From contig CM023540.1 of the NCBI GenBank assembly GCA_013350335.1, forward strand, positions 53,320,905-53,384,904: a stretch of 64,000 nucleotides of DNA, read 5' to 3'. The stretch comes from Chimonanthus salicifolius. Its lineage: Eukaryota > Streptophyta > Magnoliopsida > Laurales > Calycanthaceae. The translations under genes and the position numbers were made by a program. The stretch's first letter is position 1; each line of letters starts with the position of its first letter. Below are positions 1-64,000 of this stretch, in pieces. The notes below the pieces were generated by a model. That model was given only the letters and a program-made list of their open reading frames with translations. It made no database searches and was not told the origin of the DNA.

Positions 1-344
1 CTTAATCACAGCCGAATTAGGATCTCTTCAATGCCTTGGGACTCATTCATATAAGCCAGCCATGTGAGGTGAGTCACGCCTTTGCCTTGTTTGCACGTGT
101 GGAGGTTGGCTCACAAGTGTGGAAGATTGTTGGGCCGATGGGCCTGCCTTCTGGGCCTGGGCTTGGCTCGCTGGTGCTTGGATCGGGTTGGCTTCATTAG
201 CTGAATCCCACTGTCCTCTGTCAATTTTACACAAGAAAATTCAGACACCTAGTATGATTCATTCATTGATTTTCCGTTCTTCGATTTTTGATGAAATTTG
301 TTGTAAAAGTCTAAAGCTATTGCCAGGATCTCATCCTCTGTTGA
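1..344. other. non-coding 3' flank of gypsy-A
   Basis: This stretch lies downstream of the integrase tail of the minus-strand gypsy-A element and may be 3' untranslated or LTR sequence running off the window edge. Two short overlapping open frames here, one per strand, resemble no known protein. I could not find a polypurine tract or LTR boundary, so the nature of the stretch stays open. Confidence 0.4.
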
Positions 345-1593
345 ACTGATGTATGCATCATCCTCTCCATGCCGATGAGAAGTCGACTTTGAGTTTGTGT
401 CACCTTCCAGTTTGAAGCTCTCTCCTCCTTAATAGATGTTCAGGTCGGACACATTGAAGGCATCATAAATATTGAGTTCTTCTGGTAGCTTCACTTGATA
501 CACATTGTAGATAATCCACCTTAGAACCTCGTATGGACCAATGGTTCTGATTTTCAGCTTACCATAAGTTCTTGTGGGAATCCCTCCTTCGGAGGTGTAC
601 CCATACTAAGCACCGTTGTTGAAGACGCTATGTCACTTGTGTCTATCTGTAATTTCTTTGAACTTGAGGTTACTTTGTTTAATTTTGTGACGTGCCTACT
701 CATGCAACTGCTATATTTCTACAATTAAATCTTCAACTACTTGAGATTTGGGATCTTTTGAAGGTAATGGAACCAAGTATAACACATTCTTGTTGTTGGA
801 ACCATACACAACCAAGAATGGACTATGACTTATCATGCAACTTGTCGATTTATTATAGGCGAATTCAACATGAAATAAGATCAAATCGTATTGACTCGGC
901 CTCCAGCCAATCAAACTTCTCAGGAGATTACCCAGAGTCCGACTAGCCACCTCAGCTTGATCATCGGTCTGTGGATGATAAGTGTTCCTAAACTCCAATT
1001 ATGTTCCCAAGTATCACCATAGAGAAATCCAAAAGTGACTCATGAACTCCGTATCTTTGTCAGAGATGACCGACTTGGGAATATCATGTAGCTTGACCAC
1101 CTCTTCAAATATAAAGTCGCCACATGTGAAGCGTCGCTTTCCGACTTGGTATGAAATGCACCATTTTCGAAAATCTATCCACCATAACTAATTTTTTTCC
1201 ATACTTTGTAGTGTCCTCCATAGTCTTTGGACAAAATCCATGGATACATCCTCCCATGGTGTTTTTAGAATTGGAAGAGGAGTATATAATCCAGTATTCC
1301 GTGAGTGTCTATTGGTTGCTTGACACACATAAAAATGGCTAACAAATCTGCTCACTTCCCGCCTCATACTCGGCCAAGAGAATTTGTCTTCCAATAATTC
1401 CATGGTATTATCTCAACCAAAGTGACTTGCTAGTCCGCCACCATACAGTTCTTTCACTAGTCGATCTCACAACAAACATTGCAGAATACATAATCTAGAA
1501 CCTCTAAATAAGTACACATCTTGCATGCCATACTTGTTCATAGGTTCATTCTAGCTTAGCCGATGCCAAATAGTCCAAAATAGAGATCATGCT
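345..1593 (-). pseudogene. gypsy-A integrase and C-terminal tail (broken)
   Basis: This is the integrase end of a Ty3/gypsy polyprotein, which would insert element cDNA into host DNA. Read on the minus strand, the zinc-binding region near 1188-1440 shows LLEDKFSWPSMRREVSRFV and then CQATNRHSRNTGLY, followed by the core start PWEDVSMDFV. Near 711-998 the core end shows YHPQTDDQAEV and VVYGSNNKNVL. A tail near 430-660 looks like the usual C-terminal domain. Frameshifts and stops separate the blocks, so it cannot make protein. The upstream RNase H part lies beyond 10098, because solo LTR S1 splits the gene here. The sequence style suggests a CRM/Reina-like chromovirus, but the clade is not certain. 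Confidence 0.85.
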
Positions 1594-2315
1594 TGTCACA
1601 GCTCAAACAATAAGAATCACGACTAATTTTTTTTATTTTGAAAAAAAAAAAAAAGAAAAGAAATTCCCACTCACATGTGTGGAAAAATCTCGTTAGAATG
1701 AGATTCCATTAATTCCAAACTCTTTCGGAGCTCCGAGTCTCTACCCAAATTTTGGTAGTCTTATATGTAAATGGGACCTTTTGACGATTAATCCCACCTC
1801 TTGAATCATATATCATAATAATTGAATTGCAATCTCATTTTATTCATATACATTCCCATATATTTATATCCATCAAATAATTTTGTCAGTCCATGTACTA
1901 TTTTACACACTTGCAAGAAAGTACTAATTACATTGTTCTGACACAAGTTCACAAACCATAAGTTTATATACGTGCAACTTCATAATGGAAACACCTAATG
2001 CCGATTGTAAAACATCATATTTTCAAAATACAAAACATGTAGACATCTTTAAATCATGCACTAGTCTCGTCCATGGGGTCCCATGGACTCCATTTGTGTG
2101 AAGTGTCCTGCAACTATGAGGGGCCAGTACCAGTATTTTAGAAGTTAATTCATGTATATAAACGCACACGTCCGCATGTTTAATACCAACAATCAAACGT
2201 GTAAATTATTCGCATCCATTACCACTTTAAATCATTCTCCATTTAATTCTAAGGGGATACACTCCCATTTCCCCAAACATCACCTCATCTTCCCTCTAAT
2301 ATTTCACCTCTCCTC

Positions 2316-3082
2316 CCATGCATGGCACATACCTGCGTGTACTTCTACGCATAACACAAGCCCTACTCTCGAGCTACAACCTCATCCAACGTGTGACACT
2401 TCCCCGCGTGCACTTATACACATAGTACAACCCCTATTCTCGGGCTACAATCTCATACTATGTGTGGCACGTCCCCATTTGCACTTCTACGCATAGCGCA
2501 ACCCCTAAACTCATCCTATGTGTGGTACATCCCACGTGCACTTCTACGCATAATACAACACATATTCTCCGGCTACAATCTCATCCTATGCATAGCACGT
2601 CTCCTCGTGTACTTCTATGGATAATACTTATCCAAGCGAGATACATGTCACGATGACTACCTGTGACGACCTGACCCAACCTCCATCACGATATTGTCCG
2701 CTTTGGGCCCACAAACCCGTACTATTTTCCTTTGGGCCCGACCCACCTGACGAAGCCCAAAAGGCCTCATGATGGAAGAGGGTTGCCCCCTCTTTAAATT
2801 CCCTCATCACCTAGTTGCGTTGGGCAATTTGGGACTTTTCCCACATCCAGCTCAGTGCTAGGTATTACAATCCACCCCCTTTAGACCAAAGTCATCCCCG
2901 GCTCTGTTATGTCACACTGATAGGGGTCCACACACATCCTATGGGTGGCACGTCCCCGCGTGCACTTCTACATATAGTAAACCCCTCCTTTCGGGCTACA
3001 ATCTCATCCAATGCATGGCACGTCCCTGCATGCACTTCTACGCATAGTACAATCCCTACTCTCGGGCTACAGTGTCATCCTA
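2316..3082. repeat. minisatellite of about 70-bp units inside S1
   Basis: About seven degenerate units repeat the order GGCACGTCCCCGCGTGCAC, CTTCTACGCATAGTACAA, CCCCTACTCTCGGGCTACA, ATCTCATCCTATG. Units are visible at 2316-2640 and again at 2931-3082, separated by a TRIM fragment at 2662-2930. The array continues after S2 at 8323. Short open frames across it (2152-2656 and 2815-3087) come from the repeat and are not genes. Confidence 0.85.
2662..2930 (-). mobile_element. TRIM fragment: one LTR plus part of the internal region
   Basis: An LTR-like block runs from TGTGACGACC at 2662 to TATTACA at 2869. It carries the TRIM hallmark AATATTGTCCGCTTTGGGC seen in the TRIMs at 11-14 kb. The next bases, ATCCACCCCCTTTAGA, look like the complement of a polypurine tract. 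The second LTR is missing, and the end near 2930 is approximate, where the minisatellite resumes. On the minus strand GGGAATTTAAAGAGGG may correspond to the TATA region of intact copies. Confidence 0.7.
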
Positions 3083-3400
3083 TGTAGTGACCTAGCCCTT
3101 AAAATTGGTTTTTAAATTAAACAATGATTGAGTAAACACGTGGGGACGTGCCTAACTTGTGTGGGAGGGTGTTGGGAACCTCCCAATGGGACCCAGAGAA
3201 CCCAGTTGGAACCTGGGAAATTCTTTCATGTAATTTTTTAGTACTCGAGCCTTTCTCAAGGGCTCGAGCTAGGGGCTCGAGTCAGGGAGCAAAAATGTTT
3301 ACAGAAGGGAAAAAAATCAACTGTCGGGTCCAAGTACTCAAACCAGAGCTCGAGTCATTGAAGCTCGAGGATTCCTTCAAGCCCTCGAGGGCGACAATTC

Positions 3401-3553
3401 TGTAGAAAAAATAAAACTGTGTATTACTCATAAAGGTCTGTTACATATATATAGCCTCTAACGACCCTAGGGCTATCTTAATCAAACTCAACTTCTAATC
3501 TAATAATCCAAACTTAGAAACCTAAATACATACTAAATCTAATATATTCAACA
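3401..3553 (-). repeat. 3' LTR of the non-autonomous element
   Basis: This is the element's downstream LTR as read on the minus strand, about 153 bp. It aligns along its whole length with 5907-6061 with only scattered differences, for example near GCCTCTAACG versus ATCTCTAGCCG. Confidence 0.9.
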
Positions 3554-5906
3554 TTCCCTCTTAAACTCAAGTGGTTCAGCACTTTGTGTTTACAATTATT
3601 GAACAAAAATAAATAAATTAATAACTATATAAACCAAGTGTCAACTGACGCCATCTAGTGGAGTGGAAGCAAATCAATGGTGAAGACGTGCCGATGAAGC
3701 CAAAACTGAACCAATGTTCCACATGTGCTGCAAGTTATAAAACCGATGCTGAACTTACTCCAACTCTCCTTCTTTCCACGTGCATCCTAAAGAAAAAGGC
3801 CCAAAGTTACTTGCAAAATCAATGTCAATGCCGATGTCAATGCCAAGAACCAATACCAGTGCCGTCAATACTGATGCCACTTCCAATTCCAAAGAACAAA
3901 TTGTCAAAGTGCGAAAAGGCTGCGAATTCCAAAGAAAACAAGAAACCAAATCCTTAAAACTTTGGCTGCAAACGGAGGAGACAAAGTGCCATACGGCTGC
4001 AAAGGGTACCAACGAAATCAAATCTGCCTGAAAAGATAGAAAGACAACGGCAAATGCAAAACTGGACTACAAAGGGGCTGGCTCAAAGTCCAATGACAAG
4101 AGGGAAAACAAAGGCAAATCAATGGCACGAGAGAATGCAAATCAAGATCGATCGAGATTGGAGAAGAAGAAAGAGACCAAGAGAAACAAAAGGAAGAACC
4201 AAGTGCATTCTCACAAACTGATCAAAAAATTATTTTTTTTCGGGGCAGAAGCAAACGGATACCAACCAAAGCAAAGTGGCAAAAGTAGGTAATACAATAC
4301 AGCATCAAACGGACAATAGGTTGTAGGGCGTGGGTTTTTCTAGTAGAAGCATTATGTGTCTCACCATCAATTGTTTTCAACTCTGAATCACAGAAAGGGT
4401 TAAACATGCAATGCAGGAAACTACGTGTGGCAATAGGAGTGAACAAAACATATCTGACGTCCAAGAGGAGCCAAGCAAGAGTGGGTTGTCCATCACCCCC
4501 ATCTTGTGATAATGACCTCGGTGAGGTAGAGACAGCAGCAAAAACAGTCTAGCCGGCGAGAGAACAGAAACAACGAACACCAAATGCAGCAGGCCGATCA
4601 GATCTGAAGCGAGAAAATCGACGTATATCAAGGAGACGAGGCCAACTACAGAATGGTGTGCAATCGAAAAGGAGAAGGGCACAAGGACAACACAAAGTCA
4701 GATCTGCAGGGATGTTGCAAAGGCAAAGAGGTTGAACCGGGCAGAGCAAGGTGTTACAAATAGGGGAGAGGCTCAATTGGTGTTGATATCACCACTATAA
4801 CAAAGGGGCAGTGCAGAACTGATTCTTCTCCCTGTGTTGCAAGGTGCGTTCATGTACAGGGTGGGCTGAGGATCAGAGGGTTGCAAACAGTTCAACAAAG
4901 GCCTGATGGATGTGATTCAGGCAGCCCAAAAGTTTCCATGGCAGGGTTGGCAGCAGCGGTTCCATATCGGAAGGGAGAAAGAGATCTGCAATGCAAACTG
5001 AGTTGGAAGGCAAGAGCAGCGACAACGGCTAAGAATGAATCTGGAACAAAACTGGTGGCTGATTGCAAAACTACCTGCAGATCTGAGAGAGGAAGATGAA
5101 GGAGAGAGTGAAAATCTCATACAAACAAATCGGGGTGCAGTCGGATGTTAAGTACTGGGTAGTGGGCGATGAACAGAGAACAGGCGAAGGTGACGTGCGG
5201 ATCTGGGGCTGCAAGAGAGGGCGAATGACAGGAACAATAGAGGTGAAACAAAGGGCAGTAGAGCAACCGAGCAGTATTTGATCTGCAGATCTCGACAGGG
5301 GGATTAGATTTGAAGAGAGAAACGTCAAAAATGAGAGGAGATCTGGCGGCTGATCTACTTCAATAATGAAGAGGGTTTCAAAGAAGAATAAAGCAGAGGG
5401 GCGTCTGCGAGATGAGAGGCAGCAGAGAGGAATAACAAATCAGGACTAGTGTCGAAGGGTTGGACGGATTGCTAGAGGATGGAGATTTGTGCAAAAGGGT
5501 ACTGCTTGCCGAACTGATGCAGATCGGATGCAAAGATGCTAAAACGAACACCAGATCTGAGATTTCTCAGATCCAGCAGGATGCAAGATGAAGAAAGGTT
5601 GCAGATCTGGAAAAATCGCAGGCCCATCACGATGGTGAATCAAAGAGGCACCAGGGCATCTCAGATTTGGTGAGACTGCAATGTGCAAAACCAAAAACAG
5701 AGATGAACTCAAACTTCTCAGCCAGCGACGTTCAAACAAAGCCGGGGCTTTTTTTCCTTAGCGATGCAAATCATCAAAAGAGGGGAATGGCAAAATCATG
5801 TGCCCCCTCCCTCTACCAGGCGTGTCTGCCGTGGCAGAGGGAGAGAAGCTGAACAAGGATTTTCTTTGTCTCTAAATGAAACTTAGGATCGAATAGGTTG
5901 ATACCA
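3554..5906 (-). other. internal region without retrotransposon coding
   Basis: About 2.35 kb lies between the two LTRs. On either strand the longest open frames are about 100 codons and show no gag, protease, RT or integrase motif. The plus strand has a small array of TGTCAATGCC-type units near 3820-3880. From about 4600 to 5740 the motif GATCTG or CAGATCT recurs many times in a purine-rich setting. It may be captured or drifted sequence; I do not recognise its source. Confidence 0.6.
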
Positions 5907-6061
5907 TGTAGAAAAAATAAAACTGTGTATTACTCATAAAGGTCTATTACATATATATAATCTCTAGCCGACCCTAGGGTTATCTTAATCAAACTCAACT
6001 TCTAATATAATAATCCAAACTTAGAACCTTAAATACATACTAAATCTAATATATTCAACAA
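5907..6061 (-). repeat. 5' LTR of the non-autonomous element
   Basis: About 155 bp, partner of 3401-3553. The primer-binding site TGGTATCAACC lies immediately next to it on the minus strand, which fixes the element's orientation. Confidence 0.9.
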
Positions 6062-7489
6062 ATTCGACTAAGTATAAGTAACCTTAAGTTTGCAATTTTT
6101 GGCTCATTTCTCCTCCTCTAGGCCAAAGACCTCAGACCCTTCCCAGCTGAGAGAGAGACAGAGGTAATCTTCCTCCTCCCTAAATCTTGTCATGCATTCT
6201 TTGTATTGGAGTATCCTTCCTCAAGCCTTCCTCCTTTTGGGTCTTTTGCATCTTAAGGTAATCTTGTACCCCTTACCACTCAAATCCTTGTAAGTTGATG
6301 TGTTTCCTTTAATTTAAATAGAGTGGATTTTTGGGGATACATTTTGTGTATTTCACGGAGCAGGTTGAATGTTGGATTGGAGATTTAGGAGATTGCATGG
6401 ATGGGTTTGGTCCAAGGAAGGGTTAATTGATGGTGTAAAATAATGAACACTTGGAGAAATTGTGGGGTTTCATCCCAAAAGTATATTGGAGCCAAACATT
6501 GTGTGAGAATGGTATCTATGCATTGAAAATTGGAGATTTGCTTTGATTAGGGTTTCAATACCCTAAGTAAACTACAGAAATTGGGGGTGGATGGATCAAA
6601 GGTTGGTTATGCTTGACCATTTGCAATGTGGACTTATAATTGGGGTAACTTGGACCTAATCCCCTGGTTGGATGGGGTTTGGCTACCCAATTGGGGGTTT
6701 ACCTTTGTAATTTAATTAGAGGTTTGGTGATGAAAGGTGAGGATTTCTACCCTAGTACATGTATAGGGCACCGAACACTTAAATGGTGAATCCCATTGGG
6801 TAAGTTGTGGTTGTTTGTGAATGTGCAGTGCTCAATCCTCCCGACTCAAGTGAGCATCAACCCATGGATAACCTAGAAGTATGCTAGAGCCTTAAGGTGA
6901 GTAGAACTTCACACCATAGTAGTATTGTTTCGTGGAATAGAACGTTCATGAATGAAAATGGATGTATGATTGTATATTAGTAGTTATACATCGACAAAAT
7001 GATGAATGTTGTCTGTTTGATTGGTGAATGCGATGGGGTAGGATGAATATGTAAAACGGGGCTTGGAATTATGAGGGGCTAAACCATTGTAAGTATAGAC
7101 AAGTCAGGATATAATTGCCCCAATGACGAGAATTGATTTACTCCGAGTTGGGTGTGATGGGTGAAAAACATGTGGAATGGCTTGTATTGAATTTATGGAA
7201 TTTGTCATTTAGTATGGTAATGTGTACTCCATTATGAATAATATTGATGTTGATTTGTGGTATGATAACCATGTTTATTTGTTTGAGTAGATTGTGATGT
7301 TGTAAGATGCTCACATGTAAAATTTTGATGATATGAGAATGCATGGTTTTAATGTGAGCAATTGTATATGTTTGACATATCCATGTTATACATCAGCATG
7401 GGGATAGACGGGACAAGTGTGTGCATGGGTCCCAGTTGTATGTACACCTTGTTGTTTGTGATGGAGTACGTATACGAAGTTGCACTAGG

Positions 7490-7610
7490 CACATAGACTA
7501 AGTCGTGTTGGACACTCAGTCTAAGTTGTGTCATGATGTGGATGGGTGTGCAGACTAAGTCGTACTGAGTGCGCAGACTAAGTCGCACTGAGCACGAAGA
7601 CTAAGTAATG
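7490..7610. repeat. short array of AGACTAAGTCG units in S2
   Basis: At least five degenerate copies of a 22-27 bp unit built on GCAGACTAAGTCGYACTGAG follow one another. Their position in the middle of a solo LTR fits the local repeat clusters seen in the other LTRs of this window. Confidence 0.6.
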
Positions 7611-8322
7611 CTAACCTGCAGGTTGTGTCCTGGTGTGTTGTGTTAGACGTTGCCTTGGGGAGTGATTGGGAGTGATGCACTTCATATCATTTATTCCATC
7701 TTGCATTGCATAGTACGATTATGCCTTTTATAAATTGTGTATGAACTCATAGTGTGTATTAAATTCCTCTGCTTCTCACTGGGCATGGTATGCTCCCACC
7801 CTCATAGTTTCAATAACAGACTTGGAGTTGGGGTTTGAAGGACCCCTTTTCGGAGGCATAGGAGCTGGCCCCGACAAGGACTTAGTTATGGCCCATGTTT
7901 TGTATTTTGATTTTTTTTTTTCACATGCGAGATTATTGTAATGTAATTAAGGAGTTTCATATCTGTGTTGTTTTATTTAATGGACTTTGTTTGAAAACAA
8001 TTAAACCTTGAAACATTTGTGGTATGGAGAATTGTAGTAATGTTGATTGCCAATATAGCGTAGGGAGCAAGTTGTGGGTTGTTAAGTGTGATATGAACAA
8101 TTAATTTTGGTTCCTTGATTGTTTATCTGGCCAGGGAAAAATCCCTATAGTCCAGTTTATAGGGGAGACTCTACCAAAATTTCAGAAGGGTCATTTGGCC
8201 CTTGATGGGTCTTGGACCTTTAAGGTTTTTCTTAGGACTTTGTCTTTCCCCCGTGCGATCTAAGTTGCTTGTGTTATGTGTAAAAAAAATTGGTAACGTG
8301 TCTCGAAGGTCGAGCCATGACA

Positions 8323-8440
8323 CCCTATGCTTGGTACGTCCCTGCGTGCACTTCTACGCATAGTACATATCCAAGCGAGATACGTGTCACGATGACAACA
8401 AGTGTCCTTCTACGTTTCTCTCTACTTCGGATGGCGTGTC
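8323..8440. repeat. right-hand remainder of the S1 minisatellite
   Basis: The TACGTCCCTGCGTGCAC and TTCTACGCATAGTAC units resume directly after S2. The following ATCCAAGCGAGATACGTG and CACGATGAC match 2630-2655, which lies just before the TRIM fragment. This confirms that S2 was inserted into a pre-existing array. Confidence 0.75.
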
Positions 8441-10097
8441 ACGATGTCAGAGCATGCCTTTCTACATATCCGCGACTATAGGCCATCACAATTTAGTGCC
8501 CCTTTTCCTCCTACTCATATCACACAACAACTCCACACATTTCACCTCACTACACACACTTCTCCACCCATGAACATATTTTCACAAGCAAGTGTATTTA
8601 ATAACATCACACTTCTACATATCAAGGCATGAATATTCTCAACACTAAATGTGCAATGCAAGCATATCCTCACATGTATCATGTCTACAATGATATTTCA
8701 TACCACATCCATTCCCAAACTAACACATGCATTTCCTACATTGCAAACTTCATTCATAGCATGCTACATAAATTTTCTCAAGGAAGCTCATAGACCATTC
8801 ACCCAATTCACAAACAACTCATTTCATTAAGCTCTGACAACTCATTAAACACTCACATGCTAATCATACTGCATAGGAATTAAAGAATGAGACCAAGCGG
8901 AGTTCTTCCCCTCACCTAGCGGCACTAGGGCGAGCTCGGATCTCCCATGGGTTGATGAATGTCTGCGCCGAGATGGTGAGGTTTAATTTAACAATACAAA
9001 CACAAAGAGGAAACAATCATTAGTCTCAATTTAGGGGAATTGGGCTCCAATCTCACACTAGGGGTAAAAACCTAAACTTTTCGCCCAATTTTAAGCACTC
9101 TAAGTATATACTGGATCTCATCAAAGGCTATGCTCCCAACCATTTGGGTAGCATACATTTATTTTAGGGAAGCCTCCATTTTCCTATTTTGTCATTTGAC
9201 TTAGGATTTTCAACCCAAACTCAAAGTCAAGCACCAAACATTCAAAGGTTTAGACCCAAATTTACCCAATCAAGAGCAAAATCCAAAATTTTCCATACCT
9301 ACAAGTCCAGCCCAACCTTTTCCTAAATTTTGATTGCTACAGACCAAAACCCATTTGGGGGTGGCTCCACTACATGTAATGATCCAAATCTTAGGTTCCA
9401 CACTTAGTCCTCTCCCTAGAAATCAATTTCCCCCTAATTCAAGCAATAAGATCCTCCCTAATGTCATCATCTCATCTCCAATCAAATCCCAAGAAACTAA
9501 ATCAAAATCCTTAGGCAAGAAGATGAAGATTAGCTCAGAGGGAGAGAAATCCAAGCAAGGGTGGGGTTGCTCCAATGAGAAAAACCAAGGAGGAAGACTT
9601 GATGGATAGAAAAAATCAATCCTCCCACATGCAATGGGGTTAAAAAGGGGAAGAAATTGAGGAAGAATGGGTCTTCTCTCGGTGGGGAAGGAGGAGAAAT
9701 TAGCTAGGCTTGGTTAGGAGTGAAATGGTTCAAATATTAAGTCATTTCTGTGCATTCTCGTATCTCGAGACCATTCTCGAGCCCTCGAGCTGGACCTTCG
9801 AGTTCGTGAGGTGCCATTTGACAATTTTGCACCTCTTCACTAAATGACCACAACTTGAGCTACAGAACTCAAAATTTGACATTCTTATACTTTTTGGAAA
9901 ATTATTTGACGGATATATCTAACAGAACAAATCTCATCTAATTTGAAGTTTATTTCGTACCTCAAATGGCTCTTATAAGTCAGACCTATTGTAAAATCTC
10001 TCGATTTTATGGTCAACTTGGTCCACTAGGTGCCAGGTGTCACTTCCACCCATTTTCTACGAGAATTTTCAATAATTTGGTGGGTCAAGTTGTCACA
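8441..10097. other. remainder of S1, no gene
   Basis: This is the non-coding right part of solo LTR S1. It is AC-rich from 8500 to 8870. CTCGAG palindromes cluster at 9768-9792. A plus-strand open frame at 9334-9609 is lysine-rich and matches nothing I know, so I treat it as chance. Confidence 0.5.
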
Positions 10098-11178
10098 ATT
10101 GCTTATATGAATCCTTAAAACTCTTGTTCAACAAGGTCGATCTCCTGTTAAGGGCGTCTGCCACTTTGTTTTGAACTTCGGATTTATGTTGTACTACAAA
10201 TGTAAAAACTTGTAGAAAATAAATTCACTTAGCGTGACTGGCATTGAGCTTGTGTTGCCCGTTAATATACCTCAGTGCTTAATTATCTGAATTAATCATA
10301 AAGGGTTGATGAAGAAGATAATGGCTTTGTAGAATTTCATAAAACCTTAAGTTGTATATAGAATACTTCTTTTGAGCTCCTCTCCACTTTTCACTATAGA
10401 ATGCCACTAGTTGTTGTTCTTGTTTAAGCACTACTCTTACGCCAACATGAGATGCATCACAATTAACTATGAATTGTTTGGTGAAATTTAAAATGGCTAG
10501 AACTAGAGCTGTGATCAACTTATGCTTGATAGTATTGAATCTCTTTTCTGTAGTTGTCGTCCATTGGAACTCCCCATTTTTCAAGTAATCTGTCAACGGA
10601 GCTATAATTATGTTGAAGTTCTCGATGAACCAAGCCAATCCATGAAATCCCTGCACCTCATGTACAATCTTTGGTGTCGGCCAGCTGCGCACTTCTTTCG
10701 GTTTTGCCTCGTCTACCTTAATTCCACTTGCACTCACCATATATCCTAAGAATATAACCTTGTTAGTCATAAATGTTCATTTTTTTATTTACGTACAATT
10801 TTTCTTTTTTCAAGGTTTCAAAAACCTGGCGAAGGTGCTCGATGTGTTTTCTCGGCTCGACTATAGATAAGAATATCATCAAAGTAGACCACGACGATTT
10901 TACCAATAAAAGGCTTGAGTACCTGGTTCATAACCCGGATAAAGGTGCTCGGAGCATTGGAGAGTCCAAATGGCATGACAAACCATTCATACAACCATTC
11001 TTGAGTTTTGAATGGATTCTAAACTGATGGTACTTAGCCTACAAGTCAACTTTGGAGAATAGAACTACCCCTCTTAACATATTCAACATAACAATAACAA
11101 ATGGTAATTTTGTTGATAGCCCTACTATCAACACGCATTTGCCAACTGTTGTCTTTCTTTGGAGGCAATAATGTTAGC
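10098..11178 (-). pseudogene. gypsy-A reverse transcriptase C-terminal half and RNase H
   Basis: On the minus strand this reads as the second half of a Ty3/gypsy RT followed by RNase H. It begins at the TRIM boundary with PPKKDNSWQMRVDSRAINKI, then has [13 protein letters not shown] (plus strand about 10868-10905) with the catalytic YFDD intact. The connection block VIFLGYMVSASGIKVDEAK and the RNase H start IVNCDASHVG follow. It ends with QNKVADALNRRSTLL near 10150. A frame of 163 codons survives at 10279-10770, but frameshifts break the rest. The part between the PPKKD block and YFDD is shortened. RT N-terminal sequence continues past TRIM-1 at 11832. Confidence 0.9.
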
Positions 11179-11831
11179 TGTGATACCCCATACCTTGAAG
11201 GGTGCTATGTATGATAGGTAGCATGGGAAGAAAGAATCTTTCCAGTGAGGGCGTGAGAAAGTCCCATTCCTCCGAGTGAGGAGAGTTCTGCATGGTATAT
11301 AAGAAGGAACACTCCTCCTTCTAGTAAAAGGCCTGTTGGGGTGTGTGTATGGGCGCATGCTCTGAAGCAAAACTGTGAGGGCCTATTTAGCCTTAAAGCG
11401 GACAATATTGTTCTAGTGGGATGGGTAGTTATACATGTTATTAGAGCACGGTTCCACTTCTAGACCAAGTGATGGGTATGTTACCACAGTCACAAAGGTG
11501 TGAAAAGGTCACATGTTGTGACGCGTGGCTTGTGATTGTGGTAGAGCCGGGGACGACTCTAGTTTAATGGGGATTGTGATACCCCCACACATTTTAAGGG
11601 TCCTTTGTGTGAGAGGTGGCATGGGAAGAGCGAATCTTGCTAGTAAGGGGCGTCAGATAGTTCCAAACCACCCGGTGAGGAGAGTTGTGCATGGTATATA
11701 AGAAAGAACACTCTTCCTTCTAGCACATGGCCTTTTGGGGTGTGTGTATGGGTGCACACTCAGAAACAAAGCAGTGACAACATATTTAGGCCCAAAGTGG
11801 ACAATATTTGCTAGCAGGACAGGTCATTACA
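11179..11831 (+). mobile_element. TRIM-1, complete with two LTRs
   Basis: A terminal-repeat retrotransposon in miniature, 653 bp. LTRs of 257 bp span 11179-11435 and 11575-11831, both TGTGATACCCC ... TTATACA/ATTACA. The primer site TGTTATTAGAGC (11436-11447) differs at two bases from the initiator-Met consensus. The internal region is only 139 bp and ends in AATGGGGAT, a short purine tract. Flanks TTAGC and CTGGC are a 5-bp TSD with two transitions. The LTRs have diverged noticeably, so this is an old insertion. It carries no coding and would be mobilised by other elements. It interrupts gypsy-A RT just before the PKKD block. Confidence 0.9.
11296..11303 (+). promoter_or_regulatory. TATA box of the TRIM-1 LTR
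   Basis: TATATAAG occurs in GGTATATAAGAAGGAAC in the left LTR and again in the right LTR (GGTATATAAGAAAGAAC, about 11692-11708). Conservation in both LTRs and its mid-LTR position fit the LTR promoter. Related TRIM-3 has ATATATAAGTTGG at the same place. Confidence 0.65.
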
Positions 11832-12163
11832 CTGGCATAGGACATGGGCTCAAACTTTCTCTGATTAACCCTCTATCTATCAATTCATGTACCTATTTAT
11901 CCAACTATGCACTCTCTGTGGGGCTCATTTTGTAAGAGACTCTATTCGGTAGAGACGATCCTGGGATGAGGTCAATACAGTGTTGTATGTCTCTCACGGG
12001 TGGTAACCCTACCAATAGTTCCTTTGGGAACACATCTGCAAACTATTGCATAACAGGCTGAAAAAATAGCATAACTATTTGCTACTAGTGAAAATATTTC
12101 TCTTTTCTCAGTCTTTTACATTTCTGAAAAGGTGAATTGGTTAACATCTGTGTTCTTTGGTAG
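11832..12163 (-). pseudogene. gypsy-A reverse transcriptase N-terminal part
   Basis: On the minus strand this shows the protease-to-RT linker and RT start of gypsy-[11 protein letters not shown], then [18 protein letters not shown], then IRESLSPCPMP ending at the TRIM-1 boundary. In this family the next residues are the PKKD block, which is found on the far side of TRIM-1 at 11178. Stops are present. The flank order proves that TRIM-1 is an insertion in RT and TRIM-2 an insertion just upstream. Confidence 0.85.
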
Positions 12164-12749
12164 TATAACGACCCGTCTCCCCTAGCAAAATATTGTCCGC
12201 TTTGGGCTCAAAAGAACCCGCACGACTTTGCATTTGGCCCAAGCCTCATTCTCATGCCAAAAACTCATTGTGTTAACTGGAGGGTTGCTCCCTCTTATAT
12301 TCCTTCATATTTTCCAGTTCCTTGGCGATGTGGGACTTTTTTCCTCCCACACACACATGTCTAGGTGTTGTCTCTATCTCTCTTTCAACGCACTAGGCTT
12401 GGGGTGTCACAATCTACCTCTCATAAGACCAGATACGTCCTCGGCTAGGCCACATCACACAGGTAGAGAGCCCATAAAAATAGAGGGTTGAACTATTCGA
12501 TGATACCATTTGTAACGACTGTCTCTCCTAGCACAATATTGTTCGCTTCTGGCTCAAAATAACCCACATGGCTTTGTATTGGGACTAAGCCTAATTCTCA
12601 AGCCCAAAACACGTTGTGCTAGTTGGAGGGGTGGTCCCTCTTATATTCCCTCATAGTTTCCAGTTCTTGGGGGATGCGAGACTTTTCTCCTCCCACACAC
12701 ACATGCCCAGGTGCTATCTCTTTCAATGCATTGGGCCTGGGCCGTCACA
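12164..12749 (-). mobile_element. TRIM-2, opposite orientation, two LTRs
   Basis: LTR-like repeats span 12164-12411 and 12511-12749; both carry the complement of the TRIM hallmark GCCCAAAGCGGACAATATT. On the plus strand each begins TRTAACGAC and ends GTCACA. The minus-strand primer site is AATGGTATCATCGAA (near 12500-12510), a decayed initiator-Met site. The complement of a purine tract, ATCTACCTCTCATAAG, follows the left LTR. No clear TSD was found (GGTAG and AGTTG do not match), perhaps through decay. No coding capacity. Confidence 0.85.
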
Positions 12750-13153
12750 AGTTGGACTTTTTCCAAGTCCCTCAAGGGTAAGATGTGCTTAGTGTCATCT
12801 TTAAAGAACGTGTAAACATTCTTTCGGCAATAGTGTTGGGTATTTTTGTCATAGTGCTAGGGTCTGCCTGAAAGCAAATTACATGCATCCATTGGGACTA
12901 TGTCATCCAACCATCATTCTAGTATTTTCCCCTGTTGAAAAAGAAACTAGACATCTCTTGTCTACTGCGACTTCTCCCCCTTTCTTCATCCATGACATTT
13001 GGTAAGGTTTAGAATATTTCTGGGTTTTCAATTTCAGTTTGTCTACAAATTCCACTGATACCACATTATTGCAACTCCCACTGTTAATAGTAAGATGACA
13101 TACCTTACCAACAATGGTGTAGCGTGAATGGAAGATGTTGAATCAAAGCCAGT
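12750..13153 (-). pseudogene. gypsy-A aspartic protease region (catalytic Asp lost)
   Basis: On the minus strand this reads GKVCHLTINSGSCNNVVSVE near 13060-13120, then further on VPMDACNLLSGRP, the typical end of the gypsy protease fold. The active-site triplet D-S/T-G appears as N-S-G, so the catalytic aspartate has been changed to asparagine. Stops and small frameshifts follow. The enzyme would have cut Gag-Pol into mature proteins. Flanked by TRIM-3 (towards gag) and TRIM-2 (towards RT). Confidence 0.85.
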
Positions 13154-13775
13154 TGTAACACCTCACACCCCAGAGAGGAGCTGGTTGTGAAGGACATTGA
13201 AGAGAGAGAAAAATTCACTAAGATGGATGGCACAATTTGTGCTACATGACTAGTGAGGGAGAATTCCTCTGGTATGTAAGTTGGATACTTCCCTCATTCT
13301 ATCATAAGGCCTATTGGGAGCAACCTTGGTTTTGCTCCCTAAAAACAAAGTTGTGCGGGCCTCTTATGGGCCTAAAGTGGACAATATTGTGCTCGTTGGT
13401 CGAGGTGTTACAAATGGTATCAGAGAACGGTTTAACTTTCTACCGGGGTATGGGTGTGTTGTGTGACCCCTACGTTGTGGGGCGAGCTGAGGGAGGCTCT
13501 AGCTTTAAGGTAGGTGGATTGTAATGCCCCGCCTTAGAGAGAGGCTTGTTGTGAGGCGTGTTGAAGGGAGAGAAAAATTCGCCAGGATGGATGTAGCAAT
13601 TTGTCCCACATCGCCATTGAGGGGAGAATTCCTCTAATATATAAGTTGGATGCTTCCCTCCTTCTAGCACAAGACCTTTTGGGAGCAACCTTGAGTTTGC
13701 TTGCTAGAAACAAAGCCGTGTGTGCCCCTTTGACCCAAAGCAGATAATATTGTGTTGGAGTGTCGAGGTGTTACA
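13154..13775 (+). mobile_element. TRIM-3, complete with perfect TSD
   Basis: A 622-bp TRIM. LTRs span 13154-13412 (TGTAACACCTC ... GTGTTACA) and 13520-13775 (TGTAATGCCCC ... GTGTTACA). The primer site TGGTATCAGAGA (13415-13426) is one base from the initiator-Met consensus. The internal region is only 107 bp and ends in AAGGTAGGTGGAT. The five-base TSD CCAGT is perfect on both sides (13149-13153 and 13776-13780). The LTRs carry the TRIM hallmark AAGTGGACAATATTGTGCTC or its decayed copy. Orientation matches TRIM-1. It separates gypsy-A gag from protease. No coding. Confidence 0.95.
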
Positions 13776-14800
13776 CCAGTCATCCTTGATCTCTTCCTTG
13801 GGCGTGAACAAAGAGTTTTGAATCATGAGATTGTCTCTGAAGTCACCGCAGTTAACCTCTTCTTATGGGAAAGAATCTGACTTCTCTAATTCGATTTCCA
13901 CAGCTGGCTCCTCTTCATGGACCAGGTGCACAGCTTGGCTAGGACATGTTGAAGACATGTGTCCTACAATGTTGCATTTGAAGCACTTTAATGTACTCTT
14001 GCCACTAGAGGTGTTAGGCTTGATGATAAAGGTTGAGTCAGGATCTTTGACGTGTACCTGGTCTGGTGCCTATAGGTTTGTTGGATGGAGCCTGGTAGGG
14101 TCCGCGTCTTCTGTGCTCTTTCTTTTCAAACTATGATGCTTTCTTGAATGCATATGATAGAACAAACAGATCAAAAGGCAACATAGCGTCAGCTATAGAA
14201 GATAGGAGTCTGTCAATAGAGCGCTGGACTAATTCCTCTTCTAACTCAAGAAAGTTGTTTTGGGATACCCGAAGATTGAACTCTTCAGTGTATTCGGCAA
14301 CGGTGCGACTACCCTACCTTAGACTTTGCTGTCAGTGGAACAAGTCTTTGGTGTAGTTGGTTAATAGGAAGATCTTATACACCAAGTTTCTAAGTTTTGC
14401 CCAGGTTTGTATCTTGGATTTGCCTTGGCTACGCATTTCGACTTTGAGCCTTTGCGACCAGGTTAAGGCTCTCCCTTTCAATTGACAAGATACCAACTTA
14501 ACTTTCATGTTATCACATCTCTACAATCAAATACTCCCTCTATCCCAATTTAGTCGTCTTATATGGATTTTGAAATTGTCTCAAAATAGTTGTCTTATTT
14601 ATATTGGAGTAGCATAGATTGTGTTAAAATGGAAGAGATTACATAAAGTGCTAACCTTATATAGAGAGTTCCTTAAAAATATATAATGTTCCAAATGATA
14701 ACTAAAATAAGACAGAGGGAGTACATTTTTAATTGTTTCAATCTATTCTACAAATCCTCACTTTCTGAACTACCTGTCTAATCTTGAATGTCGAATCGAA
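13776..14800 (-). pseudogene. gypsy-A gag with CCHC zinc knuckle (broken)
   Basis: Gag is the structural nucleic-acid-binding protein of the particle. On the minus strand, from about 14800 down: GFVEWIETIKNVF, then (past the MITE) DCRDVIT, MKVKLVSCQLKGRALTWSQR, and VAEYTEEFNLRVSQNN, matching the gypsy retrotransposon gag domain. A zinc knuckle KCFKCNIVGHMSSTC is at about 13944-13988 with all four ligands (C, C, H, C). Stops and at least one frameshift break the frame, and a Stowaway MITE sits in the middle. The true start beyond 14800 was not found, so the right end is approximate. Confidence 0.85.
14534..14721. mobile_element. Stowaway-type MITE
   Basis: A 188-bp element with terminal inverted repeats beginning CTCCCTCTATCCCAA and, on the other end, CTCCCTCTGTCTTATTTT. 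It is flanked by TA on both sides (14532-14533 and 14722-14723), the Tc1/mariner target. The CTCCCTC terminus is the standard Stowaway signature. It lies inside the gypsy-A gag frame, so it arrived after gypsy-A. Confidence 0.93.
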
Positions 14801-15189
14801 TGCCGTGAGAATTGAAGGTCGCTCGATCTCTACTCTCCTGTCGTCGGTCCACATGTCATGAAATAAAATGATGACCGTTCACCCTCTTAGTAGTTCATGT
14901 GCATTTTATCTTGGCGTGTGTTGACTTTGTGGTAGCAAGTTTGATAAAAAGGTCTTTAACTATATATGGAGCCTATTAAAGAATAATCTTGATTGAATCA
15001 TTTAAATTATTTTTAAATACTTGTTTTTGTCTTTAAAATTATTTTTCTGTTTTAAACTTTTACACTTTCAAAAATTAAAATAATAAATTTCATTTAATTA
15101 AATAACATTAATAGATCTCATATTAGAAATACCACCTTACTAAAGAAAAAGCGGTTATCCATAGTTTTCCAGAGCACAAGATAAAGATT
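14801..15189. other. unassigned sequence between gypsy-A and the ankyrin-like exon
   Basis: About 390 bases without a recognisable gene. It becomes AT-rich from 14990. I found no primer-binding site or LTR end for gypsy-A, so the 5' LTR of that element is missing or too decayed to see. Confidence 0.4.
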
Positions 15190-15435
15190 AGAAAATGGTG
15201 GAAGCCATCTAGTTTGTGATCAGATGATTGTTGTTTGATTGAAGCAGATTTGGCATTAGAGATTATGGAAATTAGTCCAGAGCTGGCATTTGCTACAGAT
15301 GAGCATGGAATGACAGGTCTGCACCTCCTCTGCGTGTCTCCTTCCTCTTTCAAGAGCAGGACCATTTATTCTCGTCGCTACGTGGGGCTGACACCTATTC
15401 TAAGCCTGGAAACCATGGCTATCGTCTCTTACGCC
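15190..15435 (+). pseudogene. ankyrin-repeat (ITN1/ACD6-like) exon or gene fragment
   Basis: The plus strand reads LALEIMEISPELAFATDEHG, then MTGLHLLCVSPSSFKSR, which matches the ankyrin-repeat style of plant PGG-domain proteins (family consensus: a hydrophobic helix, P-E-L-A, D-E-x-G-M-T-x-L-H-x-L). A plausible acceptor, TTGTTTGATTGAAGCAG, precedes it near 15247, and a good donor, CCT|GTGAGTAAAG, follows at 15435. The frame stays open for 69 codons and has no internal stop. No partner exons with more ankyrin repeats or the PGG membrane domain were found within several kb. It may be an exon of a gene with large introns, a stranded fragment, or a pseudogene. Confidence 0.5.
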
Positions 15436-15440
15436 TGTGA

Positions 15441-17640
15441 GTAAAGTCCCACCTTTGAAAAATGCTTGACGCATATTGGATAATTAAGGGTGTACATGTG
15501 GAATAATTTTTTAGAAAAAATGAGTTTTTCGAACTATTCATTTTGCACTTATTCATCTGTACAAAAAATTTTAAAAATTAAATATTCAGAAATCGTTACA
15601 TCAACCAGATCACTTTTCAGTGAATCGGTTCACCAATTTAAACTGTTTCACGTCTTAAGAAATTGATGCACTAACTAGATCATTTTTCTCAAATTTACAT
15701 TTTCCAGTGATTCAGCTGGTATACCGGTTCAGTGCACCGATTCACTCGAAAGTGAACCAATTTTTTAATGCTTTTTTTTAATTAATTTTTCCGTACGGAT
15801 GAATGCGAGTAAAATGGAAAATTTACTAAAAGCCGTGTATGCTAAAAGAGTTTTCCTATGTTAAGATAACCACACTTAATTAATATATTATGATAGCGAT
15901 AATGATGTGGCATTCATATTATTATGAGTTTATAATTTGAGGTATTCATAAATATCATTTTTATAAATGTGACTATAAATTTGTATCGATATGTTTTCTT
16001 AATTTTATTAAAATACGAGTTTACTATTATATTAATAAATATTTAATATTAATAACATCAATTTTATTTGTACTACTTTAGGAGAATAATCTTATAAAAT
16101 TCAAAATTCAAAATTCAAAAGGCTAATGAAAATAAATGGACTGTCTCACTATCAGATTAGAACATAGTATAGGCCCTTATGCGTGACTATGATAATCAAT
16201 CAAATTCTAGGACTGATTTAAATTGTTAATTAATATAAATAAAGAAAATAAATATATTATTATGACAGATTAACAACTTAAATACATGATCAAGACAGAT
16301 AAATGATTGAAATTATATATAGTACCCACATACATTTTTATGACAAATGAACGTTTTGAGTACCATTATCAATGAGTGGTTTACTAAATCATTATGATAT
16401 TTCAAAATATGATTAAATCATATTATAAATTTTTAATGTCAATAAGATGATGACATAAAAAAAAAAATCAAACTTTGAAATTCATCTAAATTTTAAATTA
16501 TCATCATAGAGTATCTTCAAAATGTGCATGAAACTATATGATTGTTGAAAATATTTTTATAAATTTAAAAATTATTTTATTATGATCAGACCTAACAATA
16601 ATTTAAATAGATTTTAGTTTGAGTTGAATCTAATCAACTCATTTATCTAACCTTCTAACCTAAATTCTACCCGTTTGTTAAATGAGTCAAACCTACCTTA
16701 ATTCATACCTGTATTGAAAAATGGTCTAGTGATCCTAAAACACTTATCTATATATTAAATGGTTCAACCCATTACTCATATCCACCACATCTCCCTTTTC
16801 AAAGTACCATTTCCAATCCAAAATACAAACTATTAAACAAACATCTTAAAATATCGTGGATACTATCAAAACATTTTCAACTAAACCAAAATATCTTTAA
16901 ATAAAATAAATGGATTAACTTAATCAAAATTCATTTACTCACTGGTTGGTTGTTTGTTTGATTATGACATGAGGAGACAACCCGGGCCTCATCTATTAAT
17001 AAGTGAATTCTGTTTAATCTAACCTTTTTCATAAATGAGTTATAAATACGAGACCCAAACTCCTTTAAATAGAATGATTTGTGTAAGGCCAAGATTTATT
17101 TATAAAAAATGTTTCCTCTAATTAACTTTGAACAATGGATTAGATCATTTGATGGTATTCAATAAATTTTTTTATATTAAAATATTTATATACTCTAATA
17201 GTTTCCTCTTTGTATGCCTTCAAAAAGTGACATCAATCACATGATTTTAAATAAATTTTTAGCTTAAAAATTATTATATTTTAATCGTTTAGGTCTATAT
17301 TATCCTTAAATGGTATCAAATTATTTGATGATTGTTACTATTTTTTTTTTCTAAATTGAAAATTCATCCATTTTGACGATTTTGCTCTCAAAATTTCTCT
17401 AAAATGTTAGTTATATAACCTATATGGTGATCTTTTTAATTTTTCTCTTTTCTAATTTAAAAAAATGGTCCATACCCAACTTTGGTTTATAATGATATTC
17501 ATTCTCTTATGGACAAATTTTTTAGTTAAAATATCGGTATTATTAGTCAAATTGCTAATTTATAATTTTAATTAAAATTTTAAAATTGGGGATTAGATAA
17601 TATGCAAATTTTATTTAAATTTAGACCAAATGTCTGGAGT
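15441..17640. other. AT-rich intergenic or intronic DNA
   Basis: About 2.2 kb, very AT-rich, with no open frame above background and no recognised repeat. Weak internal similarity such as repeated GAACCGATTCACT-like words near 15610-15760 was seen. It could be intron if the exon at 15190-15435 is real. Confidence 0.5.
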
Positions 17641-19389
17641 TTTTGTTGAAATGGGCCAAAACAGCATTCTCAAGAGAAGAATGAGAAGTTAAGTAGGAGA
17701 GAAGAACATAGAAATTCGAAAGTGATGTTTTTTTTTTCCTTTTTTTCCCTTTTCTTTTTCACACTTCCTCAAACATGCCACGTGGATTGAAGTGTAGAAT
17801 TTAAGGTGTGTAGCATTACTTTTTTTTTTTTTTTTCTCAAAGTGATGCAGCACCGAAGGAAAGTTTCCTTTCCCAACTGCCATGGAGAATGGAAATCCAT
17901 CACAACCAACATTGCCAAAACAGTAATAGAAACAGTAGAAATGGAAATATGCCTGTAGTTTCCTCTTTTATTTATTTTATTTTGATTTTCCATATTTGTA
18001 TTAAAAGCCCAAAATGAGATTGTAATGGTAGATTGTTACAATGAATTGAAATGAGTTTCGTATCGGGATCCCACTTATCTCTTCTCCTCCTTCTCTTCTT
18101 GTAGATTCGAAATCGACCCACCAAGACCGATCTTTTTTTCCTCTATGGGTCTCTACTATCTACGGCGTTCAAAGCATCCCATCAGAATTTCTTTCCTTTT
18201 AGAGCCTGTTACAGAGCCATACATAGACGACTTTCCCGTCTCTCTTCATACTGACGACACCTAACAACAGGGCATTTTCCCTGTTCCGCCTACCACTCCC
18301 TACCCCAATCTTCCCTTCATCCTCCCCTTCTTTCAACAATTCCCGTAGTCCTCTCACTCAATTCCAATCCAGCCACTTCCCAAACACCCATCTACATCCT
18401 TTGATCTCAGCCACAACCAAACCACCACTTCTTCCATTTAATTCCTTTCCCTTAAAATCACCTACCCTCATCTCATTTGATTAACCATTCAAATTCCAAA
18501 GGTCCCTCATTACCCATTCAGTCCCAAACGTCTCTCACATTGGGTCTTTTCTTTGAACATCCCTTAATTCCACCCATCTTTTAATTACCACCAAAACCCA
18601 TGTCCCAACGTCTTAGACCATTCACCATTGACCTTTTTAAACCCCGTACACCAATTACCCATTAAATCACCATTGCCTTGACCCATTAATCCCTCTTCAT
18701 CCATTCTCAGCCAACGTCCCCTTTTCATTTTATTTAATTAGATCCCATTAAACCTCTATTTAACCACTCCTTTAATGGCCATAATTTACCCATTTAAATC
18801 GAGCCACTTATTAATATTTTAACATGATCCTCTCCGCTTCATCACAAAGTCTCCATGTGACGAATTCAATTGATATATGTTTACAGATTAGGTTAGATAT
18901 CCTCAATTCAACTTCTTCGTGGTTAATTTGATCCGTTCAAACTTGTGGATGATTTCATATATCTTTAAAATTTGTGTCTCCACTAATATAAAGTGGAGTA
19001 TCAATATTATTAAAAAATAAAAAATAAAATAAAAAGTTAGTCTTATTATACTTTTCAAACTATTAACTCTAAAACATATAAAATGAATTGCATTATCAAA
19101 TTACAATTTGATAATTTACTTATTTTCTTTGAACAAATAAATGAAAATATGTAATGAGATTAAATTCGTTTTAGATTCAACATGTTGTGTGATACACTCT
19201 CTTCTTTTAATAAGAACAAAAAATTGCATCTTACATATGCATATGTCACAACTAAGCCCTAATTACTCAATTATGTTGACCTATAACTATAACCCTTCAT
19301 GGTTTTCATAATTTTATGAAATAAATATTCAAAAAGTCGTATGCTAGATAAGTTGATGTGAAACTCACTATGACAACATTATTAATTTA
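17641..19389. other. G-poor, pyrimidine-rich stretch, no gene
   Basis: Homopolymer T and A runs at 17727-17760 and 17820-17835 are followed by about 750 bases (18060-18840) with visibly little G on the plus strand: many CCCATT, CCACC and ATTAACC words. No open frame or repeat family was recognised. After 18850 the sequence is again AT-rich. The skew could mark a decayed element or a transcribed leader, but nothing decides it. Confidence 0.4.
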
Positions 19390-19548
19390 GGATAATGATC
19401 TGTGCACCACCTTTAAAAGGAAAAAATTATTTTGTCCTTTTCTTTTTTTAAAAGAGAAGAGAGAGAAGAAGAAAAATAATGACAAAATATACTTTTCCTT
19501 TTAAAGGTGGTGCAGCATAGTGAAAATTTATAGTGCACGGACTTTCCC
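19390..19548. mobile_element. hAT-type MITE with 8-bp TSD
   Basis: A 159-bp foldback element. Left arm CTGTGCACCACCTTTAAAAG and right arm CTTTTAAAGGTGGTGCAGCA are inverted copies, and the outer ends (GGATAATGATCTGTGCAC and, inverted, GGGAAAGTCCGTGCAC) also match in part. The 8-bp TTAATTTA occurs exactly at both borders (19382-19389 and 19549-19556). An 8-bp TSD and short non-coding foldback fit the hAT class. Confidence 0.85.
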
Positions 19549-19623
19549 TTAATTTAGCCTTATAATTTATGGATAATTCTGATAGCTTCGTAAGTGCACC
19601 TATTAAGACATTATAATAAAAAA

Positions 19624-19948
19624 GGCTGGCCATATAAACACCACACTTTTCTGCCAGGAGACACCTCTTTTCGTTTCTAGGTGTAAAATTACCATTTTGC
19701 CCTTCCGTATTTTAATAGTCCTATCTAACCGCTTTTGAATATCTCTCTTCGCAGCCCATTCGTTCGGACGATTCCATTTTACATGGAATTGTTCGATTGG
19801 ACGTTCTGCTCATCTGAACAAACACATAATGAACTGGACGCTCGATCGGAGTATCAAAACACTAAAGGGCAAAATGGTAATTTCACACCTAAAAATGAAA
19901 AGAAGAGTCTCTTGGCAGAAAAGTGTGGTGTCTCTATGGCTTGCCATA
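19624..19948. mobile_element. foldback MITE with about 80-bp inverted repeats
   Basis: Left arm: ACACCACACTTTTCTGCCAG, then CACCTCTTTTCGTTTCTAGG, then GTAAAATTACCATTTTGCCC. Right arm repeats these inverted: GGGCAAAATGGTAATTTCAC, CTAAAAATGAAAAGAAGAGT, TGGCAGAAAAGTGTGGTGTC. The arms span about 19636-19700 and 19866-19935. Borders lie in A-runs (TAAAAA / TAAAAAAA), so the TSD length is uncertain. No transposase. The open frame at 19735-19965 spans the right arm and is not a gene. Confidence 0.8.
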
Positions 19949-19956
19949 AAAAAATG

Positions 19957-21699
19957 GTAATTTAAACTATTGAAGGCCTAGAGTCACAGTTCAAGAGTTC
20001 AAAAGTCCAAGTTACCAAAATGGCAAGTTAAATTTCCACCTTCAACTACATTGAACTTTTTGTGTTGAAAGTTGTTTGAACCTAATACTTTCTACATTTT
20101 ATATAGATTCTTGATCGCGAAGCCAATCTTCACGAGTTGACCAATATAAAATCTTTTAAATCAGTAATTATAGGTTGGGCCATTGAATTATCTATTTTTC
20201 TAGTTTGAGACTAACTATTGATAAATGGGGAGGTGAATGTACTAATGCTCTAGAAGTTGGTTCACTCCTTTAAAAAGAACAGGATCATCAGGGTGATTAT
20301 TAAAATATAAAATAAAATAAAATCTACGATAATTTACATTTGAACAGAGTGTAAATGTATTGTAGGTATTCCAATGGCTGCTTACGTGATTTCATCACAA
20401 GAGAGAGAAAGCTCACATCCTCTTGGTTTCAAGCAGAGATTGAAGGACCATTTGAAATCAGGTATTCCATCCGTGGGCCTTATTATAGTTCAATTGAGAT
20501 GTTCCCTAAAGACTACTGTCAACAAATGAAAACCACTTTGCCAAACCCATAATTGGCACGAAGGTCCTAAGTAGGACCCACTCTACATTGAATCAAATCT
20601 GTTGAAATTATTTAAAAAAATATTAAATATAATCTTTCATATTTTTATAGATCCAAATGTTTATCAATTGATTCGTTTTTAACTATAGAAAAGATCCAGA
20701 GTTGAATTCAATTGGTCTCATTTTTTACAATGTGATAATCTTCAAAGTAATCTATTCATTCATAAAATTTTGTTAATCGTAAAGTGATACCTACTATTTG
20801 TCATGGCCTGTTAGAACACCTAGACTGTGCTTGGATGAGGATTATCCCTCATTGGTAACCATATTCTAGGGTTAAAAAAATCCCCTGTACATGAAGAAAC
20901 AAAAACCCTTCCATCTCAAACCGGATTGTGCCCTTTATCGAAAAAATTATACCAAATAAAAATAATTTTTATTATTGGTTGTTTTTCTTAAATAGTTCTG
21001 ATATAATTTTGAACAAATTTTTAGTCCAAACATAAACCATAATATCCATTTTTTACTAATCTTAATCAGTTTTTGTGAACATTAATTAATATTTTTATAT
21101 TTACCTTAGTTCTTTTATGTAAACTTAAATGACAATATCCATATGTCACAAATATCAATTTTTTTGAAAATGTTGCTGATATTTTTAAATATAATCCATT
21201 TTGACTTGTTATTATGGGTTTTAATATGAATTTTGTTTTAGATGAGACTTATTTACTTGAATATTTTATAAACTATTATAATAGTTTATTATATTACGTA
21301 TTTCACTTCACTAATGAATAAATTATGAATTTTTATGAAAAAATGTATTGTAATTTTTAATTCATTTATTATGATTTAAAAAATTATATGTAGAAAATGT
21401 TTTTTCTTTGTCTCATTTCTTAGAGTTGGAATGCAAGTGCAAGAACTTTATTTTAAGTCATAATTATGGGATGGAATTCATAGAAAATTATATAATATTA
21501 TTATAAGATATATTGTTAGTTTTTATTTGAAGGATATTATTTACTAATTATGTTTTACAAAATTTCAATTTTATTTTTTATATTATATGTTCGTTAAAAC
21601 TCGTTGATTTTCATGACATTGATCAAGTTTCTCATGGTTACAGTTACCAAAAGGGATTTTTTCCCCTTAAGGCAAGTTTTAACTTTTCCACTATAATTA
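19957..21699. other. intergenic AT-rich DNA
   Basis: No gene recognised. A 65-codon open frame at 20355-20552 (contains RDFITRERKLTSSWF) lacks any known motif. It would need to be spliced or very small, and I do not call it. Confidence 0.45.
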
Positions 21700-21855
21700 A
21701 AGCTCAACTGGTTGCCTCCCACCTCAATAAGTGGGAGGTTACGGGTTCAATTCCCTATAGTCTAACCTTGGTGTGCCCTAGGGATAGTGGGCTCACCCGT
21801 GAGGGTTTTACGTTGGGTATCCCTCGATTTTCCACACGTAAATTAAAAAAAAAAA
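21700..21855 (+). mobile_element. tRNA-derived SINE
   Basis: The 5' end carries an A-box-like AGCTCAACTGGTTGC (21701-21715) and a good B box GGTTCAATTCC (21744-21754), spaced as in a tRNA head. A unique body with GGGCTCACCCGTGAGGG follows, and the element ends in a run of 11 A residues (21845-21855). Pol III promoter plus A-tail and about 155 bp length fit a plant SINE. Obvious target duplications were not found. Confidence 0.8.
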
Positions 21856-23404
21856 GACAATAAAAGAAGAAGAAGATAAAGGTAACTCCTGCATAAAGGT
21901 AACATTTGTTCAAGGGTAAGCCCTGCAAAATTTATCCCTCATCCACACACGGCCCTAGCTTCTTTTAACCGACATCTCCGAAACCTGCCCCATGTTTTGT
22001 TTACCTAGATCTAGATCAATTTCTAATGTGATAAGATTACCTTCAACTATCTATTACATCTGTTTAGATTAGATAGAAACAATTTAATGACGTCAAAACA
22101 TATCTGATCTTTTTGTTTAATAGCATCTAGAGTAGATCAAACTTCTTATTTGATTTGGTGAGATTATCTTTAAATATCTATTAACAAATTTTCTTGTTAA
22201 AATTCATTCTATATATATATATATATATATGAAATCAACTTCTCAAATTCTAATTTTTATTGAACTCTATCACCTATCTTATTCTCCATCACATTCTATC
22301 ATTGCCTTCCTTCTCCATTCTCTTAGGCCCTCTTTATAATATTCTAATTAAATTTGGAAATGTTTTTATTTGAACAAATTGGATGAAGTCAAAGATTATG
22401 CAATAAACCTTTCTAAGCTTTCAACAAAATAAGAAAGAACTAAATAGAAGTTCAATCAAGGTGGTTCCTTATAAAAAATGTTGCTACTAGTGGTCTTTGT
22501 CCAAAGCTAGTTTCCAATGAAAATAGTTCTCGTTTGATTGAATTAAATTAAACAAAATCCAACTCCATTAATGCCATCTGATTTTAATTAAAAAATACTG
22601 AAATTAAATGGACAACTAAATGCTTTAACTTAATTCAAACAAAGCAAATAAACTAGAATTCAAAAAACTTAGTTGATAATTTCATTCCCAACTTGGAATT
22701 ACATCAATTACGATTGTCTTCGCCCAAACACGTGTGACCCTAAGGCAACATCTTAGGTCTATTTACGGTGGAAAATTGGAAGAAAGAAAAAATAGCCACA
22801 ATGGCTTGGGACAAGGGAGTCCTAACCCTAGTTATACTTGCATCCTCTCCACCAATCAAAATGAAGGAAAAAAATTAGAACCAATCATAAAGAGACCCCT
22901 AGGATCTATGAAATGTTCTAAACAATCAAAACACCTCTCTACCATGCACCAACACTCCAATTTAGGAAATGTGCCATCAATTGATATGTTGCTACGTTGG
23001 AGTGATGACGTGCTTCAACCAATCACTAAGCTCCATATCCATTAGACGATGGAGAAGTCCGACATGGATTGAGAGTTCCATGCCAAGTTGGACTTCATCC
23101 CTTAGAAGTCAACAGGCCGAAGGAGAGAAGGTCTAGAGTTGCACATGCCAAAGGAGAGAAGTTTTAGATGATTGGAAAGATGATAGGATTTTTGTGCCTC
23201 CATGCATATGAATTTCGTTTCCCACTTTGGTGCTACGGTTTTGACCTAGCAACCCTTCATATGGGGTCCATCATGCTCTCTAGTGAACCTCTGGCCCATT
23301 GGTGGAGTCCACATGCATTAAGGACACCAATTTGAATCTCAAATTGTCCAGTTAAGCTCCACGTTTGCCACTGTCTAAAAGCTCACAGAAATCCTAGGCA
23401 ATGG
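21856..23404. other. non-coding DNA, including a short (TA)n run
   Basis: An alternating AT run lies at about 22209-22230. The rest to 22720 is AT-rich and featureless. From 22730 the base composition changes and 22730-23404 probably belongs to the 3' part of gypsy-B, after its stop codon. An open frame at 22734-23045 (103 codons) resembles nothing known and is not called. Confidence 0.4.
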
Positions 23405-24414
23405 CTAAGATTTCATCTTCATTCTCATCATTTGTGTTGTCCCCATCATCTCCTCCCTCCTAAGAAGAACTCTCCCCGAGTTGATGCCGTACTCGTCTTG
23501 CTGTAATAGCTTTTCTTGTCTATAGGCTTTTAAATTCGTGACATTAAAGACATCTAAGATGTTGAGGTCATCCTGAAGCTTTACTTTGTAGTTGGTGTTG
23601 TTGATCCTCTGCAATAGTTCGCATGGTCCAATGGTCTTTATCTTAAGTTTTTCGTACGTGCTAGCGAGGATTCTTTTCGTCCTCAGGTGGACCCAGACTA
23701 TATCTCCTTCGTTGCACACAACTTGCCAGCTATGCTTATTTGCATCTGTTTGGTACCTAAGGTTACTTTTTGAATTCTGCATTGTACCTGTTGATGCAAC
23801 TGCTTAATCTCTGCTACCAAATCCTCCATTGCTTGACTCTTTGGTCCATTAGAAGACAATGGATTCAAGTCAAGTACGTTATTATGGTTGGAGCCGTAGA
23901 CAACTTCGAATGGATTGTGACATGTTGTGCAGTTCCCTGGTCTGTTATATGCGAATTCAACATGCAACAAGATGGTGTCCCACTACTTAGGCTTGCGACC
24001 AATCAGAATCCTCAGCAACTCACCAAGAGTCCTTCTGATATCCTCCGTATGCCCGTCGGTCTAGGGATGGTATGCACTACTAAACTTAAGTCCCAAGTTG
24101 TCTCTATAATGATGTCCAAAAGTGGCTCATAAACTTGGTATCCCGATCTAACACAATAGATTTTGGAATACCATGAAGTCTCAATACTTCTTCAAAGTAC
24201 AAGGCTGATAAATGTAATGCATCGATTGCTTTTCGTCATGGAATTAAGTTAGCCATCTTGAGAACTGATCGGCCACTCCGACGATACCATCCACACCCCA
24301 ATGTGTAGGAGGAAGCCCAAGAACAAAGTTGATCGATACATCTTCCCTTGGTGTTGTTGGAACTGGGGGTGGAGAGTATAATCTGACATTCTGTGCTTGA
24401 TCCTTAGTCATCTA
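23405..24414 (-). pseudogene. gypsy-B integrase core and C-terminal domain (broken)
   Basis: Minus strand, from 24414: KDQAQNVRLYSPPPVPTTPR, then EDVSINFVLGLPPT, then (after frameshifts) HGIPKS-like and SSAYHP blocks, then LHVEFAYNRPGNCTTCHNPF with FEVVYGSNHNNVLDL. The 125-codon frame at 23405-23782 contains the C-terminal fold VCNEGDIVWVHLRTKRI and KVKLQDDLNILDVFNVTNLK. This is the same clade as gypsy-A (compare YNKSTSC and VVYGSNNKNVL there). Several stops. The zinc-binding domain and everything upstream are absent, because LTR-like DNA abuts at 24415 and no continuation was found. Confidence 0.85.
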
Positions 24415-25284
24415 TGTAATGATCCGACCTGTGTGTTTTTAGAGGATTTTGAAGTCCAATTTTAGTGAAATTTCTTTTATTATTGAGCAGATGAATCAAA
24501 TGGCTTTCCAATGAGCTCAAGAACACCCAAATTCGAGTTTCGTAGCTCAAGTTATGACATTTTCAGTGAAATGGTGGAAATATACCGAAACAGAGTGATT
24601 GGACCTCCGATGAGATCCATTAGAGCTCTGATGAACCCCATCGGATCCTCCATTCTAGTCTCAAATCGAAAAATAGAACCATAATTTTTTAGTTTGTTTC
24701 TGTTAACTTCGATCAGACGTCCAACATAATTCTATAACTTCCATTGGATGTCCGACAAAATCCGAAGAAATGGAATTTTTTTAATTTAATTAATAAAATA
24801 CTTAAATTTTTGTAAATTCATGAAAATGCTGGAAATTAATTAAAGTTGAAATCGTTGCGTCCCCATAATCCAAACTTTTTCCCTAACATCTTGACACTAA
24901 ATAAAATTCAAAACCCACTTAGATTCTCTTCGATTTTCACTCAAACTTGTCTCCAATTTCACTCAATATCTTAATCGATATCATAAAATTATCCAGGATT
25001 GTTCTTTTAACGAAATTTTAATTATACGTTACATATATTTTATGTATTTACCTAAAGTTTCAATATTCACAAAGGAGGTGATTTGGAAAATAATAATCAA
25101 AATCACCACCCTAAGTAGTTTATCCAACCAGTTTTGGTTTTCCATTTTCTCTTCCCATTTTTATCTTTTCTTAAAGGTAATTGTCACTGTCTCTCTTCAC
25201 TCACCATTTCTCCTCTCTGTTCTCTCCTCTTTCGACTCTTTCCGACCAAACCTTCCTCCACCAACTCCAGATTCTTGTCCATTC
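24415..25284. other. LTR-like DNA abutting gypsy-B
   Basis: The sequence switches from integrase to TGTAATGATCCGACC, an LTR-like start, right after CATCTA. It contains partly palindromic GATGAGATCC/GGATCCTCC and GATCAGACGTCC/GGATGTCCGAC words at 24615-24780, as other LTRs here do. It may be the left part of a solo LTR that continues at 32613 beyond the Sirevirus-like copy. I could not find a clean right boundary or TSD. Confidence 0.45.
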
Positions 25285-27033
25285 TGTTAGTGCCCCGGCT
25301 TTGTCGAGTCCCTAAGTATGCCAATTCCATGACTCGGGAAGAAACACTTGCTAGAAGCTTGAAGAACTCAAGGTGATAAAAAAAGAAGATAATTCTCCAC
25401 CGGATTGAAGCTCATCGTTATGGCAATCACAAAAAACAGCCAAGTGGCCATAGATGACTTTAGGTGGAACCCACACCTTAGAGAGGACCATCCCTAGGCT
25501 TACTTGCATATGTTGGTAATGGACATAATGAGCCTAGAGAGGAAGTTTGACAGTGAATTGGAAGCGAACTTAGAAATATGAATTAAGTTCATTGTCAGTT
25601 TGACTAGTCATTCTCTCCGACTCTTGGATGGAGATAGCATCGACCCATTGTGGTCATAGACTGGTTGGCCAAATTGATAGAGGTTCTGGGTCATTGAACT
25701 GTCATTCTGGATAAGCCTCTAATCGAGAGTCTCGTATGCACTGACCCCTCGGCGATGAACCTAACGACCCCTCGTGGTCAACGACTCGTCGATGAAAAAC
25801 TTGTGAGTTCTAGACTTTGAACTCAAGTGGGCTCTCGAGAAAACATATATCTCGGTATTTCAAGATCGATCGAGAGCATCAGGACCAACCCATTGGTATA
25901 GCGTGATAGGTCGTTCTGGCAGGACAAGTTTCAGTACCTGAAACTCTGTCTGTATGGTGTTGCCCTAGATCGAGATCCTCGTATGGACCGACCTCTTGGT
26001 GCCATGACTTTCGACCCATCGGTTACACCGACCTGTCGACTGGGAATTAATTATACCGTTGGGGTACATTTAATGTGCAACGGTCGGGTGGTTGAATGGT
26101 AATAAATATGAACACCAACCTATCGGTGCCTCCAACCTGTCGGTACTTGACAGCTTGAAAAACTGTGTTAGCTCCTCTATAAATATGAGAGTTGTGTGAT
26201 CATTTAATCATCTTCCTTGAACTGAGAAAATTCACACTCTAAGGAACGATCAACTCTCTTGTGACTACACCTGAAAATCATATACAACCAATCTATTGAT
26301 TAAGTTAGTGAAATGGAGAAAGAGAAGAGGAAAGAAAAGATACCAACTAGGATAGAATCAGTTTCCTAGTCACCCTGAGATTATGATTGCTCAACGAGGC
26401 TACAAGGCAGAGCGTCGGGATTAAACTCGGGCACACATTGGGTAGATCTTTGAGAAACACACATCTTCGAGAAAGAGTGACAAAGGCAAGTGTTTCTTGG
26501 TTTTAATTTTGTTTTAAAACCTTTATCCCATTAAAGTTGATTAAGGAGGCTTGGCTCCGAAACCACTATAAAAAATCTAAAGCGTCGTCTCTGGCTCACG
26601 TGGTGGGTGGAACTCCCTACCAAATTAAATAGGTGGAATTCCTATTTTACATGTGGTGGGTGAAATTCTCAGCCAATTGAGTGAGGTGGAATTCCTACTC
26701 TAATTGTGAGGATGTAAGTCCCCACTTAGTGAATTTGGGGATAACTCAAGGTTGAACTAGTCCTAACAGTGGATGTAGGTTGACTAATCAAACCACTCTA
26801 TATATTGTGTCATTTTGTTTGTGATGTTAGAATCAATTTCTTGTGTTGATTGCATAATCATATTTGCTAACACACACACACACACACACTTGATTGAAGT
26901 ATCTACTGCACTCTAATTAATTAATTAAGGAATTTTAAAGGACCAACGAATTGGGATTGACCTATTCACCCCCCCCCCCCCTTCTTCTAGGGTCAATCGT
27001 GTTCTAGCACCAAAAAGAGAAAGCTCTCTTTCA
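25285..27033 (+). repeat. 5' LTR of Sirevirus-like copy 1
   Basis: It begins TGTTAGTGCCCCGG and ends GCTCTCTTTCA directly before the primer site. It contains dyads of the ACCGA-n-TCGGT type (for example CTGACCCCTCGGCG near 25740), TATAAATATGAGAG near 26178 as a likely TATA region, a (CA)n run near 26871-26889 and a C-run near 26969-26981. Nearly colinear with 30869-32612. Confidence 0.9.
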
Positions 27034-27035
27034 AT

Positions 27036-27047
27036 TGGTATCATAGC
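27036..27047 (+). other. primer-binding site
   Basis: TGGTATCATAGC, two bases after the 5' LTR. It pairs with the 3' end of initiator-Met tRNA with one mismatch to TGGTATCAGAGC. Confidence 0.85.
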
Positions 27048-27102
27048 CTCATGCTCTTCGTGAAGGATTTAACCATCCGAGTTGATCCAAGCTATAGCAT
27101 CA

Positions 27103-28142
27103 TGGGAGACAGTCATGCATTATCCAAACACCCTTACTTCGTTGGAACAAACTATGTATCATGGAAGGCGAAAATGAGAAATTTCTTTGTTTCCATAGAT
27201 TCATCAGTATGAGATATTGTAAAGACTGGATGGAATGAACCCATGGAAGAGAAAGTGATAGCATCCACCTTAACCATGTTTATGACACCCAAACCTTTTG
27301 CCTCTTGGACCCTTGCTGAAAAAGCTGCTCAGACAACTGATGGCAAAGCCATGAATGCCCTTAACTGTGCATTATCCGATAGTGAGTACATGCGAATTAT
27401 GACCTGTGGATTTGCTAAGGAGGCATAAGAAGTTCTTGAAAGAACACATGAAGGCACCTCAATAGTTAAGAGGTCCAAACTTCAGATCCTACAAAATCAA
27501 TTTGACGATTAAAATGAGGGAGGATGAAATCTTCATGAATTTCTTTTCCAAGATGAGCGACATTGTGAATCAAATGTACGTTCTAAGTGAAATTATACTC
27601 GAGGACAAGGTATGTACCAAAATTGTCCTGAATCTTGCAGAAAGATTCAAACCCAAGGTTGTGGCTATGGAAGATAACAAATATGTGTCTCTAATGAACA
27701 TTGTTGATTTGGTTGGTTCACTACAAACCTATGAACTGAACTTTGAACAACCAAAGGACAAATCCATTGCCTTAAAATCTTCCTTAAAACAAAAGAAAAC
27801 AAAAGAAAAAGATGATTTTTCGGAAGATGAGTTCTTAAGAGATGAAATGACAATATTTGCCAAAAAGTTTTTTTAAAAAATTTGTTAAAAGAAACAATTT
27901 GAGAAGAATGGGAATGGGTGAATCAATTAAAAGATACCCTTAAAGGCAAGAAGAAATTAGGGAAAGGGAAGGAGAGAGAGGTTGCCTTAGAGCAAACTTG
28001 TTATAATTGTGGGGGGAGAGGACACTTCATGAACGAATGTCCCTTAGATAAAATTAAGAAGGCTATGAATGTGGGTGTGACCCATGTGGAAACCTCTGAA
28101 TCAGAGAGTGATTCCGATAAAAGAGACTTAAAGAAAAATTGA
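27103..28142 (+). pseudogene. Copia gag, broken, with CCHC zinc knuckle
   Basis: The start ATG at 27103 opens MGDSHALSKHPYFVGTNYVS with the typical Copia gag word (N/F)GTNYxxWK. A stop at 27210-27212 interrupts the first block, and another ends the second block at 27428. The second block (27243-27428) contains GKAMNALNCALSDSEYMRI. After frame changes, 27502-27876 holds IVNQMYVLSEIILEDK and a basic tail, and 27918-28142 holds the knuckle CYNCGGRGHFMNEC (27999-28040) with all four ligands. Gag packages RNA in the particle. Order and motifs match plant Copia gag; it cannot be expressed as one protein. Confidence 0.9.
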
Positions 28143-28196
28143 TGTATCAAAAAGTCTCATAGCCTCGATCATTGGTGATCAAGAAATCCCACAGTT

Positions 28197-28559
28197 GTGA
28201 CAGAAGATGATGAGAGTGAAGATGATGAAAATCTTCAAGCCTCCTACAATGCCCTGTTCCTTGAAAGTGAGAGGTTGGCAAAGAAATTAGAGAAGGTTAA
28301 AAATGAAAACTTGAATGTCTCTAATCAAGTGGATGATTTAAAAACTGAAAAATCTCTCCTAACCTCTAAGCTGAAGCTCTCTGACAATAAAAACTCAAAA
28401 CTAAAAGAGAGTAATAAAAACCTTCAAGAAGAGATAAGTATTCACTATAAGGATGTCGAGAATCTGTGGCATCACAATAACCTTCTTGAAGTGGATGTTA
28501 AAAAATTATCTTTGGAAGTTAAGGAATTAAAAATTCATAAAAAAAAAATTCTAAGATAA
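28197..28559 (+). pseudogene. acidic/coiled-coil segment of the gag-pol frame
   Basis: A 120-codon open stretch. It starts acidic (EDDESEDDENLQASYNAL) and continues as a long heptad-rich helix (SERLAKKLEKVKNENLNVSN ... LEVDVKKLSLEVKELKIHKK). In Sirevirus-type elements such a coiled coil sits between gag and the start of pol. The frame ends at a TAA at about 28557. Probably part of the same ancestral gag polyprotein as the preceding block. Confidence 0.7.
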
Positions 28560-28599
28560 TTTTACCCAAGGAGATAAAAGACTTAAAAGACTCCTAGGT

Positions 28600-29060
28600 T
28601 CGAGTAAACAATATGGTGATAGGTCTGGTCTTGATGCCTCATCCACCAAAGAACCTATGAACCATGGGGTGTTTGGAAAAACAAGTGTCTCTCACACTTC
28701 AACGAGAAAATGTTGTTTCTGTCAGAAGGGTAGGCATTTCAAAAGAAATTGCTACCATTAGAAAAGACACTTGGAAAGGCAAACACAAGCTAAAAGGCAC
28801 AATTTAGTAAAACCTATGCCTAAAAGACATCCACCAACACCTAACATTAAAAGAAACCCAAGGAAGGTGGACACAAGGCAAAACTCTTTGTTAGGACAGC
28901 TGAATCATGTCTTAAAAGAGTTATAGGATCCCAGGTTTGGTCATCAAAGGTACCATCATATGGGTGTGTATGCAACACCAAATGCCACAATCATTGTACC
29001 CAGAGATAAACCACCATTTATGTTTTGTTTTGGGTTAAGATTCACTTCCATGTCTTAGAA
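28600..29060 (+). pseudogene. remnant at the gag-pol border with second zinc knuckle
   Basis: The plus strand shows RKCCFCQKGRHFKRNCYH at 28708-28761, a C-x2-C-x4-H-x4-C knuckle, then a basic stretch with several stops. In related elements this region is followed by the protease active site, which is not present here. No integrase or RT signature follows before the 3' LTR. Confidence 0.65.
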
Positions 29061-30868
29061 CACTACAAATGGACTCACAAGAGACCATGTTAGTTCACAT
29101 AGTAGAAAAGTATTGTGACATGAAGAGAAAAAAATTGGCTAACTATAAGTCTAGAATGTACTATTCCTGGCTATAGTACATATTCTACTTAGAAAGCCAT
29201 ACATTCCGTTCAAAGTATTTTGAACTTTATGTGTTTTGGAATGTAAATTTTGATCTTGTGCATGTTTTAATGATCTGATGAATTATTTTTGGCATATTTG
29301 TGTTTTATCATATTGGAATAGATATATGTATGCCGTGCTTAAAATAGGATTTCATCAAGGTGCACAAATCAGGGATGATTGCTCTGCTATCTAAACCTCT
29401 CGGTATAATCGACATGTCAGTACTATGCTAAATCGAGTACTATAGAAAAGGGAGAAAATTGTCGAAAGGTTCGACCTATCGATGGAAATGATATTTCGGT
29501 GAGACAGAATGTTTAAATTAAAAGGGACCCTTTTTACGAAAACGACAATTCATTAGAATTTTTTGTCTCCTCTTCTGCGAAGGTCTAGTGATCTCCCCTT
29601 TGCCTCTCGTTCCCTAGACTAGTCGATGCGACCTCTCTGAGTGATTTCTTGCTGGAAAACCATAGGATTTTTGTTCCTCCTGTCTCTAAAAGCCTGAAAA
29701 TCACGGTTTTAGTGATTTCCTTAGATCAGTTTAGGCTCAATCTTCACCTCATCCCCCTCCAAAACCATATGTACTGCACATTTTGACTATCAATAATATG
29801 ATATGGTTTGCTATAGTTTGATGTGTGTATTGCTGTGTTTGAATGCCTTCTATCTCTTGTCTATGGTTAACTTATTTTTGTTAAATAGACTAACATGTAG
29901 ATTTGAATGAGTTGGCATGTTAGGGAGATAGGGATCGGGCTGTGATGTTGCACACATCTTTGGAGTTTGGGAGACTACAAAATATGTGCTGTTTAGAACC
30001 TGTCACTGGTCATGACAGTGTGGGGAGTTAAGTCAAAGAAGCTAGAAAAAATAGCTTAGAGAATGGGGGAGAAGACTCCAAAAAGGGAAGCTAGGTAGGT
30101 TAGCTTGAGCCCATTGGGAGAACACCTTTAAGACAACACAACTCTTAAAGGGGAAGAAGAAGAAGAATAGCAATGCAATGGTAATTTGCATTGTACTGTG
30201 GGGAATATCAATGCTTGAATGCATGAGAAACATTCATTGATCAACAAATGAGTCGGAAGTGAACTCATGGAAGCACTAAATGTAAAAAACATGGGGGAGT
30301 GCTTGAAATCCAATTCCTTCAAACTGAAAAGAAAATCTATGTCTTCCTACTAAATCTTTGTCAAATGTATGACAAAATGGGGGAGAAATTAGTAGAAGCT
30401 GTTAGACATTGAAGCCAATTAAGAGGAGTAATTGGTAAGATTGGAAGAAGCCAATGGACATGGGAATATCTATGTTTGGAGTTTGGGAAATCAAAGTCAA
30501 GAAGATTGAGGGAGAAAATCTTCTCAAACACTGTTAGCTTATAGAAACTATAGTTAGTGTTGGTTTCTAGGAAATCATGGTGTATGGGTGAATTTGAATA
30601 CAAATCTTGTTTAGTCCATGGATGCATATTTATGTTTTGGACTAACCCCTCTAATGATTTTCTAGTGTTGCTTGCTTATGTACTGAAACATGTAAACATG
30701 AATTGAAGCAAGCTGAACAAGAATATGTGAAGATCATAGTCTTGTTTCCATTTGAATATGTACATGTAATCAATATAATATTTTTGTATTCAAATGTGAT
30801 GTAATAAGGGTGGGTTTGTAATTGGGTTAGCTTCTAGATTTTGTCATGAAATTGACAAAAGGGGAGAT
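29061..30868 (+). other. long 3' non-coding region with repeated purine tracts
   Basis: No coding was recognised. GGGGGAG-type tracts occur near 30063, 30293 and 30380, with a final AAAGGGGAGATTG at 30858-30870 next to the 3' LTR. Much of it aligns by eye, in the opposite direction, with 43082-44900 in copy 2. However, the accessory ORF of copy 2 is missing here: homology jumps at about 29725-29770, from a TTAGATCAG word to CCATATGTACTG. Confidence 0.7.
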
Positions 30869-32612
30869 TGTTAGTGCCCCGGATTTGCTGAGTCCCTAAG
30901 TTTGTCAATTACATGACTCGGGAATAAGCACTTGCTAGAAACTTGAAGAACTCAAGGGATCAAGAAAGAAAATCATTCTCTACCGGATTGAAGCTCATTG
31001 TTATGGCAGTCACAAAAAACAGGTATGTGGCCATAGATGACTTTAGGTGGAACCCACAACTTAGAGAGGACCATCCCTAGGCTTAGTTGCATATGTTGGT
31101 AATGGACATAATAAGCCTAGACAGGAAGGTTAACAATGAATTGGAAGCGAACTTGGAAATATGAATTAAGTTCATTGTCAGCTCGGCCAGTCGTTCTCAC
31201 CGACCCCTTGGTGGAGACAGGATCGACCCATTGTGATCATAGACTGGTCGGCCAGATTAACAGAGGTTCTAGGTCATAGAACTATCATTCTGGATAAGCC
31301 TCTGATCGAGAATCTTGTATGCACCGACCCCTCGGTGATGAACCTAACGACCCTTCGTGGTCAACGACTCGTAGATGAAAAACTTGTGAGTTTTGGACAT
31401 TGAACTCAAGTGGGCTCTCGAGAAAACAGATATCTCGGTATTTTAAGACCAATCGAGAGCACCAGGACCGACCCCTGGGAAAAGGGCGACAGGTCGTTCT
31501 GGGAAGAACAAGTTTCAGGACATGAAACCCTATTTTATGGTGTTGCCCCAAATCGAGACCCTCGTATGGACCGACCTCTCGGTGCCATGATTGTAGACCC
31601 ATCAATGACACTGACTTATCGATCGGAAATTAATTATACCGTTGGGAATGCATTTAATGTGCAACGGTCGGGTGGTTGAACGGTAATAAATATGAACACT
31701 GACCCATTGGTGCCCCTGGCCTGTCGGTACTGCGCAATTTGAAAAATTGTGTTACCTCCTCTATAAATATGAGAGTTGTGTGATCATTTAATCATCTTCC
31801 TTGAACTGAGAAAATTCACACACTCTAAGGAACGATCAACTCTTTTGTGCCTACACCTGATAATCATATACAACCAATCTATTGATTGAGTTAGTGGAAA
31901 AGAGAAAGACATGAGCAAATAAAAGATACAAACTAGGATAGAATCAGTTTCCTAGTCACCCTGAGGTTATGATTGCTCAACGACGGCTAGAAGGTAGAGT
32001 GTCGGGATTAAACTCGGACACACATTGGGTGGATCTTTGAGAAGTACAAATCTTCGAGATAGAGCGACAAAGGCAAGTGCTTCATATTTTAATTTTGTTT
32101 TAAAACCTTTATCCTGTTAAAGTGGATTAAGGAGGCTTGACTCCAGAACCACTATAAAAAATCTAGAGCGTCGTCTTTGGCACACGTGGTGGGTGGAACT
32201 CCCAGCCAAATCAAATAGGTGGAATTCCTATTTTACATGTGGTGGGTGAAATTCTCAGCCAATTGAGTGAGGTGGAATTCCTACTCTAATTGTGAGGGTG
32301 TAAGTCCCCATTCAGTGAATTTGGAGATAGTTCAAGATTGAGCTAGTCCTAACAGTGGATTAGGTTGGCTAACCGAACCACTCTATGTCTTGTGTCCTTT
32401 TATTTGTGGTGTTAGAATCAATTTCTTATGTTGATTGCATAATCACATTTGCTAACACACACACACACATTTGATTGAAGTATCCGCTGCACTCTAATTA
32501 ATCAATCAAGGAATTTTAAAAGGATCAACGATTTGAGATTGACCTATTCACCCCCCCATCCCCCCTCTAGGGTCAATCGTGTTCTAGCACCAAAGAGAAA
32601 AAACTCTCGTTT
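30869..32612 (+). repeat. 3' LTR of Sirevirus-like copy 1
   Basis: Begins TGTTAGTGCCCCGG, colinear with 25285-27033. ACCGACCCCTCGGT lies at about 31323-31336 and ACCGACCTCTCGGT at about 31570, both perfect dyads. The end reads AAAAACTCTCGTTT rather than the expected TTTCA, so the last bases are altered and the limit is good to a few bases. Confidence 0.85.
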
Positions 32613-34969
32613 GGTGACAGCCAACGCTGGCGTACGAATGATTGTCGACCACCACCCACTACCTATCGTTGGTTTTTGGATAAGCCTGTACTTCTTCTCT
32701 TATTTTATTTAGATCTTTTTATTTAATTATTTTAATTCAAAGAGAGTTTTGTTTTCTAAAATAAGGTGTGTTCTAAAAAGGATTTGTATTTTCTAATGAA
32801 CTTTGAATTTTCAAAAAGGGATTCAATTTCGAAAATGGGTTACCAATTTTGGAAAAAATTTGGCTTTCAATTATATTTCCAATTTTATTCCTCCATTTGA
32901 TTTGGATTAACCGACTCCTCTACTTTGTGCTTATTATTTTCCAAACATCAATTTGATTTACTGCATTAGTTTCTTTCAGATCATAGAATATCCATGAATG
33001 CCTAAATATTTTAGGTGACTAGAACAAACATACATTACGTTTAACATTTTAATTTATTGCACACTTTATTTTATTTATTAATATTCATTGAGTAGAGATA
33101 ATCTGAAAATGCATTGTTGGGTTGAATTGTTTGATGAAGAGAGATGGAATGATGTGGAATGAACCTTTATTGATAACGGTATTGCTTACTAAATCATGGA
33201 ATTTTTAAGGGAATTAACAATTCAAAAAGAAAATGTAAGTGGGATTTGAATACACCGAAGTTTCAGGCTTGGCCCGAATAGAAGATTGAAAACCCTTCAT
33301 ATGCACTATACGATTTGTATGTGCTTTGTAATGCTAATGTTGAATTAAATATGCTAATTTGAATGCATGTTCTAATATGATGATGAATGTGGTGAATGAT
33401 TGTGTATATGGTTGTTTATGTAAGCTAAGGAAGGGGGTGGGAAGCTCCCCATGCATTTTCTAGTGAATGAGTAGAGGTGTGTGAGTGTTAGTGGGTTGTG
33501 TAGTTGCATTGCGATGGCCACATGTGTATGTCGTGTAGAGCCGCATTGCTAGTGTTAGTAGATTGTGTGAGTTGTTTTGTGATGACCACGTGTATAAGTC
33601 GTGTTGAGCCACAACGCAAGTGCATGTTCCAGAATTAAAAGAGACACTGTTTGCCCAATGGGCTGTAACGCAATAATGTCGAGGAGGATAGTGAGAAACT
33701 CTTTAAAGGATGTCATTGATCTATTATTGTCACGCCCTGAACCCGGATGTGGGCTCGAAATGAGACTAATTTTTTTTTTTAAAAAAAAAATCCAAAACCT
33801 ATAAGCCCATTGGTTTTGAGCTTACTTAAGCCCACAGAAAATGTCACACATCTCATTTGGGCAACACTTTCAATCCAAAGTATTGAACCTAAATTTAACC
33901 TTCAATTACCTTCACGAACATTTTTCAGATTCTCTGGGCAATGCATCCCCAAACTCTCAGATTGTGATGGGACATGAATGCTTAGTGACCTTATATGGGT
34001 GTGAGTAATGGGTATAGTTGTGGTGTTTGATTATTTTGATTCCCTTACTAACTGATGTTTTATTTTGGGAAAGGGGACCTCGGGGAGTCCATTGACCTTA
34101 TACTCCTCATCTAGTGATTCAAGTATGGTGGTTTGGACCCCAAGTCCACCTCTAGAGGAAGTAGAATCTAAGCCAGGGGTAGTGGCGATGGGCAGCCGTT
34201 GGCAAGTGAATAATTGTTTATAGAGGTTCGACCCCCATGGTCTAATCCTCAACGCCTATTTTTTTTTTTGGGTGGTTCGAACACAATGTTCTAAACCACC
34301 TTACAAATTTAATCAATGAAAAAGACTAAGAGGAACACTTTCCTTGGGCCTTAACAATTCTTCAAAATGTGTTTTCTTCTTGTTGATGTCTCCGCGCCTC
34401 TTCCTTAAGATCTGGTCCATTCTTTAGTGAGGCTTTGGTACAGCGGAACATGGATTCTAGGACAATGATTTTACTGGTTTTTCTGTCCTAGTAAATTAGT
34501 CCTCATCTTTTTCATAACTTAAGCATGTAATATTTTTCATGTCCTTGCAAAGGATGATGAAGTATAGAGGAAAATGGATGGGAAAGGTCTCTAGTGGCTG
34601 TGTTTGATTTACCAATATTCAGCTCTATCTTTTGAATTCAACCAGCCGTACATTTAGAAGACTATTTTTGGAACAATTAAGTCTCGAGACCTTAAGGATT
34701 TCTTCGAAGCCTCCAGGCTGTATATGGTAATACAGCTCACTGAATGTTCTAAATTTCAAACCACTCTTCTAATTATATTGAGTCAATGACAAGCTCACTA
34801 AATTGACATGTGTCCTTGATTGTCAATATGAACAATAGATCAAATCATGAGATTACCTAAATGATCTTCCAAGATTTTCTATGGTCATGAGGAGCCTCTC
34901 AAAGGATTTTTCAAAAATAATTGGTCAAAGGTCAGCACAACAATTTTGACACTTATCAATCATTATCTC
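32613..34969. other. LTR-like and unassigned non-coding DNA
   Basis: No gene. A two-copy tandem repeat of about 76 bp lies at 33480-33615 (unit with GTTAGTRGRTTGTGT ... GACCACGTGTATAAGTCGTG). Long A/T homopolymers are at 33769-33790 and 34261-34270. GGGGACCTCGGGGAGTCC near 34075 resembles the middle of the S2-type LTRs. TGTCACGCCCTGAACCCGG at 33737 looks like another LTR end. CTCGAG-containing words occur at 34683 and, beyond gypsy-C, near 42530. I read this as decayed LTR DNA into which gypsy-C inserted. Confidence 0.45.
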
Positions 34970-35676
34970 TGATCCGATGATTCGGATATTTGGGTGACAA
35001 TGGATAGAAATGCAGCAGAATGAAATGAGAATCAAAGAGAGACACAGGATTTGAGAAGAAAACTCTTCCTTTTTTTGGTATTTTCTTCTATTTTCTGAAA
35101 GTATTGTACAATCACGAGTCTTGGTGTACATCAACAGTTTCGAGACTGGCAAAAACAAAAGAAAAAACAGATAAAAGTGGGCAGAAACTGCTCAGAACTG
35201 TCAAAAACTACTCTAACCGCCTGCAGTTTTTGCATACCAGTCGACTGGTACTATCAGAGAACTGTTTGTTTTTACAAACTGACACTAGACGATGTACCAA
35301 TCGACTGGTACTGTTCACAAGCTGTGTAGACGATGTATTAGTGAATTGGTGGATCGACTAGTATCAGAAGTGAGCTGTCTGTTCTTATGGACAGATAGTA
35401 GACGATGTACCAGTCGACTAGTGGATTGACTAGTACTATTCACAGACTATATTAGACGATGTACCAGTTGTCTGGTGGATCGAACGATACCATCTGAGAG
35501 TGATCTGTAGCACAGTACAGTCACTAGACGATGTACCAGTCGACTGGTGCATCGACTGGTACCCTTAAAGACTTATTTTAAGTATTTAAACAAGAACACA
35601 ACAAGAGGAAACAAGGAAAAATGAAAAATGTATGGAAATACATGAAAATACAATAATGGGAGATCCTCCTGGATCA
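34970..35676 (-). repeat. 3' LTR of gypsy-C
   Basis: On the minus strand it begins TGATCCAGGAGGATCTC and ends AATCATCGGATCA. It contains a cluster of ACCAGTCGACTGGT palindromes and variants at 35235-35564, often preceded by AGACGATGT. Partner LTR is at 41440-42153. Confidence 0.95.
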
Positions 35677-35773
35677 TGACTCCCCCTATTCAGGGGATTT
35701 AGGTCCCACTAAATCTTCAAAATTCCAAATGAGGGAACTCTTTAGCTCCCTTCTCTCGACTGTACCACCGTGA

Positions 35774-36067
35774 CTAGCTTGGCAGCTGATCCTTCTTGCC
35801 AATCTTGTAAGAATCATACGTCTTTCGCCTAGTCTCCATAACCTTCTTCTCCAATATGCAATCTTCAGACAGTGGATCGTCCCGCTCTACGCACAAATCA
35901 TCAATGGATGGTAGTCGCGTCTCCTTCTCTGAATCTTCATCAAGCATAGAAGGTTCAAACAATTTCAAATTCTCGGCATTGATGACCGAGTACATCTGCA
36001 AAAATGACTCAGGAATTCTGTGCTCCTCTTTAGCCTGGTATCCATCATTCCCCAAAGTGAATTCCAA
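35774..36067 (-). pseudogene. gypsy-C C-terminal (chromodomain-like) region
   Basis: The minus strand reads QMYSVINAENLKLFEPSMLD, then ETRLPSIDDLCVERDDPL and RRKTYDSYKIGKKDQLPS. This is the tail that follows integrase in a class of plant gypsy elements and may help target chromatin. It is joined directly to a truncated integrase core at about 36067. The first residues (MEFTLGNDGYQAKEEHR) read the integrase core in a shifted frame, which marks the deletion junction. Confidence 0.75.
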
Positions 36068-36534
36068 AAATGACTCAGGAATCGACTATCTCTATCTGAG
36101 ACAATAGACATAAGCAACCCATAATGCTTCCAAACATGGAAAAAGAATAGCTTCGCTGCTGCCTCTCCTGTCACTGTCTTCTTGCAAGGGATGAGTTCCA
36201 CCATTTTGCCTAACCGATCCACAATAACAAATAGATAATCATATCTAGACTTGGTCTTCGGTATGCCTCCCAAAAAGTCCATCGAAATACTCTCCCAAGG
36301 TTTTGTAGGTACTGGTAAAAGAGTATATAGTTCTACCTTCCTGTTCGATGGCTTCGTAGTGTCGCAAAGAACACAACCTCTAATGTATCTAGCCACATCT
36401 AACTGCATCTTGGGCCAAAAGACATGTCTTTGAAGATTAAGTAGTTTCTTCTCAACCCCAAAATGTCTTGCCAATCGGGATGTATGAGCTTCTCTAACCC
36501 ACTGTAATATGTCCCCGTCTTTCGGTATACACAA
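35965..36534 (-). pseudogene. gypsy-C integrase, truncated core
   Basis: A 189-codon frame. It starts inside the zinc-binding domain (HTSRLARHFGVEKKLLNLQR, then YIRGCVLCDTTKP), then core block PWESISMDFLGGIPKTKSRY with the first catalytic Asp, and SIVSDRDSRFLSHFWNSLW with the second. The third catalytic residue (Glu, in the YHPQTDGQTE block) is gone: the frame runs into unrelated residues after RLKRSTEF. A short direct repeat, AAAAATGACTCAGGAAT, lies at 36000 and 36067, on either side of the junction region, suggesting a microhomology deletion. It could not catalyse integration. Confidence 0.9.
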
Positions 36535-37138
36535 CTATGACCCTTTATACATCAACCCATCCTTCAGTTCAAACTCTATAGTCTAACCTTGTTGTAGCTT
36601 CTCAAACACTGTCTTGAAGTCTTCATCAGTGTCATACCCTTGTGCATACTTAGTAAGGGCCATAGGCTGGATTTGCATTGCCACCGTTAGAGTAGAGCTC
36701 CTCTGTGTAGATGGTCTAGACAACATATCAGCTAGCTTATTCGTGGCTCTTTTCTTGTATTAAATCACTAGATGAAACTGTTACAAATATGACATCCACT
36801 TCATATGACAAGCTTTCAGCAACTTTGACTGAATTTGTAAATACTGAAGGGGTTTGTGGTTTGTGTGGATTGTGACATCTTTCCCCAATAGATACATACA
36901 TCAATGCTTCACCTCCTGGTGCAAAGCATATATCTCCTTATCATAAGTGGGGTAATTAATCACCGGTCCACTAAACATCTAAGAATGATAAGCCACGGGC
37001 TTCCCATGCTGCAACAATACAACTCCCATGGCATATGTAGATGCATCCGCTTGAACCTCAAAAGAGCGATGCAAATTTGGCAATGCCAACACTGGAGCTT
37101 TTGAAATCTTCCATTTCAACAACTGAAAAAATGTCCTC
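36535..37138 (-). pseudogene. gypsy-C RNase H region
   Basis: The minus strand shows VLALPNLHRSFEVQADASTY, then GVVLLQHGKPVAYHS and YDKEIYALHQEVKH, then VTIHTNHKPLQYLQ and ATNKLADMLSRPS. These match the RNase H domain and its tether end. Several in-frame stops are visible. RNase H would remove RNA from the RNA-DNA hybrid during reverse transcription. Confidence 0.85.
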
Positions 37139-38099
37139 CTACTTCTTCATCCACTCAAACTTGTGATTGGCCTTTGTCAATGCATGCAAAGACTCTACAA
37201 TTTGTGAAAAATGGACGAAGAACATTTGTAGGCACTGATAAGCTCCCATAAAGCTTTTTACGTCAGTCACTGAACGAGGTTCAAGCCATTTGGTAATGAT
37301 CTCTATCTTTGAAGGGTCCACTTTCAACTCTCCTGCTCCAACTACAAAACCCAAATACACCAACGACTGCTTCCAAACTTCACACTTCTATCCATTCAGC
37401 TGGAGCTGATTCTCCCTCAACACCCCTAACACCTTCTTCAAATGAGCAATGTGATCCTCCCATGTCTTGCTATAAATCAAATTATCATCTACATACACAA
37501 TAACAAAATCTTCAATGAAAGGACGCAATACCTCATTCATCAATCTCATGAAAGTTGCAGGTGTGTTGCACAATCCAAATGGCATGACTAGCCATTGAAA
37601 TAGCCTTGCCTTGTCTTGAATGCAGCCTTCCAGGTATCTTCCTCGCGAACTCGGACTTGGTGATAACCCGACTTCAGGTCCAACTTTGTGAAAAAGTGGG
37701 CTCCTTGTAGTTGATCCAGCAGATCAACAATCCTCGGTAAAGCTTACCAATCTTGATTGTAGTTTTGTTCAAAGCCCTGTAATCGATGCACATTCTCCAG
37801 CGTCTGTCCTTCTTAGGCACCAACAATACTGGAGATCCACAGGGTGAGCAACTATGTTTGATGACTTCATGCTCCAACAACTCTTGGATTTGTTGCTGGA
37901 TCTCATCATTCTCTGTGATGGAGGTACGATATAGGCCTAAGTTAGGTAGGGAAGCATCTCCTACTAACTTTATATCATGCTCCACAGGTCTGTGTGGTGG
38001 TAGACCTTGTACCTCTTCGAATAGCTCATTGAAAGTCAACTTGACTTTCTCAACTTCAGTTTCCTGTTTGGGGGTGAGTAATACTGTAGAGAGTGCCAC
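37139..38099 (-). pseudogene. gypsy-C reverse transcriptase
   Basis: Minus-strand blocks in order: [59 protein letters not shown] (37674-38099); MPFGLCNTPATFMRLMNEVL; EDFVIVYVDDNLIYSKTWED with the catalytic YVDD (37388-37585); MVYLGFVVGAGELKVDPSKI (37139-37363). Frameshifts separate the blocks, and the stretch between IDYRALNK and MPFG is disturbed. All major RT motifs are nevertheless recognisable, so decay is moderate. Confidence 0.92.
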
Positions 38100-38700
38100 T
38101 TTAACTGGTGGTTGTTCCTATGGCCTGATCATCAACAGGACAAACTTCCCACAAGAATTCACCATCCTCTTGGCCTGTGTAGCTATGACCAAAGTGGTGG
38201 TGGTCTGTGGTTTGCTGGCATTGGCATGAAATTCTTTTCCGTTCTTCACAAACTGATACTTGCGTTGTCGCCTGTAATGAATGGCATCTCGGTCCCACAA
38301 GTATGGACTGCCCAAAATGATCTAACACATGTCCAATGGAACCACGTCACATGTCACGTCATTGATGTACTTCTCTGTGATAGAAAATTTAAAGGTGCAT
38401 TGTTTTGTGACCTTCACCTCCACATCTTTCTGTATCCACCCTAATGGATAGGGTTTTGGATGTGCTGTCGTCACCAAACCCATCATTTGTACCTAACATT
38501 CTGAAATGAGATTCTTCGGCCTTCCAGGGTCAACTATTGCTTCTATCACAATTTGTTTCAATTGAATCTTCAAGTGAAAAAGTTCTTCTCTTAACTTAGA
38601 GTTCTTAGTAGTCTCTGTAGTCTTTGTCATGAGTGAGAGTTTACTATCTGCTGTCTTCAGCTCTTCAATCTCTTCCACTTCACGGACATTCAACACTGCC
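38100..38700 (-). pseudogene. gypsy-C protease region
   Basis: On the minus strand, ELFHLKIQLKQIVIEAIVDP is followed by GRPKNLISEC (38493-38696), the gypsy aspartic protease start with D-P-G in place of D-S/T-G. The end block MGSPYLWDRDAIHYRRQRKY is at 38118-38315. Between them the frame is broken. D-P-G may be the lineage's own form rather than decay; I cannot decide without relatives. Confidence 0.75.
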
Positions 38701-39629
38701 TTTCTGTCCTTCTTCAGGCATTGCTCAGGATGTAGTTTCCAGCACTTATCTTCGTATGACCAACCCCTTTGCAGTGGTCACAAGTAGGACCTTTTGCATT
38801 ACTCAACTTCCTCGGCTGACTAGACTCACCCTTGCTGTTACCACCCATACCAGATCTTCCTTAGAAATTTGGCCTGACCTCAACCCTATCAGACTTCTTG
38901 TTCTTTGCCTCTATGGCGATGGGTTTCACTGTAGCTTCATTGATGGAGCTAACTTTGAAAAATTTTAGCTCATTTCGATTGTATTCAGCTAAACCACCCA
39001 CATACTTCATAAAAAATTCAAAATTTTCGATAGACATGCTCAGTACAATAGCATGAGTGTGAGACTCAGTGGTGTACTCTTGAACCAATTGGCCAAATCA
39101 TTGTCTCAAGTACTGCCACATAATCCACCGGTCTTCCTCATGTCCAATTGGGTAAAACTATTTCCAGACCAACTTCTTAAATTTGCTCCAAGTTAATTCA
39201 GCAATGTTGTGGCGCCTAACATAAGCGCTCCACCATGTCAATGCATGACTTGACATCTTCAGTCGTGCCAGACTGATTTTTTGTGTACTGGTGTATACAT
39301 AGAGAGTAAAATAGTTCTCCAATTGATCTATCCAATTGTTTAATGTCTCCACATTAGCATCACCATTATAAACAGGAATTTCTAATTTGAAATCAACATG
39401 GAAAGGATTCTTACCGTCTAGGTCATCTACCATCTTGGTTTGATCGACATCTTCCTCATCTTCTTCCTCTTCATCTGTCTCGTCTGTAACTGTCGGTTCA
39501 TTCCTCTTCTTCTTGGACGAACCCACAGATGTTTGTTTCAGAGAGGACTTTACGGCAACACCTTCCACTAGCTTGGTGACTAACTCCGTTAATGCAGTTA
39601 CTTGTTCCTTCAATTTGGATAAACGCTCT
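38701..39629 (-). pseudogene. gypsy-C gag, main part
   Basis: The 151-codon frame at 39158-39613 has an acidic stretch (DETDEEEEDEEDVDQTK) and then the gag fold PVYNGDANVETLNNWIDQLE and RLKMSSHALTWWSAYVRRHN. After a stop, 38861-39088 continues with VQEYTTESHTHAIVLSMSIE. A zinc knuckle near 38720-38790 reads CDHCKGVGHT and, one frame over, EDKCWKLHPEQC, so the knuckle is intact apart from a frameshift. The N-terminal part lies across the solo LTR at 41269-41389. Confidence 0.88.
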
Positions 39630-41268
39630 TGTTAGTACCCGGCTTGCCGAGTCACATATTTGTCAAGTTCGTGACTCAGAAGAAAATTTTTCCTAAATAA
39701 ATAAGCTCAAGACTCAAAACTCAAGTGTTGGTTGAAGTATGTAGACTCAACGGATCGACACATGTATGGAAATCACGGAAGGTTATTGGCCATAGATGAC
39801 CTTAGGTGGAACCCAAACCTGAGGAGGACCATCCCTAGGCTTATACATCATATCTGGAAAAGGAACCAAGCCTAAAAAGTGTTTGACACCAAGAGGAACC
39901 CATCTTAGAAATGTGTCAACAGACTGTCACAGATAACACATTGTATCGGCTACCCATCACCATTGACATCTTACGGCCGGTCGTGGACATATGACCCCTC
40001 GTTTACTTGTCCACCAACTCCTCGGTCACAACGACCTTTCGATAGTATTTAGCCTTGATCTGGACTGTCATTTACAGTCAGGCTCAGGACAATCAAATCA
40101 TTGGAGGCGACCCTTCGTGTGGTATAACACGAGATATCGGTCGTATGACCAATCTCCAGGATAGGGCAATATCACATCAGGCACACGTCCTGTCGCCCTG
40201 GGTTCAAGTGAGGTCTGTTTTGACAAAGAACTGTCATGACAGGATAGCCTCAAGCCGATTCGATCGCCAATCCAAGATCTGTTATTCAGAACATGGACGA
40301 CCACTCGTGGACAAGACTAATCACTTTGTTACCATTATTGTGTCGTTGTAGTGCATTTAATGCGCAATGGTCAGGTTGGTGAGCATGAATTCAAACACGG
40401 ACGATCGATTGTGTGGTCACGACAGACCATGTGGTTATGCTATTCCGGAAATTCTGTTTTGCCTATAAATACTTTGTTTGTTGGTAAGTTTTACAGAGTC
40501 CCTCAGAGCATAAAAATAACCATATTCTCAAGGATAAACTCCCAAGGAACAAAAGCAAAACCTCCTGGCTTATTCTCCCTTGGCAAATCGTAAGCAAATC
40601 ATTCAAGTATCAAATCCAGTTTTCATTGAGATTAAGAGAGAAAGATTAATCACATAATTTTAGGATAGATATTGGTTTATCCAATTTCCTAGTCACCCAA
40701 GGACTGTGATTACTTTACACGACTAGTCTACAAGGCGGAACATCGGGATTGTACGAGCACACATTGGGTGAATCTTCAAGAAGCACAATTCATCAGATTC
40801 GAACTCCAAGGCAAGTACTTCTTGGTTTTTAATTTCATTTTTAAAACCATATCAGTGTAAAGTGGATTAAGGAGAGGTACTTCGAACCACTATAAAAAAC
40901 TCTAGAGCATCGTCTCTGGCACAGTGGTGGGTGAAATTCCTAGCCAATTGAGTGAGGTGAAATTTCTACTCTAATTGTGAGGGTGTAAGTCCCCACATAG
41001 TGATTTTGAAGATAGCTCAAGGTTGAGCTTGTCCCAACAGTGAATATAGGTTGACGAACTGAGCCACTATACATCGTGTGTATTGTCTCCTTGTATGATT
41101 GATTGAATGTTATCTTGTACACTTCCAAGATCACACACTTGATTAACTAAGATTTAATTTTGCAGAGTTTCACATTAATCAAGAAATTTTTGAAAAGATC
41201 ATTAGCGTTGGGATTGATCTATTCACCCCCCCCTTAACTCAATCCTTTCTAGCATAACAGGAATTGCA
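39630..41268 (+). mobile_element. solo Sirevirus-like LTR inside gypsy-C gag
   Basis: It begins TGTTAGTACCCGGCTTGCC and is colinear with the LTRs of copies 1 and 2 (GACTCAGAAG, ACCATCCCTAGGCTTA, GCCACTATAAAAAACTCTAG, final TTCACCCCCCCC). No internal sequence or second LTR is present, so it is solo. The right end is uncertain; ending at 41268 gives flanks GCTCT and GCTTT, a 5-bp TSD with one mismatch. Gag sequence stands on both sides, so the insertion is later than gypsy-C. Confidence 0.85.
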
Positions 41269-41389
41269 GCTTTTTTAACTCATCGTTCACAACCATGTCT
41301 GACTTTCTCAAGAGTTTCATTCTTTCTGAACAAAGGTGCTTTGAGATTTCTTCACCGGACTTCTGGTATTGATCACGTGTCAAGACCAT
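41269..41389 (-). pseudogene. gypsy-C gag N-terminus
   Basis: The likely gag start ATG is at 41389 on the minus strand (MVLTRDQYQKSGEEISKHLC), about 37 bases after the primer site. It continues RMKLLRKSDMVVNDELKK up to the solo LTR border, and the gag coil continues at 39629 (LSKLKEQVTALTELV). A longer upstream reading frame is open through the primer site but would not be the natural start. Confidence 0.75.
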
Positions 41390-41439
41390 ATACCCTAGGC
41401 TTTCCAAAAGAAGGCGAAACCGAGCTACTGATACCAACT

Positions 41440-42153
41440 TGATCCGATTATCCGGACGTTTGTGTGACAATGGATAGAAATACAGCAGAATGAAATGAGA
41501 ATCAAAGAGAGACGCATGATTTGGGATGAAAGCGCTTCCTCTTTTTGGTCTTTTCTTCTATTTTCCAAAAGGATTGTACAATCACGAGTCTTGGTGTGCA
41601 TCCACTGTTGGAGATTGCCAAAAACAAAAGAGAAAGGGGATAAAGTGGGCAGCAACTTCCCAGAACTGTCGAAAACTGCTCTAACAATCTGCAGTTTTTG
41701 CGTACCAGTCGACTGGTATGTCGACTAGTACATCGACTCATACCATCAGAGAGTTGTCTGTTTTTATAGACAGACACTAGACGATATACCAGTCGACTGG
41801 TACTGTTCATAGGCTGTGTAGACGATGTACCAGTCGACTAGTGGATCGACTAGTATCATCAGTGAGCTGCCTGTTCTTTCAGAAAGACAGTAAACAATCT
41901 ACCAATCGACTAGTGGATCAATTGGTACTATTCACAGATTCTATTATACGATGTACCAGTCGACTGGTACCATCTGAGAGTGATTTGTAGCACAATGTAG
42001 TCACTAGACGATGTACCAATCAATTGCATCGATTGGTACCCTTAAAGACTTATTTTAAGTCATTAAACAAGAATACAACAATAGGAAACAAGGAAAAATG
42101 AAAAATGGATGGAAATACATGAAAATACAATAATGTGAGATCTTCATCGATTA
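41440..42153 (-). repeat. 5' LTR of gypsy-C
   Basis: Partner of 34970-35676. It has the same palindrome cluster (CCAGTCGACTGG and CGACTAGT variants) at 41702-42040. The terminal bases at 42149-42153 read GATTA where the partner has GATCA, a transition in the LTR end. Confidence 0.93.
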
Positions 42154-42689
42154 ATCTCATAAATTCGAATTATGATATTGCCAAAAAAAAATTCAATAAT
42201 CTTAAGAGGAGCCTTTCCAAATACGTATGATATAGCCACCCACGATTTTAGTTTTGTTCATGATTTAAGAGATGACAAACAGATTTTACAAAGTCTAAAA
42301 AGACCTTTGTAGATTCTTCATATTTCCATAAAAATCCCAATCAAGATAAGAGTTAGGATTTTTCTAAATCAAGGGAAGCCTTTCCCTCTTTTCAGTTTGT
42401 CATATGATATCTTGTAAGATATTTGGGTCAAGGGACAAATGACCTTGCGGTCCCATGCTGAAAATACAGCTATCATATATTTTCACTCAGATAAGGACAA
42501 CCTTTGAGGCCTCAACAAAATGCTTGAGGCCTCGAGGCTGAGAATCAAACATTTTCCAATTAACCATTGACTTCTAATGTATTTAGTCTTAGCCTAAGGT
42601 CCACTAAGGTTCACTTACCTGTGTGCCAATCACATGTTCTATGTGGATTCTTCAATGCATAGTAGATCTTCTGACATCTTCACATTCTG
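42154..42689. other. unassigned DNA hosting gypsy-C
   Basis: Continuation of the 33.7-34.9 kb host sequence beyond gypsy-C. It has GAGGCCTCAACAAAATGCTT and GAGGCCTCGAGGCTGAG near 42507-42540, another palindrome-rich patch of LTR style. No gene recognised. Confidence 0.4.
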
Positions 42690-43081
42690 GCAGTGTAATG
42701 TTTCAGAACCTAATGTCAGTCTTTGACCACGATGGATCGATCCTGACTGCATTGAGGGTCTATGAGATAAGACTGGTCGTGCTGACAGTGACACCAAATA
42801 CATATTTCCAAGTTGGGTTCCAATTCACTATCAACTTTCCTCTCTAGGCTTCATATGATTTTAAGCATAAGTTTTTTTAAGCCTAGGGATAGTCCTCTCT
42901 AAGGTGTGGGTACCACATATAGTCATCTATGAACATTTTATTTGTTTTATGATTGCCATAACGATGAGCTTAAATCCGGTGGAGCATGATCTTTTCTCTT
43001 GTTCATCTTGGGTCTTCAAGCTTCCAGCAAGTGTTTCTTTCCGAGTCATGGAATTGACAAACATAAGCCGAGGTACTAACA
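42690..43081 (-). repeat. truncated 3' LTR of Sirevirus-like copy 2
   Basis: Colinear with the last 390 bases of 61700-63564 (ATGTTTCAGAACCTAATGTC ... CCTAGGGATAGTCCTCTCTA ... TTGACAAACATAAGC). Homology stops near 42690, so about three quarters of the LTR is missing. Confidence 0.85.
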
Positions 43082-44133
43082 ATCTCCCCATTTGTCAATT
43101 TCATGACAAAACCTAAAAGCTAACCCATTTACAAAGTCACCATTATTATAACACATTTGAATACAAAAATATTACATGGATTACATGTACATATTCAAAT
43201 GGAAAACAAGACCATGGTCTTTGGATATTCTTGTTCAGCTTGCTTCACTTCATTTTCCTGTTCAAGTACATAAACAAGCAACACTAGAAAATCATTAGAG
43301 GGGTTAGTCCCAAAATATAAATATTCATACATGGACTAAATAAGATTTGTAATCAAGCTCCCCCATACTCCTTGATTTCCTAGTAACTAACACTACCCGT
43401 AGCTTATCCAAGCTATCAATGTTAGAAGATTTCTCCCCCAATCTTCTTTGAGTTTGATCTCCCAAACTCAAAGCATAGACATTCTCCCTGTGTCCATTGG
43501 CTTTGATGTCTTCTAACTTCTACTAATTTCTCCCCCATTTTGTCATTTAATTGACAAAGATTAGTAGACAGACATCGAGATTTAAGCACTCCCCCATGTT
43601 CCTTTGCATTTAGTGCTTATTTAGGTTTTGCTCTAACTCATGGTCTTCTGCTATGGTTCAGTGTACACTTCTCGTGTATCAAGATTAGTTTGTCCCTGCA
43701 CAAACTAAGACTCAGCTTTGCTGATTCCTTCCATGAGTGGAGCAATCGTCCTAGCATTTATAGAGTCTTCTCCCCAATTCTTGAAGTTATCTCCCTTAGT
43801 TTATTTCTCTCCAAGCTTTCTAACAAGCTTGCGTCTTCTTTTTCCTTAAGCTGTCATGACCAGTGACAGATGCTAATTACAACATATTTTGTGCTCCCCC
43901 ATTCTCCAAGGTGTGTGCAATTTCACAGCTTGATCCTCAGCTCCATAACAACCTGCATGTTAGTCTATTTTACAAAATCTATGTGATTAAATAGACATGA
44001 GATAGAGCACATCAAGTTTGCACATACAAAAAAGTGAACCATATCATTTAATTGATAAACCAGTCAGTACATATGGTTAGGAAAGAAAAGGGGGGGAAAG
44101 ACTATCCTAAGCAGATTCATCTGAGGAAAATGT
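43082..44133 (-). other. 3' non-coding region with a purine-tract array
   Basis: On the minus strand GGGGGAG or GGGGAG tracts recur. Plus-strand complements are CTCCCCCAT near 43361, TCTCCCCCAAT at 43432, TCTCCCCCATTTTG at 43530, CTCCCCCATG at 43590, TCTCCCCAATTC at 43779 and CTCCCCCATTC at 43893, with ATCTCCCCATTTG at 43082 next to the LTR. Repeated polypurine tracts before the 3' LTR are an established Sirevirus feature. Confidence 0.8.
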
Positions 44134-44547
44134 TCATTGAGATCTAGGAACAATATCCTCTCCGTGGAGTTTTTGGACAACCACCTTGATCTCGTATACT
44201 ATTTCATCAAGGTCATCCATACTCCTTTCAAGCAAGGAGACTCTTTCATCAAGAGGGATATTCCTTTGTCGATGAGATTCAAACTCTTTTAGAAACACCT
44301 CAGACATACGTGTTTTTTCCTCTTCTAGATCCTCGATTAAGATCACTTCTTTTTCAGCTGCTACGTTGGATTCAACATTTGAGGTAGGGGTCTTTCTGCG
44401 AAGGGTATTCTTTTGAGCAAAGTCGGTAGCGCTAGATTCGAGAACATCCCGTGCGCACCTAGGAGATCTCCTAAGGAAATGGGGTCTGAAAACAAAGATT
44501 TTTCAGGTGGTCGAAGAATGAGATTTAGTTGTCTCCTTTTTCATCAT
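44134..44547 (-). pseudogene. accessory coiled-coil ORF of Sirevirus-like copy 2
   Basis: The minus strand opens with an ATG at 44547 (MMKKETTKSHSSTT), meets one stop near 44505, and runs on to a stop at 44134, 138 codons in all. The first part is basic and Arg-rich (FLRRSPRCARDVLES). The second is an acidic heptad-rich helix (EDLEEEKTRMSEVFLKEFES, then LDERVSLLERSMDDLDEIVY). No membrane segment is visible. Sireviruses often carry an extra 3' ORF whose product has coiled coils; this could be a shortened relative. Copy 1 lacks the block entirely although both flanks are present there. Function is unknown. Confidence 0.6.
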
Positions 44548-44918
44548 GGTTGCTAGGGGAGATCTGACAAGACTGATCCGAACACTAAATCTCAAAAACG
44601 CCGTGATACCCTTACTTTTGGAATTGAAGGAAGCAAAAACCCTAAGGTTTTCAGCTGAGATTTTGCTCCGAAAGGTCCTAATAGCTGGTCTAGGGCACGG
44701 GAGGGGAGAGGGAAATCGCTAGAGCTCAGTTGGAGAAGAAACGACGATTTCGAAACATTATGTCGTTTTTGCAGAAAAAGATATTTTAACTTACTCTTTC
44801 TGATTCACCGACCGGTCGTGACCAACAACCAGCCTGTGTCGACATGTCGATATGTATCGACCTGTCTCCTTTTGCGATTTCCTTCCTTTTCTGAAATCCA
44901 ACAATACCTGTCTGTCTG
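44548..44918 (-). other. upstream leader of the accessory ORF
   Basis: Non-coding. It aligns by eye with 29560-29725 of copy 1 in the opposite direction (AAAACC(T/A)TAGG and ATCACGG words). Dyads of the TCGACCTGTC/GACATGTCGA type appear at 44838-44870. It ends with CTGTCTGTCTG, the target of the Tekay insertion. Confidence 0.6.
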
Positions 44919-45160
44919 TGTAACGTCCCCCTTTTTTCACTTGCCAAAAATCAGAGTATAATTTTTTTTTTAAAAGAATGAAAGAAAGCGGGTTGTCACG
45001 ACGCGAGCTAAGTCCGAGTTTTCAAAACCGGACCCTTAACTGGCCACCTTTACGTGTGCGTGGACTAAGTCCACTTAAACATTTCACACGCTTTACAATA
45101 ATTGCAGAATTAACATGTGAATATGATTCCATTTATCTATTTGACATCAATAAGCAAGGA

Positions 45161-46079
45161 TGTAACGGCCGCCCTTTTTCACCAAAATCAGAGTCTATTT
45201 TTTTTTTTAAGAGTGACAAAGGGCGCGGACGTCACGACGCGAGTTAAGTCTGAGCTTCTAAAACCCGGCCCTTAACTGGCCAACCCTACGTGTGCGTGGA
45301 ACGAAGTCCACGGAGAACGGTTCACAGGTAGAAGTAAGCATCGGGGAACATTTAAACCAAGTGCTGAAAATTATAATAAATTAACTAATTACCTTAGGTT
45401 AATTAATTCCCACCTAATTTAATTCCATTTCTTAACTTCCTTCTATGTATCCACCCATGGTTGACCAAGTCAACCATGGTGGTCGGCCCCACCAAACCTT
45501 GGTCCACACGCCACCTCACTTAGTGAGGTGGAGGTGGGTCCCATTGGACCATGTCACCTTGGTCAACTCATCACCAACTTAGGTGATTCAAATTTCATAA
45601 AGTCCATTCCCACTAGTTGGGCCACCATTGGGCCCATGGCCCAATTACACTCATCCTTATCCATTTATCTTAGAGTTTACATTATCTTGACCGATTGGGT
45701 CCCAAATGGGTATTAAGCCCAATTTGACCATCCTTGGCCCTTTAAGTAAACTTAAATCCAATCCATAATCCATTGGGCCCTAGTTGGGCCTTTGTCCAAA
45801 TTTTGGTCCATTTACCCTCTATTCCATTAGATTTCCAATTTCCACCATTAAAACAAACAATAACCACATATATTTTGATTTACAAATTCCGGGCCATTAC
45901 ATTAATCATTATTGACCAACTAAATGAATTTCATCCAACCCATGGTCCATTGGACCATACTTGGGCCTTTGCCCAAATTTTGATTCACTTAACATTTATT
46001 CCATTAAAATTCTCAATTTCCATCACTAAAATAAATAATAACCACAGATATACTGATTCACAAATTTCGGGTCATTACA
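45161..46079 (-). mobile_element. nested solo LTR with perfect TSD
   Basis: A 919-bp solo LTR: plus strand TGTAACGGCCGCCC ... GGGTCATTACA. AAGGA flanks it exactly (45156-45160 and 46080-46084), and the other Tekay LTR preserves the empty site with one AAGGA. Its first 170 bases match the start of the host LTR (CACGACGCGAGTTAAGTC, CCCTTAACTGGCCAA), so it is a short-LTR relative of the same family. A 140-bp segment is duplicated at its end (45762-45901 and 45940-46079), both copies ending CCATTACA or TCATTACA. Confidence 0.95.
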
Positions 46080-47244
46080 AAGGAAGCCAATCAACATATA
46101 ATTACCTAAAACTTAATTAATATCAAACCATAGCAAAATAATTGTAAGTTATTACAATCCCAAAAATATCAGTTCTCTCAATACATCATTCCAAAATCAA
46201 GCTAAGTAATATAAGAATAAATCTGCCCAAGCTCCTATGTTTGGCTCCCATCATGTCCCATGTCCTTGTCATTTCCTGTTCCATCATCTATAGGGTAGAA
46301 GTAGGGCGTTAGTCAACGCGCCCAGTAGGAATCCCAAGTAGGGTTATGTACACATAGGATCAATATAAAATCAAGATAGAAACATCATATCATGTTTGTA
46401 AAACATCATATAAATAATAAAATAAACCATGCATAATATCCATGTCAAATCATACTTACTTATGCAACATGCCATGGGTGTTAATGCTAAATGATCACTC
46501 ACCCAAATCCATATCCAATGACATCATATAAATAGTTTCCTTGATAAAACATCTTATCAAGGTGTTCCCTTGGCCAATTACATCCGCAGTGTTTTGTGAC
46601 GGCACCACTAGGTCACTATTATACCTCCCCACATATGTTAATCGGAATTACAGATGGAGTGTGGACTCCTCCCTCTGCGCAGGGTTTTAGAACTATTTAC
46701 CCAGGAGCTCTTTGGCCCAGACTACGCCATACCCATTCCTAGTAATCCCGGACAAAGCCAAAATATCAATGGTTCACATAGCTTCATAAATGCTAGTCTC
46801 AAGCCCCAAGTCATGTCCGGACAGTTCATAACTTGGTTTGCTGTCTCATTTATTCCTTCCCATGCCATGCATGAGATATTGTATGCAAATATGCCATTTC
46901 ATTTCAAATCACATGTTATCATTGAAATTCAGTTCATAAAACTTATATCATTTATTTAACCAAAGTAAATCATCATGTTTGGAAATAAAAGCTAGTAACA
47001 TATATATAAGATCCATATGCATCTCAATAAAGTAGGAATCCTACCAACATCCAGTATACTATCATTGTTGTCTTGTGAAGATAATGATAACAATCACGTC
47101 GAAATGAATCGAAACCCTTTTGCGAATCTCTTTACCTTATCACATTCAGCCACACACACACACACACATAATTTCCATCATCCCTTACATCCTTCCAGAT
47201 AGACTGAAACATCTGGAAAATTAATTAAAATTAAACTTTTCAAT

Positions 47245-47750
47245 TCAGTTGACTGAATCATGCCTAGTTTCTGTTCTCTGTCTTACCCGTAGACTTTTAG
47301 TTGACTGAAATATATGTTCAATCGACTGAAACACAACTAATCACTGTATATACTTGACCTGTATCCTTTCAGTCTGCTGAATCATGGATTCAGTCGGCTA
47401 ACTTTGAGTCAAACACGTCTGTATTCTTGGTCAATGTCTTTTCAGTCAACTGAATCAAAGATTCAGTCGGCTGACTTTGGATTAGATCCTTTGTGACTTC
47501 GGCCAGTATAGATTCAGTCGGTTGAATCATCAACCAACAGTTTACGTGTTTGGAAAGTGTATTTTTAGTTGACTGAATACTAGATTCGGTCGGTTGATAT
47601 ACCAATAGACCTCAGATATTTTAATCCAGTGCATGTTCAGTCGACTGAATCACAAGATTCAGTCGGCTGAAACTCCCAGAAACTTCTTTCTGTTTCGACC
47701 AACACCAGTTCAGTCGACTGAATCCCAGATTCATTCGACTGACTGTTTGT
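47245..47750. repeat. palindrome cluster TTCAGTCGACTGAA in the 3' LTR
   Basis: A dozen or so copies of ATTCAGTCGRCTGAATC and close variants occur at uneven spacing. Many occur in close pairs separated by about 5 bases (CTGAATCAAAGATTCAGTCG), which makes larger hairpins possible. The same cluster is present in the other LTR at 58438-58940. Confidence 0.9.
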
Positions 47751-48989
47751 CTGTCTTCTTTGTTTGCATGTATGGCTCGACCCTTCTTCATGAAATCCAT
47801 TCCTTATCACTTTTAAACATAGATAATATCATTCATATACTCTTAGTGAGTTTACTCTACCCTTTAGCCAAAGCTAAGATCTTTTCATAATCATTCCAAC
47901 CTTTGTACCATTATAACATGGTTTTGGATCCAATCCTTTGATTGTTTGTATTCAACTCATATCCATTCCTGGAGTAGAAGAGGCAACTCCATGGCCCTAT
48001 AATAGTTTGGCCAGCCCTTTCAATCCAATATGGAACCCATAGGTTCGGCCACACCATCGCCAAAACTATGACTTCCCTTGTTCTTAATTCCATATTGTTT
48101 TACTTTACACATACCTTCTCTCCCGTCTCCTTCATTTCTTTGGTCTGTCATCTTCTTCCTTAGTCCTTCTTCCTCCTTCATTGCGCTTCGATTTTCTCCA
48201 AGTGTAGAGATGGAAACGGAAAATGAAGATGAGAGAAATCTTTTGGTGTGCAAGAGATGGAGTTCGGCCCAGGGATGTGGTGTGCCCCTTGGGTTGTGTC
48301 TCTTGTATAACAGTCCAACCCTTCCACTTCCCCTCATTAAGGTTGTATCTAACCAAGGTGTCTCTTGGCTTAACCAAGGAGACCCTTGGCTTAAGCCAAG
48401 ACGACTCTTTGTCTTCTGATGTGTGCATTGATTTCTTAGCCATTGAGATGGAAACCTTCCATCTTCCCAACTCAACTCAATTAATTTATCTTGAACTCAT
48501 TCATGGTTGAGCAAGTCAACCATGACTTAGCCGACCATGCATGTGGTGACTTGGTCACCACATGGCACGTGGGTCCTATCTTAGCCATATTGTTTGATGA
48601 CGTGGCACCTTGTCTAGTTGGCTTCCATGCATGCCACATGGCAATGCCACATCACCCACATGCCACTTCACTTGATGAGGTGGATTTAATGTATTGGGTT
48701 TTAATTGGGTAGCTGACCCAATTACTTTGAAATTAAGTTTACTACGACCCATTGGGTGCCAATTGGATAATTGACCCATTTCTTTACATTTACCCAATTA
48801 CTTTAAAATCAAACCTACCCATGATCCATTGGTCTTAATTGGGTAATTGACTCAACTCCTTACCCATCTAAGGTCCATTTCAGCTCTTTAAATTTCAAAT
48901 TCCATTGAATCACAATTTAAATGAACCGTTTCAATATATATTTATGTAATGAAAATCCGGGGTGTTACAATATTACCCTTTTTTGAAAT

Positions 48990-49404
48990 TTTCGTCCCGA
49001 AAATCGAGCAAAGTGGGGTTTCAAACAAATTACACAAATAACTCAGGATGAGCTGCTCTCATTTCTAATTCAAGTTCCCAAGTGGCTTCCTCATTACCAT
49101 GTCAGTCCCAAACCATCTTGACGAACGAAATTGCTCGGTTCCACAACACCCTTTGTTCCGTCTCAATCACTCTGACAGGCCTTTCGACGTAAGACACGTT
49201 GCTTTACACTTCTATGTCTTGCACATTCAGCACGTGCAATGGATCAAGATTGTACTTCCTCAACATAGAAATATGAAACACATCGTGTAGTGATGACAAC
49301 TGTGGAGGGAGTATCAAACGATATGCTACTTCCCCCACCCTCTCATGAATTGGAAATGGTCCCACAAATCTGGGTGACAGCTTCCCTTTCTTTCCAAATC
49401 TCAC
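48990..49404 (-). pseudogene. Tekay integrase C-terminal domain and chromodomain
   Basis: The minus strand reads MRFGKKGKLSPRFVGPFPIH, then VAYRLILPPQLSSLHDVFHI and SMLRKYNLDPLHVL, the SH3-like end of integrase. After a frameshift it shows EEATWELELEMR near 49060-49100, the typical chromodomain helix. The chromodomain recognises histone marks and steers insertion in chromoviruses. Decayed by frame breaks. Confidence 0.9.
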
Positions 49405-50384
49405 GTGTCCCTTTCATGGCCAGTCCTTCAAGAACACTAAGTCTCCCACTTCAAACTCAAGGAATCTCCTTCTCTTGTCAGCGTAGCTCTTCTGACGACT
49501 CTGTTCAGTGAGCAGATGTTATCAAATTCCTTTAATATGTTCTATGGTCTCTGCAACTAGCTGAGGTCCAATAAGTGCAGGCTCTCCGGCCTCTGTCCAA
49601 CACACTGGTGATCTACAAGGTCTACCATACAACGCCTCAAATGGAGCCATCTTGACGCTTGCCTGGTAACAGTTGTTGTATGAGAACTCAAACAGTGGTA
49701 GATGATCTTCCCAACCACCCTTGAAGTCTAGCATGCAAGCTCTCAGCATATCCTCCAATGTTTGTATGGTGTGTTCCGACTGTCCGTCGATTTGTGGATG
49801 GAAAGGTGTGTTGATTAACAAGTTGGTCCCCAAAGCCGACTGCATATGCTGCCACACTCTACCGGTGAATCGGCCATCTCTGTTGGACACAATAGTCCTG
49901 GGGATACCATGTAACCTGATGATATCCTTGATATACCGTCATCCCAAAGTCTCAGACGAATCTGTCATCTTGATTGGAAGAAAATGTGTAGACTTGGTCA
50001 GACGATCCACCACAACCCATATAACGTCGTTACCTTTTGAAGACCTTGGCAATCCTGTCACAAAGTCCATGGAAATATGTTCCCATTTCCATTCGGGTAC
50101 AGGTAGAGCTTTGAGCAATCCTGGTAGCTTCTGATGTTCTGTCTTGACTTGCTAACAAGTAAAGCAATGAGAAACAAAATCAGCTGCATCTCTTTTAAGT
50201 CCATGCCACCAATAAGGTCTTTTCAGATGATGGTACATTTTGGTGCTACCCGGATGAATAGAGAGTTTTGTTTAATGAGTTTCGATCAACAACTCTCTTC
50301 TGCAGTTTTGAGGCACATATGTCCTGCCTCGGAAGAAGAGACCTTGTCCAGGTCGTAATTCCCATTCAGGTATGACCTCACCAG
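49405..50384 (-). pseudogene. Tekay integrase, zinc and catalytic domains
   Basis: Minus strand from 50384: EWELRPGQGLFFRGRTYVPQ and NCRRELLIETH, then a zinc-binding H-H-C-C region (HPGSTKMYHHLKRPYWWHGL ... ADFVSHCFTC), then [20 protein letters not shown] with the first Asp. The second Asp region reads TIVSNRDGRFTGRVWQHMQ, where the usual S-D-R-D has become S-N-R-D. QIDGQSEHTIQTLEDMLRAC carries the Glu region. The 122-codon frame at 49522-49890 is the best preserved part. Stops elsewhere, and a solo LTR cuts it off from RNase H. Confidence 0.92.
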
Positions 50385-51094
50385 TGTAACACCCAGCCCT
50401 TTTCACTCTAATTTTCAGAGTTTTTTTTTTTTTAATAATCATGTGATCGGGGCGGAGTGTCACGACGCGAGTTAAGTTCGGATCTCTAAATCCGACCCTT
50501 AACTGGCCAAGCCCATGTGCGTATGAACTAAGTCCATAAAACTGATCCGCACATGGTATATATATAACTTGCGGAATTAACTTAGTCTTATTCTAACTGA
50601 GGTTGTAATAGAACCTATGACTATTCCAATTTTTCCAATATTAGATAGCGAAGTACATAATCTTATTCTCCAAAATTACTAACTAATATTAATCTACCAT
50701 TCAATCCAACCATCCAAAATAAACCAATCCACAGCATCTACTTATCTACTTATTACATGCCAACAAATCTAGTTACCAAATTACATTGTCCAAATAATTC
50801 AAATAACACATCCATGAATAGTCCATTCAAAATCATTCAAACCGCCCGAGTTTCCGTGCTTGGTCCTCTTCTCCAACCACGTTCTTTCCTTTCCCTACAT
50901 CATCCACTAAGGATATAGATAGGGCGTTAGATCAACGCGCCCAGTAGTGTTTCCGAATAGGGCTACCACATGGTTAGTCAAAATCATGCAAATAATATAA
51001 TAATAATACATGTGAGACAAAATTCCATAAAAACATGCTATGTATGAAACGAACATGTAATGAGTCCCACCCATCACCATTCAACATAGCCATC

Positions 51095-51246
51095 ACTTGA
51101 CGGGATTCTCATCGTCAAGGTAACCCACAATGGTCTTTCGGACACCCCGACAGAGTGTGGCCTCCGGATTCCTCCTGATGGGATTCTCATCATCAGGGTA
51201 CCCCACAGTGGTCTTTCGGACGCCCCGACGGAGTGTGGCCTCCGGT
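51095..51246. repeat. two-copy 78-bp tandem repeat
   Basis: GATTCTCATCRTCARGGTAM and CCCACARTGGTCTTTCGGAC, then CCCCGACRGAGTGTGGCCTC, occur twice in succession with few changes. It lies within the solo LTR, just upstream of the hairpin array on the plus strand. Confidence 0.85.
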
Positions 51247-51653
51247 TACAACACCATCATCCCATGCCATGCATGAGATCTCTATGCAAACATGTCATTT
51301 AGAAACATAACTTTACAAACATATAAGTTATCGAAATCAACGTAAAACAACATATGGAATAGTGGTTACAATAAAGGTAGGAAACCTACTGAAGAATCAC
51401 TTCAGCGTCCGTTCTTTCTTAGGCTTTATCTGGTCACGACTCGTTTGTCGTTCAACTCTCGTCACCTTGTGATAAATAATCAGTAAATCATATTGTCACT
51501 TAAATGTCCATTCACATATAAGACCCAAAACATCTTGATTTGGTCCTTCTTTCAAGTCCTTCCATTATTGCCCATATTTACAATTTTTTTTTTTGCCATT
51601 GGTTCCAACCAATCTACTTAGTCATCCAATCTTTAATCCACCAAACTTACTCC

Positions 51654-52799
51654 ATGGGGTTCGGCCATACATTTGGCCGAACCCAATGGTTCTTTTATCC
51701 ATTACCATATGGTTCTCCATTAGGGTATTTTAAACCTTTTAAATCAACATAGAACCATTACCAACTACTACTCATAAGTTTAGCCTATTTAACCCATTCA
51801 CCATGAATTAGCATAAAGTCCATCAACGTGCGTGGTTATTTACTGATATTAAGTACATAGATACATACATGATTCTTGAGTCAAAATCATAGAACCCAAT
51901 TAGTAAGCATAACCATATATAAACCAAATAAAAACCATAAAGTAACCCATGGGGTTCGGCCACTCACATGGCCGAACCTCATGGTTCTTTGAATCCAATT
52001 CTTCTAATGATCTTTCATCATTTATCATGTATCTTAGGCATAAAAACAGCAACCATAATTCTATTTAAAATCCTATAGAAACCCCATGGTATTGCGTGGT
52101 TTCTAACTCTTTAATTTCACAACAATCATCAATCTCTTTCATGGGGTTCGGCCATTCAAGTTGGCCGAACCCTATGTCCATGAATTGGTCCTTCAAACAT
52201 GCATTAGGTGCTATTTAAATCATGCAATATCAGTACCCTTTTACTGCCTTTATACCTCTTAGAAACCCTCTTTTAAACATGTATTTTAAATCTAATAACA
52301 TATGTAAAAACAGTCCCAACGTGCATGGTTTTAAATTTCAAAAACCATACACACTAATCAACTTTTTCCATGGGGTTCGGCCACCCAAAGTGGCCGAACC
52401 CAATGGTCCATTTCCACTCCTTTAATCCACTGATTTAGACTATATAAACTTCAGTCCTTGATGACCTTCAAGTCCATGTTTTAACCTTTTTAAACATACA
52501 TTTTATGTCCAATAAAACATCTAAAAACAGTCCTATACTTGTATGGTTTTAAATTCCAAAAACCATCCAAACCAACCAATTGTTTCCATGGGGTTCGGTC
52601 ATCCAAAGTGGCCGAACTCCATGTTCTCAATTTCCATCCTTTAAACCTTGTCATCACACTTTAAAACCTTACTTATTTCGGCCACAAAATGACCCCAAAA
52701 ATCAGTCCATAAAACCCATGGTTTTCATGTTTCCAAAACATGAAAACCATGAAATCTTTTACATGGGGTTCGGCCCTCCATGGTGGCCGAACCCAATGG
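51654..52799. repeat. array of six GGGTTCGGCC hairpins in about 200-bp units
   Basis: Six sites carry ATGGGGTTCGGCC, 8-10 spacer bases, then GGCCGAACCCMATGG: 51654-51689, 51949-51984, 52141-52176, 52369-52406, 52586-52622 and 52762-52799. Successive starts are 295, 192, 228, 217 and 176 bases apart. Between them TTTTAAACATGYATTTTA and AAAAACCATRCA words also recur, so each hairpin is part of a degenerate larger unit. Stems are 12-15 bp. Confidence 0.9.
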
Positions 52800-54021
52800 T
52801 TATTTTCACCATTTTAAATCCTCCATAATCAAGGTTAAATATTGGTGTATTCGTCCATGACCATGGCCCAATACATCCCCTACTTGTTTTATGTTTTTAA
52901 ACCAAAAAATCATAAAGATACTTACCAAATTTTCCAAACTTCCTCCTTGTCTTTGATCCTTGTTTTCTCCCTTTTATTTCTTCTTTTCTTTTGCTGTTTT
53001 GTGCTTGAATATTTGATGCCAAAACCTCTGCTGTTCCAGCCAAGAAGAACAACGAATTGGAGAGAGGAGAGAGGGAGAGAGAGATGAGGAAAATCTTAGG
53101 CTTTGCAATGATAAATTGGCCAAGTGATGGTGTTCATTGGTTTTGTATTTTAGCCATCAACACCCCTCCACTTCCTCATCAACTCATGCACAAAACGATG
53201 GGCATTGGGTGCCCTCCAAGGCACCCCTTGGCAGCTACCCATGCAGCCATTCAAATTCCCAAGCAACTCACCTCAAACCCATGCATTTCATTAACCATTC
53301 ACCATGGAACGCACCAAAACAATTCCCCAACGTGTGGGACTTGTTTTGGTTGGTTTGAGACCAGCCAACCTCTTCAAATTCCCATTAAACTCACTGATTT
53401 ACAGTCCCTTGGATTTCCATTTTGACTCACCCAACTCAAGATATTTTTATTCCAACCCAACTCATCACATTTAATGCTCCATCTTTGAGTCAACTCTTTT
53501 TTTAATTTAGACTCACTCCAAATCAGTCCTACTCAAGCTGAATTATCTCACACTTGAGTTCCATTGAGGGCCCACACGGTCATCCGTGGTCAAACTAGTC
53601 AACCTGACCCGTTGGGTCCACTTTTGGCTCCTTGACCAGTTTTTGACTCCATGACCCAATTATGGGTATTTTGGTCATTTGTAATTGGTTTTTGCATATG
53701 GATCAGGCCTACCCATTTCTTCTCTACTTGATTTCCAATGAAATAAGCTTAACCCCATTTAATTTAAATTCACAAAACGGTCAAATCATCCATTTTGACC
53801 CGATGGGTCCCATTTGGGCCCTTTGACCCATTTAGCCATTTTTGACCCAAATGATGAAAATTACCCAACCAGTCAAACTTAACATTCATAATATGCTCAT
53901 ATGATTTTAATTTGAGCAATGGGTCCCACTATTTCCTTTCTTCACATCGCAAAATAATTAATTTAACAACTCAGGGGCATTTTGGTAATTTTCCATTTCA
54001 TTGAGAAATTGGGGTGTTACA

Positions 54022-55110
54022 ACCAGTAGACATCTTGGCCCATATTTCTTCCACTTCCAGATCTGTCCACTGTTCCTGCTTAAACTTGGAAACCATGCTG
54101 GACCGTACCATCAGATTATACATACTCCCACGGCCTTTGATGTACAAATTGAATTCTCGGATGATCTTCAGCATTTCCCATTCTTTCATGATTAGGCTAG
54201 CCACAGTTGCATGTGACATGCGACTGAGGGCATCCGCCACTTTGTTCGCCTTGCCAGGATGATATTGCAATGCAAACTCGTAATCTTGCAGGTACTCCAT
54301 CCATCTGTGTTGTCTCATGTTGAGTTCTTTCTAATCGAACAGATACTTTACGCTCTTATGGTAAGAAAACACTTCAAATTTCTCACCATATAGATAGTGT
54401 CTCCAGCTTTTAAGAACGAAGACCACTACAGCTAATTCCAGATCATGTGTGGGATAGTTGCGTTCATGAATTTTCAGTTGCCTGGAACCGTATGCCGCTA
54501 TATGATGACTTTGAGTGAGAGAGCACCCAACTCCTTCTCCTGAAGCATCACAAAATACTTCATATCCCTTGCCTCTTTCCGGCAAGATCAGAATAGGAGC
54601 AGTCATAAGTTTCTGTTTCAGGTCTTCGAACCTTTGATTGCACATATCAAACCATTCAAATTTGACTCTTTTCTGGGTTAGTCGGGTGAGTGGAGCCGCA
54701 ATCATGGAGAAGTCCATAATAAACTTCCAATAGTAGCCAGCCAGTCCTAGAAAGCTACGGATTTCGGTCACATTCTTCGGAGCTTTCCAGTCTCTAATCG
54801 CTGCCACTTTAGCAGGGTCCACGGCTATTCCTTCCGCTGATATGACATGTCCTAAGACGTTGACCTCAAATAGCCAGAACTCGCACTTTCTTGCTTTGTC
54901 GTATAACTGAGTCTTCTTCAAAGTGTCCAAGACTATCGTCAGATGCTCACCATGCTCCTCCTGACTGGTGGATTAAATCAGGATATCGTCAATAAAAACA
55001 ATCACGAACTTATCCAGATAAGGACGAAAAATTCTTTTCATCAAGTCCATGAACACGGCTGGTACATTTGTGTGTCCAAATGGCATGACTACATATTCAT
55101 TTTCCCTCGA
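54022..55110 (-). pseudogene. Tekay RT C-terminal part and RNase H
   Basis: Minus strand from about 55105: [20 protein letters not shown], then [13 protein letters not shown] (catalytic FIDD) followed by a stop, then the 199-codon frame 54331-54930 with [60 protein letters not shown] and [20 protein letters not shown]. The RNase H end continues at 53998-54318 with LQYHPGKANKVADALSRMSH and reaches the solo LTR border. The conserved RT blocks before MPFG are missing: protease sequence joins nearly directly at 55110. Confidence 0.93.
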
Positions 55111-55440
55111 GTGACCAAAATATTACTCTGCGAAGATGATAGTCAATGCCGGCCTGGAAGTTAGCCAACCAATCCATGCCAAATATGATATCGTATTATT
55201 TCATCTCCACTACCAGATAGTTGAATTTAAATCTGAACCCAGCAAGTTTAGTGTCTATGGAAGTGTAGATCAGGCCCAATGATGTGTCTCAAATTGGGGA
55301 TACAATAGTAAGTGCAGTAGACAATTGTTGTACTAGAGTACCAGTAGCAGTTATGAAGGTAGCAGATATAAAGGAGTGGGATGCTCCTAAATCAAATAAT
55401 ACAAAGGCATATGAACTACCAACTACTGCCATACCTTGAA
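55111..55440 (-). pseudogene. Tekay aspartic protease (altered active site)
   Basis: The minus strand reads AVVGSSYAFVLFDLGASHSF, where the usual D-S/T-G active site is D-L-G, then YDIIFGMDWLANFQAGIDY, the closing flap block. Two stops lie between. The sequence then jumps to the RT MPFG region, which implies a deletion of roughly 200 codons of RT. The protease would have matured Gag-Pol. Confidence 0.88.
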
Positions 55441-56566
55441 TCACCTAATGATCAACTGTCTCTGGGGGAGGAACCAAACTATATAATCGTCCAGATCCTG
55501 TCGAAATAGGTTCCCGTCTTGTCTAGTTATGTGCTCTGGATGCTTGAGACTGAGCTGGTCGAACTGGAGGACAGAAGGAACCCCTGGAGTGAGGAGGTCT
55601 ATTGTTTTGTGGACACTCCCTCTTGAAATGGCCTTCCTGGCCACACTAGAAACAGGTACTAACACCTCGAGGAACCTGACAGACTGGCCTTGATGCGGAG
55701 GGCTTATTGGGACGAAAACCTCCAGTGGATCCAGAAGAAAGTGAGGGCCTCCCAAAGTTGGGTCTGAATCTCTTGTTCGGGTGGAAAATACTTCCCCCGA
55801 TCTGACCTCGTCGGTTATCCACAAACCTGACTGTCTCTGCCAACTCTTGTTCAGCTATGCTAGCTCGACTGACCACTTCTGCCAAAGTAGCTGCTTTGAA
55901 TATAGTGACCTTGGCTCTTAGATTAGGTTGCAGGCCTCGTTCAAACTTCTGAGCCTTCTTGTATTCTGTGTCTACCATATACAAAGCATAACATGATAGA
56001 CGGAGAAATTCTTGATAATAATCCGTAACAGTCATGGTACCTTGGACCAAATATATGAATGCTTGTGTCTGGCGCTCCTTCTCTTCCTCTGGAAAATAGT
56101 GATCTAGAAACATTCCAACGAATTGGTCCTAAGTCATCTCTTTCCTATCTTCCTCTGGAATTTGTGCTTGTTGACATTCTATAACTCTCCACCATTTGTC
56201 GGCATCGTCTACCAATTGTGAAGTAGCCAGCAGTATCATATCCTCATCACAAGTGATCTTGAGCATCTTCAAGATCTTCGTAATGTTCTCGATCCAGTTC
56301 TCCGCTCATGCGGGTCTCTCTTTCCTTTTGAAATAAGGGGGACGCTGTTGTTGGAAATCCTTGACAATGTTTCGGTCCTGCGATTCATTGGAGGTTGCAC
56401 CTCCATTGCCGTTCTGGTGTTGCTATAGAACGGAAGTGACCATTGCCTGTACCAGGCTCTGTAGTTCAGGAGGTACTTCAGGAATGTTTGCACTACCTTG
56501 TCCCTCTCTGTTCTGTTCCTCTTCCTGTTGCGGGTTTTGTCGGGTATTTCTTCTCCTCGGAGGCAT
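55441..56566 (-). pseudogene. Tekay gag with CCHC zinc knuckle
   Basis: The start ATG is at 56566 (MPPRRRNTRQNPQQEEEQN), the usual Del/Tekay gag opening, reached soon after the primer site. The gag fold follows: NWIENITKILKMLKITCDED, then the open 155-codon frame 55646-56113 with FLDHYFPEEEKERQTQAFIY and GTMTVTDYYQEFLRLSCYAL. An Arg/Pro-rich linker leads to a zinc knuckle near 55610-55650 reading CF, stop, CGQEGHFKREC, so a stop replaces one knuckle residue. At least four in-frame stops are visible overall. Confidence 0.92.
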
Positions 56567-56966
56567 TTTCCTAAGTCATCGAAACATTGATTTGACTTAG
56601 TTTTCTCATAAAATCTTATGTTTTCATACTTGGGAAAAATTGCTTAATCAACATCTTGTATTTCTTATTTTGGGGAATTCTCCTATGTGTCATATAGTGT
56701 TTCTCATGATGATGTTTCTTGTTCAGGGGAGGTACGTCCTATTTACTATGTTTGATAAATCCACAATTCACAATGATTGTCCTTCCCTTGATGTTATTTT
56801 CCTCGTCAATTGTTGTTCTCAGATTGAATGTTGATTCTTAACAAAGCAAATTAATCCGGCCCCCTGCAGCAGACTCCAAAGAGTCGGTCAGTTGGGATTC
56901 TTATCTTGTTAGTGAGACATGATACCATATAAATCTTACTTTGCAAGTTTCAATACTTCCGGTTTC
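56567..56966 (-). other. untranslated leader of the Tekay element
   Basis: About 400 bases lie between the primer site and the gag start, without recognised features. Leaders of this length are usual in Del/Tekay elements. Confidence 0.6.
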
Positions 56967-56980
56967 ACTCTGATACCAAC
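56967..56980 (-). other. primer-binding site of the Tekay element
   Basis: The plus strand reads ACTCTGATACCAAC; the complement GTTGGTATCAGAGT matches the initiator-Met primer site in 11 of 12 positions and abuts the 5' LTR. Confidence 0.9.
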
Positions 56981-58284
56981 TGTAACGCCCTGTCCTTTTC
57001 CACTCGCCAAAAATCAGAGTATATTTTTTTTAAAAAAAGTGAGAGAGAGCGGATACGTCACAATACGAGTTAAGTCCGAGTTTCCAAAATCTGACCCTTA
57101 ACTGGCCACCTTTACATGTGCGTGGACTAAGTCCACTTAAACATTTCACACACTTTAAATTAATTGCGAAATTAACATGTGAATATAATACCATTCATTT
57201 ACTTGACATCAATAAGCAAGGAAGCCAATCACCATATAATTAACAGAAACTTAATTAATATCAAACCATAACAAAATAATTGTAAGTTATTAGAATCCCA
57301 AAAATAACAGTTATCTCAATACGCCATTCCAAAATTAAGCTAAGTAATATAAGAATAAATTTGTCCAAGCTCCTACGCTTGGCTCCCATCATGTCCCATG
57401 TCCTTGCCATTTCCTGTTCCATCATCTATAGGGTAGAAGTAGCGCGTTAGTCAATGCGCCAAGTGGGAATTCCAAGTAGGGTTATGTACAGAGGATCAAT
57501 ATAAAATCAAGATAGAAACATCATATCATCTTTGTAAAACATCGTATAAATAATAAAATAAACCATGCATAATATCCATGTCAAATCATACTTACTTATG
57601 CAACATGCCATGGGTGTTAATACTAAATGATCACTCACCCAAATCCATATCCAATGACATCATATAAATAGTTTCCTTGATAAAACATTTTATCAATGTG
57701 TTCCCTTGGCCAATTACATCCGCAGTGTTTTGTGACGGCACCACTAGGTCACTGTTATACCTCCCACATATGTTAATCGGAATTACAAATGGAGTGTGGA
57801 CTCCTCCCTCTGTGCAGGGTTTCAGGACTGTTTACCCAGGAGCTCTTTGGCCTAGACTGTGCTTGTACCCATTTCTAATAATCCCATACAAGGCTAAAAT
57901 ATGAATGGTTCACATAGCTTCATACAAGCTAGTCTCAAGCCCCAAGTCATGTCCGGACAGTTCATAACTTGGCTTGTTGTCCCAGTATTCCCTCCCATGC
58001 CACACATGAGATAATGTATGCAAATATGCCATTTATTTCAAATCACATGTTATTATTGAAATTCAGTTCATAAAACTTATACCATTTGTTTAACCAAAGT
58101 GAATCATCATGTTTGGAAATAAAAGCCAGTAACATATATATAAAATCCATATGTATCTCTATAAGGTAGGAATCCTATCAACGTCCAGTAGAGTATCCTT
58201 GCTGTCTTGTGAAGATAATGATAACAATCACATAGAAATGAATTGAAACCCTTTTGTGAATCTCTTTACCTTATCACATTCAAC

Positions 58285-58287
<3 letters not shown>

Positions 58288-58349
<62 letters not shown>
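58288..58349. repeat. (TA)n microsatellite, 62 bp
   Basis: A perfect alternating AT run within the 5' LTR. At the same LTR position the partner has a short (CA)n run instead (47151-47168). Confidence 0.98.
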
Positions 58350-58353
<4 letters not shown>

Positions 58354-58437
58354 TGATTATCCCTTTAATTTCCGTCATCCCTTACATCCTTCAAGATAGA
58401 ATGAAACATCTGAATTATTTAAAACTAATCTTTTCAA

Positions 58438-58940
58438 TTTAGTCAACTGAATCATGCCCAGTTACTGTTCTCTGTCTTATTCGCAGACTTTCAGTCTGCT
58501 GAAATACATATTCAATCGGCTGAAACACAACTAATCACTGTATATACTTGACCCGTATCCTTTCAGTCGGCTGAGTCATGGGTTTAATCGGCTGACTTTG
58601 AGTCAAACCCTTCTGTATTCTCGGTCAATGTCCTTTCAGTCGACTGAATCAAAGATTCAGTCGGCTGACTTTGGATCAGATCCTTTGTGTCTTCGGCCAA
58701 TATAGATTCAGTCGGCTGAATCATCAACCAACAATTTACGTGTTTGGTAAGTCTATTTTCATTAGACTGAATCCTAGATTCAGTCGGCTGATATACCAAT
58801 AAACCTCATATATTTTAATCTAGTCCATGTTCAATCAATTGAATCACAAGATTCAGTCGGCTGAAACTCCCAGAAACTCCTTTCTGTTTCGGCCAACACC
58901 AGTTCAATCGACTGAATCCTAGATTCAGTCGACTGCCTGT
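58438..58940. repeat. palindrome cluster TTCAGTCGACTGAA in the 5' LTR
   Basis: About fourteen copies of TTCAGTCGRCTGAA and variants, colinear with 47245-47750. The individual palindromes differ between the two LTRs by point changes, and several changes break the symmetry. Confidence 0.9.
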
Positions 58941-60039
58941 TTGTCAGTCTTCTTTGTTTGCATGTATGGCTCGGCCTTTCTTCATGAAATCCATTCCTTA
59001 TCACTTTTAAACATAGATAATGTTATTCATATACTCTTAGTGAGTTTACTCTACCCTCTAGCCAATGCTAAGATCCTTTCATAATCATTCCAACCTTTGT
59101 ACCATTATAATATGGTTTTGGATCCAATCCTTTGATTGTTTGTATTCAACTCATATCCATTCCTTGAGTAGAAGAGGCAACTCCATGGCCCTATACTACT
59201 TTGGCCAGCCCTTTCAATCCAATATGAAACCCATAGGTTCGGCCACACCATGGCCAAAACTATGACTTCCCTTGTTCTTAATTCCATATTGTTTTACTTT
59301 ACACATACCTTCTCTCCCGTCTCCTTCGTTTCTTTGGTCTGTCTTTTTCTTCTTTAGTCTTTCTTCCTCTTTCATTGCTCTTCGATTTTCTCCAAGTGTA
59401 GAGATGAAAATGGAAAAGGGAGATGAGAGAAATCTCTTGATGTGCAAGAGATGGAGTTTGGCCAAGGGGTGTGGTGTGCCCCTTGGCTTGTGTCTCTTGT
59501 ATAACAATCCAACCCTTCCACTTCCCCTCATTAAGGTTGTATCTAACCAAGGTGTCACATGGCTTAAGCAAGGAGACCCTTGGCTTAAGCCAAGACAACT
59601 CTTTGTCTTCCAACGTGTGCATTGATTTCTTAGCCATTGAGATGGAAACCTTCCATCTTCCCAACTCAACTCAACTCAACTCAAGTAATTTATCTTGAAC
59701 TCATTCATGGTTGAGCAAGTCAACCATGACTTAGCCGACCATGCATGTGGTGACTTGGTCACCACATGGCACGTGGGTCCTATCTTACCCATATTATTTG
59801 ATGATGTGGCACCTTCTCTAGTTGGCTTCCATGCATGCTACATGGCAATGCCACATCACCCACATGCCACCTCACTTGATGAGGTGGATTTAATGTATTG
59901 CGTCTTAATTGGGTAATTAACTCAACTCCTTACCCATCTAAGGTCCATTTCAACTATTTAGATTTCAAATTTCACTGAATCACAATTTAAATGAACCAGT
60001 TCAATATATATTTATGTAATGAAAATCCGGGGTGTAACA

Positions 60040-61699
60040 GTCTGTACATCCGACTAGTCTATTCTTCGACCTATGTTTTACAATGAAGAAAGACTGGGTA
60101 TGTGTGTGTGTATGCTTGTAATGTTCATAGTTCATCAAGCTTTACTTATACACCTTTTAATGCCAGTGATGATATATATATTCATACCGTACTTGTGCCA
60201 TTTGAAGATTCAATTCACCCTTCTGAAGGTAGACACAAACCATGGATTACGGATCTCTTTTCTGGATCCAAACCAATCCAATATTCTTGGACATATTTAA
60301 CTCACCAATTTAAGTATAGTGTCCAAGTGTGTGATGTCATAAGATGCGGCATTTCTAGATTTTAGCAAGGCAAGGCATATATAAACATAATTCATTCCAC
60401 ATAATGTATAAATTGATGTTTATTGGAATGAAACTCAAAGCTCACTAATCATGCATTCATTTCCTGAATTGAGATCAAGCATACAGAAATGAATTATGAC
60501 CTGACCCTACACACACAACTCTTATGCCCATTATCATGTTATTACCGAAAATATGATAAATTGTTTTACCGTTCTTTCAAGGGAGCTTCAATTCCTTGAA
60601 AAGAGCTGGTACTTAAATGGATTATTTAATCATTACTTTTGGTAGGTCACACCAAACTAAAATATCCATTTAACAACAAAGAGCATGTTTCATTCCACAT
60701 GGGATTTGCAAGTGTTAGAACTTTGAATGAAACGACAATGTGTATGTGTACCATATCAGCTGCAAACACACACAACCTATACATGAGCTAATGCACACAC
60801 TACATTCATTTCCTAAGGATGCACAAATCACATGGCATATGAAATGAGATAAGCATATTCCAATACAAGAGTGCATACCAACATGTACAACACATATCTT
60901 ACAATGAATCAATCCACAATCAAACAAGAACATGGATTGAATATAAGATGTTGATTCCAAAACATGTTTCAAATGTGATACCAACAGTGGTATCCCTTCA
61001 CATATTTGAACTTAACATTGTGAGACTTGGAATCTAAGTTCACAATTTCATGATGGCCTTTTGTTAAATCTAGTTTTAGCCATGGGTGCCTTCCCATTTG
61101 ATCCTATGGTTCCACATTCCAGATTTTGTACCATGATGTTGGTCTTTAAACATCTCGGTACATGACCTTGTAGGACACTTGGAGGATACTACCTTTATTA
61201 AGTTCCTTTATTCCATCATCTTCTTCTCTTAGAGGATATAGTTTGGATTTTTTCAATGGATGAATTTAATCAATCACCTATATTTTTCAGTACACAAATT
61301 TATTGATAGGTGATGTTATCCATTGGATTAAAAGAGGCAATTTTTCAGTGGATTCTTTCAACCTCTTTTGTTGTTTCATGTCATGAAACAACACTGATAA
61401 ATGCTACATATGTTTGTTTTACGTTCATCACTAATTTAGCATAAGTCCAAATAGTTTTGGTTTTTGGGTTGAGTGGTCACAAAAGTTTGAAGGTTTATCC
61501 AATACATCTTCCATAGGCATAGACCACTTTCTATTCACCTATTTCTAACTATGTTTTTATGATGAAAACATTTTATAGCATTTTTCATCAAAAACAAAGT
61601 TTTGAAAATATCATGGATTTCTCTTATACCCATTGTTCAAGCACGAATCAACTCGGATGGTTAGATCCTTTTTGAAGAGGACATTGCTCTGATACAATT
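60040..61699. other. rest of Sirevirus-like copy 2 internal DNA, no coding found
   Basis: This lies between the Tekay element and the copy 2 primer site. Only the first 60-70 bases next to the 5' LTR match copy 1 (CTAACCATCCGAGTTGAT on the minus strand near 61660). Gag is not present; stops occur in every frame. Short open frames such as 60715-60984 (Cys/His-rich by chance) match nothing known. Confidence 0.5.
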
Positions 61700-63564
61700 T
61701 GAAAGTTCCCATTTTCAATGTGCTAAAACATCATATTGACCCGAGAGAGAGGGGGGGGGGGGGGGGGGGGGGGGTTAAATAGGTCAATTCCATTTTTAAT
61801 GGTGTTTACAAATTTCTTGATTATTTAAGATGCAACAGAATGTTTATCAAGAGATTTGTTTAGTGTGATAATTTCTTTAAACGATCACACTAAGATTATG
61901 ACCCTTTACATAAACTTTAATTATCAATGCTTGTGCGTAATGTGTATAATGAGATAATCAATATGCAAAGTAATGTGTGTTAAGAAGAGTACTTAAATAC
62001 TAAATACAAACACATATAGATCAAACACCATAAAACCAATTTAAAGTGGTTCGATTAGCCAACCTACATCCACTGTTAGGACTCGCTCAACCTTGAGCTA
62101 TCCCCAAAATCCACTAAGTGGGGATTTACACCCTCACAATTAGAGTAGGAATTCCACCTCACTCAATCGGCTGTGAATTTCATCCACCACTGTCGAATAG
62201 GAATTCTATCTATCCATTTGGTCGGGAGTTCCACCCACCTCTATGCCAGGGACAATACTCTAGAATTTTTTATAGTGGTTCTGGGGTACTTCCCCTTAAT
62301 CCACTTTCGGAACAAAGGTTTTAAAGAAAATTAAAATTAAGAAGAACTTTCCTTTGAATCTCTCTATTCTGATGTGTGCTTCTTAGAGATCTCACCCATG
62401 TATGTCAACGATCTACCTCGTAGCTGTCATTTAGCAATCACAGTCCAAGGTGTCAAGGAAACTGGTTCTATCAAAGGTTTCCTAGTTTATGGTTCTCTCC
62501 TTCTCACCTTCAAACTCAATCCTCAGATTGGTTGTTTATGAGTTTTCATCCTTCCTATCTCTTTCACAACTCAATCCATTTGGTTGGTTGTATTTGATTC
62601 CCTTAGTGTAACAATGAGAGAGACAGAGTGATCCTTCTATTGGCCATTGTTTAAGATCACTGGTTTCATAAAGGTTAGTTTATCTAGCGAAGGCAACCAG
62701 TTTAAGTAACTGTAATATACCGATATGTCGATCGCACCGAGGGGTCAGTGACTAGAAATATTACCGTTACAATTCTGACCATTGTGCATTAAGTGCACTC
62801 CTAATGGTAAAATTCTTTCTCGGTCGACATGTCGTTGTCACAGATGGATCGACACTTATGATACCGAGAGGTCGGTCCATACGAGAGGCTCGTTCTGGTG
62901 CAAAACATGCTTGACAGTAGTTTCCACTTTGTAAACCTGTTACCCAAGATGACCTATCGACCATTACTGAGGGGTCAGTCCTGGTACTCTCAATCGGTCT
63001 TTGATTGCCGATATGTCTGCTTCTTAGAGAGTCCACATGAGTTCTAGGTTTCAGAACTCAAGATCTTGATCAACAGTCGTTGACCACGAAGGGTCGTTTT
63101 ACCCTTTCACTGAGGGGTCGGTGCATACGAGACTCTCTATTAGAAGCAATCTCAGAATAACAGTTTAATGTTTCAGAACCTAATGTCATTCGGGCAGACT
63201 AGTCTTTGACCACGATGGGTCAATCTTGACTGCACCGAGGGGTCGGTGAGATAAGAATGGTCGTGCTGACCGTGAAACCAAATATATATTTCCAAGTCGG
63301 GTTCCAATTCACTGTCAACTTTTCTATCTAAGCTTCATATGATTTTAACCATTTGTTTTTCTAAGCCTAGGGATAGTCCTCTCTAAGGTGTGGGTACCAC
63401 CTATAGTCATCTATGACCATTTTACCAGTATTGTATTGCCATAACGACGAGCTCCAATCCGGTGGAGCATGATCTTTTCTCTTGATCATCTTAGGTCTTC
63501 AAGCTTACAGCAAGTTCTTCTTTCCGAGTCGTGGAATTGACAAACATAAGCTGAGGAACTAACA
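61700..63564 (-). repeat. 5' LTR of Sirevirus-like copy 2
   Basis: 1865 bp. On the minus strand it begins TGTTAGTTCCTCAGC and ends GGGAACTTTCA next to the primer site TTGTATCAGAGC. Contains ACCGAGGGGTCGGT-type dyads near 62740, 63110 and 63236, and a 24-base G run at 61751-61774 where copy 1 has shorter C runs. Confidence 0.92.
61751..61774. repeat. poly-G run of 24 bases
   Basis: An uninterrupted G24 in the LTR. Equivalent sites in other copies have C runs of about 13 (26969-26981), 7+6 (32551-32567) and 9 (41226-41234) on the opposite strand. It could be slippage expansion or partly a sequencing artefact. Confidence 0.9.
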
Positions 63565-64000
63565 CATAACATTTCATCCATGTTGGCACAAATTTAATTT
63601 GGAATTTCGGATCATTTAAGCCTTTTGAATCCATTGGAAATTTTGTTCCGGTCCTTTCTTCTCAAATTTACGGATGTTGGGCGTTTTTATTCTACATCTA
63701 AGAATATTTAGCCCATATCTGGTAATTTGAGATAAGAACCTCATTATATTATTCCAATTCATAATATTTGGAGCTCTTGTCACATCCCCATAAGATTTGC
63801 CAACGTAGGGCTGATGTCTATGGTGTGGAGCATTGCTTTTGTTAGAGAAATTCACACTAGCAAAATAATTTTCCTTCTCTCTCTTTTCAAAGTGTGATTT
63901 TCCTCTAAATTTTTTTTTTCTTTTGCACCTTTTGAATGATTTTCAATATTTTTTTTCAAAGTGCAACGTCCTTAACTTGCAGTCATGTCTGAAATGGCCA
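63565..64000 (-). pseudogene. C-terminal part of a zinc-knuckle ORF, runs off the window
   Basis: The minus strand from 64000 reads GHFRHDCKLRTLHFEKKY, the second half of a CCHC knuckle (H and last C), then a stop, a lysine-rich stretch, and an open frame 63616-63855 with YVGKSYGDVTRAPN. A knuckle followed by an S-Y-x-D-V word recalls LINE ORF1 or DUF4283-type plant proteins, but the match is short. Upstream sequence is outside the window. 63565-63615 is its trailer. Confidence 0.4.

Follow-up and report, generated by a model that had tools for sequence, protein, structure and literature searches.

A palindromic core common to LTR arrays of two Ty3/gypsy families, a candidate binding site for a host factor

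Two different Ty3/gypsy families of Chimonanthus salicifolius carry clustered copies of the same 10-bp palindromic core, CAGTCGACTG, in both LTRs of one insertion each, and we put at roughly 0.55 the probability that both sets of copies are cis-regulatory arrays. A short dyad-symmetric site would have been multiplied by tandem duplication, separately in each family; the multiplied sites would then have been retained by selection, at least in the Tekay-like family (Tekay being the label of the original prediction); and a host transcription factor, for which an AP2/ERF protein of the CBF/DREB group is a candidate, would, as we infer, bind them and drive transcription of the element from arrays acting as enhancers.

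The two insertions and their arrays

CAGTCGACTG occurs in the window, that is, the whole stretch of 64,000 bases analysed, 9 times exactly and 16 times with one mismatch, whereas the same count (at most one mismatch) in 100 dinucleotide shuffles of the window reached 3 at the most and 0.65 on average, so that within this 64-kb window the core is enriched over shuffled sequence (25 against a mean of 0.65). All nine exact copies and 15 of the 16 one-mismatch copies lie in the four LTR arrays, the remaining one-mismatch copy being at 26033. Among the 71 distinct exact 10-bp palindromes of the window, two TA-repeat palindromes lead (34 and 33 copies), followed by CAGTCGACTG with 9, and the next has at most 3. 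The commonest one-mismatch variant, CAGTCGGCTG (7/16), is not a perfect palindrome; perfect palindromes of 14-18 bp occur in both families, and most Tekay-like sites are imperfect. The intervals first described as LTRs (47245-47750, 58438-58940, 35235-35564 and 41702-42040) proved to be the arrays, and the true LTRs are larger.

Both insertions are complete, with an LTR pair and a target-site duplication (TSD), have broken coding pieces, and lie with all their LTRs and arrays on the minus strand. The smaller one, gypsy-C (34970-42153), has the TSD ATCTC (34965-34969 and 42154-42158), LTR ends TGATCC...GGATCA (the right copy ends CGATTA), a 3' LTR at 34970-35676 (707 bp) and a 5' LTR at 41440-42153 (714 bp), which is adjoined by TGGTATCAG. 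Its arrays, at 35235-35561 (sense positions 116-442 of the 3' LTR) and 41703-42040 (114-451 of the 5' LTR), each hold five sites within 2 mismatches, 3-mismatch matches being left out; several palindromes per LTR had been predicted, and the five sites agree with this, but only 2 and 3 of them, respectively, are exact. All five exact sites are perfect palindromes of 14-18 bp, and in the 3' LTR array the sites are flanked by TACC/GGTA or GGTG.

The Tekay-like element (44919-60039) is a long-LTR insertion with the TSD GTCTG (44914-44918 and 60040-60044), LTR ends TGTAAC...GTTACA (GTAACA in the right copy), a 3' LTR at 44919-48969 (4051 bp) and a 5' LTR at 56981-60039 (3059 bp), next to which stands TGGTATCAGAG. 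The domains recovered were Retrotrans_gag, RT_RNaseH and SH3_Tf2-1 here, and RVT_1, Integrase_H2C2 and Ty3_capsid in gypsy-C; we take these two sets to mark both elements as Ty3/gypsy. A chromodomain following the integrase, the criterion for Tekay, was looked for in the 33-aa piece after SH3_Tf2-1, which gave no Pfam match, pieces being taken only up to stops. The proteins of the two families are clearly different, as had been predicted: blastn at E 1e-3 found nothing in common between their internal DNA, and four protein stretches that do match are 33-48% identical.

The Tekay-like arrays, at 47246-47741 in the 3' LTR (sense positions 1229-1724) and 58440-58935 in the 5' LTR (1105-1600), each comprise 14 site positions at alternating distances of 51 and 21 bp, a unit of 72-73 bp, in an identical series in both LTRs; a 3-mismatch match at 47287 is off this spacing and not among the 14. 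The "about a dozen TTCAGTCGACTGAA-type palindromes" originally claimed per LTR hold as sites within 2 mismatches of the 10-mer (13 and 12), but not as palindromes, since each LTR has two exact cores and the 28 positions include 2 + 1 perfect 14-bp palindromes. An example of the conserved 36-nt block, at 47636-47671 on the plus strand, consists of TTCAGTCGACTGAATC (site A), ACAA and GATTCAGTCGGCTGAA (site B, GCCGAC on the sense strand). Helical phasing of these sites was considered and dropped: a period of 10.35 bp fits (R 0.95), but R drops to 0.77 for 10.4 bp and to 0.13 for 10.5 bp, the R seen at 10.4 is reached by 3.8% of random period/gap pairs, and there are only five sites in each gypsy-C LTR.

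Tandem origin and the history of the block

The array of each family arose by tandem amplification. Between Tekay-like units, the block differs at 110/510 positions (21.6%) in each LTR and the spacers at 356/571 and 341/571 (60-62%), a contrast that is partly circular because the block borders were drawn on the same alignment. The rates after insertion are free of this circularity, and between the two LTRs the block differs at 27/205 positions against 16/230 in the spacer, indicating that the block changed faster once the element had inserted. In the block, 9 changes precede insertion and 27 follow it; in the spacer, 59 precede it and 16 follow (Fisher 8e-8; 6 of the 8 units used; Tekay-like family only). 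Of the block changes, 26 could be polarised, 13 of them C>T or G>A, and one further change could not. The block therefore appears to have been conserved before insertion and to have lost this conservation afterwards, which suggests that selection held it while the lineage was active, although a similar signal could come from gene conversion limited to the block.

The Tekay-like spacers retain residual homology that 0/300 shuffles reach in either LTR; thus they are diverged copies, and because they have diverged, the amplification is old. The original prediction had named one recent tandem amplification per family, with unrelated cores, as the finding that would count against it. The multiplicity does come from tandem amplification, but the cores are the same and the Tekay-like amplification is old by its spacer divergence.

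Binding site, RNA hairpin or coincidence

Among the three readings offered originally, a common host DNA-binding factor, a shared hairpin-RNA trigger and horizontal copying of LTR modules, the first would fit best. The centre of the core, GTCGAC, reads RYCGAC on both strands, and RYCGAC is given as the CBF-type element CBFHV in the parts of PMC3585799 and PMC5892871 drawn on here. The Tekay-like variant CAGTCGGCTG is CAGCCGACTG on the sense strand of the element and contains RCCGAC. Sense-strand RYCGAC occurs 7 and 7 times in the Tekay-like arrays and 3 and 5 times in those of gypsy-C, so that it is repeated in each, and sense-strand RCCGAC occurs 5 and 5 times in the former and not at all in the latter. 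Each 516-bp Tekay-like array has no RCCGAC on the other strand, and other pieces of these LTRs have 0-1 per strand. At 4 of the 14 positions (47464, 47515, 47587, 47660 and their partners), RCCGAC is present in both Tekay-like LTRs, and because it breaks the palindrome yet stands in both copies, a binding site fits better than a hairpin. The identity of the factor as CBF/DREB is nevertheless doubtful: the RYCGAC match was found post hoc and plants have many factors, which makes it a weak candidate, and it is less likely still because the two copies of a control long repeat pair, each about 1745 bp and without such arrays, have 3 and 6 RCCGAC when both strands are counted.

Alternatively, the arrays may act as RNA: paired sites would fold into hairpins, and these would either be processed by dicing into small RNAs or set off silencing, a role that has been proposed for the Sirevirus palindromes of maize. 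Array RNA folds far better than shuffled RNA: z lies between -6.0 and -11.0, and 0/100 shuffles reach it in 6/6 folds, for which the 5' LTR arrays of both families were folded on both strands and their 3' LTR arrays on the sense strand. As read off the sequence, site pairs 21-22 bp apart could pair over up to about 16 bp, leaving a loop of 3-4 nt. The sections of PMC5311732 and PMC10760457 used here report an excess of small RNAs over Sirevirus palindromes, those of maize Ji and Opie being small-RNA hotspots; these resemble our arrays in their clustering within LTRs and strong predicted structure, but have a different core, and ours have no covariation. Hairpin pairs were kept at 130/168 against a permuted mean of 130.6 and palindrome pairs at 149/196 against 149.8, a test blunted by decay since insertion, and the commonest variant, CAGTCGGCTG, would place C opposite A in the sense RNA. 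When 247 sense-strand windows were folded across 24001-61300, z was below -4 in 31 of them, and 18 of the 25 strongest-folding windows lie outside any array. Deamination between LTR copies was not consistently raised at sites as compared with outside, the site counts being small and the outcome mixed (Tekay-like: CG 3/40 vs 23/124, CHG 13/101 vs 23/147, CHH 4/26 vs 96/1593; gypsy-C: CG 3/18 vs 6/32, CHG 5/29 vs 5/54, CHH 3/32 vs 13/197). The predicted hairpin trigger has the strong folding of the arrays in its favour, and the lack of covariation and the strong folding of other windows against it; we regard it as unlikely.

We hold it to be similarly improbable that the common core is a coincidence, each family having independently amplified in tandem a repeat unrelated to that of the other, with CAGTCGACTG present in both by chance. 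Owing to tandem amplification the copies represent about two independent events rather than 25, the families have no similarity beyond the core, and two random palindromes agree over 10 bp with a probability of about 0.0013 (0.018 over 6 bp), which is not negligible over a genome scan; on the other side stand the indicated selection on the Tekay-like block and the Vitis Sirevirus repeat CGGTCGACCG, which has the same central GTCGAC (PMC2829016, table 3, as far as drawn on here). Detectable sharing between the families is confined to the core, and therefore the idea that one family acquired an LTR module horizontally from the other, or that the arrays descend from a common ancestor, is unsupported and very improbable despite the identical 10 bp: once the sites are masked, alignments between the arrays do not surpass those of shuffled sequence (P 0.5 to 0.83, 4/4 comparisons), the best LTR-versus-LTR blastn match has E 0.10 (4 comparisons), and unit length, spacers and flanks differ (TT/AA vs TACC/GGTA).

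Relation to Sirevirus repeats and significance

The closest kind to these arrays is the palindromic repeated motifs of Sirevirus LTRs, which, in the part of Bousios et al. (2010, PMC2829016) used here, are defined by a Ty1/copia Sirevirus host, at least 8 copies per element and dyad symmetry, and have a related core with outer bases varying by element. The arrays described here likewise repeat a short dyad-symmetric motif many times per LTR with differing outer bases, having 13 and 12 (Tekay-like) and 5 and 5 (gypsy-C) copies per LTR within 2 mismatches beside that figure of eight, and have GTCGAC in common with the Vitis motif. They differ in that their hosts are, by domains, two Ty3/gypsy families and that the core is CAG-CTG, with CGG only in the CAGTCGGCTG variant, whereas the Sirevirus motifs have a CGG-CCG signature (except Tnd-1) and form CpG islands. 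CpG o/e is 0.76-0.90 in our arrays and 0.23-0.65 in the remaining parts of the LTRs, and with a GC content of 39-43% they are not CpG islands as judged by o/e and GC (PMC2829016 used CpGplot). Sirevirus motifs cluster in the upper LTR half, upstream of the TATA box (PMC2829016, section 9); here, the arrays start in sense direction at 16% and 16% (gypsy-C) and 30% and 36% (Tekay-like) of LTR length, TATATA-like stretches lie downstream of them in the Tekay-like LTRs, and the pattern used found none in the gypsy-C LTRs. The same report, in that part, describes the motifs as Sirevirus-specific and absent from the classic retrotransposons of its set, and its PLACE comparison gave mainly stress-factor sites.

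One palindrome in unrelated element classes has a precedent in the copia palindrome CACCGGACNNNGTCCGGTG, the most abundant motif in structured regions of Helitrons (PMC10760457, in part). Among the TRAYC-like satellites of Silene latifolia, two otherwise differing families have nothing in common but an imperfect palindrome (PMC3212565, in part); the situation is alike here, although ours is another palindrome and lies in LTRs, not satellites. The open-access literature yielded, among the matching titles listed for CAGTCGACTG, no plant-LTR topic and, among the matches listed, no description of such palindrome arrays in gypsy LTRs. Viral contigs searched with two exact 14-mers gave 29 and 36 matching stretches, 64 of the 65 with a single match, and no arrays of exact copies; in one viral stretch (L033), the exact 14-mer occurs twice, about 800 bases apart. 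A protein search with the reading frame of an array returned no candidate and has no bearing on plants. As far as our own impression goes, similar arrays may be common in other plants, to which we attach no evidential weight.

Stress-responsive LTR promoters with arrays of tandem factor-binding boxes include the Tnt1 boxes and heat-responsive ONSEN. The present arrays have other motifs than those; Tnt1 box I is also mentioned in PMC2829016, as far as consulted. A wider reading is that unrelated superfamilies of LTR retrotransposons, gypsy in the present case and copia in that of the Sireviruses, exploit one CBF/DREB-like host DNA-binding factor by means of arrays that each amplified independently on one YCGAC dyad, LTR palindromes being convergent enhancers first and silencing targets second; this would be a long shot, and it too is made less probable by the RCCGAC counts in the control repeats.

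Sirevirus LTR palindromes may be enhancers for the element or silencing triggers for the host. Two gypsy families with the same core provide another system for that question, as selection and decay can be told apart by comparing changes before and after insertion, and the arrays supply a named candidate site (RYCGAC, CBF/DREB-type). The same short palindrome, repeated in the control regions of two different families, would most likely serve as docking sites for a host protein.

Two gypsy insertions with palindrome arrays

The minus strand of the window carries two LTR retrotransposons, both of them complete insertions. The gypsy-C element (34970-42153; LTRs 34970-35676 and 41440-42153) is flanked by the 5-bp duplication ATCTC, and its 5' LTR adjoins TGGTATCAG, a primer site of the initiator-Met type. 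In the Tekay-like element (44919-60039; LTRs 44919-48969 and 56981-60039) the duplication is GTCTG, and TGGTATCAGAG adjoins the 5' LTR. The LTR pairs are 86.7% identical over 690 aligned positions in gypsy-C and 89.9% over 2984 in the Tekay-like element. The coding pieces of both elements are broken and match Ty3/gypsy domains; because the proteins are 33-48% identical in four matching stretches and the internal DNA gives no alignment, the two represent distinct families. The Tekay label of the original prediction fits the long LTRs, the primer site and the integrase C-terminal domain; a chromodomain was not demonstrated.

Both Tekay-like LTRs hold a 151-codon open frame at the equivalent place (48020-48475 and 59214-59669, minus strand, the element's sense strand). 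The left LTR exceeds the right one in length by 992 bp, and duplications occur within it (44919-46079; 44919-45074 with 45161-45311, 45756-45901 with 45933-46079). A perfect (TA)31 microsatellite (58288-58349) stands directly downstream, in the sense direction, of the array in one LTR; the corresponding position of the other LTR (about 47151-47168) is occupied by a short CA repeat. An LTR-like fragment, 77% to 45161-45310, lies together with tandem duplications between the integrase and RNase H pieces of the Tekay-like element (50385-50536, 51098-51245, 52267-52644), possibly as a nested insertion; folds predicted in the vicinity are strong (z -7.4 at 50251, -6.7 at 52501).

The 10-bp palindromic core, centred on GTCGAC, is enriched, with 25 window matches at no more than one mismatch against 0.65 expected. 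Allowing two mismatches, the Tekay-like arrays (47246-47741, 58440-58935) hold 13 and 12 sites and the gypsy-C arrays (35235-35561, 41703-42040) 5 each, compared with shuffle means of 0.2-0.4 and a maximum of 4 (1000 shuffles per array), and with 1 and 0 in a control, a further long direct-repeat pair without an array (25285-27031 and 30869-32612). The arrays are a real, non-random feature. The control repeats, likely LTRs, are 88.8% identical, and related stretches occur at 30448-31246/42717-43503 (inverted), 40682-41081 and 62037-63548 (inverted).

Array structure and possible past selection

Tekay-like sites are spaced 51-52 bp alternating with 21-22 bp, and 14 site positions match one to one between the LTRs, with identical gap series. 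Six of the eight units measure 72-73 bp and carry both sites (the last unit's length being assumed); the remaining two, of 51-52 bp, have no second site. A full unit opens with a block of about 36 nt and ends in a spacer. Within the block, site A (TTCAGTCGACTGAA) comes first and is separated from site B (GATTCAGTCGGCTGAA), in most units, by a loop of 3-4 nt. The gypsy-C site, TACCAGTCGACTGGT, occurs either by itself, forming a perfect 16-bp palindrome, or with GGATCGACTGGTA or a variant after it, and the spacers alternate between two kinds. Some longer gypsy-C spacers contain their own small inverted repeat (e.g. CTGTCTGTTTTTATAGACAG), so that two hairpin kinds alternate along parts of the array. 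Both arrays are tandem amplifications, and their many site copies are therefore not independent.

Tekay-like units are old: 60-62% of the aligned positions differ between their spacers, leaving only residual homology, which 0 of 300 shuffles reached in either LTR. Blocks differ by 21.6%. Since an LTR pair is identical at insertion, the differences between the LTRs (block 27/205, spacer 16/230; Fisher 0.036, the block being faster) are changes since insertion. The units already carried 9 block and 59 spacer changes before it, compared with 27 and 16 afterwards (Fisher 8e-8); these counts cover six of the eight units, without u0 and u4, the two that have no site B, and the block limits were drawn from the alignment that was tested. 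On the simplest reading, constraint on the block would have lasted as long as the lineage was active and ended with the insertion of this copy; alternatively, the likeness of the blocks could stem from gene conversion limited to the block. The gypsy-C LTR pair differs at 13/81 site positions, 32/217 positions of the array spacers and 47/392 beyond the array. Past selection can be argued for one of the two families, the Tekay-like one.

DNA recognition or RNA folding

As RNA, the arrays have good predicted folding, and a gypsy-C array window (z -9.4) is the strongest of 247 sense-strand windows (16 shuffles each). Yet z falls below -4 in 31 of the 247 windows, and 18 of the top 25 lie wholly outside the arrays. 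Covariation did not exceed permutation for A-B hairpin pairs or within-site palindrome pairs, a test blunted by decay since insertion. In both Tekay-like LTRs, G replaces the core's seventh base, A, at 4/6 B and 2/8 A positions, a change that reduces the symmetry of the palindrome and disrupts the stem in the sense RNA; at four of these six positions RCCGAC appears on the sense strand in both LTRs. On these results we lean towards DNA recognition; hairpin silencing by array RNA, one of the proposed readings, is possible and has no specific support.

CpG observed/expected is 0.76-0.90 in the arrays vs 0.23-0.65 in the rest of the LTRs. CHG per 100 is 6.6-7.0 in the Tekay-like arrays vs 0.6-1.9 elsewhere in these LTRs, and 5.5-6.7 vs 4.3-5.8 in gypsy-C. 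Deamination between LTR copies shows no consistent excess at sites (CG and CHG lower and CHH higher in the Tekay-like pair, CHG higher in the gypsy-C pair, all on small counts). Neither CG/CHG content nor LTR-pair deamination gives a sign of special methylation of the arrays.

A shared core and a putative host factor

By base composition, the chance of two palindromes agreeing in 10 bp is about 0.0013. With sites masked, the arrays of the two families are unrelated, and the suggested copying of an LTR module between them is not supported. The palindrome CGGTCGACCG given for a Vitis copia array in table 3 of PMC2829016 has GTCGAC in common with the core and is one symmetric transition pair apart. 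Sharing across element classes has precedent, as PMC10760457 describes one maize palindrome common to copia elements and Helitrons. A factor reading RYCGAC, given as the CBF-type element CBFHV in PMC3585799 and PMC5892871, would accept GTCGAC and GCCGAC equally. This candidate identification of the array site, made after the fact, is weak, because RCCGAC occurs 3 and 6 times in the control repeats (about 1745 bp each) and is absent from the gypsy-C arrays. The arrays are a gypsy counterpart of Sirevirus palindromic repeats, and a putative common host factor for both families, as first proposed, is plausible.
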